Assembly (NCBI GenBank): GCA_022539475.1
Contig: VCMS01000007.1
Coordinates: 603,496-667,495, forward strand
DNA from: Gracilaria domingensis
Lineage: Eukaryota > Rhodophyta > Florideophyceae > Gracilariales > Gracilariaceae
DNA length: 64,000 nucleotides
Reading direction: 5' to 3'
The position numbers were made by a program, and so were the translations under genes. This document shows positions 1 through 64,000 of this stretch, piece by piece. Within the stretch, counting starts at the first letter, position 1. Each line of letters begins with the position of its first letter. Under the pieces are notes generated by a model. The model was not told the origin of the DNA, made no database searches, and saw only the letters and a list, made by a program, of their open reading frames with translations.

Positions 1-819
1 GATCTTGGTGTTGCCTTCAGCAACATGCATTGCGATGACGGTTATCAAAGGCACGATACTGAACGAGCGAGGCTGGGAGTCTCAACATTTGGCAGAGGTT
101 CTAAGCTCGGTTCAATGTCAACCAGTCACAGGAATGAAATAGCCGCCTTTCCGAAGAGAAGGTCTCCGATTCGCATGGACTCATCTGCGCCGAATGGCCC
201 ATCGGCAAGCGAGCTTATGTCTCTGGTCCCTAAGAACGGAATGCACGCCAACACGTCACGAGATGCAATGACTTTGGGAAAGAACTCTACGGGACCAGTG
301 ATACATCCTGACATGGGCCTTGACCGGAAGACGTTCGGCCAGCTAAAGCAAAAAAAAGCTTCGACTGGGTCTGTCCCAGGCATTCACGCGCACAGATCAA
401 ACGGCGTTCATGGACCGCGACAATCAGGATCGTCCAACACCCGCGAATCATATCAACAAGTCGACACCGGGTTCACAGAAAGAAACTATCCATCTAGATT
501 TAAACCCAGCTTATCACAACCAATGGAAGAACTAGCACTTGGATCCTACGAGGCGAAGAGTAGCATGGAAATGTTTCCCGACGAGAAACGTTCATCTACT
601 GCTGTAAAAGGTCAAGTTCCAGGTGATGATTACCAGAGCGGCGGAATTGCATCTCTAAAGGCTTTGGCAGCAGCAAGTGACGCTGCGAATGGAGGAGCAG
701 GCTCTGCTACGAAGGAATCTTTGCAAACTGTATCTGCAGCCATCACCGCCGCAGCTGATGAGTCTCAAAAGCCTATGGTTGTGCCAAACGGTCCTAAAGG
801 AACGTACAACATGTTTTGA
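1..819 (+). CDS. C-terminal part of an unrecognised Ser/Gly-rich protein (5' end outside window)
   Basis: The frame is open from base 1 and ends with TGA at 817-819. The first ATG inside the window is at 25, but the codons before it are also open, so the gene probably starts upstream. The visible 272 residues are hydrophilic and rich in Ser, Gly, Lys and Asn, with no recognisable domain and no membrane segment. The last 80 residues are Ala-rich (ASLKALAAASDAANGG and similar) and may form a helix. Composition suggests a mostly disordered regulatory or nucleic-acid-associated tail, but this is only an inference. Confidence 0.55.
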   Translation, partial: DLGVAFSNMHCDDGYQRHDTERARLGVSTFGRGSKLGSMSTSHRNEIAAFPKRRSPIRMDSSAPNGPSASELMSLVPKNGMHANTSRDAMTLGKNSTGPVIHPDMGLDRKTFGQLKQKKASTGSVPGIHAHRSNGVHGPRQSGSSNTRESYQQVDTGFTERNYPSRFKPSLSQPMEELALGSYEAKSSMEMFPDEKRSSTAVKGQVPGDDYQSGGIASLKALAAASDAANGGAGSATKESLQTVSAAITAAADESQKPMVVPNGPKGTYNMF

Positions 820-1065
820 AGTCTCCGTGGTTAAGGAGCGCTTTGCAGGAGATCCGTGTGTTGCTGCATTTGTATATATCGTAGTGTACTTAGCAATGAT
901 GTAGATGTTCCGAAAGGGTTTGATCTCGAGGCCTCCGAGTATCTGCGTACCATCTCTATGGGCTACATCGTGACATGATCAATTCCGTCTACTTGTAGAG
1001 TTTAGCTAGCAGTAGGTTTTCGTTCGTAGGTTGTAAAGAAGAAACAAGTGTCCTACATTCCATAC

Positions 1066-1518
1066 TCAAGTGATATCTGGTTTCGGTGATGCTGCGGGCG
1101 ATGATCCCACTTCCACAGCGGGTGTCTTCGTGACGGAGGCCTTTTTCGAACGAAGTTGTTGTTTCTTCTTTATCTTCTCGACAGCTTTGCGAAGTCTACC
1201 GATCTTCTGCTCCCACTCACGAGAGAGTGGATGGTTTCGAGGAAGAGTGTCAAAACCAAGCTCCTTGTAGAATGAGTTGAGGATTTGTTGTTCCTTCAGA
1301 ATCTTCTCCTTTCTCTTGTTTAGCTCTTTCTTCTGTCGCTCCAGTTGGCGAGTCCATGGCGGGTACTTGTCGATGTCGGCATGTATCACGCCGTCACGAG
1401 CCCACTCCCGTAGTGGTCTTGCCTTTTTGGAGAAACTCAGTATACCCGGTGTGAAATCTACCTTTTGGCTAATCTGTCGATACATCAGTCGGCGAAACGG
1501 CGCAATGGAAACGGCCAT
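1066..1518 (-). CDS. Small basic coiled-coil protein, possibly mitochondrial
   Basis: A 150-aa ORF with ATG at 1516-1518. Residues 1-35 are basic and hydroxylated with almost no acidic residues, which would suit a mitochondrial presequence. Residues about 50-125 are a charged helix with heptad-like spacing (ERQKKELNKRKEKILKEQ) that includes a Trp/Pro-rich segment, PPWTR. The C-terminal 25 residues are Ala/Ser/Pro-rich. Size and composition resemble lineage-specific mitochondrial ribosomal or assembly proteins, but I do not recognise the family. It is transcribed divergently from the DNAJC11 homologue across a 796-bp interval. Confidence 0.5.
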   Translation of the reverse strand: MAVSIAPFRRLMYRQISQKVDFTPGILSFSKKARPLREWARDGVIHADIDKYPPWTRQLERQKKELNKRKEKILKEQQILNSFYKELGFDTLPRNHPLSREWEQKIGRLRKAVEKIKKKQQLRSKKASVTKTPAVEVGSSPAASPKPDIT

Positions 1519-1860
1519 AGTGGATGTGCGACAAAATCACATGGATGCGGAAATCCTGCAAGGCTTACCCCGGTTATTCCAATGCGCTTGGAAGTTGGCG
1601 GATTTCCCTAGTCTTTCGAAGGAACGTTGATCGAGCCTTTCGAAGGTGGGCAGGGTCCACAATGTGGACTCCACATGTGCTTGGAATCAGAGTCGTTTCG
1701 AGAGGCACGCGAATGATTGCGCCTGACTAGCTCTTTTGCCGCCCGTACTTGGACTCGAGATGGTACGGCACCGTAAGTTGTCTCCGTAAGGCCAATCGAT
1801 GAGGTGGTATCCGCTTCTGGGATGGTTCCAAATTCGCTCCGACTTCAGTGTAAGTACAGA

Positions 1861-1872
1861 TACCCTTGGTAC
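1861..1872. promoter_or_regulatory. Palindromic element, TACCCTTGGTAC
   Basis: An imperfect-arm copy of the recurring GTACC-NNN-GGTAC motif; the first base of the 13-mer is A instead of G. It is 442 bp upstream of the DNAJC11 ATG and 343 bp upstream of the divergent small gene. The regulatory role is inferred from recurrence only. Confidence 0.4.
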
Positions 1873-1969
1873 ATATACGCGAATATCAGAAGATAAACGT
1901 GGAGCGCTGTGCGCTTTCTGTTGATCCGCCTGATCCAATTATGTGGCTCATGGTAAAGTGTCAACATGT

Positions 1970-1982
1970 GTACCCTTGGTAC
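1970..1982. promoter_or_regulatory. Palindromic element, GTACCCTTGGTAC
   Basis: A perfect-arm copy (GTACC, 3-nt centre, GGTAC), 332 bp upstream of the DNAJC11 ATG. It is the second copy in this divergent spacer. Confidence 0.45.
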
Positions 1983-2314
1983 GATTACTCCAGATAAAGT
2001 CATGCCTCCTGAATTGCCCTGACCAGACATGTCCCCTCATCAAACTTGCCAGTTGCCAGAGGCAACCCGTCAATGTTGCGGTGGATTAAGATCATCGTTA
2101 TCAGAACTTATGACTAAGTTCCACAGCTTAGCTATCTGAACCAAAAGTCAGAATAGACGCGGTTATCTCGGATTGAGGTTGATTTCAAAGCTTTCACGAT
2201 TTGAAATTGTCCGTGGAGTCCTTGGTATTAACGTTTGTATCCTAGTACTATAGGAAACGTTCAAGTCTCAGTTCTTTTTTTCTTTCTAGTGACTAGCTGG
2301 ATACAGCCAACAGA

Positions 2315-4252
2315 ATGACCGATCCAAGCGAAGGAATTGGAGAAGATCTGTACACCATACTCAAAGTTTCAAGAGATGCTAATGAAACTGATCTGCGTTC
2401 ATCATTTCGAAAGCTATCGCAGCAGTTTCACCCAGATAAACATCTCGGTGAGCAAGCCAAGGCAACTGCCACAGACCACTTCACTAAAGTGAAGGAAGCT
2501 TACGAGATCCTTTCAAACAGTAAGTTCAGGCGCATTTATAATGAATTTGGTCTCGATGCCGCCCGAGCAGCTGCAATGCCTGGCATGGAACTGGTGCCTT
2601 ACAACGATCTGGCCGAACGTTTCAGAAATGAATCTATGGGTGGAAATGGAGGTGCCGGAATTAGCACCCCAAGAGATGCATACTTCACTGTCACCAACTC
2701 GTTAGAGCCAAGAATAGACGCTACAGGGCTCTCTGTTGCTTTGGAAGACGGAGATTATATCAATGCTAAAAACCTGGCTGTATGCACCCAGGTTGGAATA
2801 GCGACCGTTGCTACTGCATATGTCTCACAAAACAACACTGTTATCGCACGGTATGCGGCTGCTTGTCAGGGCTCTCGATACCAGAGCCGTGCTTCTGGGG
2901 GGGCTGGAGAGGTGGCAGTCTCAATCAGGCGACAGATTGACCCTCACATGCAGGCAGAAGTCACAGCACACGTTCCGCTGGAAGAGAGCCAGTCCATAAC
3001 TTATGGTCTTAAGACCTTTCGCTCTCTTTCTCAAAACATGACCGGGGCGTTTGACGTTACTTACGATCCAGGGCGAAACGATCTTACTACCGCGCTTACG
3101 TACACAAGATCGTTCAATGAACGATGCACGGCTAGTGCTTCTTGGGCTTACGGTGCTGCCTCTGGTTATGCATTTTCCTGGCGGAGGAATGCGTTCGATG
3201 AATACATATCAGATTCTGTTGCAGAGAAAGATGCTGAGACCGAATTATTCGGTCCTGAAAGTTCAGAGTGTCAAGAAACTTCTGGAAGTCCCTGGCGTCG
3301 CAGGATAGCTGTGTTTCTGAAGAAGCTAAATTGTTTTATAGAGCCGATGGGAGTGCGCTGGACAGCGAGATGGAGCTTGATGGACGCGTCTATATCGTGC
3401 CTCTTACGGAGGCCTATAGGGCTACACGCTCCTTTATTTGAGAAATGCGAACCTACAGGGCCGGGCGGGGGGTTTGTCCGAGCTCGGGGTTCGCTTGGCG
3501 TTATGGGTTGGGAGATGGAGCTAGGTGGTGGTCGAAAGTATGTTCTCGCTGATACAGCATGGACAATGTCCGTCGCATTTGGAACTCTAGGCGTGGTTTG
3601 GAGGCTTAAAATGACCAGAAGTGGGCACAGATTCAGTTTACCGGTCGTGCTTCATTCCGCAACAGCCGATCCGAAGACGGCCACAATCGCAGCCATTACA
3701 ACTTCAGCTCTCGTAAGCGCGATTCAGTACTTGATAGTAGAACCATGGCAGCAGAAAAAGGATCAAAGTGAAAGAGAGGAAGCTAAATCGCGCCGAGCTG
3801 ATGTTCTGAGTCAAGGGCGCCAAGATGCAGGGGCGGCTCTAGAAATGATGAAGCAGACAATCGAGCGGATTCGAAAAGAAGAAGAAGCTGTCGAAATTGA
3901 TGGGAAGAAAGGTTCCGGGTTGATCATAAAAAAGGCTGTTTATGGCGTCACCAGTAGTGTAACTAAGATGAGGTTTACAGATGACGCGCTTAAGAACAGG
4001 GAAATCGAAGCCGAAGCTGCAGATGTTACAGATGCTGTTCAGTGCCTTGTAGCAAAGAGCGCGCTGCAGGTTGTTTCAGCTACAAAGTCGACACTCCCTG
4101 GTTTCTGGGACCCAAGTGCCTACGGCGATAAAGACGACATAGTGCTGAAGGTCTGGTATTTGTTCAAGACAGAGAAGCATGAATGTATCATCGGAGACGA
4201 TCAAGCAATCGAACTACCTCTTTCTTCACATCGAGTGAGTGAGTGGTCTTGA
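2315..4252 (+). CDS. DNAJC11: DNAJC11-like J-domain protein (mitochondrial)
   Basis: A 645-aa intronless ORF with ATG at 2315. Residues 9-75 form a J domain with the catalytic HPD tripeptide at 39-41 (FHPDK), which stimulates Hsp70 ATPase. The middle part (about 110-430) is rich in alternating polar/hydrophobic strands, as in the beta-barrel-like central region of DNAJC11. The last 150 residues match the DUF3395 end of that family: a hydrophobic segment near IQYLIVEPW, then a charged helix, ending in VWYLFKTEKHECIIGDDQ. In animals DNAJC11 associates with the mitochondrial outer membrane and the MICOS/SAM bridge, and the same role is inferred here. J domain at the N terminus, DUF3395-type end and length (human about 559 aa) agree. 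No transit peptide is seen, as expected for an outer-membrane protein. Confidence 0.82.
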   Translation: MTDPSEGIGEDLYTILKVSRDANETDLRSSFRKLSQQFHPDKHLGEQAKATATDHFTKVKEAYEILSNSKFRRIYNEFGLDAARAAAMPGMELVPYNDLAERFRNESMGGNGGAGISTPRDAYFTVTNSLEPRIDATGLSVALEDGDYINAKNLAVCTQVGIATVATAYVSQNNTVIARYAAACQGSRYQSRASGGAGEVAVSIRRQIDPHMQAEVTAHVPLEESQSITYGLKTFRSLSQNMTGAFDVTYDPGRNDLTTALTYTRSFNERCTASASWAYGAASGYAFSWRRNAFDEYISDSVAEKDAETELFGPESSECQETSGSPWRRRIAVFLKKLNCFIEPMGVRWTARWSLMDASISCLLRRPIGLHAPLFEKCEPTGPGGGFVRARGSLGVMGWEMELGGGRKYVLADTAWTMSVAFGTLGVVWRLKMTRSGHRFSLPVVLHSATADPKTATIAAITTSALVSAIQYLIVEPWQQKKDQSEREEAKSRRADVLSQGRQDAGAALEMMKQTIERIRKEEEAVEIDGKKGSGLIIKKAVYGVTSSVTKMRFTDDALKNREIEAEAADVTDAVQCLVAKSALQVVSATKSTLPGFWDPSAYGDKDDIVLKVWYLFKTEKHECIIGDDQAIELPLSSHRVSEWS

Positions 4253-4925
4253 GGAACTGCTTCAGCTTCTGAACAACTGTAATTTCCTGGCTGTACATAC
4301 GAAGGTATCTTCATAAGCCGAGAGCGCGAAGCTGAGAATGAAAATGTGAGTCTTTAAGTAGCGAGCTATGCTCTTGGCATGGAACTATCCTGGTAGTGAA
4401 AGTTCTTAACAGTTCCATATCTGTCCTGATGGGTGTACACCCTCCTAACAGAAGAACAAATGAAGCTCGAAAGGGCAGAGAACGACTACATCATGACTGA
4501 CATGAACTGCAGCTTCGCTGCTGCTTCGATCAGATCGAATGTCCGGCTAACCTGTCCCATGGAAAAGAACAGTATTGCGCAAGATCGATCTTGCTCAATG
4601 TTCCTGTTGTTTTTCATGCCACGCTGGATGTACTAATTATACAATCCTCCCGAAAGCGCGGTTTGCAAGCTGTCATGACAAACGCTCAACTTTTCGTTCA
4701 CAAAATAAAAAGACGCCTCACCTTTGAAGCCTGTTATCTCAAAGCCATCGCCATTTCCGTCGTACCCTCTGTTCGGCACTGCGATTGACTTATGATCTGA
4801 AAGACGGCGAAGGCACCCTCGGCCCTTGGCCCCAAATCGGCTCTGTTTGCCAAGTCACCTCTTTGAAGAACATGTAATGTAGAAGATGTAAAGCTCGATG
4901 ATATCTCTTCCTAACCTACCTTGTA

Positions 4926-4965
<40 letters not shown>

Positions 4966-5445
4966 TCTCTATTGAAAAGTGCAGATCTCCCTTCGGAGTC
5001 CAACAACCAAACCCGTTTCGCTTCCTTAGGGGAAGTGAAGCACACTGCGAGAAGGTTGATCTCATGTGTCTTTATACCTACCAAATCGTGCTTGTGAATT
5101 CTTTGCAGGATTGCTGCATTATGTCAAAACCGAACATGGTGCATTTCTTAGTGCATTTATGCTTATGCATCATGTGATAATCACAGTAATGTCTCACATC
5201 CGAGAGAGTTGCTTTCTAATGCAAATTCTGATCATCCAGGGAGGTTCTCATTAAGAATTGCGTGTCAGCAAATCCCATCCAGAAACTAAAACTCGTCCTT
5301 CAATTGCCTTCGCTTCTGTGCAGCTCCATGTTGCCCCTTTCTTCGTGGCTCCAATTTTCCTTCGCTGAATCTGCCTATCTGTTTCTCTGTCTTCATCGTT
5401 TTTCTCTTTTGCTTTCGCTACAACCTTTCTTCTCGGACTCCTAAA
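4253..5445. other. Intergenic region with a (CT)n microsatellite
   Basis: The 1.2-kb interval contains only short ORFs without coding character. Its main feature is a (CT)n run. The last 190 bp, before the ORF starting at 5446, resemble the region upstream of its paralogue at 50824: AATTGCGTGTC at 5257-5267, followed by CCCATCCA and an A-rich stretch. These bases are therefore likely promoter or leader of the small gene family. Confidence 0.55.
4929..4970. repeat. (CT)n / (CTTT)n simple repeat
   Basis: About 30 bp of pure CT dinucleotides followed by CTTT-type variants. On the minus strand it reads as a (GA)n run, like the tails of the truncated retroposons elsewhere in the window, but no target-site duplication was found here. 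Confidence 0.85.
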
Positions 5446-5931
5446 ATGCAAATCGAAGCTTCTGTCGCGGAAATCCGACGCCTCCACAAAATAAAGGAAG
5501 AACCTCAGCTTCCTCCATGGGCAGAGGACGAATTGTCATGGAGCACCCAGCCATTCCCGTGGGTGCAAGATCCAGAACCGGAACCACAGCTTCTTCCTGT
5601 CCTCGAAGACGATTCGTCGTCAAAAGCTGGGGGGGTTTTGGAAGCCGAGCATGTCGAAGAAGCGTCCCAATCGGACTCCTCTCACTTTGAGGTAAGTTTT
5701 GCGAGGAGAAAGAGAACGAGAGCAGAAGGGGAGAGGCCGGGAAAGCGGCGCCGTCTCGATACCTGTGGGCATTCAACCAAGGTATGGTGTAGCGTCCCTT
5801 CTCTTCCATTCCTTCCAACATCTTCCATATGCCTCACTTCCACGGTTGATTCTATCACCCGTGGGATCGCAGCACTGACAATATCGCCCCTAACTCCGCT
5901 ACTCAAAGTGGAATTTCTTGCGTGCTTCTAA
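5446..5931 (+). CDS. Small basic protein of a lineage-specific family (copy 1)
   Basis: A 161-aa ORF with ATG at 5446. The N-terminal 70 residues are acidic and Pro-rich. A basic nuclear-localisation-like cluster follows (RKRTRAEGERPGKRRRLD, about residues 87-104), then the motif TVDSITRGIAALTIS. The same order (acidic part, RKR...RRRLD, TVESITRGIAQLAIS) is present in the ORF at 50824, so the two are paralogues and the reading frames support each other. I do not recognise the family. Nuclear location is inferred from the basic cluster. The C terminus runs 12 residues past the motif and differs from copy 2. The upstream sequences of both copies are also similar. Confidence 0.6.
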   Translation: MQIEASVAEIRRLHKIKEEPQLPPWAEDELSWSTQPFPWVQDPEPEPQLLPVLEDDSSSKAGGVLEAEHVEEASQSDSSHFEVSFARRKRTRAEGERPGKRRRLDTCGHSTKVWCSVPSLPFLPTSSICLTSTVDSITRGIAALTISPLTPLLKVEFLACF

Positions 5932-6145
5932 TTCATGTAGAAATCTTTAAAAGAAAAAGAGCCAGGTGGAAATACGCTCTGAGCAAGGAGAAGAACAAAG
6001 AGCGATTGCCGGAAACGTGAACTCTTTTTATATCTATGAGTGGACTACAACCTTCACATATTATGTTGTGCCGCACAGTGATATCCCCCGCACTTCGTCT
6101 CAGAGCATTTCCCTACAAATGCCCGAGACCACTGACGGGCTCATT

Positions 6146-6158
6146 GTACCGAAGGTAC
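6146..6158. promoter_or_regulatory. Palindromic element, GTACCGAAGGTAC
   Basis: A perfect-arm GTACC-NNN-GGTAC element with centre GAA, 215 bp after the small-family gene and far from the next start codon. It is the copy least clearly tied to a promoter. Confidence 0.35.
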
Positions 6159-8773
6159 AGTACTAGCTCTTCTCTTGATTAATCATCATTACCGACCCCA
6201 CAAACCATGTTTCTGGATGCCCTATTTTCCGTTCTTTTTCTTCTCAAGCGCTCTTATTCCAGAACGTTTGCTTTGGTGTCAGTTTAACCATTTTCAGTGT
6301 ATCATTCCTTGCATCTTATCTGGGGAGATAAACGCAACAAGGATAAAAGCTTTACTATCTACTTCTAGTATTCGACGGGTGCAATTAGTCAACACTAAAA
6401 CCCAGAGGTTGATCCAATCTCATTGCTCCTCGTTGCGCAATGCTCAATCAGTCTTCGTTACTCACTCCAGAAGAAGAAGAGGAAGAACAAGATACTGAAG
6501 TAGGGGGGCTATCTCAAGCAATCCAAAAAGACATTTACTCAATGCCGGCAGCAATATAGTGCTAAAACAACTCTATCTCAGTAGTCGTAAGAAGTAATTG
6601 TCTTCCTTCATTCTATGTTCTACCCCATCACTTCGCGCCATCCGCAAACTGTCATTCACAAGATTCCCTGACCAAAAGCTACTGCTTTCACCTGGACAAT
6701 ATAGAAGTGTGGTACCTGTTGGACCTACTAAGTTGCAATTGCCAAAAGGTGGTTGTGTAAATTCTCTATTACGTTTGTGAAGAGAATCTTCAGTGCTACC
6801 AGGATATGAGTAACGTTTGTTGCCTCATACAAAATATATGATGTAATTCTACTAACTCATAGCATGCCAGAGACATCGAGCTCGTTTGCTCATTACGAAG
6901 CCTGATTAGTTTGTCAGAGGCACAAGGGCTTCCCGTATGGTCTTGTCTACCAATATGCGTTGCAATGATAGCTGCAATATCAAGGAATTCATTCGAATAC
7001 GACCGGCCCTTGGTACAACTTTTCTCCTGCTGAGCAAACCAGTATTCATTTGACTCAAATGCCACTTTCGATGATTTTTATAACTGCCAATCCCCGAGCA
7101 TCTCAAAGTGGCAGGAGGAAAACAGTTTTGTTAGGTCAGCCGAGGCAGAATAAATTCATAAACATCAATTAGGATTTTTAAGTGACAGTTAAATCCCAAC
7201 GCGCATTTTGCTGTTAATGCATATCTGGTGGAGGTAGTCCATAAATGTTTTGTGCGCAATGCTGCTCTACGGTTGCGCCGGTACTACCAACGGTAGCCTA
7301 CCTCTATTTCCCACAGAATATTTTACTCTCGCATTAAGTGACCGGGACAAACAGTATCGGAAGCTCACAGTCTGTTGAATTTCAGAAACACTCATCTACT
7401 GGATTAAATCAATTTGCCGTTGTTACGTCTTTTGCAGGTTGACATCAAACAGTATTCTTTTTCACGATCCACTCATGATGAATGCATGGTATGCAGAAAG
7501 TTTTACCCCTCATGGCTCTATATTCCCTACCTAGTTTCTATATCTGGTCAAAAAGTAAATTACGATGCGAAAAAATACAAGAATAAACGTCTGCGTTTTA
7601 TGCGTTTCTGAGAAGAAATTGACGAGTTTTTAGGTTCTTTATCATCTTTATTGCGCTTCTTTTTTACAAGATGTAATGATTATACACGTATATGTACATG
7701 TACACGTCGGAGGCAATACTTTAGATTGGATTAGTATTGAAATACGGGTATTGCAATGATATTGCTAGACAGAAGAGCGAAGATACTTTGTATTGGTTCG
7801 AAAGAGCAATACAGGTGTAATATTGGAAACCTTAGCCTAAGGCGTTCTTTACGATTTACATCCACAAATTAATGACTGATAGTTTGCTCTAAATATGAAA
7901 ACATTCAGCTGTCCAAAACTCTACATTTCTACCAAAAGAAGAGCAAAGTATCATAAACAAAAACGACACAGTCTGCGGCCATGCATACGTGTGCTCATGA
8001 CGTATTCATGACTTCATTTGTTCTGCTTAAGCTCAAAGTTTCAAGTCCAACATCTCGACTGATTTTAATCTCTCAATCAAAAAAAAAACCCCTGTGCCCT
8101 CTCTGAAAGAGGTTGTTATTCTTCTTTTCACGCTACTCCGAGAGCAAGAAAAGGATGTTGTCAATCACAACAACTAACGCACCAAGCAAAACTACCTCTT
8201 CTAGAAATCGACAATTTTAGGTTACAACTTGAGAGTTGAGACTGAAAGCTGGCTAGAAGTAGATCGCTGGTTTCTGTTTTAGCTTGGCTTTTTTAAATTG
8301 CTTGAAGCCTTTCAATATATTGGATCTTTCTCAGTAAAGACTCCAATATTACATTGTAATTTCATATTAATTTAGATTGTCCGATTCGCTCCAATAACAT
8401 TGTTCCGACCCTTGCATGTACATGTAAATTAAGTGTATTTTGATGAAAGGTTCTTCTGCACGTATTGGGCTTGCTATGCTCATGTTTCTGAACTCAAAAA
8501 ATGTGTCTTACTTTCTATGGTTGAGTGGAGAGTCAGAATCAAGATTAACTGGAATCATTCCGGGAGAATGGTTAGCATGGGCTCTAGACCCTTGAAGACC
8601 AGATATTGGCGAATTGAGTAACAATCTAAGACCTTACTAAAGAAGAAGACGAGTAACCATATTAAGATGGTGGTTTTAATTGGGCTTGGATGGACTTGGT
8701 TGGTAGAACCGGAGCCATTCTATCTCTTGTACACTACTAATAAATAAAGCGGAGAGGACCGCATAATAATTTG

Positions 8774-8849
8774 TAGCCACGTAATAGGCCATGTCATAAT
8801 AATCTGTTAGCCATGTAATAGGCCATGTAATAGTCTAGTCATAATAATC
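8774..8849. repeat. Imperfect local duplication, AT-rich
   Basis: TAGCCACGTAATAGGCCATG (8774-8793) recurs as TAGCCATGTAATAGGCCATG (8808-8827). Each copy is followed by GTCATAATAATC, directly in the first and after a 10-nt insert in the second. This is a simple local duplication without coding potential. Confidence 0.7.
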
Positions 8850-9062
8850 AAATATATATCGAGAGATGCATTATTCTCATAATAATAATAATAATATTTC
8901 ATAAAATAGCTATCTTACATTATGGCAGACTTCATGTTGAAGTGCAAATGTAGTGTACAAGTAGATACGTGTTGGTTGGAGACTAAAAAAAGTATTGTTT
9001 TTGTTGAATTACTACAAATTTTGTAAATTATTTTTTGAAGGAACACTTCCCTGTCAAGGTCC

Positions 9063-9185
9063 AATGAAGCTGTAAACAGTGGATTTTTTTCAGCTGCTTA
9101 CAAGCAATTTTGGAGCGCAGACACTGTCTGCGCTCCAAAATTGCTTGTAAGCAGCTCACAAAAATCCACTGTTAACAGCTTCATT
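9063..9185. repeat. Long inverted repeat, 60-bp arms, 3-nt centre
   Basis: The arms 9063-9122 and 9126-9185 are reverse complements with about three mismatches, around a 3-nt centre. A transcript would fold into a 60-bp stem. It is either a foldback/MITE-type element or a small-RNA precursor; the sequence alone does not decide. Confidence 0.85.
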
Positions 9186-9222
9186 CGTGATGATGACTGT
9201 CTGCCAGACAGTCATCATCACG
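9186..9222. repeat. Perfect 18-bp palindrome abutting the long hairpin
   Basis: The arms 9186-9203 and 9205-9222 are perfect reverse complements (CGTGATGATGACTGTCTG and its complement) with a single C at the centre. It begins at the base after the previous inverted repeat ends. Confidence 0.9.
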
Positions 9223-9269
9223 CATGTCTGCATTTCTCATACAGTCGATGCGTTGATCACTTTCGATTC

Positions 9270-9292
9270 GGTTTTCGAAAGTTTCGAAAACC
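9270..9292. repeat. Third palindrome, GGTTTTCGAAA-G-TTTCGAAAACC
   Basis: A perfect 11-bp inverted repeat with a 1-nt centre, 47 bp after the second palindrome. Together the three occupy about 230 bp. Confidence 0.85.
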
Positions 9293-10050
9293 TCCCTCGT
9301 CAGCAGGCCGCTGGCATACAAGGGTATTGGGTTGCTTCATGACCACGTTAGGTCGTTTGACCTTGTTCCCGCAACAGAGTTTGGGTACTCCAAACTAGTA
9401 TCAAACGAAATCTGCCTCTGGAAGGGTGGTATTCTTGTCCGATTTCGAAATACGTGACGAAGTACTGGCACATGCTGTGTATGCATCATCAGAGGCACAT
9501 ATCGCACTGCTTCAAAACGTTTACCCGAGGTTCTTTTTAACAAGCAATTCTTCAATCTGGATCTCTTCCGAAAAGCCGCGTCGGTCTCTCATTTGCCAAT
9601 TGTCTCTTGAGCCTACGACGGCACCTTTAGATTATTGTATACGACCAGCAAAGATTCGTGAGCAACTCACAAGCTGTAGGACTGGTTGTACGGAGATATA
9701 CACAGTTGCAGGGCCAAACAAACTGGAATCCAATTGGGATATTGGTCCGCCGTCATACGCACTGCTCCCATCTTCTGTTGCACTTGCTTGTAATTCGTTA
9801 CCACAGCGGCCCACTTCTTACTCTTTATATCTCATTATCTTTCTTGTTTGTGGGGCTACGGGTACTGTACCAGCATCCAGCTGCCATCTTCTCGCTCTCC
9901 TGTCGGGTGCGGTCCTTGTCCATTGCAGGGTAAAATTTCTCTCTTCGTTGCAAGTGGAGGAGGCTTTCGACAACTCGTTGATCTATTTCGTCGGCGCCCT
10001 GCTTGTAAATATTCTCTATCTTGCTACTTGGGAAAGCGGTTATCAGCAAC

Positions 10051-11793
10051 ATGGAGTCCTTATTCATCCAACCATCCTCTCTTCCAGGAGGTCAGCTGTG
10101 GTATGAAGCATGTGGTCACATAGTCTCCAGAGCTGCCGAAAATGGAACGTCGGCAGCGGCTTCTTCTCTTTCGGAAGCCGTTCATTGCGATGTATCACCT
10201 GCAAGTGGGTTTGTTCAGGTTTTGATGCTCCTTTGTGTTTATGGATTTGTTCTATTCAATGCCTCACAATTAATTGCGCACGGCAGCGAGCTGTTGTTAA
10301 TGGTACCAGCCTTGAAGGATATTGTTGGTTCCGTTGTCCTGCCTATTTTAGGCGCTGTGCCAGACGGTGCTATCGTTCTATTTTCAGGACTTGGGGAAAA
10401 TGCACAGGAGGAGCTTTCTGTCGGTGTTGGGGCTCTTGCTGGCTCCACAGCCATGCTACTTACTATTCCCTGGTTTCTATCCATTCTTGCAGGTCGTGTG
10501 AACATTCGGCCTGATGGGGTTCCGAATTACTTACATCGGCCGAAACTTAACCCTCCAGACAATATGGACCTGGATCGAACTGGGGTTACTCCGCAAAAAG
10601 TGGTTAAGACAGCTGGTCGTACCATGCTAATTACCGCAATGACTTACATTGTCATTCAGCTCGCGGCATTGAGAACAGGGGTTTTCTTCAAAGCTGATGA
10701 GACTGCTGCCGCTACAAAACGGGCTGCTGGTCAAGAACGCCTCCCCGCTCTCTTCTGTCTTGTTGTATGCTTGAGCTTTTTTATGTGGTACCTATATTCT
10801 CAGTTTACGTCCTCACCGGAGTACAATAAGTACCTTCAGGACCGCAAGGATGCAGTGACGCAGAAGCTTATTCGCAGGGGAGAACTAACGCTTACGGAAG
10901 CGTTCAAGGATGTTTGGGATACTGCGGCGAACCATGCCAACGAATCTAGTCCTCTGCAGGCGAATAGTGGCATGGGCAAAGTGCTCAGATCTTTCTTCCA
11001 TGGGTACGACCAGAACGAAAGTGATTCCATAGACAAGCTGGAGCTGCAGTACCTAATGAAGGACTTGGGTGTTCCTTGTTCTCCAGAAGAGATTTCCGAA
11101 ATGTATGAAGCAATGGACAATAACAATAATAATCAGATTGAGTTAGAAGAGTTCCTCAACTACATGCCCAGGTTTATGGCCGCAAAGGCGCTGAAGAGAA
11201 AGGAAGAAGCTGACAAAGCGCCACCTATCGCTAATGAGGCAGCTTCGGATGACGACGAAGCTGCACATGGAGAAGAATACGAAGATTTACCGAAAGACTC
11301 TAGAATGAGAAGTATCAGTATCATTCAAAGGTCTTTTTCAATGATGGCGATCGGTACTGCGCTTGTCTTAATCTTTTCGGACCCGATGGTGGGTGTAATG
11401 AGTGAAGTTGGGCAAAGAATTGGTATCCCAGCCTTCTACATTTCATTCGTTCTTGCTCCGCTGGCAAGTAATGCATCAGAGCTTATCGCGGCATACAGTT
11501 ACGCCTCGAAGAAGACGCGCAAGACGATTACAATATCCTTATCAACGCTATTGGGAGCAGCAATTATGAACAACACCTTCGTATTGGCCATTTTTATGAT
11601 TCTAATCACAGTGAAGAAACTTGCGTGGCAATTCACAGCAGAAACGGCTTCAATACTCATCGTCGAAGTCGTACTCTTTTACGTAAGCCAAAAACGTTTG
11701 ATGACAATGCGAGACGGGTGGATTGCTTTGTCCATGTTTCCAGTATCGTTGTTTATTGTTGCATTCCTGGAAAACGTCGTTGGTTTGGACTGA
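10051..11793 (+). CDS. NCL: EF-hand Na+/Ca2+ exchanger-like (NCL-type) membrane transporter
   Basis: A 580-aa intronless protein. The frame is open a little upstream, but the first ATG is at 10051 (MESLFIQPS), so that start was chosen. Two clusters of membrane helices flank a cytosolic middle. The first alpha-repeat region has SELLLMVPALKDIVGSVVL followed by PILGAVPDGAIVLFSG; the second has LAPLASNASELIAAYSYA. Both match the CaCA superfamily and especially plant NCL proteins. The loop between them carries two EF-hands with canonical ligands: DQNESDSIDKLE (about 320-331) and DNNNNNQIELEE (about 356-367), pointing to Ca2+ control. Likely role: cation/Ca2+ exchange at the vacuole or plasma membrane. 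It ends 68 bp from the convergent NELF-B-like gene. Confidence 0.85.
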   Translation: MESLFIQPSSLPGGQLWYEACGHIVSRAAENGTSAAASSLSEAVHCDVSPASGFVQVLMLLCVYGFVLFNASQLIAHGSELLLMVPALKDIVGSVVLPILGAVPDGAIVLFSGLGENAQEELSVGVGALAGSTAMLLTIPWFLSILAGRVNIRPDGVPNYLHRPKLNPPDNMDLDRTGVTPQKVVKTAGRTMLITAMTYIVIQLAALRTGVFFKADETAAATKRAAGQERLPALFCLVVCLSFFMWYLYSQFTSSPEYNKYLQDRKDAVTQKLIRRGELTLTEAFKDVWDTAANHANESSPLQANSGMGKVLRSFFHGYDQNESDSIDKLELQYLMKDLGVPCSPEEISEMYEAMDNNNNNQIELEEFLNYMPRFMAAKALKRKEEADKAPPIANEAASDDDEAAHGEEYEDLPKDSRMRSISIIQRSFSMMAIGTALVLIFSDPMVGVMSEVGQRIGIPAFYISFVLAPLASNASELIAAYSYASKKTRKTITISLSTLLGAAIMNNTFVLAIFMILITVKKLAWQFTAETASILIVEVVLFYVSQKRLMTMRDGWIALSMFPVSLFIVAFLENVVGLD

Positions 11794-11861
11794 TATTACT
11801 ATGCGCTAGTAGCGCCCGTTTCTCGTGTTTAGTGAGCTCATCATCACGATCATCAAATGAC

Positions 11862-13295
11862 TTAGGGGCCAATGATTTTCAAGATTAGCTGATATGCTAA
11901 CCAGACTTCGCGTGGCTCTGTTGTGTTATCAGCTGCACGTAGAACATCTTCCAACAGCAATCTGTATCGCGACAACGCGATATAATTCGCATGTATAAAC
12001 TGCTGAAGACAATAAGACGTGAGTACTCTTCTTGGCAACCTTCCCTTCTGTACGGCCTCAACCAGACGCGCGTTCGGTAATCCTATGTTAGCTGAGTAAA
12101 AGTTATCTTGGTAGTGAGTGATTTCCACATGAATTTCGTCCATCATAAGCTGGAAAAAGAGCTGAAATGGTTCCTCAAATTCGGCCTCAGTTACGGAACC
12201 AGAACCTGATAGCAGTGTTCCAGTCTTCATATTGCAGAAGTTCAGAAACGTGAGATCTTCTACGTGCGGATCTGCTCTCAAATGCGACGCAGCCGATTTC
12301 AATATGTTTTCATCGGCAAAGTCATGGATAGGACCCCTTCTAGATATCAATCCGTATACGAGTTGTTCGGCCAAGAAATCTCGAGAGTACGTTGATCCAA
12401 CTAATAGCGCAACCGCTCCGTTAGGGCGCTCTGCTGACATGGCTTCGCGAATCTCTTTCAGTAAATGCGTGTCCAGAGTAATATCATGACCAGCTTTAGT
12501 GTCGAGAAACTTGGCCATTTTTCGTACAGTCATTAGATTTGGGCCTGATACCGCCGCAGACGGAAGCCGAAGAACCAAGTCGTGATAAAAATTAGCAATT
12601 GTGTCAAGTTTTGAAGGAACTTGTTCAACAGCAGCTCTCTCAACCATTTTCTCCATAACCTGCATCACTTCATTTTCACCCATTCCTTCCAGCATCCGTA
12701 GCAGTTCGTTAAGCTTAGCGTTCGTTGAACGCATCCTATGTCGATCAAGGTTGGAATCTTCAACATTTTCCGGGTTTGCTGCTTCTGGTAGACTGTCTAT
12801 CAGCACATCTATTTCATGGTCTAATGCTTTCGGTTCGAAAGACCAAATCCTCTTCTTGATAGAAAGAGGAAGGTCCGTGTATGGTGAGTCGTTCAGTCCA
12901 TTGTCAACGATTTGTTTCCATATGTGGGGGTCAACGACATTTATACGTTCCAGAGTGGCAATGGGAATCTCTGCGAGATGGGGGACGGTGAGATAGGTAA
13001 AACTCTTTTCCAACAGACAGTCTAGCTTCTCATGTGAAAGAGTAGCAATGTCCCGCTTCATTCTATCTATGATTATCTTGAGAACTTCGTTCAACGTGCG
13101 ACTGGGAACAAATCCGCCCTTCTTCAACAGGGTCAACGGGGTATTTCCAACCTGCAAACCTCTTAGATTCTTAAATTCCATGATGAACTCAATAACCTTT
13201 TCTATCTCGTAATCGCGGTTTTCAAAGCACTCCTTAACAGCGTCCTTGCCCGCGTATCCGATTTGATAAAACTGTGGGTTCAAAGCTGGCTCCAT
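11862..13295 (-). CDS. NELF-B (COBRA1)-like protein, candidate
   Basis: A 477-aa, almost wholly helical protein. The frame extends a few codons upstream without ATG; the first ATG is at 13293-13295 (MEPALNPQF). The order of segments resembles NELF-B: an N-terminal part with FKNLRGLQVGNTPLTLLKKGG, then a central VVDPHIWKQIVDNGL...LPLSIKKRIWSFEP segment like the family's peptide before its helical repeat, then alpha-solenoid helices. NELF-B is part of the negative elongation factor that holds RNA polymerase II near promoters. Sequence similarity by eye is moderate, so the call is tentative; another helical-repeat protein is possible. It shares a divergent promoter with the ArfGAP gene, which has a GTACC palindrome 213 bp upstream of this ATG. 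Confidence 0.5.
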   Translation of the reverse strand: MEPALNPQFYQIGYAGKDAVKECFENRDYEIEKVIEFIMEFKNLRGLQVGNTPLTLLKKGGFVPSRTLNEVLKIIIDRMKRDIATLSHEKLDCLLEKSFTYLTVPHLAEIPIATLERINVVDPHIWKQIVDNGLNDSPYTDLPLSIKKRIWSFEPKALDHEIDVLIDSLPEAANPENVEDSNLDRHRMRSTNAKLNELLRMLEGMGENEVMQVMEKMVERAAVEQVPSKLDTIANFYHDLVLRLPSAAVSGPNLMTVRKMAKFLDTKAGHDITLDTHLLKEIREAMSAERPNGAVALLVGSTYSRDFLAEQLVYGLISRRGPIHDFADENILKSAASHLRADPHVEDLTFLNFCNMKTGTLLSGSGSVTEAEFEEPFQLFFQLMMDEIHVEITHYQDNFYSANIGLPNARLVEAVQKGRLPRRVLTSYCLQQFIHANYIALSRYRLLLEDVLRAADNTTEPREVWLAYQLILKIIGP

Positions 13296-13924
13296 TTCGT
13301 GGTCCTGCTCCAAAGCGAACAAGGGCTTCAGCCGCAGATAATGTCGTAGTAGAGTCTGAAGTACAGAGTAAGAGCCCGCAAGAAACCGCGGGTCGATTTG
13401 CGGGAAAGCACCCTGTTTCGTTCGGTGAGCAAAGCTACTTTGAAGTTATGCACCCATATGCAACGCCAGTTGCGCAGATGGAGTCCAACTTTCGGACAAC
13501 TGCCTTCGTACCCTTGGTATACGTATACCCAGGTATGGCGCGAAAATGACATAAAAGCTCCGAAGTGCGACAACTTAAAAAGTGGCTCGTTCTCTGCAGT
13601 TTCGGAGATTAAACGGCAACGTGTCATTGTATCTATCGAAGTGCGAAAATAATTCAAAAATATACAGATCTCTCACATGGAATGCACTGGTGCATACTGT
13701 ATGGCAACACGTTGCGGCACGCACGATTGCACAAGGCTCCCTTTTCCTCCACTCAGTCAAAAATGAATTGGTCTTTAGCGGTAATACCTGAAGAGTTCTC
13801 TTCCTCATCATCGGCACTTTCCCGCGGATGAAATCTGTTTGAGTGGCGACGCAGGTGACAAGCTCTCTTTCAATTCCACGCTTTCCGAAACAATTTTCGT
13901 CGAACGAAACCAGCAATCGTTGTC
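13296..13924. other. Divergent promoter region between NELF-B-like and ArfGAP genes
   Basis: A 629-bp spacer with no supported gene. Short ORFs run across it on both strands but show no domain. It contains GTACCCTTGGTAT (13508-13520) and, 4 bp later, a related palindrome ATACCCAGGTAT (13525-13536). Confidence 0.6.
13508..13536. promoter_or_regulatory. Paired palindromic elements GTACCCTTGGTAT and ATACCCAGGTAT
   Basis: One near-perfect copy of the recurring 13-mer, followed after ACGT by a shorter variant with a 2-nt centre. It lies 213 bp upstream of the NELF-B-like ATG and about 390 bp upstream of the ArfGAP ATG. Confidence 0.45.
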
Positions 13925-15922
13925 ATGGCCGAAAGAAAGAACCCCCAGCTTGATGCTCAGCATCAAGGAATTCTCCGCAAGATGATGTACGTTTTCTCAT
14001 CCAGGACTCATCGTTCACGTTTCTTTCCCCATCATTTCGTCTCTTCAGTAGAAAATTCGGTCTTCTTTACGCCTCTAATTGAGCACCATGAATAACCAAC
14101 GCCGATGAACGCAATTGCTGACACTACTTTTCTATGCTAAACCTCCAGGCTTCTTCCGGAAAACAAGACGTGCGCTGATTGTAAAGGTCCTTCTCCCAGA
14201 TGGGCCTCCACCAATCTGGGTATCTTCATCTGCATCACGTGCAGTGGAATTCATAGAAAGCTTGGTACGCATATTTCTCAGGTCAGGTCCATCACACTTG
14301 ACACATGGACTCCGAGTCAAATACAGCATTTCAAGAAGTTTGGTAACGCTAAGGCATCCCAGTACTTTGAAGCATGCCTACCTGCAGACTTTCGCCGTCC
14401 ACACTCCTCAGATTCCATGCAAATGGAGCGATTCATCCGCGATAAGTACGAGAACAAACGATACATCACGGTCGAGAACGGCGGGTTGGGAGGCCAAACC
14501 GTCAGTCGAAATCGATCGTCACGCTTAGCACCACGCTCAACACCCGGTTCATTGGGTCCTCGGCCCGCACAATCGATGCCTGAGTCGCGCCAAGCTGCCT
14601 ATGATTCTGCTCCAACAGTTCGAAAGACAGGCATGTCGTCAATTAGTTACGGCGGTCGCTTTTCTCGTCCAGTCAAGCCGATGCGAGAGCCTCAGCGGAC
14701 CGTTGCGGTTGGAAAACCATTCACTTCGAGCACAGGCAGAAGCAATGCCATCCAGCGAGCGAGCACATTGAAGCAACTGTTAACGATGGGCTTTCCTCAA
14801 GACGTAGCCGTGAAAGCTGTCGAGGCTGGAGATGGTGACCTTCAGAGATCTTTAGATTGGGTCTTACAGCAAGACGGAAAATCTATGAATCAAGCACGAG
14901 ATGCTGCACCACCGCGACCTTTGCAGAAGGATCTGCTTGACTTCGATGAGCCATCAGCACCAACAGCTCCGACAGCGGCTCCCCAGCGGTCAGTCCCTAA
15001 GGTAATGGCCACAGAATCGCTAATTTCGTCGACTGCAAAAGATTCCTCGGCAGAATCAAATGCAACACCAGCAACGAACAGCGGCTTTGCTGACTTTGCT
15101 GATTTCGGTGGTTTTCAGCAGACCCTCCCTTCTGCTGTCTCACCAAAAGGACAGAGCACCTCCAATTTGCCTTCGACCACTACTCCGAAGAATACGCCAC
15201 TCACGTCTTCTCTTGCCAACCTGTACAAGAAGAGCCCCCCAAATCCAACCACAGCACCATCTCACATTTCGCCGTTTTCACAGGCAGTGAGCCCGCTCCA
15301 GTTTCCGAACTCCTCCGTGCAAGCGGTTAGTAAGACAGGCGCAGGGGATACACACAAAAATGAAGATAGCTTGGGTCTCACTACATTTGAGTCATTATCT
15401 CCTCAGAATCTGAGATTAACTGGGAAAACGATCCCATCCATGCGCTTGTCGGAGCAGAAGCAGCCAGCAGGAGTTCAGGCACCGTACAAAATATCCTCAA
15501 CAAATGAGCCACCTCCACCACCTCCGCCGCCTGAGCACATGCTGTTTCCGGGTACACTAGCCAGTCAACCGCCGCCACCTTCACCACAGTTAGAAAGCAA
15601 CGCGAAGCAGACGTCAGCTACTCAAAACCTGGGAGGGACCTGCAAAGAGGTGCAGAGTGATAGTCCAGGTTCTAAAACAGAGGCAAAGGAAGAGACCCCT
15701 AAGAACAATTCGACTGAGAAGGAAGAAGAACAAGGAAAGAAGGAAGAAGAGGTGGATCCATTTGCTGCGTTGTCGATGATGGCTCTGAGCAGCGCCACTT
15801 CAGCGCAGAAGAAAAGGAAAGCTAACAAGGCATCGTCTTTACCAAAAACATTAGAGACTAGTTCACCCAAAGGTACGGAGGTAGTGCAAAATAGCATTAA
15901 TCTAGACGAACTATTGAGTTAG
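13925..15922 (+). CDS. ArfGAP with UBA domain and proline-rich tail (2 exons: 13925-13986, 14149-15922)
   Basis: Spliced here: exon 1 ends AAG ATG AT before GTACGT, and exon 2 begins after CTCCAG with G, giving 611 aa. Residues about 15-135 form an ArfGAP domain: zinc ligands C29-A-D-C32 and C49-I-T-C52 (spacing C-x2-C-x16-C-x2-C) and the catalytic arginine finger R57 in SGIHRKLGTHIS. It should stimulate GTP hydrolysis by Arf GTPases in vesicle traffic. A UBA domain follows at about 226-265 (TLKQLLTMGFPQDVAVKAVEAG). The rest is disordered and contains FADFADFGGF (clathrin-adaptor-type Phe motifs, inferred) and a poly-Pro run near 15511. The N-terminal domain is closest to the SMAP/AGD5 group. 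An ORF reading without exon 1 would miss half the catalytic domain. Confidence 0.88.
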
Positions 15923-15998
15923 TTGTCCTGCGCGAAGCTGGATAAACGATAGAGTACATAGAATTCCGGGACAGATGCTCGTAGCCATAGCAATACAA

Positions 15999-16957
15999 TT
16001 ACACAACACCTGACTGCAATCCAATGTGCGGAGATTGGTCTAACTGATACAACAAGTGCAGCAGCCACTTTTTGGTTGCTGGATCGTCTTCCAATACGGT
16101 TGCAAATGTGACGTCATTTAGTGGTTCCGGGAGACACTGGCGCAACGCTTCCCTTGCCCGATGATTATCAGAAAGGCGAAGGTAGCAACGAATGACATGC
16201 TTTAACAGCCGTGCGCTCGGTGCTTCCACCAGAGCACTTACCATATTGCTCAATACGGTGGAGACGGCATAGAATCTTTCGGGAGTGGCGCATATGTACG
16301 CCAATCCATTGTCGTCTAATAATATTTTCTGCACAATGAACGTGGCGACCGTCTTACTAAGCTCTGATCCAGTTTCCATGATGCGAAGGCAAAGGGGAAT
16401 AATCTCCGTCTGAAGCAAGAAGTTAATGACATCTGGTGCATCCATCTTCACTAACGCACCAATGACACCGAGTGAGGTTAGTCGTAAGTACTCGAAGGGT
16501 CTTGTCTTAGAAACAGTATTCAAGAACGGGTATAAGAAGAGCGGAATATGGGCAGAGAGAAAGTGAGTGCGGGTCATCGGATGTGAAGCTACGCACTGCA
16601 AAAGGGCAAGGGCGTTGCAAACTCTGTTACTGGCATGTGCTGAAAGAGCCGGGGGGGCTAGCATTGGATAGATTGATATGATCTCTTGAAGAAGTGCTGC
16701 GATGGTTCCCAGGCTGTACCACAGCCTGGGAGCAAGATCAGCAACCGCTTCCCGTTTCTTGCTGAGTTCGAGCAAGGCATTCTCTCGCTGCAAGTCACGT
16801 TCGCATTCAGAAACAGTTAGCTGACGTTTTTGTACGTTCCAAGGAAAGAGAATAAGGGCTGACTCACCTTTTCCGGTTTGGTAAGGTCTTGCACTAGTTC
16901 CCGGACATGGGCTTCGCTTGCAGCTTTCATCGACGCGTTAAGATCTCTCGGGTTCAT
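15999..16957 (-). CDS. CNOT9: CNOT9/Rcd1/CAF40, CCR4-NOT subunit (2 exons: 16957-16868, 16787-15999)
   Basis: Spliced here: exon 1 encodes 30 residues ([18 protein letters not shown]...) and ends KPEK before GTGAGT. Exon 2 begins after TTGCAG with [13 protein letters not shown], the family's characteristic start of its armadillo-like fold. The total of 292 aa compares with 299 in human. Hallmark segments in order: [69 protein letters not shown], and [28 protein letters not shown]9 is the protein-docking module of the CCR4-NOT deadenylase. Identification is secure; the intron is 80 bp. Confidence 0.95.
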
Positions 16958-17702
16958 TGCTGAACTTGAAAGTTGAATCTGGTTGTCACTTGTTCAGGAA
17001 CCAAAGTATTGCGGAAAGTGCATGCTATTGGTTCGGTACATAGGAATTGTTTGACCGCGGTTGAGGAACGATAGGCTCTTCTGGTCATGTGTTGCCTGCA
17101 CTTCATCTGAAAGTGCCGGCGCTTCGCTGCAGACTTCGACGCAGCATAGAAGTGGGACGACTGGTGGAAATCGCGAATCAGTGACAAGTTGTTGTAGAGC
17201 TTGTAAATCCAGCCGTGCTGCACTGTGAATTACGAGTAGCCCCGGGCTACTGCACGGTAGCCTGGTGTATCCGATCAGGGAGTGAAGCGATTGGATCATT
17301 CCATCACGTGCGGTGGAATCTCAATGGTATGTTGATGCCTACGATTTTAGGGGTGTTTGGAGGGGTTGGAATTTGTTTCATATTAGGGGTATAAGGGAAT
17401 GATGTTGTACTCAAGAAAATGACGTGTAAGACCTTGACGTGTACCAAGGGTACCAAAGGTAGGTACTTGGCAGATATCTCCGTTGCCTGCGCGCCCTGGT
17501 TCGCGTTCGACCAGTTCAACACAAACAACCACCAATTGCGTCGCGCCCGCCTCGTCGCCGACGGCAGCTCCAGAAGCCCGATGTCACCGCGACACACTCA
17601 ATGCGCACGACTTTCTCGTGCAAACAATTCCATCTTCTGCACACACTCCTGACTTGAGCAACTACACAAGGGAAAAGGCTACAGCAAGAAGCGCATCGCA
17701 CA
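16958..17702. other. Divergent promoter region between CNOT9 and the TIR-NB-ARC-WD40 gene
   Basis: A 745-bp spacer without a supported gene. It contains a GTACC palindrome at 17441-17453 with a second overlapping half (TACCAAAGGTA, 17451-17461). Confidence 0.6.
17441..17461. promoter_or_regulatory. Overlapping palindromic elements, GTACCAAGGGTAC and TACCAAAGGTA
   Basis: A perfect-arm GTACC-NNN-GGTAC (centre AAG) whose last three bases begin a second, shorter copy. It is 250 bp upstream of the TIR-NB-ARC-WD40 ATG and 484 bp upstream of the CNOT9 ATG. Confidence 0.45.
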
Positions 17703-20700
17703 ATGGAAAACGAAGCCTCCTCGCCGAAACCTCAATATGACATCTTCCTCAGCCATGCTGGCGAAGACAAGGAGACAATCGCCCGTCCGCTGTATCACGG
17801 CCTTTGTCGCCATGGCTTTTCGGTGTTCTTAGATGAGGAGTCTTTCCATCTTGGAGATGACTGCCCAAAGGAGATGGATGACGCGATGCAGACCGCTCGG
17901 ATTGGTATCTTCATACTGAGCCCGGAGTTTGTCGCCAAGTATTGGCCAATGCGGGAGCTTTTGACATTTGTCCGTCGCTACGAACGCGCCGTGAAGGAAG
18001 GGAAGACTCCGCCATTGCTCGTATCTGTATTCTATCGTTTTGGCACACACGAGTGTCGTGATTCGGATATCTTCAGCAAATACGCAAATCTGTTTCGTGA
18101 GCACGGACTTTTCAAACGTGCGACAGATGCTGTTACCTCACTTAAAGACGTCCTGCACGCTTTGGACGTAGCCGCCACACTGTGGAGCATCAGAAACGAC
18201 TCCAATGCAGACAACTCCAACCGCCCGGGGATGACGCCCAACCGAGAATCTTTTGTTCAAATGGTATTGGAACAAATTTTGGAACACCATGGCATTCAAA
18301 AATGTGATCCTGTTCATGAACTTCCTGTCAGTGTTGGTGGTCAAAAGCAACAGCGAGATTTGTATAAGAAGAGCAACAATGTGCCACCAAACCCGGCCAG
18401 ATTGATTCTGGAGTACGACGATCTCTCAACATGTGAAGGCCATTTGAAGAAAGTGGTGTTAAATAAGACTAAGAGTCGAATTGTTGCGGTAGTAGCGACC
18501 GGAGCAGGTGGGGTTGGCAAAACGTGCGCCTTGAGGGGACTTGCTGACGACGATGAGGTGGATAAGGCGTTTCCCGGAGGGATCTTGTACATTCAACTCG
18601 GAAATGATGCGAAGACACCCGATCTGATACGGGAAGTGGCAAAAATTGTCGATCGCACTGGAGGTGTAACATTAGGGAGAGAGATCAAGGCAGCGGAGAG
18701 TACCAAAGAAGCATGCGATAAGGCCTCTAAATGGTTTGAGTCAGAAAAATGTCTGTTCCTGGTAGATGATATCTGGCAGGGTAATGGGATCGACTCGAAA
18801 GTGTTATCTAGTCTTGGACTCATGGTGAAGCGGAACAGTCGAATGGTGTACACAACCAGAGACCATCATTTTTTAAGCCGAGCTGACGAAGTACTTGAGT
18901 TCGAAACAAAGAAGCCGTTTAGCGCAATATCACGGCGAATGTTGATGAACCACGCAGGGTTTGTACCCAGTACCGTGATGAGCGACAAGAATATGAGAGC
19001 GATAGACTTTTTTCTTACTTTATGCCAAGGACTTCCGCTTGCGTTTGGCATTGTGGGTGGTTCCGTACTGATGTATTCACGACATTGCTCTCCGAAGCAA
19101 GACGCGTGGTCAGAGTTTCACAACGACATTTTGACGAAACGAAAAGACCTGATGGATACCGGCGCCGAGGAGTACGGTAAACTGCCGAAGATTGTAGATC
19201 TATCTCTTGACGTACTGCAGGAGAGGGTTTTGACAGGAAAGTTTGAGCAGTGGTTCCGGGCGTTGTGTGTTGTTCAGAAGCAGCAATCTGTTCCCGCACA
19301 GATGCTTCAGAAGCTGTGGAGCTTGAATACATTACAAGAAGCTGAAACAGTGGTAGAATCATTTGCTGGTGTATCCATAGTGCAGATGGAGAGAAAGGAT
19401 GGTTCAGTATTCGTTAAGTTGCATGACTTAATCCTGGATATCGCCACTCGCAGAGCCAATGAGAGGCAGGAAACACAGACGTTCTTTCGCACACTTGTTC
19501 GCAACTATATCTCACGAGGTGAACAGGAGAACAGAGATGGCTCGATTTTATCGATAAGGAGGAACACTGTGGAGTCAGAGCGGCGTAGTCATTTGGAGAA
19601 CGATATCGAAACATGCCAGAGATCAGAGCGACAGACGCGGGATGGAATGCTGACTTGCGCACAGTTTCAATGTGATGAAACCAGATATGCTGCAGTTGGT
19701 TTGCTAGTAGCGCTGCCTCAAACGGAAGACATCACAGACACGACTACGGTGCATATGAGTCACACACGGGAAGCGCGACTTGGAACTGAGGCGGAAAAAG
19801 TGGTGGGAGGGTTGGACGAACAGCTTAGTGGAAACTTGGCGCTGTGCCATGCTTGGTGGGAGGCTGAAGATGACGGTTACCTACAAGACAACCTGTGCAG
19901 AATTCTTCGCAATGCGACATATGTTGACGAGCTGCTGTGGTTGCTGTCGCAGCCTCAATGGGTTATACAGCGACAGTGGAGAGACGGGCTGTACAAAATC
20001 GAACAAGACTTGAAACATGGAAAGGAAGTATGCAACAACAACCTTTTTCAACATGCTGATCGCATTGAGCATCTTGAAATGCTCGGAAAGGCTGCTGGGC
20101 TGAGCGCTCATCATGTACACAACAACCGCCACATAGAAGAAGCCTGGTTCCAGATGCACGGGCGGTTGCTGTGGCATGCCACTCAGAGTGAGCTTACTAA
20201 CGAATTCGTGAGCAAAATGGAAAGGGAAGCTCCGAGGCCATGGCTGAAAGCGTCTGCTGGACTGTTGCATCAGGCTGGTAGCGGCGCATTGGTAGTTGTT
20301 CCAGGCCCAGGAGAGGTTTTGTGCGTGGTTGAGGAGGAGGATGAGATCTGGATTTTGTGGAAAGAAAGCGCCGTGCTGCACGTGGGTAGGTATGACCGAA
20401 GGTTGAATCGTTACGAGAAGAAACGATATGGAGGACCTCACTACGACATCGCTTGCGCCTCGTTCTTATGTGGCGGGCACAGCGTTGTGACAGCGAATAA
20501 CTGCAAGCCGCGCATTCTTGTGTGGAACAGGGAAACGGGCGCGCTGGAGCGATGCGTGGAGCACATGTGCGAGCACCACCAGCGATTTCTTCGTTTTTGC
20601 GCGAATGGCACTCGCATTGCGTGCGAATCGGCAAGAGATCTCCGGTACTCCGTCCGACTGTTCGATACGCTGAGCGGCGCAGCAGTTGCGCAGCCGCTAG

Positions 20701-21692
20701 AAGGTTACACGAGCTTGGTGATGTGTTTGGCGGTGAGCGCGGACGGCACGCGCATCATTTCGGGGCATTTTGACAACACGGTGCGGATGTGGGACGCTCA
20801 GAGTGGCAGTGCCGTCTGGCAGTCGCTTGAAAGTCACACGGGCTTTGTGAAGTGTGTGGCGGTGAGCGCGGACGACACACGCATTGTGTCGGGGTCTTTT
20901 GACGACACGGTGCGGATGTGGGACGCTCGAAGCGGCGCAGCAGTCGCGCAGCCGCTGGAAGGTCACACGAACTCTGTGAACTGTGTGGCGGTGAGCGCGG
21001 ACGGCACACGCATCGTCTCGGGGTCTAAAGATAAGACGGTGCGAGTATGGGACACTCAAAGTAGTGGCAGCGCCCTGAAGCAGACACTTGAGGGTCACAC
21101 GGACGATGTGAGCTGTGTGGCGGTGACCGCGGACGGCACCCGAATCTTGTCGGGGTCTAAAGACAAGACGGTGCGGGTGTGGGACGCTGAGAGCGGCGCT
21201 GCTGTAAAGTTATGGCAGCCGCTTGAAGGTCGCACGGAGGTGAACTGCGTGGCTGTGAGCGCGGGCGGCACGTGCATCGTTTCGGGGTCTTGGGACAAGA
21301 CAGTGCGGGTGTGGGACGCTCAGAGTGGCAGCGCCGTGAGGCAGCCACTTCAGTGTAAGGTGCTAGCAGTGGCTTTGGCAGTGAGCGACGATGGCAATCG
21401 CATCGCGTGCTACGTTTGGCGCGGACGAGAGCTATGGGCATGGGACGATGGGGCAGAAGCGTGGCAGCTCGTGGCGTGCCAAACGACTTGGCGGCGCACT
21501 GTCGATTCTCCCGAGCTCGCGTGGCCAGACAGACCGACAATCACATGGGAGCCCTGGTCGGTTGAGGTGAGCGACCGCGCCGAGGACGGCTCCCTCATGG
21601 TGCTTGGCACCTGCGAGAACCCTGTGCGAAGCGTGCTCGGCGGTGATGTGTTCTTCGATAATGATTTCCGATCGTGCCGCATCATACGCTGA
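17703..21692 (+). CDS. TIR-NB-ARC-WD40 receptor (NLR-like)
   Basis: A single 1329-aa exon with ATG at 17703. Residues 11-150 are a TIR domain (YDIFLSHAGEDK...); the Glu equivalent to the NADase catalytic residue is retained (E85 in WPMRELL). The NB-ARC ATPase follows: P-loop GAGGVGKT at 267-274, Walker B CLFLVDDIW at about 350-358, a sensor-like MVYTTRDHH, CQGLPLAF, and an MHD-like VKLHDLILDIA. A helical linker leads to a C-terminal WD40 propeller (about 880-1290) with near-identical repeats such as VSADGTRIVSGSKDKTVRVW. By analogy with plant NLRs and Apaf-1, the propeller would sense a ligand and the NB-ARC would oligomerise the TIR to make NAD-derived signals. Plants use LRRs with TIR; WD40 is the Apaf-1, fungal and bacterial choice. 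The nearly identical repeats suggest recent expansion or conversion. Confidence 0.92.
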   Translation: MENEASSPKPQYDIFLSHAGEDKETIARPLYHGLCRHGFSVFLDEESFHLGDDCPKEMDDAMQTARIGIFILSPEFVAKYWPMRELLTFVRRYERAVKEGKTPPLLVSVFYRFGTHECRDSDIFSKYANLFREHGLFKRATDAVTSLKDVLHALDVAATLWSIRNDSNADNSNRPGMTPNRESFVQMVLEQILEHHGIQKCDPVHELPVSVGGQKQQRDLYKKSNNVPPNPARLILEYDDLSTCEGHLKKVVLNKTKSRIVAVVATGAGGVGKTCALRGLADDDEVDKAFPGGILYIQLGNDAKTPDLIREVAKIVDRTGGVTLGREIKAAESTKEACDKASKWFESEKCLFLVDDIWQGNGIDSKVLSSLGLMVKRNSRMVYTTRDHHFLSRADEVLEFETKKPFSAISRRMLMNHAGFVPSTVMSDKNMRAIDFFLTLCQGLPLAFGIVGGSVLMYSRHCSPKQDAWSEFHNDILTKRKDLMDTGAEEYGKLPKIVDLSLDVLQERVLTGKFEQWFRALCVVQKQQSVPAQMLQKLWSLNTLQEAETVVESFAGVSIVQMERKDGSVFVKLHDLILDIATRRANERQETQTFFRTLVRNYISRGEQENRDGSILSIRRNTVESERRSHLENDIETCQRSERQTRDGMLTCAQFQCDETRYAAVGLLVALPQTEDITDTTTVHMSHTREARLGTEAEKVVGGLDEQLSGNLALCHAWWEAEDDGYLQDNLCRILRNATYVDELLWLLSQPQWVIQRQWRDGLYKIEQDLKHGKEVCNNNLFQHADRIEHLEMLGKAAGLSAHHVHNNRHIEEAWFQMHGRLLWHATQSELTNEFVSKMEREAPRPWLKASAGLLHQAGSGALVVVPGPGEVLCVVEEEDEIWILWKESAVLHVGRYDRRLNRYEKKRYGGPHYDIACASFLCGGHSVVTANNCKPRILVWNRETGALERCVEHMCEHHQRFLRFCANGTRIACESARDLRYSVRLFDTLSGAAVAQPLEGYTSLVMCLAVSADGTRIISGHFDNTVRMWDAQSGSAVWQSLESHTGFVKCVAVSADDTRIVSGSFDDTVRMWDARSGAAVAQPLEGHTNSVNCVAVSADGTRIVSGSKDKTVRVWDTQSSGSALKQTLEGHTDDVSCVAVTADGTRILSGSKDKTVRVWDAESGAAVKLWQPLEGRTEVNCVAVSAGGTCIVSGSWDKTVRVWDAQSGSAVRQPLQCKVLAVALAVSDDGNRIACYVWRGRELWAWDDGAEAWQLVACQTTWRRTVDSPELAWPDRPTITWEPWSVEVSDRAEDGSLMVLGTCENPVRSVLGGDVFFDNDFRSCRIIR

Positions 21693-21890
21693 CGGCGCTG
21701 GTACAGCACGCGCCTGTTTGTTTGCAACTGCATCACATGATCATGATGGAGATGATGGAGTTAATGCGCGCTCGGTCGGCGCTTCGGTCGCGACGGCAAT
21801 GCCGTCTCATGGCCGTTGCGTGCGTTCCGCACCAGGAGCTGTCCGTGTGTCAGAGCGGCCACGCGCTGGCCGTCACGAGACAGCGCCGCG

Positions 21891-22840
21891 TTAAACAGCA
21901 TCTCCGCAGAGTCGCGCCCATGACGCTTTGCAAGCAGCTCCGACTGGCCACTGCCCCCCCACCTCCCACATGCGCACCGCCCTGCAAGTCTTCCGGCGCT
22001 TTCCCGACGCGCCCACCGTCAACCCGCCCCGCGCCACGCCCACGGTGACCGTTAAGCCTTCCCCCGACACGGCCGCCGCCAAGCCATCTGCAGACATGGC
22101 CACCTTCGCCGTGATCGACGTAGTCTTCTCGCCGTCAGCATCTACGTGTCGGCACAACGTCGCGCCCACCGCCGCGCCCGCGTCGACGTCCCACACGCGC
22201 ACAACGCCATTCTTCGGGACAGATGCGGCTCGACGCCCGTCTGCGCTCATCGCAATACTCGACACTTCACAGTCGTGCTTGCCAAGCGCGCGCCGCTGCG
22301 CAACGCCGCGCACCGGCTCCCATATCACCACGTTTCTTATTGTCCCTCTATGAACTGCCCCACTCCCGTCAGCGCTCACGGCGCTGCAGTGAATCTGTTC
22401 TTTCTATTTCATGTCACTGCGGCCGTCGGTGCTGTCGCCGCTGCCCGACTCTTCAACGCTGCCCAGCGCCTCGCCGCTTCTCAGCTCTTGCCGCCGCACC
22501 GTTCCATTGCTTGCACCAAACAAGGCCACCTTGCCGTCCATGTTGACGCCCACGCAGGAGGTGTAACAAAAATGCCATGTGTTCGCCAACACTCCCGAGT
22601 TCTTCCACCCGCCGCCGCACGTTTTCGACAGCGAGCCGTCGGCGTGGTGCTGCCACACACCAAATTCGCCTTCCCAACTTGCCGCTAAGATCTCAAACGT
22701 CCGAAACCCACGCGATGCAAAGTACGAAAGATGCGACATCGATGCTGGCCAGCGGCGCGCCGTTCTGCGCGTTCCACAAGCGGATGGTCTTATCACCTGA
22801 GCTGCTCGCGCAACTCACTTTAGACACTCATTTTCGCTCC
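21891..22840 (-). pseudogene. Decayed WD40-propeller gene fragment, tail to tail with the receptor
   Basis: On the minus strand, WD40-like sequence lies in several frames. Near 22805-22700 it reads SSGDKTIRLWNAQNGAPLASI and hits a stop. It resumes in another frame at about 22700-22404 (EGEFGVWQHHADGSLS, VGVNMDGKVALFGASNGTV) and stops. A further segment at 22379-21891 has MSADGRRAASVPKNGVVRVWDVDAGAAV. The phrases match the propeller of the neighbouring receptor (VSADGTRIVSGS, VRVWD). No start, TIR or NB-ARC part was found upstream. It is best explained as a truncated relic of a related gene. A multi-exon functional gene is less likely because the breaks fall inside repeats. Confidence 0.6.
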
Positions 22841-22850
22841 CTTGCGCCTC

Positions 22851-23397
22851 CGACCCAGTTTGGCTACGAACGGCGCGTGAGCGGATTAATCTACATTGGC
22901 TGCAAGCTCTTCACGATTATGTTCACCTCCATCCAGAAACTCTTTATGACTGTGTCATGAGGCTGATGTTTGTAGCTGCTTGTCTTGTGCTCCGTTGACT
23001 GTAACTTCGGCTGAAGATTTCTTTTCGAAGCGTTGTATCGTTTCCGATATGAAATCAACTTTTCACTCTGAAACGCTTTCAACCGAAAGCGCATGTCGTT
23101 TGCGAGGTGAAACATCATCATGATTGGACAAGAAATTCGTTTCGCGAACCCACGCCACTGGTATTGTCTCGAACCAACGACTTTGGATTGCCATGCACCA
23201 AAGTCCGTCAAGGCATCCTTTCTCTCTCGTTCCATCGCTTCGGCTACTTCACTCTCTACCATTGTACCCTATACCTCATTAAACTCCGTCAGAAAGATTT
23301 CTACTCAAGATACGCTCTTCTCTCGATCTTTCTTCGGGCCCCCAGCCTTTCACCTGAGATTGGCTCAAAGGGCTTGTTCCGTCTCGAATCTTGGAAA
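22851..23397. other. Intergenic region before the HEI10-like gene
   Basis: 547 bp with overlapping short ORFs on both strands but no recognisable product. The frame upstream of the HEI10-like ATG is open, but the upstream peptide has no similarity to the family, so the start at 23398 is kept. Confidence 0.5.
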
Positions 23398-24588
23398 ATG
23401 CATTGTCTCAAATGTTGGGAGGAAGTCAGTGAGAAGACGGCCGTCTATACGAAATCATGCCATCATGTATTCTGTAAGTTTAATCCACAACATTCCACCA
23501 CCTGCAGCCTGGTTAAGCCTGACATGATATCTGTTGCCAATGCTGCCTATTGAATAGGTGAGAAATGCAGCAATGCTGCCTTCAAAATGGAGCTTTCATG
23601 CCCGTTGTGTGACACCGTGCTTCCAAAGGATGGAATCGGGTCAATCATCCTTAAGCCGGACTCGAGTGACATCAAGAAAGCCGGATCTAAGATATATGGG
23701 TTTGAGCCGGAGCAAATGTGCGAAGTGCTCAAACTCGGGCTGGACTTCTGGGTGAAACAAAAGCAAAATGAATCCCTTTTGCATGAACGTGAACTCAGTT
23801 CCACCCATCGACGGATGGCCGAGCTTGAAGATCAGAATGCAAAACTCACAAGGGTTTGTTGACGAAATCCATCATTCTTGTATACTTGATTGCTGAACTC
23901 TGACGTTGTTCCCATATGTTAAGGCGCTAAACGAGGAGCGACTGAAGAAGAACTCTGTGCAGAATGAAAAAGACGCTTTGCAAAAGACTGTTTCAGACCT
24001 CGAAGCGAGGTATGCACAGAAAGCTAGGTACGGAATCATTCCAGGTTGATTCAAACCGTACAACACTTTCTAACAACACAGTGTTTGGACAGGTCCATGA
24101 GGAAACTCACAGAGCTCTACAACGAACTTCGTCAAGTTCATCGACGTCTTGAAGCTGATCTTCGGGGTGTACGAGATGCAAACGAGTTCGAAGTTGATGT
24201 AGTCCCTGGAAGTGAGTACGAAATAAACACGTACGGAGTCAGTAGAAATATGTCTGGAAAGGAAAGTTACGGGGGGAACGGGGAAGAAGTCACAGGAAGT
24301 GGAAGGGGGTCGGAGATCATCAGAGATCGTCGAAGAACATCAGCAGACTACAATGATCGCCGTGACCACGTCGACCATGACGAAGGATCACACTCTGGAG
24401 CAAGGCGTATGTCGACTCCTGGTGATGTACTATTTAGCTTTGCAAGAAACCGTTCCCCAACGACTAATATCAAGTTGAGTGCACCCACGAAGAATGTCGG
24501 GGGTCGAGGTGCTCGTCGACGCCGCCATCACATTGATCCGAGGCCCGATGTCGAAGAGGAAGAGAGCCATCGCGACCGACGGGGATGA
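23398..24588 (+). CDS. HEI10/CCNB1IP1-like RING protein (4 exons: 23398-23473, 23558-23853, 23924-24027, 24093-24588)
   Basis: Spliced here to 323 aa. The N-terminal RING-type finger has C3, C6, C21, H23, C26, C29, C40 and C43, completed only when exon 1 (HVF plus T) joins exon 2 (GT, then EKCSNAAF). Next come the family's conserved block (GFEPEQMCEVLKLGLDFWVKQ, similar to the position-matched LAGLRPE...ALAFW segment) and a coiled coil (about 135-200). A Ser/Arg/Gly-rich tail ends SHRDRRG. HEI10/Zip3-type proteins are SUMO/ubiquitin ligases that mark meiotic crossover sites. Exon 2 uses a weaker donor (GTTTGT); exon 4 was placed after TTGGACAG to keep the coiled-coil frame. The frame stays open for 87 codons after the TGA. 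Confidence 0.8.
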
Positions 24589-24849
24589 GCGCTGAAAGCA
24601 CTCGAAAAACCGTATGATTCTTTACGTACTGAGCTGTTCTACAGTGAACAAGTATTGTCGCGAGAAATACATGAACTGCATTTCCTTCCTTCGAAAAGAC
24701 TACGGGTCTGGATAGAGGAATATCAACTGTCTCAGGAGCCATCAGGCACCCCTAGATTTGCGTCTCGAGTCTGCTTTGACGCATTCGCATTGGATTCGCT
24801 GAGGGGACGCTTATCTGCAACATTCGTCCAACGATATCCTGAGATATGA
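24589..24849 (+). other. Open in-frame extension downstream of the HEI10-like stop codon
   Basis: After the TGA at 24586-24588 the same frame is open for 86 codons, beginning ALKALEKPYDSLRTELF, until TGA at 24847-24849. It has a mixed, protein-like composition and no known domain. It could be chance, stop-codon readthrough, a recent nonsense mutation, or an unseen exon. Confidence 0.3.
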
Positions 24850-26098
24850 GGTCGTTTGAGCATAACTGTGACCAAGAACTGTCCGTTGGAAGTCTCTACC
24901 TATAACAGGACTGTTTAGTTCCGTAGCGTTGTAAGGAATGATGTGTGCCAAAGGACGCGCCAGAGAAGAGGGAAATCGCTCTGTGGAATGATGGTGAAAG
25001 TGGTGCCCAACATTGAATCGAGACTAGCATGTGATTCTTGACGTCGAATGCAATATTTATCCTAAGATGCCATCGTACTGTCATACTATCTCGAGCCCTT
25101 TCCCCTCTAGCGATTGTTGAGTTCACAAGGTGAACCAAAATATTCCCTCCTAGATACTACCTCAAGACTGGGGCTCCACCTCGCAGAGACTCGTGACGTG
25201 CTCAACAAGAAGAGGCTCATTTGGATTGAAAAAGTATGTGTAACGGGCGAAAAAGAGTCTCTCTGTCTTCACTCAATGATAGGGCTTCTCTAGTCCCAGC
25301 TTGATAAGAATCGCATTAATAAAATGGCGCGAGCGATAATCCTCTATCGTATTGCTCACGATGACCAGAAGCGCCCACCGCAACAAGGCCCGAATGGTGA
25401 AGTGAACATAACTGCCAACTGCAGTCTTGTGACGAAGAGGTGTGTGACGCCGACAGACGCGGTGAGAACCAAAAGAATGTTGCTTTTAAGCCATAAACGG
25501 TCAGTATCAACACGAGCACGCTGCTGTTTCAACAGCAACACATTTTTGACAATATCATGCGTGACTTGGTAGGGTGTCCCTTCTCCCTCGACAGCTTCGA
25601 GGGCTTCCTAACGTGCGGTCCGTTGCGAAAAAGGGCCGATACGATGTAGACATGCAGATAGACACTAGTATCGAGGGGTCCCACCCGCCGTTCGTGCACG
25701 CTTCGCAAGCGGAGGCTACTTTTCACATGTGTAACGGCTACGAACAAATGACAGCTGGCCGCTGGCACGAAACGAAAAAGAACGCTCTTTCACAGTTGAG
25801 GTGGACGTACCAATGCAAGCGGCCCATGACCATCTCCCCGAACAAGCGAGCCGTACCTGCGCGAGCTGAAGGCAAGTCTCATGCACTTTGCCCCAACTAC
25901 TTAAAGCGTTTCTCGAGTAAGAATACCGCCTCCATCGTGCCATTTTGGCAAGTGGAGTGCGATCAGACCAGATAGGGGATTCCTCGCAAGCTGGTGATTT
26001 CGGGCATTGGCTCAAAGCGTCAGGTCGCGTCCCAACGCTGGGAGAGCGTCTCTCCGACGTCGCAGTCGAACAAAAACAATAGCCGTACGCTGGTCGCC
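24850..26098. other. Intergenic interval, no confident gene
   Basis: 1.25 kb with scattered short ORFs. A 133-codon open frame on the plus strand (25574-25975) lacks an ATG start and a domain. Splice-like TAG/GT pairs occur around 25150-25280 but did not yield a recognisable protein. Confidence 0.4.
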
Positions 26099-26905
26099 AT
26101 GTCTTCTTTCGAAAGGGACGCAACGCGAAACATGACAAGCGACGAACGGATTCTGATGGACATCACGTCCGCGTCAGCGGCGGCATCTGCGCGCGCGCCG
26201 GGCACGGAGGGCATTGAACGCGAGCACGCAACAAAAGCAATGGCGGGTTCGAAAGCAAGTGAGGCGGAAGGCGGGGATGCGCGAAACGCGAACGTGGCAA
26301 GAAGCTCTTCTACAGAGTCGGGCGAAACGCCAGTGTCAGGAGAAGGCGAGGAAGGCGAAAACGAAAACCCGCTGCTGATGAGCGATATATCGCGCATGAT
26401 GGAGACAATGCACTCAAAGAACCTGATGCTGAAGAAGCTTGTACGAATGCAACAAAAGCGTTTAGAACTGCTCAAGACAGAAAACGAGGAACTGCGACGC
26501 GATGGAAAGCGAAAGGATGCGCGGCTACGAAACGCAGACGTGACGATTGGGTACCTGCAGGCGGAGGTGGAGCAGCAGCGAGCGGCGATTCAACGCAAGA
26601 CGGCGCACAAGGCGGCGATGGAAGAAGGCACGCACGCGGCGCGCGAAGGCAGCAACAAACAAAAGCACGGCGGCGACGCGACGACCAAGACCAACTCGAT
26701 GGCCAGAGCAAGCGAGAGCGCCGGACGCAAGCGCTGCGTACCGCTGCCCGCCAAGACGGCGCTCGAACGCATGGTGCGCAAGCTAAAAGGGATGAAAGGC
26801 AGCACAAGGGGCGTGACGCTATGCATCTGCACGCTCGGCAGCGCGCTACTGCTGCGCGGCGTGCTGCACGCGCTGAACAGGAACGCCGACTGCACAGACC
26901 ACTAA
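26099..26905 (+). CDS. Tail-anchored coiled-coil protein
   Basis: A 268-aa intronless protein; the frame is open upstream, but the first ATG is at 26099 (MSSFERDATRN). Residues 1-95 are disordered and Ala/Glu/Ser-rich. Residues about 98-170 form a coiled coil (SRMMETMHSKNLMLKKLVRM, then KRLELLKTENEELR). A basic linker follows, then one C-terminal hydrophobic segment (VTLCICTLGSALLLRGVL, about 240-257) and a short polar end. This is the layout of a tail-anchored protein facing the cytosol, such as an organelle tether, but no family is recognised. Base composition rises in GC along the gene, into the GC-rich block that follows. Confidence 0.6.
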   Translation: MSSFERDATRNMTSDERILMDITSASAAASARAPGTEGIEREHATKAMAGSKASEAEGGDARNANVARSSSTESGETPVSGEGEEGENENPLLMSDISRMMETMHSKNLMLKKLVRMQQKRLELLKTENEELRRDGKRKDARLRNADVTIGYLQAEVEQQRAAIQRKTAHKAAMEEGTHAAREGSNKQKHGGDATTKTNSMARASESAGRKRCVPLPAKTALERMVRKLKGMKGSTRGVTLCICTLGSALLLRGVLHALNRNADCTDH

Positions 26906-26927
26906 CAGACCCCTAACGGCGGCCGCG

Positions 26928-26955
26928 TCAAGGGTGCGCCAAATCGTCCACCGCA

Positions 26956-27003
<48 letters not shown>

Positions 27004-27356
27004 GATGTGGCGGCGGCGGCGGCGGCAGCGTCGGCCGAGATATCCAGCGACGAAAGGCGTCTGCCGGCGACGCGCGACGAGGACAGGTCGAAGGCGGTGC
27101 GCAGGCTGCCGCCGCCGTCGGCGATGGAGCGCCACTTGGCGGCCTCCGCGGCGAGCTGGTGCGAGTGGGAGATGGCGCCGTTGAGCATGTCGGCGGTGGT
27201 GGTGATGTAGCGCTCCATGGAGAGGAAGGACGACGACACGGACAGCAGCGCGGCGTGCGAGCGCGTGCGCAGCGGCGCGTGCGCCAGGTCGGACGCCACG
27301 GACGCGGACAGCGCGCGCACGACGGCGGCCGACGAGCTCTCGCCGCCGCTTCCCAT
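26928..27356 (-). CDS. Small helical protein with poly-Ala tail, possible BORC/BLOC-like
   Basis: A 142-aa ORF starting at ATG 27354-27356 (MGSGGESSSAAVV). The frame continues upstream only through low-complexity Ala/Arg/Cys sequence, so this start is preferred. Residues about 10-90 look like an amphipathic helical region (SHAALLSVSSSFLSMERYIT, then TADMLNGAISHSHQLAAEAA). The pattern is reminiscent of small BORC/BLOC-1 subunits, a weak resemblance only. The C-terminal 30 residues are almost pure alanine encoded by a (GCC)n run. Antisense frames here are also open because of the high GC content. Confidence 0.45.
26957..27029. repeat. (GGC)n trinucleotide run encoding poly-Ala on the minus strand
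   Basis: Nearly uninterrupted GGC triplets on the plus strand, read as Ala codons in the minus-strand gene. Similar in-frame GC triplet runs occur at about 27885-27912 (intron), 28077-28110 (poly-Gly) and 28675-28699 (poly-Gly). Confidence 0.85.
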
Positions 27357-27618
27357 GCTGCTTGCTGGCTGGTTGGCGGCGCGTGCTCCGCGCGGCGGCG
27401 CGGCGGCGCGGCGGCGCGGCGGCGACAAGGCGGCGCGCGCGGCGCGGCGCGGCGCGGCGCAGCAAGCGCAGCACGCGCACGTGGCCGCGCACGTGGCCGC
27501 GCACGTGGCCACGTGCGGGCAGCAAAAGAGAAGACAGCAGCGCCAATTCACGTCGCCAATTCACGCGCAATGTTTTACAGTAGTGGCGCGCGGCAGCGCG
27601 CAGCGCGCAGCGCGCAGA

Positions 27619-28075
27619 TCACGAAGATGCGCGCGACAATGCCACCGCGCTGGCGGCGACGCGCCGCGCCAGCAGCAGCCCGCGGCGGCGCTCGTTGGTG
27701 CGGCGGTAGATGGCGCACTGCGCGCGGCGCGGGCACGCGCGGCGGCAGTGCGTGCACACCCAGCGGCTATAGCGCGCGCACGCGCGCTCCCAGTCCCAGC
27801 GCGCGCACGCGCGCTCCCAGTCCCAGTTGTGTCTGCCGCAGCGCACGCGTCGTCAAAAGCAGCGCTGGTCAGTGTCCCGCCGCGCCCCGCCGCCGCCGCC
27901 GCCGCCGCCGCGCCCGCGCGCTCGCACTTACTCCTCAAAGCACTTGTGGCACACGACCTTGCGGCACGCGCCGGACGCCAGGTTGGCGCACGAGATCAGC
28001 CCCACCTTCTTGGCCGTGCGCGAGCAGATGTGGCAGAAGCGCGACGGCAGCTGCGCCTTCCTCACCGCGAGGCGC

Positions 28076-28110
<35 letters not shown>

Positions 28111-28293
28111 TGCCGGCGCGCCCCGACGGCGCTCCGCGCCGGCGGCGGCGCGCGCGCGCGCCAGGTGCGCCGCGCCCCCGCGCGCGGCGGCGCCGTCGGC
28201 AGCGCCGCGCAGCGCCACCCAGCTGAGCAGATCCAGCGGCGACTCGAAGGCGGGCACGCGGTCGCGCCGCGCGAGCAAGCACGGCTCCACCAT
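27619..28293 (-). CDS. 4CXXC R1-type zinc-finger protein (2 exons: 28293-27932, 27832-27619)
   Basis: Spliced here to 191 aa. Exon 1 (ATG at 28291-28293, MVEPCLLARRDR) holds a poly-Gly stretch, then FCHICSRTAKKVGLISCANL and CRKVVCHKCFEE, and ends GAG GA before GTAAGT. Exon 2 starts after GCGGCAG and encodes WDWERACARYSRWVCTHC, then CPRRAQCAIYRRTNERRRG. The paired CxxC motifs, the WD(W/F) segment and the CxxC-x3-C end match the zinc-finger domain of the R1/CDCA7-like group (zf-4CXXC_R1), which acts in chromatin and DNA binding. The predicted protein is little more than this domain. The 27-nt unit encoding RACARWDWE-type residues is tandemly duplicated at the start of exon 2. Confidence 0.7.
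27771..27824. repeat. 27-bp tandem duplication inside the R1 zinc-finger exon
   Basis: Two perfect 27-nt copies, 27771-27797 and 27798-27824. They keep the frame and repeat nine residues (WDWERACAR) in the minus-strand protein, between the CHKC and CTHC zinc ligands. Confidence 0.9.
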
Positions 28294-28317
28294 CGCTCGC
28301 AAGCGCGCACTCAGCGG

Positions 28318-28351
28318 GCGGCTTGTTCGCGGAAGCGCGCGAACAAGCCGC
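28318..28351. other. Perfect 14-bp hairpin between importin-11 and the R1 zinc-finger gene
   Basis: The arms GCGGCTTGTTCGCG (28318-28331) and its exact complement (28338-28351) flank a 6-nt loop. It lies 25 bp upstream of the zinc-finger ATG and about 100 bp past the importin-11 stop, both on the minus strand. It could act in 3' processing or in the promoter/leader; no test is possible from sequence alone. Confidence 0.75.
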
Positions 28352-28454
28352 GCGCTGAAATCGGATGGAACCAAATGAATCGGTGAGGTGAATTGGCGCG
28401 CGGCTGCACGCGCTGCGCCAGCCCGCCCCGGTAGCCGCCGCCGCACGTCGCGGC

Positions 28455-28667
28455 TCAGCACGCGCCGCGCGCGCGCGGCAGCACGCCGGACAGCTGCGCC
28501 AGCACGGCGCCGTCCACGGAGCGCAGCGCCGCGTCGTACGCGCCGGGCGCGGCGCGCCGCAGCGCGCCCGCCATCTCGCGCACCACGTCGCCCAGCCTCA
28601 CGCCGCGCACGTCGCCGGCGCTGCGCACCGCCTCGCGCCGCGCGCGCTCGGCCGCCCCGCCCGCCGC

Positions 28668-28699
<32 letters not shown>

Positions 28700-31544
28700 G
28701 CGCCTGCTCGCCGAACCGCGCCAGCGCCTCCGCAAAGTCGTCCGCCCCGCCCTCGTCGTCGTCGTCGCCGCCCGCGCGTCGCGTGCCGCGCGCCTCCTGC
28801 GCGCCCACCTGCACCACCACGTTCACCACCGCCGCGAACCGCTCGCGCACCGCCGCGCTCGCCGCGTTTCGCCCCATCAGTCCGCACAGCGCCATCGCAG
28901 TGCGCTTCTTCAGCGCTACGCCGTACATCGCGTCCACGTTCTCGATCATCGCGTCCATCAGCTGCACGCATCGGCTTTCGTCCTTCTCCACGATCAGCTC
29001 CTCAAAATCTCCAATGTTAGTCAGCGCTGCCCGCGACAGCAGTCCCACGAATGCGCTCGTCACTAACTGGCTCTCGCTCTTCCCCACCACTTTGCCCGCA
29101 ATTTTGGAAAGGATTTCACCCATGTACCGCACGCCCTCGTTCGGAAACCGCAGCAGGATTGTTTCCAGTATGTCCACTGCCGCGAGACACCCTCGATCCT
29201 TCACCTCACCGATCGCTCTCATCAGAATCGATTTCAGTACGCCCCCAAATTCGTTCATGAACTGATGCCCACCCAGTAGCGCGTAGCTCTCCATCAGCTT
29301 GAACACCTCTCTCAAGTTATCAAAGTCAGCGCCTAGAATGCTCTCAGTCAGCGGAAACAGTCTGCGCAAGTCCTCCGTATACTCGGAGCTTGCCGCCAAA
29401 AGCGCCGCCCACAACTCGCACCCTTCTTCTACCAAGTACAGACCACCCCCTTGCTTGGACATGTCCACGGAGAATCGAAGCACCCCGACAATCACCGTCA
29501 TCATTGACTGCACCTGAATACATGTAGGTCCAACTCTCTTCATCAGAGCTGATAACAGTCGCACGATCGATGTTCGTAGTAGCACTTCCCCGCCAGAGCT
29601 CTTCTCCGCTATAACAGCTGTGTTCGACTTATCCTCAAGCTCGACTCTCTGAGCCAGCAGCCGCTCGTTTGTGTGATCCGAGATAACCCCTGTGTTGTCC
29701 CACATCTGTGGCAGTGCGCTGGCAATCAGAGTCGCTTGTGGCGCAACATCTTGCGCGGTACATCTTTCAATAAGGCATGTGACCGTTCCCAGAATATCGC
29801 GCTTTGTTTCGAACGCGTCACACTTGCTGATCAACAAGAAGCAATTCTCCAGACACACTTGCAAATGCGGCGCAAAGTCGCCTGCATGAAAGCCAAGATC
29901 CTCCCCCAGTGTCTGAATTGCTTTCGCCGCTGTTAGTGCGATTACCAGATCACGTTCCATAAACGTTAAAAGACGAACCAGTAGTGGGTTTATCACTCGT
30001 CTCGAATCTCTTGTTAGTTGTTCCGCAAACTGTGCAACAAGCCATGCCGTACGAGCCTGGATGATGCGGTCGCCAAGATTGTCACTATAGTCTGATTGAA
30101 GGATGGCGCCGAGATGTCCATTCAACCACACCTCAAAGTCAAAAGCCCCTTGTACGTCGTACACAGCTGTTCCCACTGCGCGGTAACAGGCGTCCAGCAT
30201 TAGCGGCTTATCTCGCGAAACCGCTTCAGCAATCTGTAGGATCTTGGGAACAATTCGTGGTTTATCCCGGATGAGCAAGAGCTTAAACAACTCCTCACAT
30301 TCGTGTCGAAGACTTTGCGCGCCCCATTCGGCAGCTTCCTCGTCCAAGATGAGTGACTCTGGATCAGCGGCCCAGGTGTCCGCTTCGCGCTGCGTCAGTA
30401 CAAAAATCTTAGTTATCATAGTTTCAATGAGAAAGTCCGTGCGATTGTCATCGAAAAACAGGAGGACAATAGCGCGGCAAGTTTCCGGCGATATTTCACC
30501 TTGTGGGTTAGGATTCAAGTTTGGTGCCGACTTAAATTTAGAGATAGTGGTGCTGTTGATCATATAGGATGGACACTGGGCGACACATTTGAGAAATGAC
30601 ACGGCTTGGAAGCATGTGCGATCGTGCGATGTTCCAGGGCTGTACGAAGTGATGGTATCGTAGTATAGCTTCAAAAAGGTCGGCAAGTATGGTTGGAATT
30701 GCAGGGGATGTCTTTCATGTGTTACACGAATTAGTTTCGAGGTGAGATGAGTGAGGCGAATCTGAAACTCATTTCCGGGAGCTGCGCCGCACATGAAGAT
30801 TTGAGGCAGTTCGACGATCTTCGACATAAGGGTTGGTACGTGAGGCATATCGGCAAGCTTCTCACATCCATAACTGATCAATCGTCGAAAACTTTTCATG
30901 CATCGCACCAATACTTCAAAGTGCTTTTGAAGCTCTTCAGCGGGCTTTGCATTCTGCAACAGCACCTGCAAACTTTGACAAAACTCTTGATGCAACTCGG
31001 AAAACAACATGGGAGCAACGCGATATAGGGCTCTTCTATGCGATATCAAACGACGACTGGCAAGCTGCTTCAAAACCATGTCCATGGTGATCAGCGCATG
31101 CGACATGATCATAGGATCTGGTTTTTTAAACGCTTCCACAAGCTCGGAGAGAAGATTCGGCCACGAATCCGGGAAGTCCATGCGCGCAATGTAGGAAATC
31201 CACACGGAAATTTGGGTGGAAATGGTGGACTGCGGTTCGCCCAACGCACCAAGAAGACAAGACCGCACAAAGTCGCGTTCATCATTGGTGACCAAGGAGC
31301 GACCTGCTCTGCGCCGCCAGCTTCGAAACACAGCGTTTTTCCCGCACACGGCTGCCAGCCATCGCACCTGCGGTTCGGCCTGATCGCTCGGAGCCGCGGC
31401 TATGGCGGCCAACGAGGCGAAGTAATCCCGTTGTTCCTCTGCGTCTCGCAGGGCCTTTTCGGCTCGTTGTCGTAGGTCGGCTTGTTGACTGAGGGCATCT
31501 CTGAGAATGCTGTATATCCTCTCCGCAGATTCTTGCGCTGTCAT
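28455..31544 (-). CDS. IPO11: Importin-11-type nuclear import receptor
   Basis: A 1029-aa intronless protein. The frame opens upstream through a Pro-rich stretch without ATG; the first ATG is 31542-31544 (MTAQESAERIYSILRDAL). An importin-beta N-terminal domain (about 20-95, helices with QRAEKALRDAEEQ) is followed by HEAT-type repeats along the length. Diagnostic segments: ISVWISYIARMDFPDSWPNL near 140, MVLKQLASRRLISHRRALY, and EADTWAADPESLILDEEA, which aligns with the human importin-11 MWEEDPEGF segment. Importin-11 carries ubiquitin-conjugating enzymes and other cargo into the nucleus with RanGTP. The C-terminal 100 residues are GC-skewed, Arg/Ala/Gly-rich and include a poly-Gly run, unlike the rest. 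Confidence 0.88.
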
Positions 31545-32827
31545 TGTGCACGACTCATCGAGAAGGTTTGGCGGGCGGGGGGGGGGAGGGGGGGGTGGGG
31601 CAACAAGTGAGCGCGGCACGAACGGTGTCGATCGGGGTTGGTGAAGAAAACGGCGATGAGGGATGGAGTTGGGGGTGAGACAGAAGAAGCGTTAAGAGCG
31701 ACTGGGCGCAACGGGGGAGCGGTGGGCGCGGCTAAGAGATGGTTGCGGGCGCGGCGGCGCTTTCGGCGAAGTCGGCAGCCGTTGATCCGGCGCGACGCGG
31801 ATGTGCACAGCGTCGCCTTTCCGTCGACGACAGCCGCTCATGAGATGATCGGCGTTGATCCGGTGCGTGTTCGCCGTGGCCAAGTCGCACTGGACGGCTG
31901 CGCACATGGAATACAGTAATTACACCAATCCACCTTCCAATCCTTGTTGTCAGTGTAAGCCCGTCAGGCAATGGCGCTATGTGAAATTGCTGATGTGTCC
32001 CTTCGTAGGTACTCCTGTCCGTCGAAACGAAGAGCTCCCGCGCGTGAACACGTACCAAGGCATCTGCGTGCCGCAATAATTATTGACGCTTGCGACAGGC
32101 GAACCAAAAACGACAACGGCGTAGCATCGACGTCTTTGGTTCAGCCCAATACCAGAACGAGACGAGAGTCTCATTTTCTGTAGTGAAGTTAACTCTAGTC
32201 ACAGGACGATTTCGCAGTTGAGACTGGTGACCAATGTGGGGAAACGGTTTGGAGGCACTCATAGGTATGTGCATAACCTCACCTGTCTTGAACAAATGGG
32301 ATTCAACGCCACTCCAGGTGCGACATTCGAGCAGTGTTGCGAACTCTCAGCGCGTATGTTCCGCACATGCCCCTTTGTCGCAGCTCCCCTTCAACGCGGT
32401 TCCTGTGATGCCATCAGCAGTATGTACATTCAACTTGCGTCAGCTTAGATTCTTGAAAACCTCATCCGAGCCAAATTGGTCACCTAATGCTGCATTCAGA
32501 TAATTCTGCATCTCGCACAGCTCCCAAATCGCGTCGCACACGTACATATCTGGCGCTTTGCAACAACGCCGGTGCCCTTGTTGTCGATGCACCCTGCTGC
32601 CCGTGCGTGGCAGCTGGCTGCCGCTTATCGATACTACACAGCTTCCCGACCCCTTACCCCTTTTGCGCAGGGTTTCGCAACAGTTGTCGTACCCACGCGA
32701 TAACTGCTCCGCTGCAACCCAGAGAGCTTGCACCTGACAGTTCACTGAGCAATCGACATTGGAATAGCAACTATTTATGCACCGCGCGCGCCGCCTCGCA
32801 TTGAATTGGTGAACTACTTGGTAAACC
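31545..32827. other. Divergent intergenic region, importin-11 to lipoxygenase
   Basis: 1.28 kb without a supported gene. It begins with a G-rich tract (31571-31600, mostly G) just upstream of the importin-11 ATG. A half element GTACCAAGG lies at 32052-32060. The overlapping short ORFs on both strands show no domain. Confidence 0.5.
31571..31600 (+). repeat. G-rich tract in the importin-11 leader
   Basis: Runs of four to ten G residues separated by single C, A or T bases, within 60 bp upstream of the importin-11 start. The G-rich strand could form a G-quadruplex. Confidence 0.8.
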
Positions 32828-35176
32828 ATGTCTGGCCCACAGCACACAACTTCCCCGAAGGCCAAACGAGGCTTTCCTTTCTGCGCATGCTTTGGCGATC
32901 CGGAGGACCCAGGCCCCGCTCCTGAAACTGTTTACGCAATACCCCCGAGTAACAAGCCAGCACCCTCACCTCCCGTTGCGCCACCCAAAGATCAACCTCA
33001 GAACACAACTCAGAATCAAGCACCTCCTGCACAATCCAATGACAAATCCGACAATAAGCCTTCCGGAAATGTCCTCAACCCGGTCATTGATCCTGCCAAT
33101 TTCAAGTCCTCCGAAGATCACCAAACATCTCACGAAGGAAACACTATTCAATCTGAAAACAAAGCGCCTGAACCCAACCATGGCACGACCGAGATTCCCG
33201 AACATGATGTGAGTGACAAGCCTCACAGCGACAAGGTCATAGTTCACGAGGTTCACTCGGAAGCGGCAGTCCACCGCAATGTGCCCGCGGACGTAACGCT
33301 CACGCTCAAAATGTTCGCCAAGGCAGTTGAAGGTATTGGAATGCAGTTGTTCCGGCTGGCCAACGAATGGCACGCAGGTACGTTTTCGCGCAAGTACATG
33401 TACGAAAAGTACCCGCATCCCATTCCGTTACCAAGACGTGTTGTATCTCTACCGCAAGACGAGGCCTTCTCAAGCTCGAAGGTGGGTGCCATTGTCGAAA
33501 GAGCCCACACATTCCTTCGTTCTCAAATGCCCTTTGTTGCTCGACTTGACGACAATCCAAGGGATATGTTCGCTGATGTTGGCTATGATGCCTTCAGAGC
33601 TTTCTTTGGCAACGAGGAGCTTTTCCCGATGCCGAGGGGTATCATCAGCTCGGAAAAGTTCTTCTGGCGCAACGACACCACCTTTGCAGCTCAATTTCTT
33701 ACCGGGTGCAATCCTACAGTGATTGAAATGGTGACGAGCATGGAAGTAGTTAAGCAGCGCATGCCGAAGGAATTGATCGACCTCAGGGATCCTGAAGGTC
33801 GCACCGTACCTCAACTCGTTGAGCAACAGGCGTTGCTGTGGGCTGATTATAGCGTCTTGGCACATGCCGCACGTGGTGCTGGTGCTGTGGAGCACCCATC
33901 TGGAAGTTTCTGTAATTCCATAAAGTTCGATAAGGTTGGCGTACCAGTGCGCCCTATGGTGAAGCACTTCTACGCGCCTTTTGTTGCCTTTTATGTGAAG
34001 TCGGATGGGCAACTTGGTGTTCTGGGTATCATACTCACACGACATACTGATGGAAAGAAGAACGAAGTCTACAATGAAGAAACATGTAAGGAAACCCCCA
34101 ACACCTACATATTTGCCAAGATGCATGTGGCATGCGCAGACAACCAAATGCATCAGTTCTATGCTCACCTCGGCCGTTGTCACTTGGTATTCGAACCGTT
34201 CGGCGTAGCCCTTCGTAATATCTTCAAGCTTGGGACCGCAGAAGCACAGCAGCATATAGTTGGGAAGCTACTGGGACCTCATTTCCGTGATCATTTAGCT
34301 ATCAACTGGCTGGCAAGGAACACTCTTGTTGCTCACGGGGAAGACGTAATTCCTTTCACAGAAGCGGGATTCGCTTTGGGAGCTAAAGGAGGTTTAGTGT
34401 TACTAGGTATGCAATACAGCAAGTGGAGGCTCTCGGACCAAGCATTTCCACAACAACTTCGCAATCGCGGCTTTGACCCATATGGTAACGATAAGCTGCA
34501 GTATTATTACCGTGACGATGGGATGATGGTGTGGAATGCAATGAAGAATTATGTGGACCTTGCTATCAGGCTCTGGTATAACCAACCCGACGACGCTCAG
34601 CTAGATGAGGCTATTGCAAATGATGAAGTGCTCAAGTCATGGTGCAAAGAAATGAGAGATGTAGAGCGGGCGGCAGTGGAGTCGTTCCCGGCGTGCTTCA
34701 AATCATCTAAGGAACTATCCGAAACGGTTACTACGATTATGTACAATGTGTCTGCGGAACATTCTGCCGTGAATGGAAGCCAGGAAAGATACTTATCATA
34801 CGTGCCAAACAGACCCAATGCCTTGTTCAGACCCGTGCCGTCGCCGTCCGCTCCGGACATGAACCTGCTCAGAGATATTCTGATGATTCATCGGGCTCGG
34901 GGTGACGACGATGACGTTGGTGCATCCATGCCGCTAGCGTTTGCAATGTTCCAAGTTCAATTCTCTCAATTGCTGACATTGCAACCGACGTATACGCTGA
35001 TGGCGCTGGAGGGCAATGGAGTTCCCGAGAAAGCAGTGGCTTTGCTGAAGCGGGAGCTTGAAAAAGCGCATCACGTGATAAGCTTTAGAAACATGCGAAT
35101 TGAAGACGAGCATCCGGAACTTGCACCGTACGAGTTTCTCGACCCTATCAATGTGGCACAGAGCATTGAAATCTAG
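32828..35176 (+). CDS. LOX: Lipoxygenase (PLAT-less, red-algal type)
   Basis: A 782-aa intronless protein with ATG at 32828. Residues 1-150 are Pro/Lys/Asn-rich and disordered, with FPFCACFG near residue 17 (possible acylation site), and replace the usual PLAT domain. The rest is the catalytic lipoxygenase domain. Iron ligands are visible: H442 and H447 in HQFYAHLGRCH, H645 and N649 in SAEHSAVN, and the C-terminal isoleucine I782 (SIEI). Other family marks are the YFHP-equivalent YEKYPHPIPLPRR and PDMNLLRDIL. It adds O2 to polyunsaturated fatty acids, the first step to oxylipins; the substrate and position cannot be read from sequence. Lipoxygenase-derived oxylipins are known from florideophyte red algae. 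Its long antisense ORF is a shadow. Confidence 0.93.
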   Translation: MSGPQHTTSPKAKRGFPFCACFGDPEDPGPAPETVYAIPPSNKPAPSPPVAPPKDQPQNTTQNQAPPAQSNDKSDNKPSGNVLNPVIDPANFKSSEDHQTSHEGNTIQSENKAPEPNHGTTEIPEHDVSDKPHSDKVIVHEVHSEAAVHRNVPADVTLTLKMFAKAVEGIGMQLFRLANEWHAGTFSRKYMYEKYPHPIPLPRRVVSLPQDEAFSSSKVGAIVERAHTFLRSQMPFVARLDDNPRDMFADVGYDAFRAFFGNEELFPMPRGIISSEKFFWRNDTTFAAQFLTGCNPTVIEMVTSMEVVKQRMPKELIDLRDPEGRTVPQLVEQQALLWADYSVLAHAARGAGAVEHPSGSFCNSIKFDKVGVPVRPMVKHFYAPFVAFYVKSDGQLGVLGIILTRHTDGKKNEVYNEETCKETPNTYIFAKMHVACADNQMHQFYAHLGRCHLVFEPFGVALRNIFKLGTAEAQQHIVGKLLGPHFRDHLAINWLARNTLVAHGEDVIPFTEAGFALGAKGGLVLLGMQYSKWRLSDQAFPQQLRNRGFDPYGNDKLQYYYRDDGMMVWNAMKNYVDLAIRLWYNQPDDAQLDEAIANDEVLKSWCKEMRDVERAAVESFPACFKSSKELSETVTTIMYNVSAEHSAVNGSQERYLSYVPNRPNALFRPVPSPSAPDMNLLRDILMIHRARGDDDDVGASMPLAFAMFQVQFSQLLTLQPTYTLMALEGNGVPEKAVALLKRELEKAHHVISFRNMRIEDEHPELAPYEFLDPINVAQSIEI

Positions 35177-35380
35177 ATTGAGTTCATGAAGGCAGAGCAG
35201 TAGAAGGCAGGACAGTAGAAGGCTAGCCTGACTGGACGATGAAGTAAACTGCTGAGATCCAGTTGACCACGTCGTGCGTCGCAGATATTTTGCCGTTGCG
35301 ACGGGCGGAATGAGTGTATCGGATAGGCGCAGGTGGTGGCGACGAGGAGGGGTGCGCGGCTTACAGAACCCGAATCGAGG

Positions 35381-36665
35381 ATGAAATCTCAGCTGCAGAG
35401 TGCAACGGCTGAGCCACCCAACATGGCTATTCATTGGGCACTAGTGCAATGGCCAGCGCCCCGCTCTGTTCTCCGCCAGACGCGTCGCCTCCGCGAATCT
35501 CCTGCCTGCAGGCCATTCTTTGCGAGCTCGTCTCGTTCTCCTGCCTCCGCGCCCCTTCCCTCGATGCTCCCTAGCGCGAGACGTCGCCGAGGCGTAATGA
35601 GCACAGCCTTCGCCGCGAATCTATTGTCTCTGCCTTGTCGCTTTCATTCGCCTCCCTCGTGCTCCTTCGTCACACGGCATCACATCGCCTCCCTCCCACG
35701 AAAGCGCTGGTGGCCGCCTCCATGCAGCGCGCAATCGTCCGAAAACGCGTCCACCTCACGCTGCTGCCACTCCAACTTTGGCAGATCTACCCCTCCGCCC
35801 CCTCCACCCGGCAGGGAGGATGAATTCGAGGACGCCAACGGCGACGACTTGGAGGGGAACGCATCAAAATCAGTCGCCACACTTTCGAGAGACACAGAGC
35901 GATCCTTTGATACCGTACTCCAGGAGCTCACCGCAATCCAACAGGATGGGCCCAGAAATGTCGCAATCTTGGGCACAAGGTATACCTCATATCTACATCA
36001 ACAAATCATTGAGTTGTTGACTTATGCAAACGTGCTTGTGGGCAATCACGTATTCACCTCAGGTGCTGGAGGAACAAACGCAGCTGTTATTCGCGGCGCC
36101 TTGCGAGCGGAAAAACCCGAATTGCTGACCGTTGTCCTCCCGCAAAGCCTACACAAACAACCAAAGGAAACACAGGAGCAGGTATGCAACATTCTTTCAT
36201 AGCCTTCGATGCCATGCACCGTTTTTCTCTTCTGAATTTGCGCGTAGTGCTGCGCAGGATGAAGTCTCGGGTCAACTAACACGCCACAACCACTCGCTTC
36301 TCTTCGAATCCAGCTTTTGAAAGTCCAAAATCTCATTGAGATGAAGAAGAACGATCCATTACCTTTGGACGTTGCATCACAATTATGTAACTCCGATATT
36401 TTGTCGAGATGCACTCACTTCATTGCGTTCGCATTTCATGACTCTGACGTCGTGTAAGTTACTCCACAACTGCGTTCACCGAATTTGTTAGCGCCCTGGA
36501 CAGCACTGCTGACGACGATATGTTATGTTATATTGTGCCACCCTGTTTTCATTTGGAATGCATCCAATTGCATCTAATTGCATCTTGTTTGTGCCGCAAA
36601 GCTTGGAAGCCGTGCGGCAAGCGAAAGAATTGCGAATTGTTGTAACAGTATTGTACTTGGATTAA
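35381..36665 (+). CDS. Plastid-targeted cyanobacterial-type Rossmann protein, DprA/LOG-like (3 exons: 35381-36181, 36314-36453, 36602-36665)
   Basis: Spliced here to 334 aa. The first ATG in the open frame is 35381; a second at 35423 is also possible. Residues 1-150 are Ser/Arg/Pro-rich with few acids, as in a plastid transit peptide. The mature part contains RNVAILGTRYTSYLHQQIIE, then FTSGAGGTNAAVIRGALRAE and KPELLTVVLPQSLHKQP. Exon 2 gives LLKVQNLIEMKKNDPLPLD and CNSDILSRCTHFIAFAFHDS; exon 3 ends in KELRIVVTVLYLD. This matches a conserved cyanobacterial and plant protein with a nucleotide-binding fold related to DprA/Smf and LOG, often annotated DNA recombination-mediator protein A. Biochemical function is not established. 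Only the first exon is visible as a long ORF. Confidence 0.85.
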
Positions 36666-38961
36666 ACTATATTGGCCAACCGCCTCTTCACTGAACAGAC
36701 AAGACATGTGCGGGGCCACTTCGAAAGATGAACAAAGCTGATCGTCGTTCATCAACCGCGTCGGAGTGAAAGAACATTGCTCACCTTCTCCCGTTGCTAC
36801 AATTTCGTTAGACCAACCGTGAGTTAAAGCGCACTAAGAACGCGGAGAAATTATGGAAGCAACTGCATTCTCGGCCTCAGCTGCTCCCAAACGATGGAGA
36901 GCGCGAGGAGTGTTGCATTGAGGGATAAAAAGTGAATCACCCCCGCGAACTTGAAATGAAAACGTCGAACGCCTGTTTTTCGATGGTTCGAAGACACAAG
37001 AAAGTCGTGCACCCTGATGTGAGAAGACTGTCGATGATAACTCAAGATGATGTTAGGAGCCCTGTCATGCTCTGGGGCAATCTCGTGACTTGTTCTGGTT
37101 CATAGGAATTTGGCAGGGAGCATATTCTGGTACCTAACATTAGCTTTCAATGGATTGTCACTTTGAACATATTACCATAGAAACCACCAATGTGATTTCC
37201 TTAGCGTGGGTGAAAGCTGCTTTGCAGTGTTGAAAGTGTTTCATACGCTTTTTGCGGTATCCGTGAAATCCATATAAACAATATGGTGCAAGGACGTAGT
37301 GGTGTATTTGCGCTATCACACCAGTGTGGCGTAGTTGGGCTGGATTTTGGCACGATTGTGACATGCGTTTTTCTCTCAAGATGCAGGTTGCTGACGAAGG
37401 ACCATGGTTTCCTTTGTTCTGATATTCGCGCTTTGACGCAAGCTCTTGGGAGTGCGTCGACGGAGTCAACTGTCCGCCGACTTCACCTAGCAAACTGCCT
37501 TGGCAACTCATGTTTTTCTAAGAATTTGCAGAGGTATTATTCAGGATAACTTCGTACCCCTGCTGGTCCTGAGTCCTGGGTAGCTGAATAGCAAGCTGTT
37601 TTCGCTACAGTGGCACCCAAAATGTATCGGTGTTCCGTTGACAAGACTCAGTTAGGTTATGCAGAGAAATATCATGGGATAAGGTTCTCATACTTAATTA
37701 ACTCGCAAACGCTTAATTCAACAAGCTTTTATCTATAACTCGTAGCCATCAGGTTTTCATGGTAGTTGCAGTCTATCTCGCGAGAAGAGGTCGGCGGTGA
37801 GGGCTGATGGTGAACAAAAAGGTTTGCTGTGGACGTGCGAAGATAAATATAAGCAAGTGCATCTGCCTCAAGCAAATCAATGAGGAATATTTCTTTTTGG
37901 TTTAAAAGCATGCGCCACATCGGCGACACAACCCTTGATTATTGTGTGGCGGCGAGAGTTTATGAGTCATAACTTACGACCAAGAAACGCGTGAGCTGAC
38001 GGCACAAGTTGCATTGCTGTGGGAGACCTGTTTACTGTTGATCTCACCAGCATCGTTTGGGAATTGCGCAAGCGACACCAGCGGCAAAGTCGTCCATGTG
38101 AAGAGTTCCTTTTCCGACGCGTGAGCTGTTTATAGCTCCCTCACCTGATCATCATGAAGATCAGCCTGCAGAGAACGAGAACGGGCAACCTTGGCAGAGC
38201 AGCCGTCTCACGCAGAGCAGACCGACAGGCGGAGCGCAGGACACGTACGTTTGGTAGCGGAGTCGGTAGGCAAGAGGTCCACAAGTCGCTTACAGCGAGC
38301 ACTGGGGCACAAAACGTTCAACGCGCCGGCGCAGTTATGTGTTGTCACTGCGCAGCCGACACTGCGCCAGCAATGTAGACGCGCACTGTGATTGGCGTCC
38401 TCAACGTCAGTGGACACGTCCTCACAAGACGCGTCCAAACGCAAGTGAGCGCCGCCTCCAGCCCACACCGTCAGCCGCGCTGCTGACACTGAGGCGCGCG
38501 CTCGTTCTGCAGACCACGTAACTTCATCACATGTGCCGATTTGCCAAGTGGTCCCCGGACCGCTTTTATGGCCCCCAGTTACAAAACCTCTCATTTTTAA
38601 ACGTTGAAAATTTGCTCTCGCGCTTTATGGCCGTTTGCTCCACAGCGCGCTGCTGCTGCTGATACGCTTTGACAGTTTTCGTGCCCGCTCACCCGAATTT
38701 TGCCTCCCCTTCCATTCATGGCCAAAAATGTGCCTCTGCAAGACCCTCTCCCGTTTTTGCAGTGTGCGCCCCGCGCCTGACACTTCACTCCACGCTCTAT
38801 TCGCCTGACTTTACCGCCCGCCTCTCCCGCCTCCCTTCCATTAGATAGCCCCCCTGCCTGTTCGATTCTCCATCCACCGCAGTTCCCCCATCCCCGCTCC
38901 CATCTTCTCTTAGTTTTCGTCGTTCCTCTATCGTAGTTACACTCTCACACTTAACTTTACA
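36666..38961. other. Intergenic region upstream of actin
   Basis: 2.3 kb with no supported gene. Overlapping ORFs at about 37158-37549 on both strands lack a domain. The last 130 bp before the actin ATG are strongly pyrimidine-rich (38800-38960), with no obvious TATA box; I read this as the actin promoter and leader. Confidence 0.5.
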
Positions 38962-40211
38962 ATGAGTATCTCAAAGCCCGCCGTTGTCATTGACAATGGT
39001 TCCGGTCGCTGCAAGACTGGAATCGCTGGGGAGGATTGTCCGAAGGCCGTCTTCCCCGCCGTCATTGGTAAGCCGAAGCAAAAGGTAACTTTAAAAGCCC
39101 TTTCACACCGCCGTCCCCGTTCGATCTGTCTATGTACTGACCGTTTTGCTCAACACCAATGCGCCTACATCATTTGCTGCCCGATCTTTGTCTTTAATTG
39201 CATTAGGGTATCATGGTTGGTACCGGCCAAAAGGATGAGTACGTCGGTGACGCCGCCATGGCTCGCCGTGGTGTCTTAATCATCAAGTACCCTCTGGAAC
39301 ACGGTATCGTCACAAACTGGGATGACATGGAAAAGATCTGGCATCATGCCTTCTACTCTGAGCTTCGAGTTGACCCGGCTGAGCACCCAGTGCTTCTTAC
39401 TGAGGCCCCGCTCAATCCCAAGGCCAATCGCGAACGCATGACTCAGATTATGTTTGAGACATTCAACATTCCGGCCTTCTACGTCGCCATTCAGGCTGTG
39501 CTCTCCCTGTACGCCTCTGGACGTACTTCTGGTATCGTGCTCGATTCTGGAGATGGTGTCACCCATACAGTCCCTATCTACGAGGGTTACTCTCTTCCTC
39601 ATGCCGTTCTCCGAATTGATCTCGCTGGTCGTGATCTTACTGGATGGATGGCTAAGCTTTTGCAACAACGTGGTTACTCGTTCACCACTTCTGCTGAACT
39701 CGAGATTGTCCGCGATATCAAGCAACAACTCTGCTTTGTTGCCGAGGACTACGAGAAGGAACTGAGCAATGCCAAGTCCAACCCATCTCTCGAGAAGGAG
39801 TATGAGCTTCCTGACGGTCAAGTCATCACTGTTGAAGCCGAAAGATTCCAGTGCCCCGAGGCCCTGTTCAAGCCCGAGATGCTTGGAAACGAAATGAACG
39901 GTATTCACCTCACTGCATACAACTCTATCATGAAGACTGACATTGATATCCGTAAGGATTTGTACAACAACATTGTCATGTCTGGAGGAACTACTATGTT
40001 TGCTGGCATTGCCTCGCGTGTCCAGAAGGAAATCGAAACATTGGCCCCACCTTCCATGAAGATCAAGGTCATTGCACCTCCTGAGCGCCAGTACTCTGTC
40101 TGGATTGGTGGTTCTATTTTGTCCTCCCTCTCTACTTTCCAGCAGATGTGGGTGTCTAAGGCCGAGTATGATGAAATGGGTCCGTCCATTGTTCACCGCA
40201 AATGCTTCTAA
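38962..40211 (+). CDS. Actin (2 exons: 38962-39084, 39207-40211)
   Basis: Spliced here to 375 aa, the family's standard length. Exon 1 encodes 41 residues ([18 protein letters not shown], the first nucleotide-binding loop) and ends KPKQK before GTAACT. The 122-bp intron ends CATTAG and exon 2 resumes [22 protein letters not shown]. Other actin marks: [51 protein letters not shown], and the C-terminal IVHRKCF. Differences from animal and plant actins (MSISKPA start, [25 protein letters not shown]) are of the divergent red-algal type, an inference from memory. A single early intron is visible. The 326-codon antisense ORF is a shadow. Confidence 0.97.
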
Positions 40212-42633
40212 GCCATTCCCTTCTGATTTCGTCGTCTCGGGGATCGTGAGACTCATGTTTATCTACTCGCCAATTGGGGTTTCTCCGCCAAGTGTTGAAT
40301 GACTTGAAAGAAGTAACTCGTTAACGATGTTCTGTACTACTCGTAAGCTAGTGTCGTAGGGTTGACGGTTGTCGTAGTTGTTTTTGTTTCCGCTAAGAAT
40401 TTGGTGAATCTGGCTCACCTTTTATAACGAAGCTTTTATCGAATGAAGTTAAATCGGGAAAGACTCCTGGACACGTTTGCAGCACTTCGGCATGCTTAGC
40501 ACGCTTCTTATCCTTTCTCTTCGTTGTTAAATCTTAAAGCTAGCTCTCATCTATTGTTTTGCATAAAGTAAGGAAAGCAAACGTCTCCCGTCGTGTACGA
40601 GCACCCAATTCGAGACAAATCGAAGAAATATTTTCTTCCATTGTTCTCTCTCTCTCTATCTCTCTGTTTATGGTCGTAATAGTATTGCCGCTTCTGAAGC
40701 TGAAATAGAAAGCCTTGAGAAGGATCATGGTGGGTTATCGTTTCCGGATTGCATTGTAGCATCGTTTAAATGAGGTCTGTTCCATACGTGATCTCGAAAG
40801 GGGGAGTTAACAAGGGCATGTGCTGGCCTTCCTTGCGAGAGAGCGCTTCTTCGACGAGAAGCGCTATATTCTACGTCGGAATTAGGAATGCCCTTAAAGA
40901 GATAGAGAGAACAAGGGCATAGGTTCATTTATGATACCTTCATGCGAAGCTAGCAGAGGACGTTTCAGTGTAGAAGCTTCGAACCGTAGCAAAGAATGAG
41001 CGCAAGAGCCGACAGCAATCAAGGCACAGTGGACTCGACAGTCCTTCTGTAAAAGCCCATCAACTTAGGAACTGGCTGGGCACGTACAGATATCGACCTG
41101 ACTGTGACGCTGACTTGGATGACAACCTGGTACACAAGTTTCAAGTTCCGCTATGGAAGAAGCGTTGATGCCGGCCCTCTCGCTTCATGGCAGGCAAGTA
41201 CCAGCCGAGGCAGCGGAAATGGCGACGCACAAGGATGAACAAACTGATGCGCTGCTCATCGAACGTCGAACCGCGACTCCATTCCTTTAGAATGGTAGTC
41301 CTCCGCTAGTTTCGGCATGGGGAACTTGTGAACACAGTGAAGAAGACAGAAAAGATAGACCAACACAGAGAAACATAGCGAGAACGATTTTACACCCGTC
41401 AGGGTCAGTAGAGTACGACTGATTCCGTACATGTCCACGCAAGTTTTGCACTAGAAGTTTAGAATAGCTCAATATCTAATATTTCTCATCGTAGTCCAGA
41501 AAGTGTAGTACGACTACTTAGTTGTGGTCAGTGGCTGCGATGTAGAGGTATTATAGGTCGTTGGGTCTTGAGCAAACCAAGCGTAGAAGCGTAATAATTA
41601 CGTGGCTTCAGCGTTTCTACAAACAGAGAGAGAGAGAGAGAGAATAGCTCACAAATCTAATAACTCCATCTCGTAGCACCAAGTTAAATGCCATCTAGAG
41701 AGAGAGAGAGAGAGAGAGAGCAATACTTTTCGAGCCAATCGTCAAAGCACAGCTACCAGTTTCCCCGAAAGCTTTCCCCTGAAGGAAGAGCCCCAAAGGA
41801 GCCTCTGGATGGATTTCGAGGTTTTCCTTCGGATGAAACATGCTTGGGTCGGATAACGGTCGCGGACTACGTATGTGTTCTTTCACCTAATCTCGACGAT
41901 GACCTGATGGTAGACTGAAAGAACGCATTGTTTCTTTTGCAGCAAACGGGGTACATGCTAAGGGCCTCATCTTAGTGTGACGATCTGCCGACGATCCCTG
42001 GAGGTTGAATGAAGAGATAGGCGGGTGAAATAAGGTATAGCTTTCGGTAGCGAAACGCTTCTGCGGTCGAAAAAACTTTTTTGACCCAATGCATTTAATT
42101 CTTATACCACATGAATTATTGTAGTCTGTGGAAAGTTACACCGCTCAGAAGTTATAGTTTAGGGAAGTGGTTCAAAGTTTGTTGGGCCCCATACAAACCA
42201 CCGTGCCTGTCGAGGGGACATACGTCATACAAGATAAAGATCCTGGAGGTTCACCTCAAGAGCGAGATCGTTGAAGAGCAAACATGAGCAAAATCAGCTC
42301 CTGAGCAACGGAAATTGCTCTTTTTTTGGCTCTTTAAGAATAAATTGCGTTCATCATCATCAACTTCAAATTTCTACCTTCAGAACTGCACACAATTATG
42401 TGATACCCAGTCAGCCAAGGATTGTCATTTACTCCTTCCAAGGCCTTCGGACGAAATCTATAGCAGTTAAGCTTTCGACTTTCCTCAAGACTCCCCAATG
42501 TTCTTCTTCAACCACTAGTAAGAACTGCATATTCTGCCTCTTGTTCTGCAGCCGATAGCACTGCAGAACTATCCTTCGGAATTAGGTGTATATCGACTGC
42601 TCACGCACAAGACCTTTTCATGACAGAAGAGCT
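40212..42633. other. Intergenic region with truncated retroposon tails and (GA)n repeats
   Basis: 2.4 kb between actin and APE2 without a supported gene. It holds (CT)n at 40647-40665, a target-site-flanked retroposon tail (40820-40909), two (GA)n runs (41625-41641, 41698-41720), and a direct repeat of AGAATAGCTCA (41461-41471 and 41641-41651). The sequence following these two 11-mers is also similar for about 25 bp, so this pair may be a duplication and not a target-site pair. Confidence 0.55.
40820..40909 (+). mobile_element. 5'-truncated retroposon tail with (GA)n end, target site AACAAGGGCAT
   Basis: The 90-bp segment is flanked by perfect 11-bp direct repeats AACAAGGGCAT (40809-40819 and 40910-40920). 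It contains a perfect hairpin AGCGCTTCT-TCGACG-AGAAGCGCT (40842-40865), then CGGAATTAGG, and ends AAAGAGATAGAGAG. The same order (hairpin, GGAATTAG, GA-rich tail) is seen in the copies near 47-49 kb and in the RBX1 repeats. Confidence 0.7.
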
Positions 42634-44247
42634 ATGCGGATAACTTCTTGGAATGTCAACGGTCTTAAAAGCATGCGTCCTCTTGGGCCACTTTTTGAAA
42701 CTCTTGATTCGGATATAATCTGCCTACAGGAGACAAAGATGTCCGGTAGAGGAGATCCTGAGCTCGAGAGCGTAGCTTTTGTAAAGGGTTATGACTCTTT
42801 TTTCAGTATCTGTAATCAGAAGCGAGGATATAGCGGAGTAGCAACCTTCTGCCGAAAGAAGGTTGCAACGCCGTATGACGCTGGTGAAGGGTTTTGTGAC
42901 GGAGTGGGAGGTGCTTCAATTGAAATGTCCGAATCTGAAGCTGCTGCCACCTCTGAAAAACTTGTCTTCATCGATGAAGAAGAAGCAATACCGCGTTTCA
43001 GTTCGGAGACACTGGAGATTGTGAAAGATGAAGGTCGTTGCGTTATAACAGACCATGGCTGCTTCGTTCTCATCAACGTATACGTTCCAGCCGTGACAGT
43101 AATGGGCCGTGCTATGTTTAAAATGCAATTTCTAGATGCGTTACGAGCAAAGGTGTGTGCTTTACAAGGGATTGGAAGAAAGGTAATAGTTGTCGGCGAC
43201 CTCAATATCTGCCCGTCTCTTAAAGATCGAGCAGAACCTGTACTGCCCAGTGAACTTTATGAATGGAATCGAAGTCCAACTAGATTGTGGTTAAGAGCTT
43301 TCTTAGAAAGGAATAACATGGTGGACTCGTTTCGAGAACTGCATCCCGATACAAACTCTGCCTACACTTGTTGGTCGGAAGCTACAAGGAGCAGAGAGAA
43401 CAACCACGGGGTGCGAATAGATCTTATTTTAGTGAGTCGAGATTTCTTCACATCAAGTGTAACGGAGGCGACTGTTTGGTCTCATATCAAAGGATCAGAC
43501 CATTGTCCCGTCTCCATTCGATTGCAGAAGACAAGCGATATGGTAATCTGTGCTAAACGTTTGCCTTCGTTCTGCACACAGAATATGCGCAGATTTGGGT
43601 TCAGGCAACAGCCACTAACTTCTCTTCTTGTAAAACGAGAAAAACCAGGTTCACCTTCTCCTGAACCATGTACTAGACTAACCGGCAAGATTCGGAAGCT
43701 TTCTAAAGGATCTGTAGTACCCGTGGTACCCAGCGCGAGAAGATTTGGTCAAGGAGAAAAGAAGGGCAACGAGTTTGCGAGAGAGAGAGAGAGAAAACGA
43801 AAAGGGCGATACACACAAACTTCACTTTTGGCTTTGACACAAAGGACACACCCGCTGAGAAGATCCAGCTGTGAAGAAAACCTATCCTCGATTCATCAGA
43901 ATAGTACCAAGACGCCCGTTTCTGCGAGTGATGGAGGCGAGTGTTTGCAAGACGGTACTGAAGCTGGTTTCCATAACACGGCTACCAGTGATCACCAAGA
44001 ACGTGACCTTTTAAACAAGCACAAGCGCAAAGTAGTATCTCAAGCTTGGCGTAAACTTCTGACTGGACCACCACCAACACCACGATGTCGTCACGGAGAA
44101 CTTTGCGCGCTGAAGAAAGTCACCAAGAGTGGCGAAAATAGGGGGAGGACATTTTTCTCTTGTCCTTACCCCGCAGGAATCGGCAAGACTGCTAACTGCA
44201 ACTTTTTTCAATGGGCTCCTTTCAGAGCCGGGTTCGAGCCAACATGA
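42634..44247 (+). CDS. APE2: AP endonuclease 2 (APE2) with zf-GRF domain
   Basis: A 537-aa intronless protein; the first ATG of the open frame is at 42634 (MRITSWNVNGLKS). Exonuclease-endonuclease-phosphatase motifs in order: SWNVNGL, ICLQETKM (catalytic Glu), NVYVPA, VVGDLNICPS, VRIDLILVS and KGSDHCPVSI (catalytic His). A long linker is followed at the C terminus by a GRF zinc finger (RCRHGELCALKK, then GRTFFSCPYP and CNFFQWAPF), which in APE2 binds single-stranded DNA. APE2 acts in base-excision repair and in the 3'-5' processing that starts ATR signalling. A GTACC palindrome (43717-43729) and a (GA) run (43780-43793) fall inside the coding region of the linker. The gene converges on the next gene with a 58-bp gap. 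Confidence 0.93.
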   Translation: MRITSWNVNGLKSMRPLGPLFETLDSDIICLQETKMSGRGDPELESVAFVKGYDSFFSICNQKRGYSGVATFCRKKVATPYDAGEGFCDGVGGASIEMSESEAAATSEKLVFIDEEEAIPRFSSETLEIVKDEGRCVITDHGCFVLINVYVPAVTVMGRAMFKMQFLDALRAKVCALQGIGRKVIVVGDLNICPSLKDRAEPVLPSELYEWNRSPTRLWLRAFLERNNMVDSFRELHPDTNSAYTCWSEATRSRENNHGVRIDLILVSRDFFTSSVTEATVWSHIKGSDHCPVSIRLQKTSDMVICAKRLPSFCTQNMRRFGFRQQPLTSLLVKREKPGSPSPEPCTRLTGKIRKLSKGSVVPVVPSARRFGQGEKKGNEFARERERKRKGRYTQTSLLALTQRTHPLRRSSCEENLSSIHQNSTKTPVSASDGGECLQDGTEAGFHNTATSDHQERDLLNKHKRKVVSQAWRKLLTGPPPTPRCRHGELCALKKVTKSGENRGRTFFSCPYPAGIGKTANCNFFQWAPFRAGFEPT

Positions 44248-44305
44248 AATCTAGAGTATTTGATTGACAAACTGGAGTTAACAATATCCTTAACTATCTA
44301 CATAC

Positions 44306-46258
44306 TTAACGGCGATATGACGATTCTCCTTGGTAGTATTCCGATTCCGGACGGAATGGAGCTGGACGGGAATATCGTGTTGGAGGTGAATTCGGGTTTT
44401 CGCTCGGCCTTCGTCTATCCTGAGGGGGCCTTCCCTGGTAGGGACCTGGTTCATAGTTTCCCTGTGGATGATAACGAGGAGGTTCATCTTGGTGATAATA
44501 CGGAGCACCAGAGTCGTATTGTGGAGGACGACCATTGTAGCTACGTTGGGGAGGCATAGGCGGGCGGAATGGAACATCATTTGGAGGATAAGGATTGTTC
44601 ATGGGATAAGCAGAGGGTAGACGACCGTGCATTCCACCTCCGTTTTCGTGTTGTCGTTCAGGGGATACGTTCGGGGGATACTCTGGGTTACGATGAAAGC
44701 TTGCTTCTCTTCCTGGGTAGTGACGCGGAAAGTCCTGCGGAGGTCGAGGGTCGTAATACGGCGGACGTGGTCCGTATCGGTCCTGACTTGGTCCCGGTGG
44801 GTAGGGAGGACGATCATATGAAGCCCGGTTGTCAAACATCTGTCGATCATTGGGACGGTGCGATGAGTACGACGCATTTTGATAACCTTCTGGGGGTGGA
44901 TACATGGGATGATCTGGATGACGTTGTCCGCCTACTTCATTGTACGAAGGGTAACCGTACTCATGACGTCCGGTATGCGCTTCAGATCGGTTCTGATTAT
45001 GCTGAGATTGATAGCGGCGATCGAGATTAGTATGACTAGCCGAATCATGTGCTTCGAGCCTTTGACGTTTTGAACCCTGCGAATCGGTTTGCTGGTCCGT
45101 CTCTTCATGTACAAGTGTTGCTTCATCATATTGGTTGTCCTCTTGTTCCGAGTCCGCTTCCAAATGTTCCTCAACCTCATCCTCGCTTGCATCATTAGGC
45201 CCCTTCTTTCGTGTTCGTTTAAGTCGTTTCTCAATACGCTTTTTCTTATTCTCCAGGCGGGTGCGTTGTACGTCCTTCTTTTTTCGTAGTGCTTCATTCG
45301 CTTGCTCCCGCTTCTTTTCTTCTCTCTCCTGCCTTCTTTTACTTCTTTCGTAGTAGGTATCATTTGCGTGAACAACATTTTGTAGGTACTCTTCATTGCT
45401 TTCCTCAATTGGACGGTGTTTCTCTTGTTCTCTATGCTCTTGACGACGTTTCAACTCGTTGATTTGACGGCGAACTTTGCCAAGATCCTTCTTCTTTAAC
45501 AGATTCTTCATCTGAGCCGCCCATTGTTTGTCCGTTAGTCCTTCAGGACGCTCAAGTTGCCCTTCTTCCAAATCGTTTTCTTCAACATCCAATGGATCCT
45601 CATTACTTATCTTCATTCTTGACATTTTTCGGGTTGCTACCGAGGAGCGTCTTCGGCGGGTAAGGAGATGGAGCGAATTGCGGTGAACCACGGGTTGGTC
45701 CGCATTTCGGTCGAGATTCGGGCCAAGAGTTGTGCGCCCGAGCGTGAAGGTATCGTTTATTGACGGCCCTTGACGGGCTCTGCGCTGAGGGGCGGTACTG
45801 ACGAACGGCTGCGCTTTTTGCTTGGGAGGAGCTTCTTCGAGCCCAAGCTCCACTTTGTAGGGAAGGCTGGGATTAATACCAGTGGCGAGCGCGCAACTCG
45901 TAACGGATTTTGCCTTAACAAAATGGTTATCTGCTTGTTTGTTTGCATGCATGTCAAACACGCGAAGAAAGAGAGGAGTTATACTGACAGGGTTCTGTTC
46001 TATTAAATGGTGCTGCAAAGAACTTTGTAGATCTACAGACTGCTCGAGAAGAGGCATGGGCTCAGGGAGAAACGAAGCTGCTGTAGCTTTACCCCATCCC
46101 GACAGTTCTGTGAGAGCTTGTCTCAAAAACGGCTGCAGCTCCTCATTGGGGCGCTTTAAGACAGCGTTGAATATATGTTTGCCATGTTGAGATTCAGGCT
46201 GAGAGACAAGGTCGTCCGCAGGCTTCTTGGAAGTCGGCTCAAGCGGCGCTGCGCTCAT
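44306..46258 (-). CDS. Charged coiled-coil protein with Pro/Tyr/Arg-rich tail
   Basis: A 650-aa intronless ORF with ATG at 46256-46258. Residues about 1-190 are mixed and mostly disordered. Residues about 240-355 form a very basic coiled coil (KNLLKKKDLGKVRRQINELK; RRQEREEKKREQANEALRKK), with a nuclear-localisation-like KKKRIEKRLKRTRKKG. An acidic patch (EDEVEEHLEADSEQEDNQ) follows. The C-terminal 220 residues are low complexity, rich in Pro, Tyr, Arg, Asp and Ser (PPYPPGPSQDRYGPRPPYYD), as in RNA-binding or condensate-forming proteins. I do not recognise the family. A nuclear, RNA-related role is inferred from composition only. A GTACC palindrome lies 431 bp upstream. Confidence 0.6.
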   Translation of the reverse strand: MSAAPLEPTSKKPADDLVSQPESQHGKHIFNAVLKRPNEELQPFLRQALTELSGWGKATAASFLPEPMPLLEQSVDLQSSLQHHLIEQNPVSITPLFLRVFDMHANKQADNHFVKAKSVTSCALATGINPSLPYKVELGLEEAPPKQKAQPFVSTAPQRRARQGPSINDTFTLGRTTLGPNLDRNADQPVVHRNSLHLLTRRRRSSVATRKMSRMKISNEDPLDVEENDLEEGQLERPEGLTDKQWAAQMKNLLKKKDLGKVRRQINELKRRQEHREQEKHRPIEESNEEYLQNVVHANDTYYERSKRRQEREEKKREQANEALRKKKDVQRTRLENKKKRIEKRLKRTRKKGPNDASEDEVEEHLEADSEQEDNQYDEATLVHEETDQQTDSQGSKRQRLEAHDSASHTNLDRRYQSQHNQNRSEAHTGRHEYGYPSYNEVGGQRHPDHPMYPPPEGYQNASYSSHRPNDRQMFDNRASYDRPPYPPGPSQDRYGPRPPYYDPRPPQDFPRHYPGREASFHRNPEYPPNVSPERQHENGGGMHGRLPSAYPMNNPYPPNDVPFRPPMPPQRSYNGRPPQYDSGAPYYHQDEPPRYHPQGNYEPGPYQGRPPQDRRRPSENPNSPPTRYSRPAPFRPESEYYQGESSYRR

Positions 46259-47387
46259 GACGCTGTGCCAGTGAATTGAATAGCTCGGATGGTTAGGCGA
46301 AAAGTATGGAAATCAAGGGGTGACCGTATACTTCTTAAACTACTTGTAAGGGGTGGGACGTTGCTCGTTGGCAAGGCCGATCGTAGCAGTTGCCCTCCTC
46401 CAACAAGGATTTCATGAGCCAGTGCAAAACGCGTAGACGAAGCTCGGCGATGCTTTGGCCGCCGCCAACGTTGGCGTTGAAGAGACTGGGATTGAGGGCG
46501 CGGAAGCCACTCGACTTTCGGGAACAAGCCTTGGAGCTCAACAAGTAAAGTTGGAATCAGATGTGATCCAGGTGACGGAGCTTGCAGGTCGCCGCACTAC
46601 GTATTTCAGAAGTTGGCGCCCTCGCGTTGCCTCTTGTTTGCGAGCGTCCCGATTCGTGGCATGGGGAGCGCGCAGAAAGCGTACCTTCGTACCAAGGGTA
46701 CAACTGTAGTTGTACCTCACGAATGATCCGTGAGTCGCGATCCCATCGCTGCAATCCAATTGAACTCTGGTTTTCGTAATTCTCTAATTTTTTTGAAAAA
46801 CGAACGACGAACAAGCGGCTTAACAGAAAAAAATGATCGTTCGTTCGTTACAACTTCTTCCCGAACGTGATGAAGGAGCGGAACACAAGATAAACGAACG
46901 TTTCTCCTTCTTTGACAAATTCAGAAACTTTTTTTCTCAGAACGTTCCAAACGCGTGAACAGACATGATCTTCTCCATGACTTTCATTTGAGCGGCGCTG
47001 CACTAATGCTCACAGTCGTTCTCGACCAAACATCAGCAGTCACACAACATGCGTGAGAAGGGAAGGAGATGCTTGTGTTACAAAAGAAGTTCACTTCACA
47101 CAAGATACCGCAGCGCGCAGTGCGGTTGTGTGCCCACCGTACTGTAGTACTGCGCCAAGATACTTCCGCTCCGACGATAAAGACATGTTCCATAGAAGCC
47201 TCCGGCAAGTTTCTAGCGGGGCTTTTGCTCCTTGTTACTCTTTGAGTGTGATGCTCTTCGTCTCCATAGTTGACATGAACACTAGCCTGGTCGCCATTAT
47301 CTTTTGAGTCTCAATTAATCAGACCGAGAACACCTTCGAGATCTAATGCTTTCTTAGAACAACTAATAGCTGCTGAACGTGCGCAAT
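46259..47387. other. Intergenic region upstream of the charged coiled-coil gene
   Basis: 1.1 kb without a supported gene. It contains GTACCAAGGGTAC (46689-46701), followed by a small inverted repeat CAACTGTAGTTG (46701-46712). AT-rich runs follow to about 46960. Confidence 0.5.
46689..46701. promoter_or_regulatory. Palindromic element, GTACCAAGGGTAC
   Basis: A perfect-arm copy with centre AAG, 431 bp upstream of the minus-strand ATG at 46258. It has the same sequence as the copy upstream of the TIR-NB-ARC-WD40 gene. Confidence 0.45.
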
Positions 47388-47395
47388 GCGGCTAC

Positions 47396-47495
47396 TTCTT
47401 TCTTCTTCTTCTTTACTGTGCACAACAACTTCTAATTCCTAAGTTGTAGTAAAACTTTCTACAGAAAGTTTTCTCTCTTTAAGAAGGCCAACAAG
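47396..47495 (-). mobile_element. 100-bp non-LTR retrotransposon 3' end, target site GCGGCTAC
   Basis: Flanked by 8-bp direct repeats GCGGCTAC (47388-47395, 47496-47503). On the minus strand it encodes the last residues FLKRENFL plus stop. It continues with a 3' hairpin ACAACTT-AGGAATTAG-AAGTTGT (47425-47447) and ends in TAAAGAAGAAGAAGAAAGAA. The coding end matches the two longer fragments nearby. Confidence 0.75.
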
Positions 47496-47534
47496 GCGGC
47501 TACATATCTGCAGTCGGTGACTATTTTTCGACCA

Positions 47535-47621
47535 ACGCCTTATAGCTTGTTGGGGGTTCTTAGCAACCCCACAAGATACGAGGAATTAGCGTAGCCTGTC
47601 CCGCATTAAAGAAGAAGAAGA
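47535..47621 (+). mobile_element. Retroposon 3' end fragment with (GAA)n tail
   Basis: The hairpin TACG-AGGAATTAG-CGTA (47577-47593) is followed by GTCCCGCATTAAAGAAGAAG. The loop is identical to that of the copy at 47396, and the sequence before the tail resembles the 48057 copy (GTCCGCATTAAAGAAGAAG). An upstream hairpin GGGGTT...AACCCC lies at 47553-47570. No clear target-site duplication was found. Confidence 0.6.
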
Positions 47622-47911
47622 GTCTCCATTTTGCAAGCCTAGCCACCCGTTCATTGCGCTCAAGATCGCCGCGTCCAGGAACCCATGCTACCTATACAAG
47701 CCCGTTCTCGGTATCAAAAAGCGTATGAAGTCAGACGAAACAAGCGTTGCACAGCACTTGGTTGTGTCTTAAATGGTCTTTGAAGCCGAGTCTCCTGAGG
47801 CAATTAAACTTCGAGAGTCTGTTTTATACGAATTTTTCCGCTCTTGCTTTCGTTCTGCATGATGAAGACTTTTTCAGTACCTTGCCAGCAGCCAGAGGTG
47901 CGACGGAGAGT

Positions 47912-47944
47912 GAGCACGCACCTATACGGTATAGGTGCGTGCTC
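47912..47944. repeat. Perfect 16-bp inverted repeat with 1-nt centre
   Basis: GAGCACGCACCTATAC and its exact complement around a single G. It lies at the left boundary of the iteron-bearing element described next. Confidence 0.9.
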
Positions 47945-48685
47945 ATTCTGGGGTTGGTCCAATCCGATTGCGAGAAATTGCAATCACCCTCACCGTTTGC
48001 AATCGCGATTGCAATCATCTCTCTCCTTCGCAATCACGATTGCGATTGGGAGTTTTCTTCTTCTTTAATGCGGACAATGGTCCTCAATTACAGGACCAAA
48101 GTAAAACTATCTACAGATAGTTTTCTCTCGCTAAAAAGGCTAAGAGCTGATGGGGGTGTTCTCTGATCAAAGTTTGCAAATCTAAATCGCGTTGTTTAGC
48201 TAAAACAGGGATCGTGTGTCTCCGGGATGCGTTCGTCAAAGGGCACCGTAGAACAAAGTGTTCCGCGCTTTTCTTCACATTCAAGCCACATTCGCATCTC
48301 ATTGTCTTCTTTTGCATATATGAAACAACAATTGGGAGTTTTATGCAATCGCAATTGCAATTGCAATACAACGTAGATCTGGCAGCTCTCGTTATGTTCT
48401 ACATTGCATGTTTAACTGTATGCTAATCTTAAACATAATATGAGAGTGTAGAGAAAGCTTTGTTTACGTACGAACATCTTCAGAACGGCGCTTTTCCGGA
48501 TGTCAACAGTACAGTCGATTGCAATCTGATTGCACATTGGGCTTGACATTTGCAATCAGATTGCAATTGGGCTTGCCATCTGCAATCAGATTGCAATCAC
48601 TAGCTCTTGAAGCAATCGCCGATTGCGAGTGGTGATTGCAATCGATTGCGCAAGCAATCGATTGGAACCAACCCCTGCCTATACC
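47928..48685. mobile_element. Candidate non-autonomous element with inverted termini and GATTGCAATC-type iterons
   Basis: The left end begins GGTATAGG and, after an insert, GGGGTTGGTCCAATC. The right end, read on the minus strand, begins GGTATAGG, then GGGGTTGGTTCCAATC. Inside each end are many copies of GCAATC/GATTGC and their palindromes (about 47957-48050, 48343-48366 and 48518-48663). This subterminal-iteron layout resembles TIR-type DNA elements. A retroposon fragment has inserted into the left half (48057-48330). No transposase was found. Confidence 0.5.
48057..48330 (-). mobile_element. Non-LTR retrotransposon 3' fragment nested in the iteron element, 12-bp target site
   Basis: Flanked by perfect 12-bp direct repeats ATTGGGAGTTTT (48045-48056 and 48331-48342). 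On the minus strand it encodes a zinc-knuckle-like end, CECGLNVKKSAEHFVLRCPL (C-x-C-x8-H-x4-C type), typical of the C terminus of non-LTR reverse transcriptases. It then reads through LLAFLARENYL to a stop, followed by the 3' hairpin GGTCCT-GTAATTG-AGGACC and ATTAAAGAAGAAG. Removing the insert joins iteron sequence on both sides. Confidence 0.8.
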
Positions 48686-48763
48686 GGTCGACCTAATTCT
48701 GTCCTCTGAAATAGTATCATTGACCCAGTGGTATGTATGTTCGAACCGATAAAAGAACGAGAT

Positions 48764-49007
48764 AGTTGTGGTACAAACGTCGAAAAGGATCCAGACCAAA
48801 TGGTGTTGAGATGCCCTCGGACGAACGCCTCTCGCCGAGAAACGCTCCCTCCCTTATCTGTACGACAAATTCTGAGTCTCCAAGAATTGATTAGACAACA
48901 TCCGCAAAGGTTGTTGGCCTTTCTGACGAGAGAGAACTTTCTGAAGAAAGAACGTTCGACTTCGACCTGGGAATTAGAGGTCGATGTCCGAAATAAAGAA
49001 GAAGAAG
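48764..49007 (+). mobile_element. Non-LTR retrotransposon 3' fragment with (GAA)n tail, target site AAAGAACGAGAT
   Basis: Flanked by direct repeats AAAGAACGAGAT (48752-48763, 49008-49019; the A's may belong to the tail). It encodes CGTNVEKDPDQMVLRCPRTN and HPQRLLAFLTRENFL, aligned with the 48057 copy, but the stop is mutated (AAG). It continues with hairpin TCGACCT-GGGAATTAG-AGGTCGA (48962-48984) and AAATAAAGAAGAAG. Confidence 0.8.
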
Positions 49008-49019
49008 AAAGAACGAGAT

Positions 49020-50823
49020 GAAAACTCTCCCCGCCAATAGTTTGCACATTAGTTGCCATGAAGGCTAACTCAAATTGATACTTCATCTTCTTGCCTGACC
49101 AAAAATCTATCCCATTTCAGGCATGTCTCCATCATATTGGAAAGCATCATGCTGTCAATATGATCGGACAGTGTCCCTGTTTTATTCACACAGACTGTTT
49201 TTGCATAGGATGAGCCGCCATAATATCAAAAGTTCTTATTGTTCTACGTTAGAACTTCTAACGTACCATCTTTCACCCATTTTGCGCCCATCAGGCTTAC
49301 CCCCCCCCCCCCCCCCCCCCCCCCTGGCCCACGTCCTTGATTTCTCTTTCTGTTTTCTGTCCTGCCATACTATGCCTGTTGCAACTCACGCTTGCAACTC
49401 TGAGCAAAAACACTGAGCCGCAGGCATTTCATTCTGAAGCTACAGCGGAGCCCCGTGTTGAACCACTCCGTGTCGCTTTTGGAGCAATGGTTGTAGAAGA
49501 ATCCAAACATCTCAACTATTACTAATCCTGTTTCGTTCAGAAGCCGCGCTCGCCGCATCTCCAAAAGGCCCGGATTTGCCAACTTTGCCTCGGCTTGTTT
49601 CTCAGCGTAGGCCTCAACTTTCTTATATTCGGCAGTTGGATAGCAGGTGCGAAATCAAAAGGGTTACCATCGACAGTAAATAAAGTCTCTCTCTACCTCA
49701 GACAGGGAACTTGAGCTATTGTAGCCCTATGCATGAGTCATCTGGTACCATGAAACTTGGTAAATTGGATGTGCGAATACAAGTTTCAAAAGTTGTGTGC
49801 AACATATTGGTGTTGTTTAAGATTCCTAGTAGCAAACAAAGGACTAAACGCAAGCATCGCTCTGAGTCACAGACGTTGCATTACAGTCAATTCCAAGATG
49901 GAAACCTCATCAACTTGAGAAAAGCATGGTACCTTCTTGTAGTTTCGTCATGACTACCAATCCGGTTCAAAGCCAAAAGAACAAAACTTGTCCTACTGCC
50001 TTTCGCTGCAGTTTACAGCAGAACAATTGATGAATGACGTAAGTGATTCTTCTCCTCTGTTCTCTTCTTTTTAAATCTGCTCCACCCGGCTACGAACTAG
50101 AACGGCGGATTCAACGCGACGTAGTTTGTTTCGCAAGCAATAATGAAGAAGAAACCCCAACGAAATAAACTAAGGTACAAATCTGAAGCAACCTTGTCAC
50201 CAGAGTGGAAAACTCTTCGGCGCAGTTGAATTACGTGTTCGTAGAGAAAGACAGAGAATCATGTACAGCATCATGTCTGTGGTCTATCAGCAAAGCCGGG
50301 AACGATATTCGTCACTGATGCAAAATTCTTCATCTTCTCCAATGTCAACCGAAGCGTGACAACAGTTCACCTGGTACAGCCCGTGTCACTCTTAGTGCAA
50401 TGTCCCTGTATGATATTTCCGTCAAGGAAAGTCATAAAGGATTTTGGCTCGACGAAAGTCGCCTATTCGAATTCGTCAAATCAGAGCAATTGCTCGGCTA
50501 CGCAAGTCACTCTTGACGCAGAATTGCTTCACAAGGAATCGTGTCGAACATTAGTCATGAATCACGGTAGAGTTTCGTTTTCGGAAGAGCTTGTCAAGTA
50601 GCCCATCTTGGAAACAAAACAATTATGTTCCCACAACGAATTGCGTGTCGAAAGTACCCATCCAAGAGTATAAAAGCAGCTCTTTACCCTTCAGAATGGG
50701 AGAAGGCAGCTCTCAAATCTTTGTGCAACCCAGTGGAAATGCATACAGTTCTCCTTTATCTTTCGCCCTTCTTTATCCATCTTGCCAAACTTTCCTCGGA
50801 AATTGATACGTTGAAAGCTACTC
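49020..50823. other. Intergenic region with a long poly-C tract
   Basis: 1.8 kb with only short ORFs. The last 190 bp before 50824 resemble the sequence upstream of the paralogue at 5446 (AATTGCGTGTC at 50639-50649, CCCATCCA, then an A-rich stretch), so they are probably the promoter of that small gene. Confidence 0.5.
49300..49324. repeat. Poly-C tract, 25 bases
   Basis: An uninterrupted run of 25 C. The complementary poly-G could form G-quadruplex structures; homopolymer length may also be affected by sequencing error. Confidence 0.9.
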
Positions 50824-51225
50824 ATGATGGAGCTTGAAAACGTTGTCATGGAAACCCCTTGCGTCTATGAAATGGAGGTGGAGCTGGAGCTTCTTCCCAT
50901 GGATATAGACTATGCAGCTTGGGAAGGGGTTCCATTTCCGGAGGCTATGGATTTGGAAAACGCGGAATCCGACGCGAGCGGACCGGAGGTGAATCGCACA
51001 GGAAGGAAGCGGAAGAGAGAAGATGAAGAAAGGCCTCGTCGGAGACGACGACTGGACCCGTTCACACCTATGGTCGACGACGAGTCTCCTTGGCCTTTTC
51101 CATTCATTGCCGACTTGTCGTTGAACTTCGCTCCCACGGTTGAATCAATCACTCGTGGGATAGCGCAGTTGGCCATCTCTTCTCCGCTTGAAGCAGCAGA
51201 AGCTGAACAACTTCCTCGCCTTTAA
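50824..51225 (+). CDS. Small basic protein of a lineage-specific family (copy 2)
   Basis: A 133-aa ORF with ATG at 50824. The N-terminal 60 residues are acidic. Then RKRKREDEERPRRRRRLD (about 60-77, nuclear-localisation-like) leads to a Pro/Asp/Phe-rich stretch and TVESITRGIAQLAIS, ending EQLPRL. It shares order and motifs with the ORF at 5446; the 5' flanks are also alike. The two copies are 45 kb apart and on the same strand. The function is unknown, and a nuclear location is inferred. It ends 139 bp from the convergent gene below. Confidence 0.62.
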   Translation: MMELENVVMETPCVYEMEVELELLPMDIDYAAWEGVPFPEAMDLENAESDASGPEVNRTGRKRKREDEERPRRRRRLDPFTPMVDDESPWPFPFIADLSLNFAPTVESITRGIAQLAISSPLEAAEAEQLPRL

Positions 51226-51364
51226 GTACGATTCACAGGTATTGGAGACGGCGGGTATGATTTCCGTCCGAATTGCGATGTGCAAAGGTTCACGTGACGT
51301 GGACAGAAGGTCGAGCATTTGAGCCCCAACGGTGAACAAGTGGAATTGCTTGGAATGAACGGCT

Positions 51365-51878
51365 TTACTTGGATTCCTCGTCAAGACTCTTTATGAAATC
51401 CAAGTATTCTCTTTGCTCATCTGTGAGGCCGTCACCCCCACCCGCGGCATGATCGGCAATTGCTTGTTGCACTTCATCAGATTCAAGGACATGCTTTGCT
51501 GCATCCATCCAGAACTCAGTTTCCTTACGTGGGTCACGCCCAAACGCATCCTGAAATGAAGACGCGTGTCAGCAGTCGGCTATAGTATGTCGCATTAATT
51601 CGAGACTAACGTACCGTTTCCGATTGTGGGTCGAATCTATAATTGAAGGGTCGCTCAGCACTCTCTCCTTCTCCTTTGCACTCGAAGTCTTGATCTCCGC
51701 GACTGGAATTCGGTCCCATAGTTGAAACCACCCGTTGATTTTGTATCCTCGCGACACGGTATGCGTGATTGCTTCGGGATGGCTGTACGTTTCTTGCTGA
51801 ACACGAGTGGATTGGTCCGGAAAAGGGACTGACAAAGGCCTTCGTGGTCGGGCGTATTTCCAAACAACTCAAATTCAT
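51365..51878 (-). CDS. Small protein, possibly organelle-targeted (2 exons: 51878-51615, 51550-51365)
   Basis: Spliced here to 149 aa. Exon 1 (ATG at 51876-51878, MNLSCLEIRPTTKAF) has 88 codons and ends PQSET before GTACGT. Exon 2, after TTTCAG, reads DAFGRDPRKETEFWMDAAKH and EQREYLDFIKSLDEESK. Residues 1-60 are Ser/Arg/Asn-rich with few acids, as in a transit peptide; the remainder is acidic and probably helical. The match of phase, donor and acceptor and the sharp compositional change support the model. No family was recognised. Exon 2 alone is too short to stand out as an ORF. Confidence 0.6.
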
Positions 51879-52461
51879 GGCGACTGAACCGCTACTTCAC
51901 CGGAATGAAGCTTCAGCGCCAGGAATTGATGTTCGCTCAACTACCCGGCAGAAGCTGCAAGGAGACCTTAAATACGCAACGCATGGAATTCGGTCGTCAA
52001 AGCACTTGTGTGACGTTACCCGCTCCAAAACTTTTCCAGACTGGGCAACGCGAGACTTTAGTCGACGAGAAACCTTTCAACTTGTGCCTCCTTCGTTTCC
52101 ATTTGCAGCGTATCGCTTCATTTTCTTGCCAGTCAACTGCACTGCGGGGCTTCTCACTCAATGCACGGAGATTTTGAGGTCAGGTTATTTGAAATGACAC
52201 GGTGTGCACATGCTCCCAGATTTCAAAACAGATTTGTGTACAGTAAGCGTTCAGTCACATTACCTTCGTAGATTCACGAGTCTGATGCGGATTGTGCCAT
52301 TGGCAACTTGCCAGTGCTTTGTCTCGCTCATTTCTGTTTCGAAGTACAAAGGTGCTAGCCGTAGTGTCTGGAAGGGAGTTGGTCTGAAACACATTTCTTG
52401 CGGTTTGCGTGAACTCCTCAACTAAGTTACTCAGAGCTGATCAAGGAGGGTTTACTGAGAT
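51879..52461. other. Divergent intergenic region upstream of rnpA
   Basis: 583 bp with no supported gene. ORFs that run from 51769 across this interval are antisense to the 149-aa gene and lack a domain. Confidence 0.5.
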
Positions 52462-53199
52462 ATGCAGAGCTTCGTGGCACCTATGCTTTTCATCCGTCGA
52501 CCTCCTTCCATGGAATGCTGTGACAAACCAGTACCACGAGCTCGCCGTCTAAGTCTCCCAACGTTTCGGGAGAGGCGATACTTACAAGATATGCATATCG
52601 AGCGAGCGAAAGGGAGACCAATTAGGTTTGCAAATACGGAAACCTTCAATCTTAAGATTTGGCCTCTGACGGTGACGAAGCCGCAGGATGACAGATATGC
52701 GTTTTCGTTTGCTCAGTTTATGGAAAGGGTAAACGAAGAACAGACCGGGATTTCAAAACACCAAGAATCTGAGTTCGACTACGAGAACACTCTTCACACC
52801 GCAATGAAGGAACAGCTTGAAGGGGAAAGCATATATTTCGAGGACGAGCATGCAATTGCAGACGGACTGAATGACCCAGAACCTGGTCTTTGCCCTGTTC
52901 GCTTTGAAATCCCAAGATGGGCTTACATTGCGCGTATAAGGGCACCTAAAGGCGTTTTGGGGAAACGTGCAGTTCAACGAAATCGTGCGAAACGACGCAT
53001 ACGAGCCGCGGCCGCGCAGATCATGCCCAACCATGCCAAGCGTGGATATGAATACATATTCTCCGCCCTTCCAGAGAGCTTAACATCCCCATTCTCAGCA
53101 ATTCTAGAAGATGTCGAACAGTCCTTGCGCACCACGTTTTCATGGGTAAACCAATTGGGAGAAGAGGAACTACGCAGAGACATGTACTGCAAACGCTAG
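52462..53199 (+). CDS. rnpA: Bacterial-type RNase P protein (RnpA), nuclear encoded, probably plastid
   Basis: A 245-aa ORF with ATG at 52462. The C-terminal part matches RnpA: WAYIARIRAPKGVLGKRAVQ, then the signature RNRAKRRIRAAAAQIMPN (about 172-189), then GYEYIFSALPESLTSPFSAI and DVEQSLR. The N-terminal 45 residues are basic and hydroxyl-rich, suitable for targeting. Residues 55-145 are a non-bacterial insertion or extension rich in acidic residues, and the bacterial protein is only about 115 aa. RnpA assists the catalytic RNase P RNA in tRNA 5' maturation. A plastid location is inferred because red-algal plastid genomes can carry rnpB. Confidence 0.85.
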   Translation: MQSFVAPMLFIRRPPSMECCDKPVPRARRLSLPTFRERRYLQDMHIERAKGRPIRFANTETFNLKIWPLTVTKPQDDRYAFSFAQFMERVNEEQTGISKHQESEFDYENTLHTAMKEQLEGESIYFEDEHAIADGLNDPEPGLCPVRFEIPRWAYIARIRAPKGVLGKRAVQRNRAKRRIRAAAAQIMPNHAKRGYEYIFSALPESLTSPFSAILEDVEQSLRTTFSWVNQLGEEELRRDMYCKR

Positions 53200-53497
53200 T
53201 ACCTCCTCCAAGGCGGCATTGGAAGAGCATGTGTACCACCAACCTCATCCTTCATCACAAGCAAAACTTGGTGCACATGTCAGATGCCAAAGTCATTCAT
53301 GGCAAGAAAAGATGGTGACAATAGGAAGGTGCTCGTCCTAGAGTTGCTCTCGTGTCGTGAACATAGCCACATCGATATGCTTTCATTTTCAAATCTGAGG
53401 GTCACCCTAAGGTCAGAACGGTCTGCAAGAATTAAGAGTGGTTCATCAACGTGGGAGCCATGAAAACTGCCAGGATTCCGATGTGTTTGGAAGCGAA

Positions 53498-55036
53498 CTA
53501 GCTGGATCCCACTAACGCCTCGACATCTCCTACTTCTTTAACTACATCTTTCGAAAGCACTTCTGGAGATTGCATGGGACTTCCGACGACAATATCGTCT
53601 TCAATGCGCATTCCAATACCTCTATATTGTACAGGTGCAGATATGTCATCAGCGCGGCAGTATAATCCTGGTTCAATAGTGATGACCATATTTTCTTTCA
53701 AAGGTGTCGATTTTGGTACATGATGTGTGTCATGGACATCCATGCCAAGGTAATGCCCAATCGCATGTGGAAAATACTTCGAATACTCGCCAGTGGTAAC
53801 CGCACTCTCCAGCGTGTGTCCCTTCATGAATCCAAGCTGCATTAGTCCATCTGTTAGTCGGCGTACGGCATACAAGTGAATCCCATCAAGTGATGCTGGA
53901 TCTCCTTCAACAGTACTCCCCTCTTTGGCTAGTGCGATGCACTGCTTCTGAACATCTAAAACGAGCTCGTACAAGTCTCTCTGAGGAGCAGAGAATGAAC
54001 CGGAAACTGGCCATGAGCGTGATACATCCGAGCAGTACCCATGCACCTCACATCCGGCATCCACCATCACAAAATCTCCACTGTTTGCAATGCTATTGTT
54101 CACCATGTAATGCAGTGTCGTACTATTGGAACCACTAGCCACAACTGATGGAAATGCCATGCGAAATGAACCGCGAGCTTTGCAACTGTACTCAATAGTT
54201 GCCTCGATGAACTTTTCTTCTATTGATTTGCTAGTCCCATTTAGTTTTGTCTTCGCCATGGCATCTGTCAATGCTGAGGATATTGTCTTCGCAGCTTGTC
54301 GCAACAGGTCAAGTTCAGCTCCGGATTTTATCACTCTCTGCTTGTTGACAAACGATTTTGGGGTGTACTCTCTGCTCCATTTAGAAACAAGAGCCTTTTG
54401 ATCATCGGTTTCTAGTTGCTGTAAGAGGGATGTAATCGAAGTATTTATAGAAGGTTCGAAGTGAAAAGATTGCATCTTGGAAAGGATCATGGATATGTAC
54501 TTCGGGAGTTCTTTGGTCATCTGAACCCGATCAACGCCAAAGTATGCTCGAATTTCGTTACCAGTTCCACACAATGGACCTTCCCAAACTTCGCGAGATG
54601 CATCCCGTGGTTCCACGAAGAGAGTAAAGCGTGTATGCTCATCAAAACGCTCCACTACCAAAAATGAGCCTGGCTCTGTCATTCCGCATAGATACATCAG
54701 ATCCGTATTGTGGTGGTACAAATAGGGGACATCCTCGGACATAAACTTCTGTGGATTGGATGGAAAAATGGTGACCGAATTGTTCGGCAAATCAGCAGCT
54801 ACTCGCGCCCGACGGTCCATGTACTCTACTCGAGATATTCCTGGAGTAACTTCATTTGAAGACATAAGATGTGCATGTGTATACGAAGTGGGTTGCGACA
54901 ACTGTCGTTCTATGGAAAAACTGCCCCTATTTGGGCTTGGAACGGTGGTGGTCCCCGTAGTGCGCATCGAACGCCATGTTCGCCAGCCAAACGATGGTGG
55001 CTTGCATCGCGGAATTAATCGTGAGAAAAGCGACAT
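53498..55036 (-). CDS. Xaa-Pro aminopeptidase 3 / Icp55-type mitochondrial peptidase
   Basis: A 512-aa intronless ORF with ATG at 55034-55036. Residues 1-45 are Arg/Ser/Thr-rich without acids (MSLFSRLIPRCKPPSFGW), a mitochondrial presequence. Then come the aminopeptidase-P N-terminal domain (YMDRRARVAADLPNNSVTIF) and the pita-bread catalytic fold. All five metal ligands are visible: D in FVMVDAGCE, D in YCSDVSRSW, H in FPHAIGHYLGMDVHD, E in VITIEPGLY and E in GMRIEDDIV. Icp55 removes one residue after the mitochondrial processing peptidase cut. GTACCAGGGGTAA, a relaxed form of the recurring palindrome, is 157 bp upstream. Confidence 0.92.
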   Translation of the reverse strand: MSLFSRLIPRCKPPSFGWRTWRSMRTTGTTTVPSPNRGSFSIERQLSQPTSYTHAHLMSSNEVTPGISRVEYMDRRARVAADLPNNSVTIFPSNPQKFMSEDVPYLYHHNTDLMYLCGMTEPGSFLVVERFDEHTRFTLFVEPRDASREVWEGPLCGTGNEIRAYFGVDRVQMTKELPKYISMILSKMQSFHFEPSINTSITSLLQQLETDDQKALVSKWSREYTPKSFVNKQRVIKSGAELDLLRQAAKTISSALTDAMAKTKLNGTSKSIEEKFIEATIEYSCKARGSFRMAFPSVVASGSNSTTLHYMVNNSIANSGDFVMVDAGCEVHGYCSDVSRSWPVSGSFSAPQRDLYELVLDVQKQCIALAKEGSTVEGDPASLDGIHLYAVRRLTDGLMQLGFMKGHTLESAVTTGEYSKYFPHAIGHYLGMDVHDTHHVPKSTPLKENMVITIEPGLYCRADDISAPVQYRGIGMRIEDDIVVGSPMQSPEVLSKDVVKEVGDVEALVGSS

Positions 55037-56018
55037 GAGATAAAGACAAAAGTTTGCAAGGCAGTTAACGTCGTACGTCTTGCTCTGCGCGATGAGAAGT
55101 GCAAGAGGGGCCGAATTCTTAGATTTGCACGTTCGTAAAATTCACCGATCAGAATGTTTCCTAAACATAACACAGAAGCACAGACAAACCGTGTACCAGG
55201 GGTAACTTAGATCACGTCATCAAGACTGCGGCGCTCAGTTCGAGGGTGATTTGATTTGATGAAAGCCCGACTAGCTGAGCTATAGATGCGCAACGGCGAG
55301 CACAATCCATCGAGCAATACACGTGTGGAGAGATGCAAAAAAACGCTTCCTGTTTTCACGTGCATGAGGTGTTCATCGCTTCGAAGGAAGTGGGCAGCCG
55401 CGGGCAAGAAGGCGTTGAATTATGTCTGCACAGACGTCGCCTGCTGGGGATTTCGCTTCCACGTTACTTCGGACGTCTTCCAGTGGAGGATCTTTGAAAA
55501 CACATTTCATAGCTGCAAACGCCCGTAGCAACGCACTACACAGACCCTGGTTTGACTCGTGAGCACCCATAGCACGTTTTGCCCAGCAAACGTACACACT
55601 GTCTGGCTTCGTCGCGAAATCCAGGTGGTATTACAGTTGGTTAGATTAGAGCAAAATTCGTAGCTCTTCCACAACGTTTTCTCTCATGCACGAGGGCGAT
55701 GTCTTTGAAGAATCTTTGATGCACGCAGACTGGCAGTTGAAGGAAAAACGTTACGTTTGTAGACTTCACTTTTCTCCATCATACACCAGCGAGGATCAAT
55801 CCCATGAGGAATCAATAAATAGAAATTAATTAACCCCGAAGCTGTTTAGAATAATCACTGTTCCGTGTTCTTTCTGTGACTCGCTCGCTTCCAAACTCCA
55901 GCAAAAAGCTGGCTCCAGCATTTGTTCCAACCCTCCCGACTCACTTCTGCCGAAAGTTGAGAACTTTTGGCTATTGTTTCTTACTTTCCCCGAGGTCGCT
56001 ACCAAAGCATACAAACCG
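55037..56018. other. Intergenic region upstream of the RBX1 array
   Basis: About 980 bp. It contains a relaxed GTACC element (55193-55205) near the peptidase gene and, from about 55782, the first copy of the repeat unit that carries RBX1. No other gene was seen. Confidence 0.5.
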
Positions 56019-56536
56019 ATGGCGCAAGCAGGCTCGTCTTCCAATATGGAAATCGATACTCCCGCCGGACCGGCTCCGCCTCCGGCTGAGGAGAAACCCA
56101 AACCGCGATTCGAGATAAAGAAGTACAACGCAGTCGCTCTGTGGGCTTGGGGTACGTCCTCTTTTGATATCCATCCTTCGAAACCCTCTGAAAGCTAACC
56201 CTTCACTCTCTCTGGGGCTGTTTTCTTCTTTCAGACATGGTGGTCGACAACTGTGCTATTTGCCGTAACCACATTATGGACGCCTGTATTGAATGCCAGG
56301 CGAAACAAACCGCTCCTGGCGGAGAGGATTGCAATGTTGCTTGGGGCGTTTGCAATCATGCGTTCCATTTCCATTGCATTTCGTAAGTTCTTTGTACTGC
56401 ACTTTGTGTATAAGCACAGTCTCACTAACTCATAGGCTTTTGTTCTGCCACGTAACGTAATAGGCGATGGTTGAAGACTCGTGAAGTATGCCCCCTAGAC
56501 AACTCCGAGTGGGAATTCCAGAAGTACGGCCGTTAG
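56019..56536 (+). CDS. RBX1: RBX1 RING-box protein, tandem copy 1 (3 exons: 56019-56151, 56235-56382, 56464-56536)
   Basis: Spliced here to 117 aa; human RBX1 has 108. Exon 1: [17 protein letters not shown], a Pro-rich linker, then [18 protein letters not shown]. Exon 2: [40 protein letters not shown]. Exon 3: [20 protein letters not shown] and KYGR plus stop. All zinc ligands of the RBX1 finger are present. RBX1 is the RING subunit of cullin-RING ubiquitin ligases. The upstream frame is open without a better start. Intron 1 is 83 bp and intron 2 is 81 bp. Confidence 0.93.
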
Positions 56537-56560
56537 CCAAACACAAAGGTTTGATCATTC

Positions 56561-56644
56561 TTCCTAGTGAGAGAACTCTTCTTTCAACAGAAACGCTATG
56601 CGGCACGCCGGAATTAGGCTGTTATATCCATAAATAGAGAGAGA
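56561..56644 (+). mobile_element. 84-bp retroposon tail downstream of RBX1 copy 1, target site GATCATTC
   Basis: Flanked by GATCATTC (56553-56560, 56645-56652). It contains CCGGAATTAGG and ends ATAAATAGAGAGAGA. Tandem copy 3 has the uninterrupted site (58388-58395), which proves insertion. Confidence 0.8.
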
Positions 56645-56950
56645 GATCATTCACGTAATCATTGCAGGTGTTTCCCAGAGCGTTGGGCAACATTCTAGGC
56701 CAAGTTTTTCTTGTTATGTACTATATAGCAGGAAGTGGACTATCCTTGTACATCAAACACCAGCGACCAATACCATGAGGGATTAATAAATAGAATCTAA
56801 TTAACCCCCGTCTATGTTCTTTTTGACTCGCCTCCAGCAAAAAGCTCCAGCATTTGTTCCACCCCTCGCGACTCACTTCTGCCGAAAGTTGAGAACTTTT
56901 GGCTATTGATTCTTACTTTCCCCGAGGTCGCTACCAAAGCATACAAACCG

Positions 56951-57003
56951 ATGGCGCAAGCAGGCTCGTCTTCTAATATGGAAATCGATACTCCCGCCGG
57001 ACT

Positions 57004-57046
<43 letters not shown>

Positions 57047-57439
57047 CCTCTGGCTGAGGAGAAACCCAAACCGCGATTCGAGATAAAGAAGGACAACGCA
57101 GTTGCTCTGTGGGCTTGGGGCTGTTTTCTTCTTTCAGACGTGGTGGTCGACAACTGTCCTATTTGCCGTAACCACATTATGGACGCCTGTATTGAATGCC
57201 AGGCGAAACAAACCGCTCCTGGCGGAGAGGATTGCAATGTTGCTTGGGGCGTTTGCAATCATGCGTTCCATTTCCATTGCATTTCGTAAGTTCTTTGTAC
57301 TGCACTTTGTGTATAAGCACAGTCTCACTAACTCATAGGCTTTTGTTCTGCCACGTAACGTAATAGGCGATGGTTGAAGACTCGTGAAGTATGCCCCCTA
57401 GACAACTCCGAGTGGAAGTTCCAGAAGTACGGCCGTTAG
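56951..57439 (+). CDS. RBX1: RBX1 RING-box protein, tandem copy 2 with intron remnant (2 exons: 56951-57285, 57367-57439)
   Basis: As copy 1, but intron 1 has lost 65 bp including its donor. The last 18 bp of the intron remain and are in frame, adding GCFLLS between WAW and DVVVDNC. The linker is expanded by Pro-Ala repeats (GGCTCC triplet pairs), and WEFQ near the C terminus has become WKFQ. The result is a 135-aa open protein, provided the 18 bp are translated. The insertion lies in the strand that binds the cullin in RBX1, so function may be reduced; it could be a decaying copy. Confidence 0.8.
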
Positions 57440-57463
57440 CCAAACACAAAGGTTTGATCATTC

Positions 57464-57547
57464 TTCCTAATGAGAGAACTCTTCTTTCAACAGAAACGCT
57501 ATGCGGCACGCCGGAATTAGGCTGTTATATCCGTAAATAGAGAGAGA
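57464..57547 (+). mobile_element. 84-bp retroposon tail downstream of RBX1 copy 2, target site GATCATTC
   Basis: A second copy of the same insertion, flanked by GATCATTC at 57456-57463 and 57548-57555, inherited by tandem duplication with copy 1. Confidence 0.8.
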
Positions 57548-57853
57548 GATCATTCACGTAATCATTGCAGGTGTTGCCCAGAGCGTTGGGCAACATTCTA
57601 GGCCAAGTTTTTCTTGTTATGTACTATATAGCAGGAAGTGGACTATCCTTGTACATCAAACACCAGCGACCAATACCATGAGGGATTAATAAATAGAATC
57701 TAATTAACCCCCGTCTATGTTCTTTTTGACTCGCCTCCAGCAAAAAGCTCCAGCATTTGTTCCACCCCTCGCGACTCATTTCCGCCGAAAGTTGAGAACT
57801 TTTGGCTATTGATTCTCACTTTCCCCGAGGTCGCTGCCAAAGCATACAAACCG

Positions 57854-58371
57854 ATGGCGCAAGCAGGCTCGTCTTCTAATATGGAAATCGATACTCCCGC
57901 CGGACCGGCTCCGCCTCTGGCTGAGGAGAAACCCAAACCGCGATTCGAGATAAAGAAGTACAACGCAGTCGCTCTGTGGGCTTGGGGTACGTCCTCTTTT
58001 GATATCCATCCTTCGAAACCCTCTGAAAGCTAACCTTTCACTCTCTCTGGGGCTGTTTTCTTCTTTCAGACATGGTGGTCGACAACTGTGCTATTTGCCG
58101 TAACCACATTATGGACGCCTGTATTGAATGCCAGGCGAGACAAACCGCTCCTGGCGGAGAGGATTGCAATGTTGCTTGGGGCGTTTGCAATCATGCGTTC
58201 CATTTCCACTGCATTTCGTAAGTTCTTTGTACTGCACTTTGTGTATAAGCACAGTCTCACTAACCCATGTGCTTTTGTTCTGCCACGTAACATAACAGGC
58301 GATGGTTGAAGACTCGTGAAGTATGCCCCCTAGACAACTCCGAGTGGGAATTCCAGAAGTACGGCCGTTAG
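57854..58371 (+). CDS. RBX1: RBX1 RING-box protein, tandem copy 3 (3 exons: 57854-57986, 58070-58217, 58299-58371)
   Basis: Same exon lengths as copy 1 (133, 148 and 73 nt), giving 117 aa. The protein differs only at a few sites (for example PPLAEE for PPPAEE, QARQ for QAKQ). It lacks the retroposon insertion in its 3' flank and so keeps the ancestral site. Confidence 0.93.
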
Positions 58372-58440
58372 TCAAACACAGAGGTTTGATCATTCACGTA
58401 ATCATTGCAAAGGGCAACATCCTAGGACGACTTTTTCTTG

Positions 58441-59516
58441 TTATCTACTATTTAGCAGGACGCTGGATGGAGCTCGATGCATAAAAAGTTCCGCGCGGCC
58501 TTTAATTGTTTCATGTGTTCTTATTTTTACGGAAGCGGTGGAGCTAATTCCGCTCCTACGCGTGGGTTTGCCCAAGACCGAACGACCTGTACTACCTCTA
58601 TATCACTGCCACGGACCACTGCTCAGTATTGTTCATGTGTGAACCTATAAAGCTACTTTTTTATTCGCTTTGAGAGCTCATGATGTGTATCGTTCACATT
58701 GTTTTCAAAGCAAGCACACGCTTTCCAAACCCCTCTGCTTTCTCGATAACTATAGCAGAATACTATTCTTCTGGAGACAAGAGAGCTAGGTCACATCATC
58801 TACAGACAAGAATTGCGATGGGTATTCTAAGCAGTTTGCGTTTTATTCCGAACTCTGCAAGAAAAGGATCTCTTTTGCAACTCCAGAACCTTGTCATCCC
58901 GCCTTTATTGTCGATTTAAGAAAGCTCTCATTCTTCTCCGGACTATATCCTTTTCGGCTGCATTCAAATGCAGCGGCAACAAGAATTGGGTTCCGAGCCA
59001 TGAAAAGGGGCAGGTGTGAATCTGCGGATTCCCTCCATCGTTTGTCGTCTGAATCTGTATCGTACATGTACATTTTATGTTGTGTCTGTAGATCTGCCGA
59101 ACATCACATTTGCCACTACACGACAAGCAGGTGAACGGTTACAGACAAACTTGTCTGCCTAACGTTTCATGGAACTCATGAGCTTTCTATGACAAGCTAA
59201 CGGGCCGAAAGGGGGCAAATAACATACTAGGCGAATTCCTGGACATTCAAATTTCAAACCTATGCAATTGGACTGGAAATAGCCGGGGGTCCCCAGCCAG
59301 CAGATGCACGTGAGCTGGAAAGTGCTCGGCGAGCACTGCTCGCTGGGAAAAATCTATGCTGATGATGCTTGATACCTTTGGTACCTTGGCAGCAAGAACC
59401 CCGTAATAGAAACCGAAGTAAAAACGGAAAGCGCTTAGCTAACGCATGACTCCTAGCTGTTCTTTTACCAAGCTTTCATCAACCTGGGAAGTACAATTTA
59501 ACAGGGTGCGTTCGCG
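58441..59516. other. Intergenic region between RBX1 array and augmin-like gene
   Basis: 1.1 kb without a supported gene; short ORFs at 58680-58919 (+) and 58905-59126 (-) lack ATG context or domain. It contains ATACCTTTGGTAC (59372-59384). Confidence 0.5.
59372..59384. promoter_or_regulatory. Palindromic element, ATACCTTTGGTAC
   Basis: A copy of the recurring 13-mer with one arm mismatch, 133 bp upstream of the augmin-like ATG. Confidence 0.4.
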
Positions 59517-60989
59517 ATGACTGTTCGCGATGACTTGGTGGCATGGATGAAACAAGAGCTCCCTCATGTCAAAGTACCTAGCGAGGAAACACTTATCGCG
59601 ATAACCAAAGGTAAAAATCAGCAAGCTCTTTGGGAAGCGGTGACAAAACGCGTTCGTACAGAGGCGCATTCAAGGGAGATTCGAGCATTTTTGACCTTGA
59701 GTGCCGAAGACGAGCGATTCGAACCATCAAAGAATGACCGACATGAACTTCAACGCGTACTTGAAGAAACAAAGCGCGTCGAAAAGGATATATCGCTTTT
59801 GCGAGAGCAACTGGGAGAGGTTGATGACAAAGAAAAGGGGGATCTTACTGGCGCCGAGATTGACGAGGCAGCCATGGATGGTGTCTTGCACGTCGTTACA
59901 GACGAAGAAGAAGAGCTGACCCAACTTTTGGGACTACTTCAACGTTCTCCCTGGGGAGACGGTGGTGACTCGAGTGGGTCAGAGAGCGAAGACGAGAATG
60001 AAGAAACTGGAAACTCCATCGAAAGGGCTGTACGAAAGTGGTGTGAAAAGGGCGAAACTGAGTGGAATATAGCCGAAAGTGAGCTTCAAATGGCTCTAAG
60101 CGAAGGCTGGGGCGCCCGTGTGGGTTCGTCACTTTTGTCACTGCTACATGAAAACGAATCGTCTCTCGCTAGTATTGTTGGTATGGAGGGCAATACCGTA
60201 AGAACAGGTGCTGAAGAGCTGGTACGAGATGCTCAACTACGGGCATTCTCCCGTCTTAGAACACTGGAACGGGAGCATCGAGCAGCGGAGGAACGCGTGA
60301 AAACAACAAAGCAAGGTGTGGATAAATCGAGAGTGCTGTGGGCGCAAATTGAGGCAGAACGAGCTGCATTGATGTTTGCGTCGCAGCCCAGACCGATGAA
60401 TTCTGGTGCTGTGGCTGAAAGACGTGCTAAGCGAGCAGTACGTCGGGGAAAGGATGTCGTGAAAGAATTAGAAGACTGTGCGAAAGAGCTATGTACCGGA
60501 AGCTTGACTGTGCTGAAAACCGCGTCGAGAGATATATCAGACGTCACGAGCAGCGGCAAACAACTAGAAGCTGACCTACCCCGCGCGGCAGACGCAGCAG
60601 AGAATATGCTCAAACATGTAGAGCAGGAATTGAACCGCGAGAACCGCGAATATGATCCAAGGCAAACTGGCATTCCCATCCGCACATTAGCGAACGACCC
60701 CGTCGAAACTCAAGGCATACAGGAAGCGCGTAGGATGGAACTGCAGCGCTGGCGCAGCGAGAACGCTCGCATTGTTACTGGGCTCTCTGCGCAGAGCGAA
60801 GTTCTGTGCGAGCAGCGTGCACACGAGCTGCGGGAGCTGGACAGTGAGTGGTTGCCGCGATTGCAGCAGGCGGTGGAGGAGGCGGAGCGATGGCGTGAAG
60901 AGGACGTGGCGCGGTTAACGGAGAGCTTGCGGGAGTGGAGTACACAACCTGGGCGCGACGCAGCGCCGTGGCTGTTCGACTCGAGGTGA
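59517..60989 (+). CDS. HAUS5/AUG5-like augmin subunit, candidate
   Basis: A 490-aa intronless ORF with ATG at 59517. The first 60 residues (LVAWMKQELPHVKVPSEETL, ITKGKNQQALWEAVTKRVRT, REIRAFL) follow the conserved N-terminal pattern of augmin subunit 5: a short helix, P-S-x-E-x-L, a K/R-G-x motif, W near position 38, R-V-R, then IR. The rest is coiled coil (about 75-110, 240-300 and 400-480) with an acidic loop near 150. Augmin recruits gamma-tubulin to spindle microtubules for branching nucleation. The N-terminal similarity is by eye, and the protein is shorter than human HAUS5 (about 633 aa). Confidence 0.6.
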   Translation: MTVRDDLVAWMKQELPHVKVPSEETLIAITKGKNQQALWEAVTKRVRTEAHSREIRAFLTLSAEDERFEPSKNDRHELQRVLEETKRVEKDISLLREQLGEVDDKEKGDLTGAEIDEAAMDGVLHVVTDEEEELTQLLGLLQRSPWGDGGDSSGSESEDENEETGNSIERAVRKWCEKGETEWNIAESELQMALSEGWGARVGSSLLSLLHENESSLASIVGMEGNTVRTGAEELVRDAQLRAFSRLRTLEREHRAAEERVKTTKQGVDKSRVLWAQIEAERAALMFASQPRPMNSGAVAERRAKRAVRRGKDVVKELEDCAKELCTGSLTVLKTASRDISDVTSSGKQLEADLPRAADAAENMLKHVEQELNRENREYDPRQTGIPIRTLANDPVETQGIQEARRMELQRWRSENARIVTGLSAQSEVLCEQRAHELRELDSEWLPRLQQAVEEAERWREEDVARLTESLREWSTQPGRDAAPWLFDSR

Positions 60990-61505
60990 GGTTTTGTGAC
61001 GTAGTCTTGGAAGCTGTGATTGGGCGCGGGGACAGTACCTGGTAAGAATTTTTTGGAGACGCCGTATGGCGTGCTGCCAAGTGTGAAGGGGGTTGTGCTT
61101 TGGGCACTGCCCGCCGGTGGTTGTGGCCGCCATGAACGTTGGACATGACATGAGAGGAATTGCACGTGGAGTGCCAGTTTGTTTCTACGACCCTGTCGGA
61201 TTTGCTCGTAGCCATAATCTTCGGTCAAGCTAACTTCCTGCCGCTACAAAGCTTGGTTTCCTCTTCCCACTGCCACACTCGAGTTCCGCGGAGCAAATCT
61301 GCAACTGCTTTGAGACTTAGCACTCGACTAGATCAACTACGGGGTTCCGGCCCATTCGAGCATTAGGCACAACCCCGCAAAAGTTGGGAGCTCGCTCTGA
61401 AGCTAACATTTAAACTCGTCTTCTCTTTACTTCCGACCAGCTCGCTTGCTCCTTCTTTCATAGATCGTTACACATATAACTGGCATAATACCACACCACT
61501 ACAAT
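60990..61505. other. Intergenic region, 516 bp
   Basis: Nothing recognisable except GC-rich sequence near the end of the previous gene and a pyrimidine-rich stretch before the carrier ATG (61415-61465). Confidence 0.5.
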
Positions 61506-62546
61506 ATGTCGGCCTCATCCACGGATCAACAGCGCCCCCCCATGGCAGAGATCTTCAAGAAAGCTGGCAAACGCGCGATTGGCGGCGGTATTCCCGGCGC
61601 GGCCGCCATGGCAGCCCAGGTGGTCACTCTCATGCCGTTGCGCTCCACCATGAACTACCAATATCGTTATGGAAACTCTACCACAACCGCAGCGATTCGC
61701 ACACTGTACGCTGACGGGGGTGTTCGACGGTTTTATAGGGGCGTATTGCCAGCCTTGTTCCAAGGACCTTTGTCTCGTTTTGGAGACACTGCTGCGAACT
61801 CCGGTATGCTTACTCTCCTTGACTCGTTCGACAACACTAAGGACCTGCCAGTTGGTGTTAAAACAGCCGCCGCATCAAGCACTGCTGCGGCTTGGCGCAT
61901 CTTTCTTATGCGTAAGTTTGCATGTTTCTGCTCAATACCAGTCTTTGGTTTTTATACTGACTGTAATTCCCTATTACTTAGCTATTGATGCAATGAAGAC
62001 TACTTTGCAGGTTGAAGGTGCAAAGGGATTGACAGTCTTAAGAGGCAGGCTAGCCCACGGAGGTCCACTTGTTCTCTATCACGGAGCACTTGCGACATAC
62101 TCGGCAACCTTAGTTGGACAGTAAGTTATCGACCTCAGCCAGAGCTTTCCTTTGCATGACATCCTTCCTCTGATATTCTAACCTCTCAAAACGAAACAAG
62201 CTTTCCTTGGTTCTTCACCTTTAACACTCTCCAAGAATATATTCCGAAGCCGGATCCCGACAAAACCTTCCAGAAGTTTGGTCGCAATGCCTTCATTGGC
62301 TTCACTTCTTCAGTTATTTCCGATTGCTGCAGTAACAGTTTGCGTGTTGTTAAGACTACCAAGCAAACACATCAAACGCCAATTACTTACCCACAAGCGA
62401 TCAAGATGGTACTGGATGCCGATGGGATCATGGGCTTGCTGGGTCGCGGGCTACGTACCCGAATCATTGCTAATGGGTTCCAGGGGCTCACGTTTTCCGT
62501 TATCTGGAAGGCGCTCGAAGAGAAGTGGAACAAGGCTTACAACTGA
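61506..62546 (+). CDS. Mitochondrial carrier family protein (3 exons: 61506-61911, 61982-62120, 62201-62546)
   Basis: Spliced here to 296 aa, the usual carrier length. Three approximately 100-residue repeats: the first has TLMPLRSTMNYQYRYGN and GGVRRFYRGVLPALFQGPLS; the second, across the first splice (ATG C joined to CT ATT), has PIDAMKTTLQVEG with the PX[DE]XX[KR] signature and LYHGALATYSA. The third has FIGFTSSVISDCCSNSLRVV and GIMGLLGRGLRTRIIANGFQ. Signature prolines or acids are degenerate in repeats 1 and 3. Substrate unknown. Introns are 70 and 80 bp. Confidence 0.88.
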
Positions 62547-62552
62547 GCAATC

Positions 62553-63626
62553 TTATGTATTTCCTTTTAACGGGCTAAGCGTATCATATGGCACCTCTTG
62601 CATGTACTTATCGCGGATTTCCTCTATGTCCGTAACCATATCATGCTTACGTATAGGGTTGCGCAGTAAATATGCAGGATGGAATACTGGCATTACACGC
62701 GGCTGTTTTCCACCCCCGTACCATTTTCCTCTGACCTTGGTGATGCTAACGGGCCCTAGCATTGCTTGCGCTGCAACTGCACCTGCAAGCACAATGATTG
62801 CGGGTTGGATCAACCGTATTTCCTCAAGAAGAAAGGGCTTATAGTACTGCATTTCGGCAGTGTTTGGTGTCCTATTCTTTCGAGGTCTTCTCTTCACCAC
62901 ATTTGTCACGTAAATCTGTGTCTCGATATCAAATCCTCCATAGTGGAAGATCTTGTCCAGCAGTTCTCCAGCTCGGCCAACGAATGGCTGTCCCAACTTA
63001 TCCTCCATTTCGCCAGGCGCTTCGCCAATGATCATTAATTTCGCTGTCGTAGATCCCCGATACGTTACAATTCGTCCTCCCTCGCTTTGCAGAGGGTCGT
63101 CTTTCAACTGCTCCAAAGCTTTCATTAGATCTTCATGAGAAGCAAAGTGCATACCGTTTTCAATGCCTGCTTCCTTGAGCTGTACTTCTTCAAGTCCTGT
63201 AGGCTTAGTTTTTTTGTTCGCAGCTTTCTTTCTGGTCTTGCCCTTTTTGACGTCAATCTCATTCTTACTTTTTCGCTTCTCTTTGTTTTCTGCTTTCGCA
63301 CCAGCGCTAATCTCCGTCACCCCCCCTTCTTGTGCTCCTGAAAGTGCGTCATGTCCTGCACTTGGATTTTCGTTCTCCAAACCATTAGACTCGGACGATT
63401 GACAGCTTGCTCTGCGGGAGCGGGCTACTCGGTACTTGTGAAATGGAGATGGCATGAATATTTTTGCTTTAGCTGCGTCGCTGATATCTGAACACATACT
63501 CCATCTCCCAACTCTGAACTTGAGTGAATGCCCGATGCTCCGGACCGTAAGCCTTGACCGCGTCAAAACGGCCAACTGCGGGACGTAAGCAAACGCCAAA
63601 CCCATTGCCTGCTTTGATGGACTCAT
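62553..63626 (-). CDS. Family-4 uracil-DNA glycosylase, cyanobacterial type, Fe-S ligands lost
   Basis: A 357-aa ORF with ATG at 63624-63626. Residues 1-160 are a targeting-like and then very basic, disordered region (KEKRKSKNEIDVKKGKTRKK). The glycosylase domain follows: LMIIGEAPGEMEDKLGQPFV, GRAGELLDKI, YVTNVVKRRPRKNRTPN, ILAGAVAAQAMLGP-type and VFHPAYLLRNP with the catalytic-pocket His. It removes uracil from DNA. Canonical family-4 enzymes have four Cys for a 4Fe-4S cluster. Here the usual KC in NVVKCRP is KR, the later Cys before P is Y (MQYYKPF), and no CxxC is present before the domain. Cyanobacterial and plastid homologues show similar loss. It overlaps no gene; its 3' end is 7 bp from the convergent carrier. 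Confidence 0.85.
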   Translation of the reverse strand: MSPSKQAMGLAFAYVPQLAVLTRSRLTVRSIGHSLKFRVGRWSMCSDISDAAKAKIFMPSPFHKYRVARSRRASCQSSESNGLENENPSAGHDALSGAQEGGVTEISAGAKAENKEKRKSKNEIDVKKGKTRKKAANKKTKPTGLEEVQLKEAGIENGMHFASHEDLMKALEQLKDDPLQSEGGRIVTYRGSTTAKLMIIGEAPGEMEDKLGQPFVGRAGELLDKIFHYGGFDIETQIYVTNVVKRRPRKNRTPNTAEMQYYKPFLLEEIRLIQPAIIVLAGAVAAQAMLGPVSITKVRGKWYGGGKQPRVMPVFHPAYLLRNPIRKHDMVTDIEEIRDKYMQEVPYDTLSPLKGNT

Positions 63627-64000
63627 TTCCCTCGACCTGGAGCGGCACTGGCAGTAACGGAACGCAAAAGTAGGAACTCAAAAACCCTGTACTGTAGTTA
63701 AAAAGACTTAACGGATGAAGAATGAATGACAGATGGGAAAGATGTTACGGGTGACAACCCTTTGCTATCGGATTGCACGCTCAGGGTAGGATACCTTACT
63801 CTAGGGCTCAAAGGCTATAAGGCTAGCCTTCTGTTCCATGGATTTTTTGTGTTCTTTAATAATCGTAGATACTGTCTGTGGAATTGCAGGCGCTTCCTGC
63901 CTCATGAAAAGCAGGCGGTATGACTTCATGCTTCCCTTTGCACTGGCTAGTTCGGCTTTCGAGTTCGTCAATGGCGAAGATCATTACATTTTGCAACCCG
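63627..64000. other. Intergenic end of window
   Basis: 374 bp upstream of the uracil-DNA glycosylase start, with no recognisable gene or motif. Confidence 0.5.

Follow-up and report, generated by a model that had tools for sequence, protein, structure and literature searches.

A recurrent palindrome, TACC-N3-GGTA, in non-coding DNA of Gracilaria domingensis as a candidate binding site of a dimeric protein

Copies of the palindrome and their neighbouring genes

The window analysed here, the whole 64-kb stretch of Gracilaria domingensis DNA, contains five exact copies of the inverted repeat GTACC-N3-GGTAC (at 1970, 6146, 17441, 43717 and 46689) and ten copies with at most one mismatch, against 0.02 and 0.60, respectively, in dinucleotide shuffles. 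These values bear out the preliminary description, which had expected well below one exact copy by chance; its eight copies and a relaxed one at 55193 were all correctly located. A copy at 17450-17462, overlapping 17441, and a core-only copy at 7285-7295 had been missed there.

Two sites precede the plus-strand DnaJ-C11-like ORF (ATG near 2314), namely ATACCCTTGGTAC (1860..1872), with one arm mismatch but an exact core, 449 bp upstream, and the exact copy GTACCCTTGGTAC (1970..1982), 339 bp upstream. The exact copy GTACCGAAGGTAC (6146..6158), which is spanned by a short uncalled ORF (6136-6498), and the core-only site TACCAACGGTA (7285..7295) are both non-coding in the gene model. Divergent gaps hold three sites: GTACCCTTGGTAT (13508..13520; one mismatch) lies 98 bp ahead of a minus-strand ORF's coding segment and about 640 bp before a plus-strand ArfGAP ORF, while the exact copy GTACCAAGGGTAC (17441..17453) lies 256 bp upstream of a TIR-NB-ARC-WD40 ORF (ATG near 17702) and about 500 bp from a minus-strand Rcd1 ORF, and shares a half-site with a second site shifted by 9 bp, GTACCAAAGGTAG (17450..17462; one mismatch). 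The copy at 43717..43729, GTACCCGTGGTAC, has exact arms and an untypical spacer, and may be a chance occurrence, because it is located inside an ORF (Exo_endo_phos plus GRF zinc finger). The sequence GTACCAAGGGTAC recurs at 46689..46701, where it precedes a minus-strand ORF (ATG near 46258) by 436 bp; GTACCAGGGGTAA (55193..55205; one mismatch) is found 162 bp upstream of a minus-strand aminopeptidase-P-like ORF, and ATACCTTTGGTAC (59372..59384; one mismatch) precedes a plus-strand ORF (ATG near 59516) by 139 bp. The earlier statement was that seven of eight copies are intergenic and lie 130-480 bp upstream of ATGs. Of these eight, 43717 is inside an ORF, and two of the distances were not borne out: downstream of 6146, a suitably oriented called coding start first appears at 3.9 kb, and 13508 is separated by 98 bp from a called coding segment.

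Core, spacer and abundance in the genome

The count proposed earlier was made on the whole genome (77.9 Mb), in which phycobilisome-linker hits on nine contigs agree with a red alga as the source, and the excess persisted outside the window, with 686 exact copies of GTACC-N3-GGTAC vs 165 of the reversed pattern. The same arms gave 265 occurrences for spacers 0-2 summed and 728 for spacers 4-12 summed, so that a spacer of 3 is about eight times as frequent as the mean of the 12 other spacers (993/12, mean 83). For the core, TACC-N3-GGTA, 2,977 copies were found genome-wide, twofold above the reversed control (1,517) and threefold above the mean of other spacers (8,902/9). This weaker excess for the core alone (two- to threefold) counts as a point against a binding site.

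The core was defined on a 264-kb set comprising the window and C1:1-200000, which together hold 25 core sites (11 and 14, respectively). The outer G and C are merely preferred (15/25 and 12/25 oriented sites in the logo). The core occurs 25 times at spacer 3 vs one to three times at each of ten other spacers. With any one substitution in the core, the excess is about two-fold at most. Such a core is stricter than anticipated for most transcription factor sites, which we likewise counted against the binding-site explanation. In the DNA of this set outside called coding sequence, TACC-N3-GGTA was the strongest inverted dyad of 4-mers (24 vs 1.45 expected). A tandem repeat near C1:112-117 kb accounts for most copies of the next two dyads, with 16/16 of GCTGG-N5-CCAGC and 20/29 of GAGC-N17-GCTC.

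The spacer is also constrained. Genome-wide, 2,099/2,977 core sites (71%) follow the rule RAN/NTY, vs 360/1,517 (24%) in the reversed control, and both spacer orientations are equally common (1,042 vs 1,057). Among the 79 core sites listed on C1 up to 780 kb, 71 fit NYY/RRN, for which half would be expected, and 60 belong to the classes GAC, AAA, AAG, AGG, GAA and AAC with their complements. A CTT or AAG centre, correctly reported before as the majority in the window (5/8 copies), makes up 11 of these 79.

An inverted repeat with 5-bp arms and three central bases could also be a hairpin under selection in RNA or single-stranded DNA. However, other 4-mer stems with a 3-base loop lie far below this one (the next, CGTC-N3-GACG, gave 11 vs 1.85), the one-mismatch copies in the window are without compensation, and loops of both complements are equally frequent. 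A hairpin is therefore very improbable; an RNA hairpin in particular is disfavoured by the strictness of the sequence together with the equal orientation.

The overlap seen at 17441/17450 proved to be a recurrent arrangement. Copies shifted by 9 bp share one half-site and form 47 exact doubles genome-wide vs 1 in the control; on C1, a 9-bp gap between sites occurred five times, where 0.008 was expected. The arrays take the form (GGTACCNNN)n, i.e., short runs of 9-bp-shifted sites, and this sharing of half-sites suggests a cooperative or side-by-side assembly. Two other origins were considered. The motif might have spread within a mobile or repeated element, as near-identical doubles exist (L033-L036, 99-100% over 314-400 bp; L037/L038, 98.7% over 398 bp), and judged by spacer pairs at most 9 and at most 3 of the 47 doubles may fall in these two families. 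Against this, among the 20 doubles fetched the remaining 14 are alike only across the site itself and a stretch of at most about 40 bases, the flank logo of the 25 unbiased sites is nearly flat, with little beyond the outer G/C, and in a genome search all 9 left flanks from C1 (of 20 prepared) matched their own place only, although this search skips very common words and such matches are no proof of uniqueness. For the bulk of the sites, self-only flanks and the flat logo disfavour an origin from repeats or transposons, which we regard as highly unlikely, with the two small families of doubles remaining. Alternatively, since 9 bp equal three codons, coding repeats such as Val-Pro-x units might generate the doubles, and 7 of the 20 fetched doubles do lie in a frame open for at least 110 aa within 400 bp. 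However, 1,227 of 2,000 random 400-bp pieces of C1 lie in such frames, so open frames are less common at the doubles than in random DNA, and 0/20 doubles lie in a called coding segment. Pieces of 400 bp are short for such a test, and thus a few doubles may be coding, but as a general source coding repeats have very little probability.

Placement relative to genes

Analysis of the 264-kb set showed that called coding sequence is avoided, as it contains 1/25 core sites vs 2,331/5,000 random positions (p = 3e-6). The same was found on C1 alone (0/14, p = 9e-5), and the avoidance was weaker when compared with pairs at other spacers (1/25 vs 15/60, p = 0.02). The gene models are crude, as they missed the Rcd1 and ribonuclease P ORFs recognised by Pfam.

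The preliminary description had placed the motif mainly in promoters, perhaps as a core promoter element, and such a core or proximal element would act at a defined distance from the start of transcription. The window agrees with a preference for 5' flanks, since 8/11 core sites are followed by a called coding start at 98-449 bp, a share drawn from the same sequence that prompted the promoter idea. Besides the two divergent gaps of the window, one on C1 holds two sites (142548 and 142848), and when window and C1 are pooled, 12/24 non-coding sites lie up to 500 bp upstream of a coding start (p = 0.001). Outside the window, however, the preference is not clear. In C1:1-200000, 4/14 core sites have a called coding start up to 500 bp downstream vs about 20% of random non-coding positions (p = 0.32). 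A coarser test took 20 exact sites elsewhere on C1 and C2 and the closest piece of called coding sequence up to 600 bp away, which was a start in 2/20. Promoter placement thus lacks support beyond the window, and its non-significance there (p = 0.32; 2/20) is also to be set against the binding-site explanation. Moreover, the distances to coding starts are scattered and orientation is free, and only 10 of the 71 called genes in the 264-kb set are preceded by a site at 500 bp or less (nearest start only counted); the site is therefore not general, contrary to what had been suggested. Taken together, a promoter element proper seems doubtful. The hexamer TTATAA occurs near 9/60 sites vs 120/4,000 random non-coding places and 1/20 spacer controls, which would fit a promoter element but is a weak lead, as it was the highest-scoring 6-mer of many among the co-occurring 5- to 7-mers screened. 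TATAA[AG] showed no clear excess near the sites (14/60 vs 779/4,000 random non-coding places). Words containing GTAC were also raised near the sites.

A putative dimeric reader

The observations comprise the motif with its spacing and strict core, the preferred spacer sequences, the arrays, the unconserved flanks and the avoidance of called coding sequence; from these we infer protein binding, dimerisation and an effect on transcription. The element is probably (at roughly 75%) a sequence-specific DNA-binding site of a two-fold symmetric protein, scattered in non-coding DNA and probably regulatory. The suggestion of a dimeric factor made at the outset fits well with these data, in which inverted half-sites stand at a fixed spacing, the core is strict, orientation is unbiased, flanks are unconserved and sites are enriched in non-coding DNA (1/25 in called coding sequence). 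The site would read (g)TACC-[RAN/NTY]-GGTA(c) and its reader would be a homodimer or a close heterodimer, each subunit of which may contact TACC/GGTA. Base contacts or DNA shape could serve to read the spacer, which is fixed at 3 bp and has an A/T in its centre next to a purine or pyrimidine. At 9-bp-shifted sites with a common half-site, cooperative or side-by-side assembly may take place, perhaps by a multimerising protein, and the sites probably control transcription for a subset of genes. Being sharply defined in spacing, spacer rule and array form, the motif offers ready baits for finding the reader, with TACCAAAGGTA and TACCGACGGTA as baits of spacer 3.

Several known systems resemble this site in part. 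The RFX X-box (GTNRCC-N0-3-GGYNAC) is also an inverted repeat with a short half-site ending in CC/GG, a short spacer and a dimeric reader, whereas the logo of the 25 unbiased sites gives (g)TACC-N3-GGTA(c), i.e., a half-site TACC with an outer G instead of GTNRCC, and a fixed 3-bp spacer that shows a preference of its own. The SBP/CRR1 elements of green plants have a GTAC core, and GTAC is frequent in both arms here, but the strict unit is TACC-N3-GGTA, in which the outer G and C that would complete GTAC are only preferred. Fungal Zn2Cys6 sites are inverted triplets (CGG-Nx-CCG) and share the inverted repeat with a fixed spacer, whereas the enriched core here is TACC/GGTA, without a CGG/CCG half-site, and CGG is formed only by spacers with a final C, e.g., GTC. 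The RFX domain PF02257 had 0 matches in the genome and also 0 in 14 control genomes; SBP (PF03110) and Zn_clus (PF00172) likewise had 0 matches in the genome, with equally silent controls. To our knowledge, little is known about cis-regulation in red algae. Literature searches, including ones with literal motif strings, gave no matching element among the matches listed, as far as the available portions of these sources go, and few studies of red-algal cis-regulation.

The site of the yeast general regulatory factor Reb1, TTACCCG, is likewise strict, short, dispersed and non-coding, and has TACC in common with the present motif, which differs in being palindromic with a fixed spacer. An architectural or general regulatory site, resembling an insulator or a nucleosome-excluding element, might accordingly be strict, dispersed, non-coding and indifferent to gene class. 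The strict core and a placement that is non-coding yet not clearly promoter-bound are consistent with such a role, as are about 2,000 core copies above the mean of other spacers, but the share of promoter sites in the window (8/11) favours ordinary gene regulation, and we hold the architectural role to be unlikely. More speculative still is that a red-algal factor, which might represent a family unknown in plants, animals and fungi, recognises the strict palindrome at about two thousand sites and assembles along overlapping half-sites in 9-bp steps. Instead of regulating genes in the ordinary manner, it would organise the genome or act as a general regulatory factor throughout it. Should the reader prove to be architectural, such factors would be present beyond the lineages from which they are known. 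Clustering of sites, as in the five core sites within 275 bp at C1:646188-646462, would also suit an architectural site.

Excess of a palindrome with fixed spacing

A recount in the window gave 5 exact copies of the palindrome GTACC-N3-GGTAC, and 10 in all when one mismatch was allowed, against averages of 0.02 and 0.60, respectively, over 100 shuffles. All the copies located in the preliminary description were at the right coordinates, and two more were found, at 17450-17462 (overlapping) and 7285-7295 (core only). The core TACC-N3-GGTA occurs 11 times in the window versus 6.4 predicted from its density on contig C1 (p = 0.06), and the window is therefore not clearly exceptional beside C1, which has at least 79 core sites among those listed up to 780 kb of its 789,604 bases.

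Scanning of the genome (77,892,253 bases, 680 contigs) revealed 686 exact copies versus 165 of the reversed-pattern control, and the excess is thus present beyond the window. The same exact arms were found 265 times at spacers 0-2 together and 728 times at spacers 4-12 together, a mean of 83 for each of the 12 other spacers, with the spacer-12 tally including the 47 doubles treated below. For the core, the count was 2,977 versus 1,517 for the reversed control. Core arms at spacers 4-12 gave 8,902 copies together, about 989 each, and therefore the core alone is only threefold in excess genome-wide. In a 264 kb set (the window and C1:1-200000), spacer 3 accounted for 25 core sites versus 1-3 at each of ten other spacers.

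In a eukaryotic genome, phycobilisome linker genes on many contigs indicate a red alga; the linker domain had 14 matches here, four on contig C680 (three within one 878-aa frame) and 10 across eight other contigs. The ORFs are mostly single-exon, fitting Gracilaria. According to PMC10388701, the G. domingensis genome measures 78 Mb, and 70.6-76.6% of genes lack introns in the species annotated there.

Shape of the motif and its putative reader

Outside DNA called coding by hexamer-scored gene models in the 264 kb set, TACC at spacer 3 was the strongest 4-mer inverted repeat over spacers 0-20 (24 vs 1.45). A tandem repeat around C1:112-117 kb was the main source of the next two dyads. Among 5-mer dyads, GTACC-N3 (6 vs a floor of 0.2) was outranked by GCTGG-N5, which derives from that repeat, and nine others. 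The repeated unit, at C1:112074-116522, carries GCTGG-N5-CCAGC and GAGC-N17-GCTC dyads. Single core substitutions were in excess by at most about twofold in the 264 kb set. A second spacer-3 dyad, CGTC-N3-GACG, is enriched in non-coding DNA of the set (11 vs 1.85) and is possibly another factor site.

The spacer fits NYY/RRN in 71 of the 79 listed C1 core sites, and RAN/NTY in 2,099 of the 2,977 core sites genome-wide versus 360/1,517 in the reversed control, the two orientations being equal (1,042 vs 1,057). The preferred spacer was seen in 20 of the 25 core sites of the 264 kb set versus 205/619 in the CCN3GG background (p = 2e-6). These preferences suggest that the spacer is read as well as the arms.

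Protein binding, the identity of the reader and an effect on genes are what we infer from these patterns. A symmetric DNA-binding protein would select a strict inverted repeat, at fixed spacing, in non-coding DNA; the freedom of orientation and the repeated doubling through a common half-site would fit such a protein. RFX, SBP and Zn_clus domains had no match in the genome, and the control genomes were equally without match. None of the papers covered, which include a minority of subscription papers, has any of six literal motif strings, and no such element was described in the titles or abstract openings of the red-algal promoter, factor and chromatin literature among the matches listed. Binding sites of dimeric factors are in themselves familiar elements.

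Doubled sites and the question of repeat origin

Genome-wide, 47 exact doubles, two sites 9 bp apart with a common half-site, were found versus 1 for the control. Slippage is not a likely source, because the two spacers differ in 42 of the 47. Twenty doubles, selected by hand and thus non-random, were fetched for comparison: L033-L036 are near-identical, as are L037 and L038, and the remaining 14 have unrelated flanks. Judged by the pairing of spacers, these two families may account for up to 9 and 3 of the 47, respectively, which would leave about 37 independent doubles. The near-identical copies L033, L034, L035 and L036 represent a repeated sequence, 314-400 bp long or more, that carries the doubled site and may be a mobile element exploiting a host site. 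A frame open for at least 110 aa within 400 bp was present in 7 of the 20 fetched doubles versus 1,227 of 2,000 random pieces. Four core sites lie within 53 bp in L031, and C1:646188-646462 is a homotypic cluster of five within 275 bp, in DNA not called coding.

The logo of 25 unbiased core sites showed little outside the core except the outer G and C, and nine single-site flanks searched against the whole genome matched their own place only, bar a 57-base inverted match that one flank has inside its own stretch. The near-flat logo and self-only matches argue against a carrier repeat; the search ignores very common words, which makes the latter good but not final evidence.

Placement relative to genes

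The 264 kb set has 71 gene models, which miss at least the Pfam-recognised Rcd1 and ribonuclease P ORFs; by these models, 1 of 25 core sites is in called coding DNA versus 15/60 other-spacer pairs and 2,331/5,000 random positions. A coding start follows within 500 bp downstream of 12/25 core sites versus 10/60 and 546/5,000, respectively. The preliminary description had placed the palindrome mainly in promoters, and this held in the window (8 of 11 sites) but not clearly on C1 (4 of 14); against non-coding positions, 20% of them upstream, p was 9e-5 and 0.32, respectively, and 0.001 together. In a second test, using 1,200-base pieces and score 15, upstream calls were made for 7/11 window sites, 4/14 C1 sites and 2/20 exact sites on C1 and contig C2, versus 1/20 spacer controls and 118/1,500 random places (789 of them coding). 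No called coding DNA lay within 600 bp of 15 of these 20 exact sites in such pieces. Support for promoter placement thus comes mainly from the window in which the idea arose.

A single ORF at 17658-21692 (+) of the window encodes a TIR-NB-ARC-WD40 protein of NLR-type architecture in what is probably a red alga. The gap upstream of it, common to a minus-strand Rcd1 ORF, holds two overlapping palindrome sites. Just upstream of the NLR ORF, the 59 bases at 17338-17396 are 97% identical, in inverted orientation, to positions 487-545 of L082, a stretch on C2.
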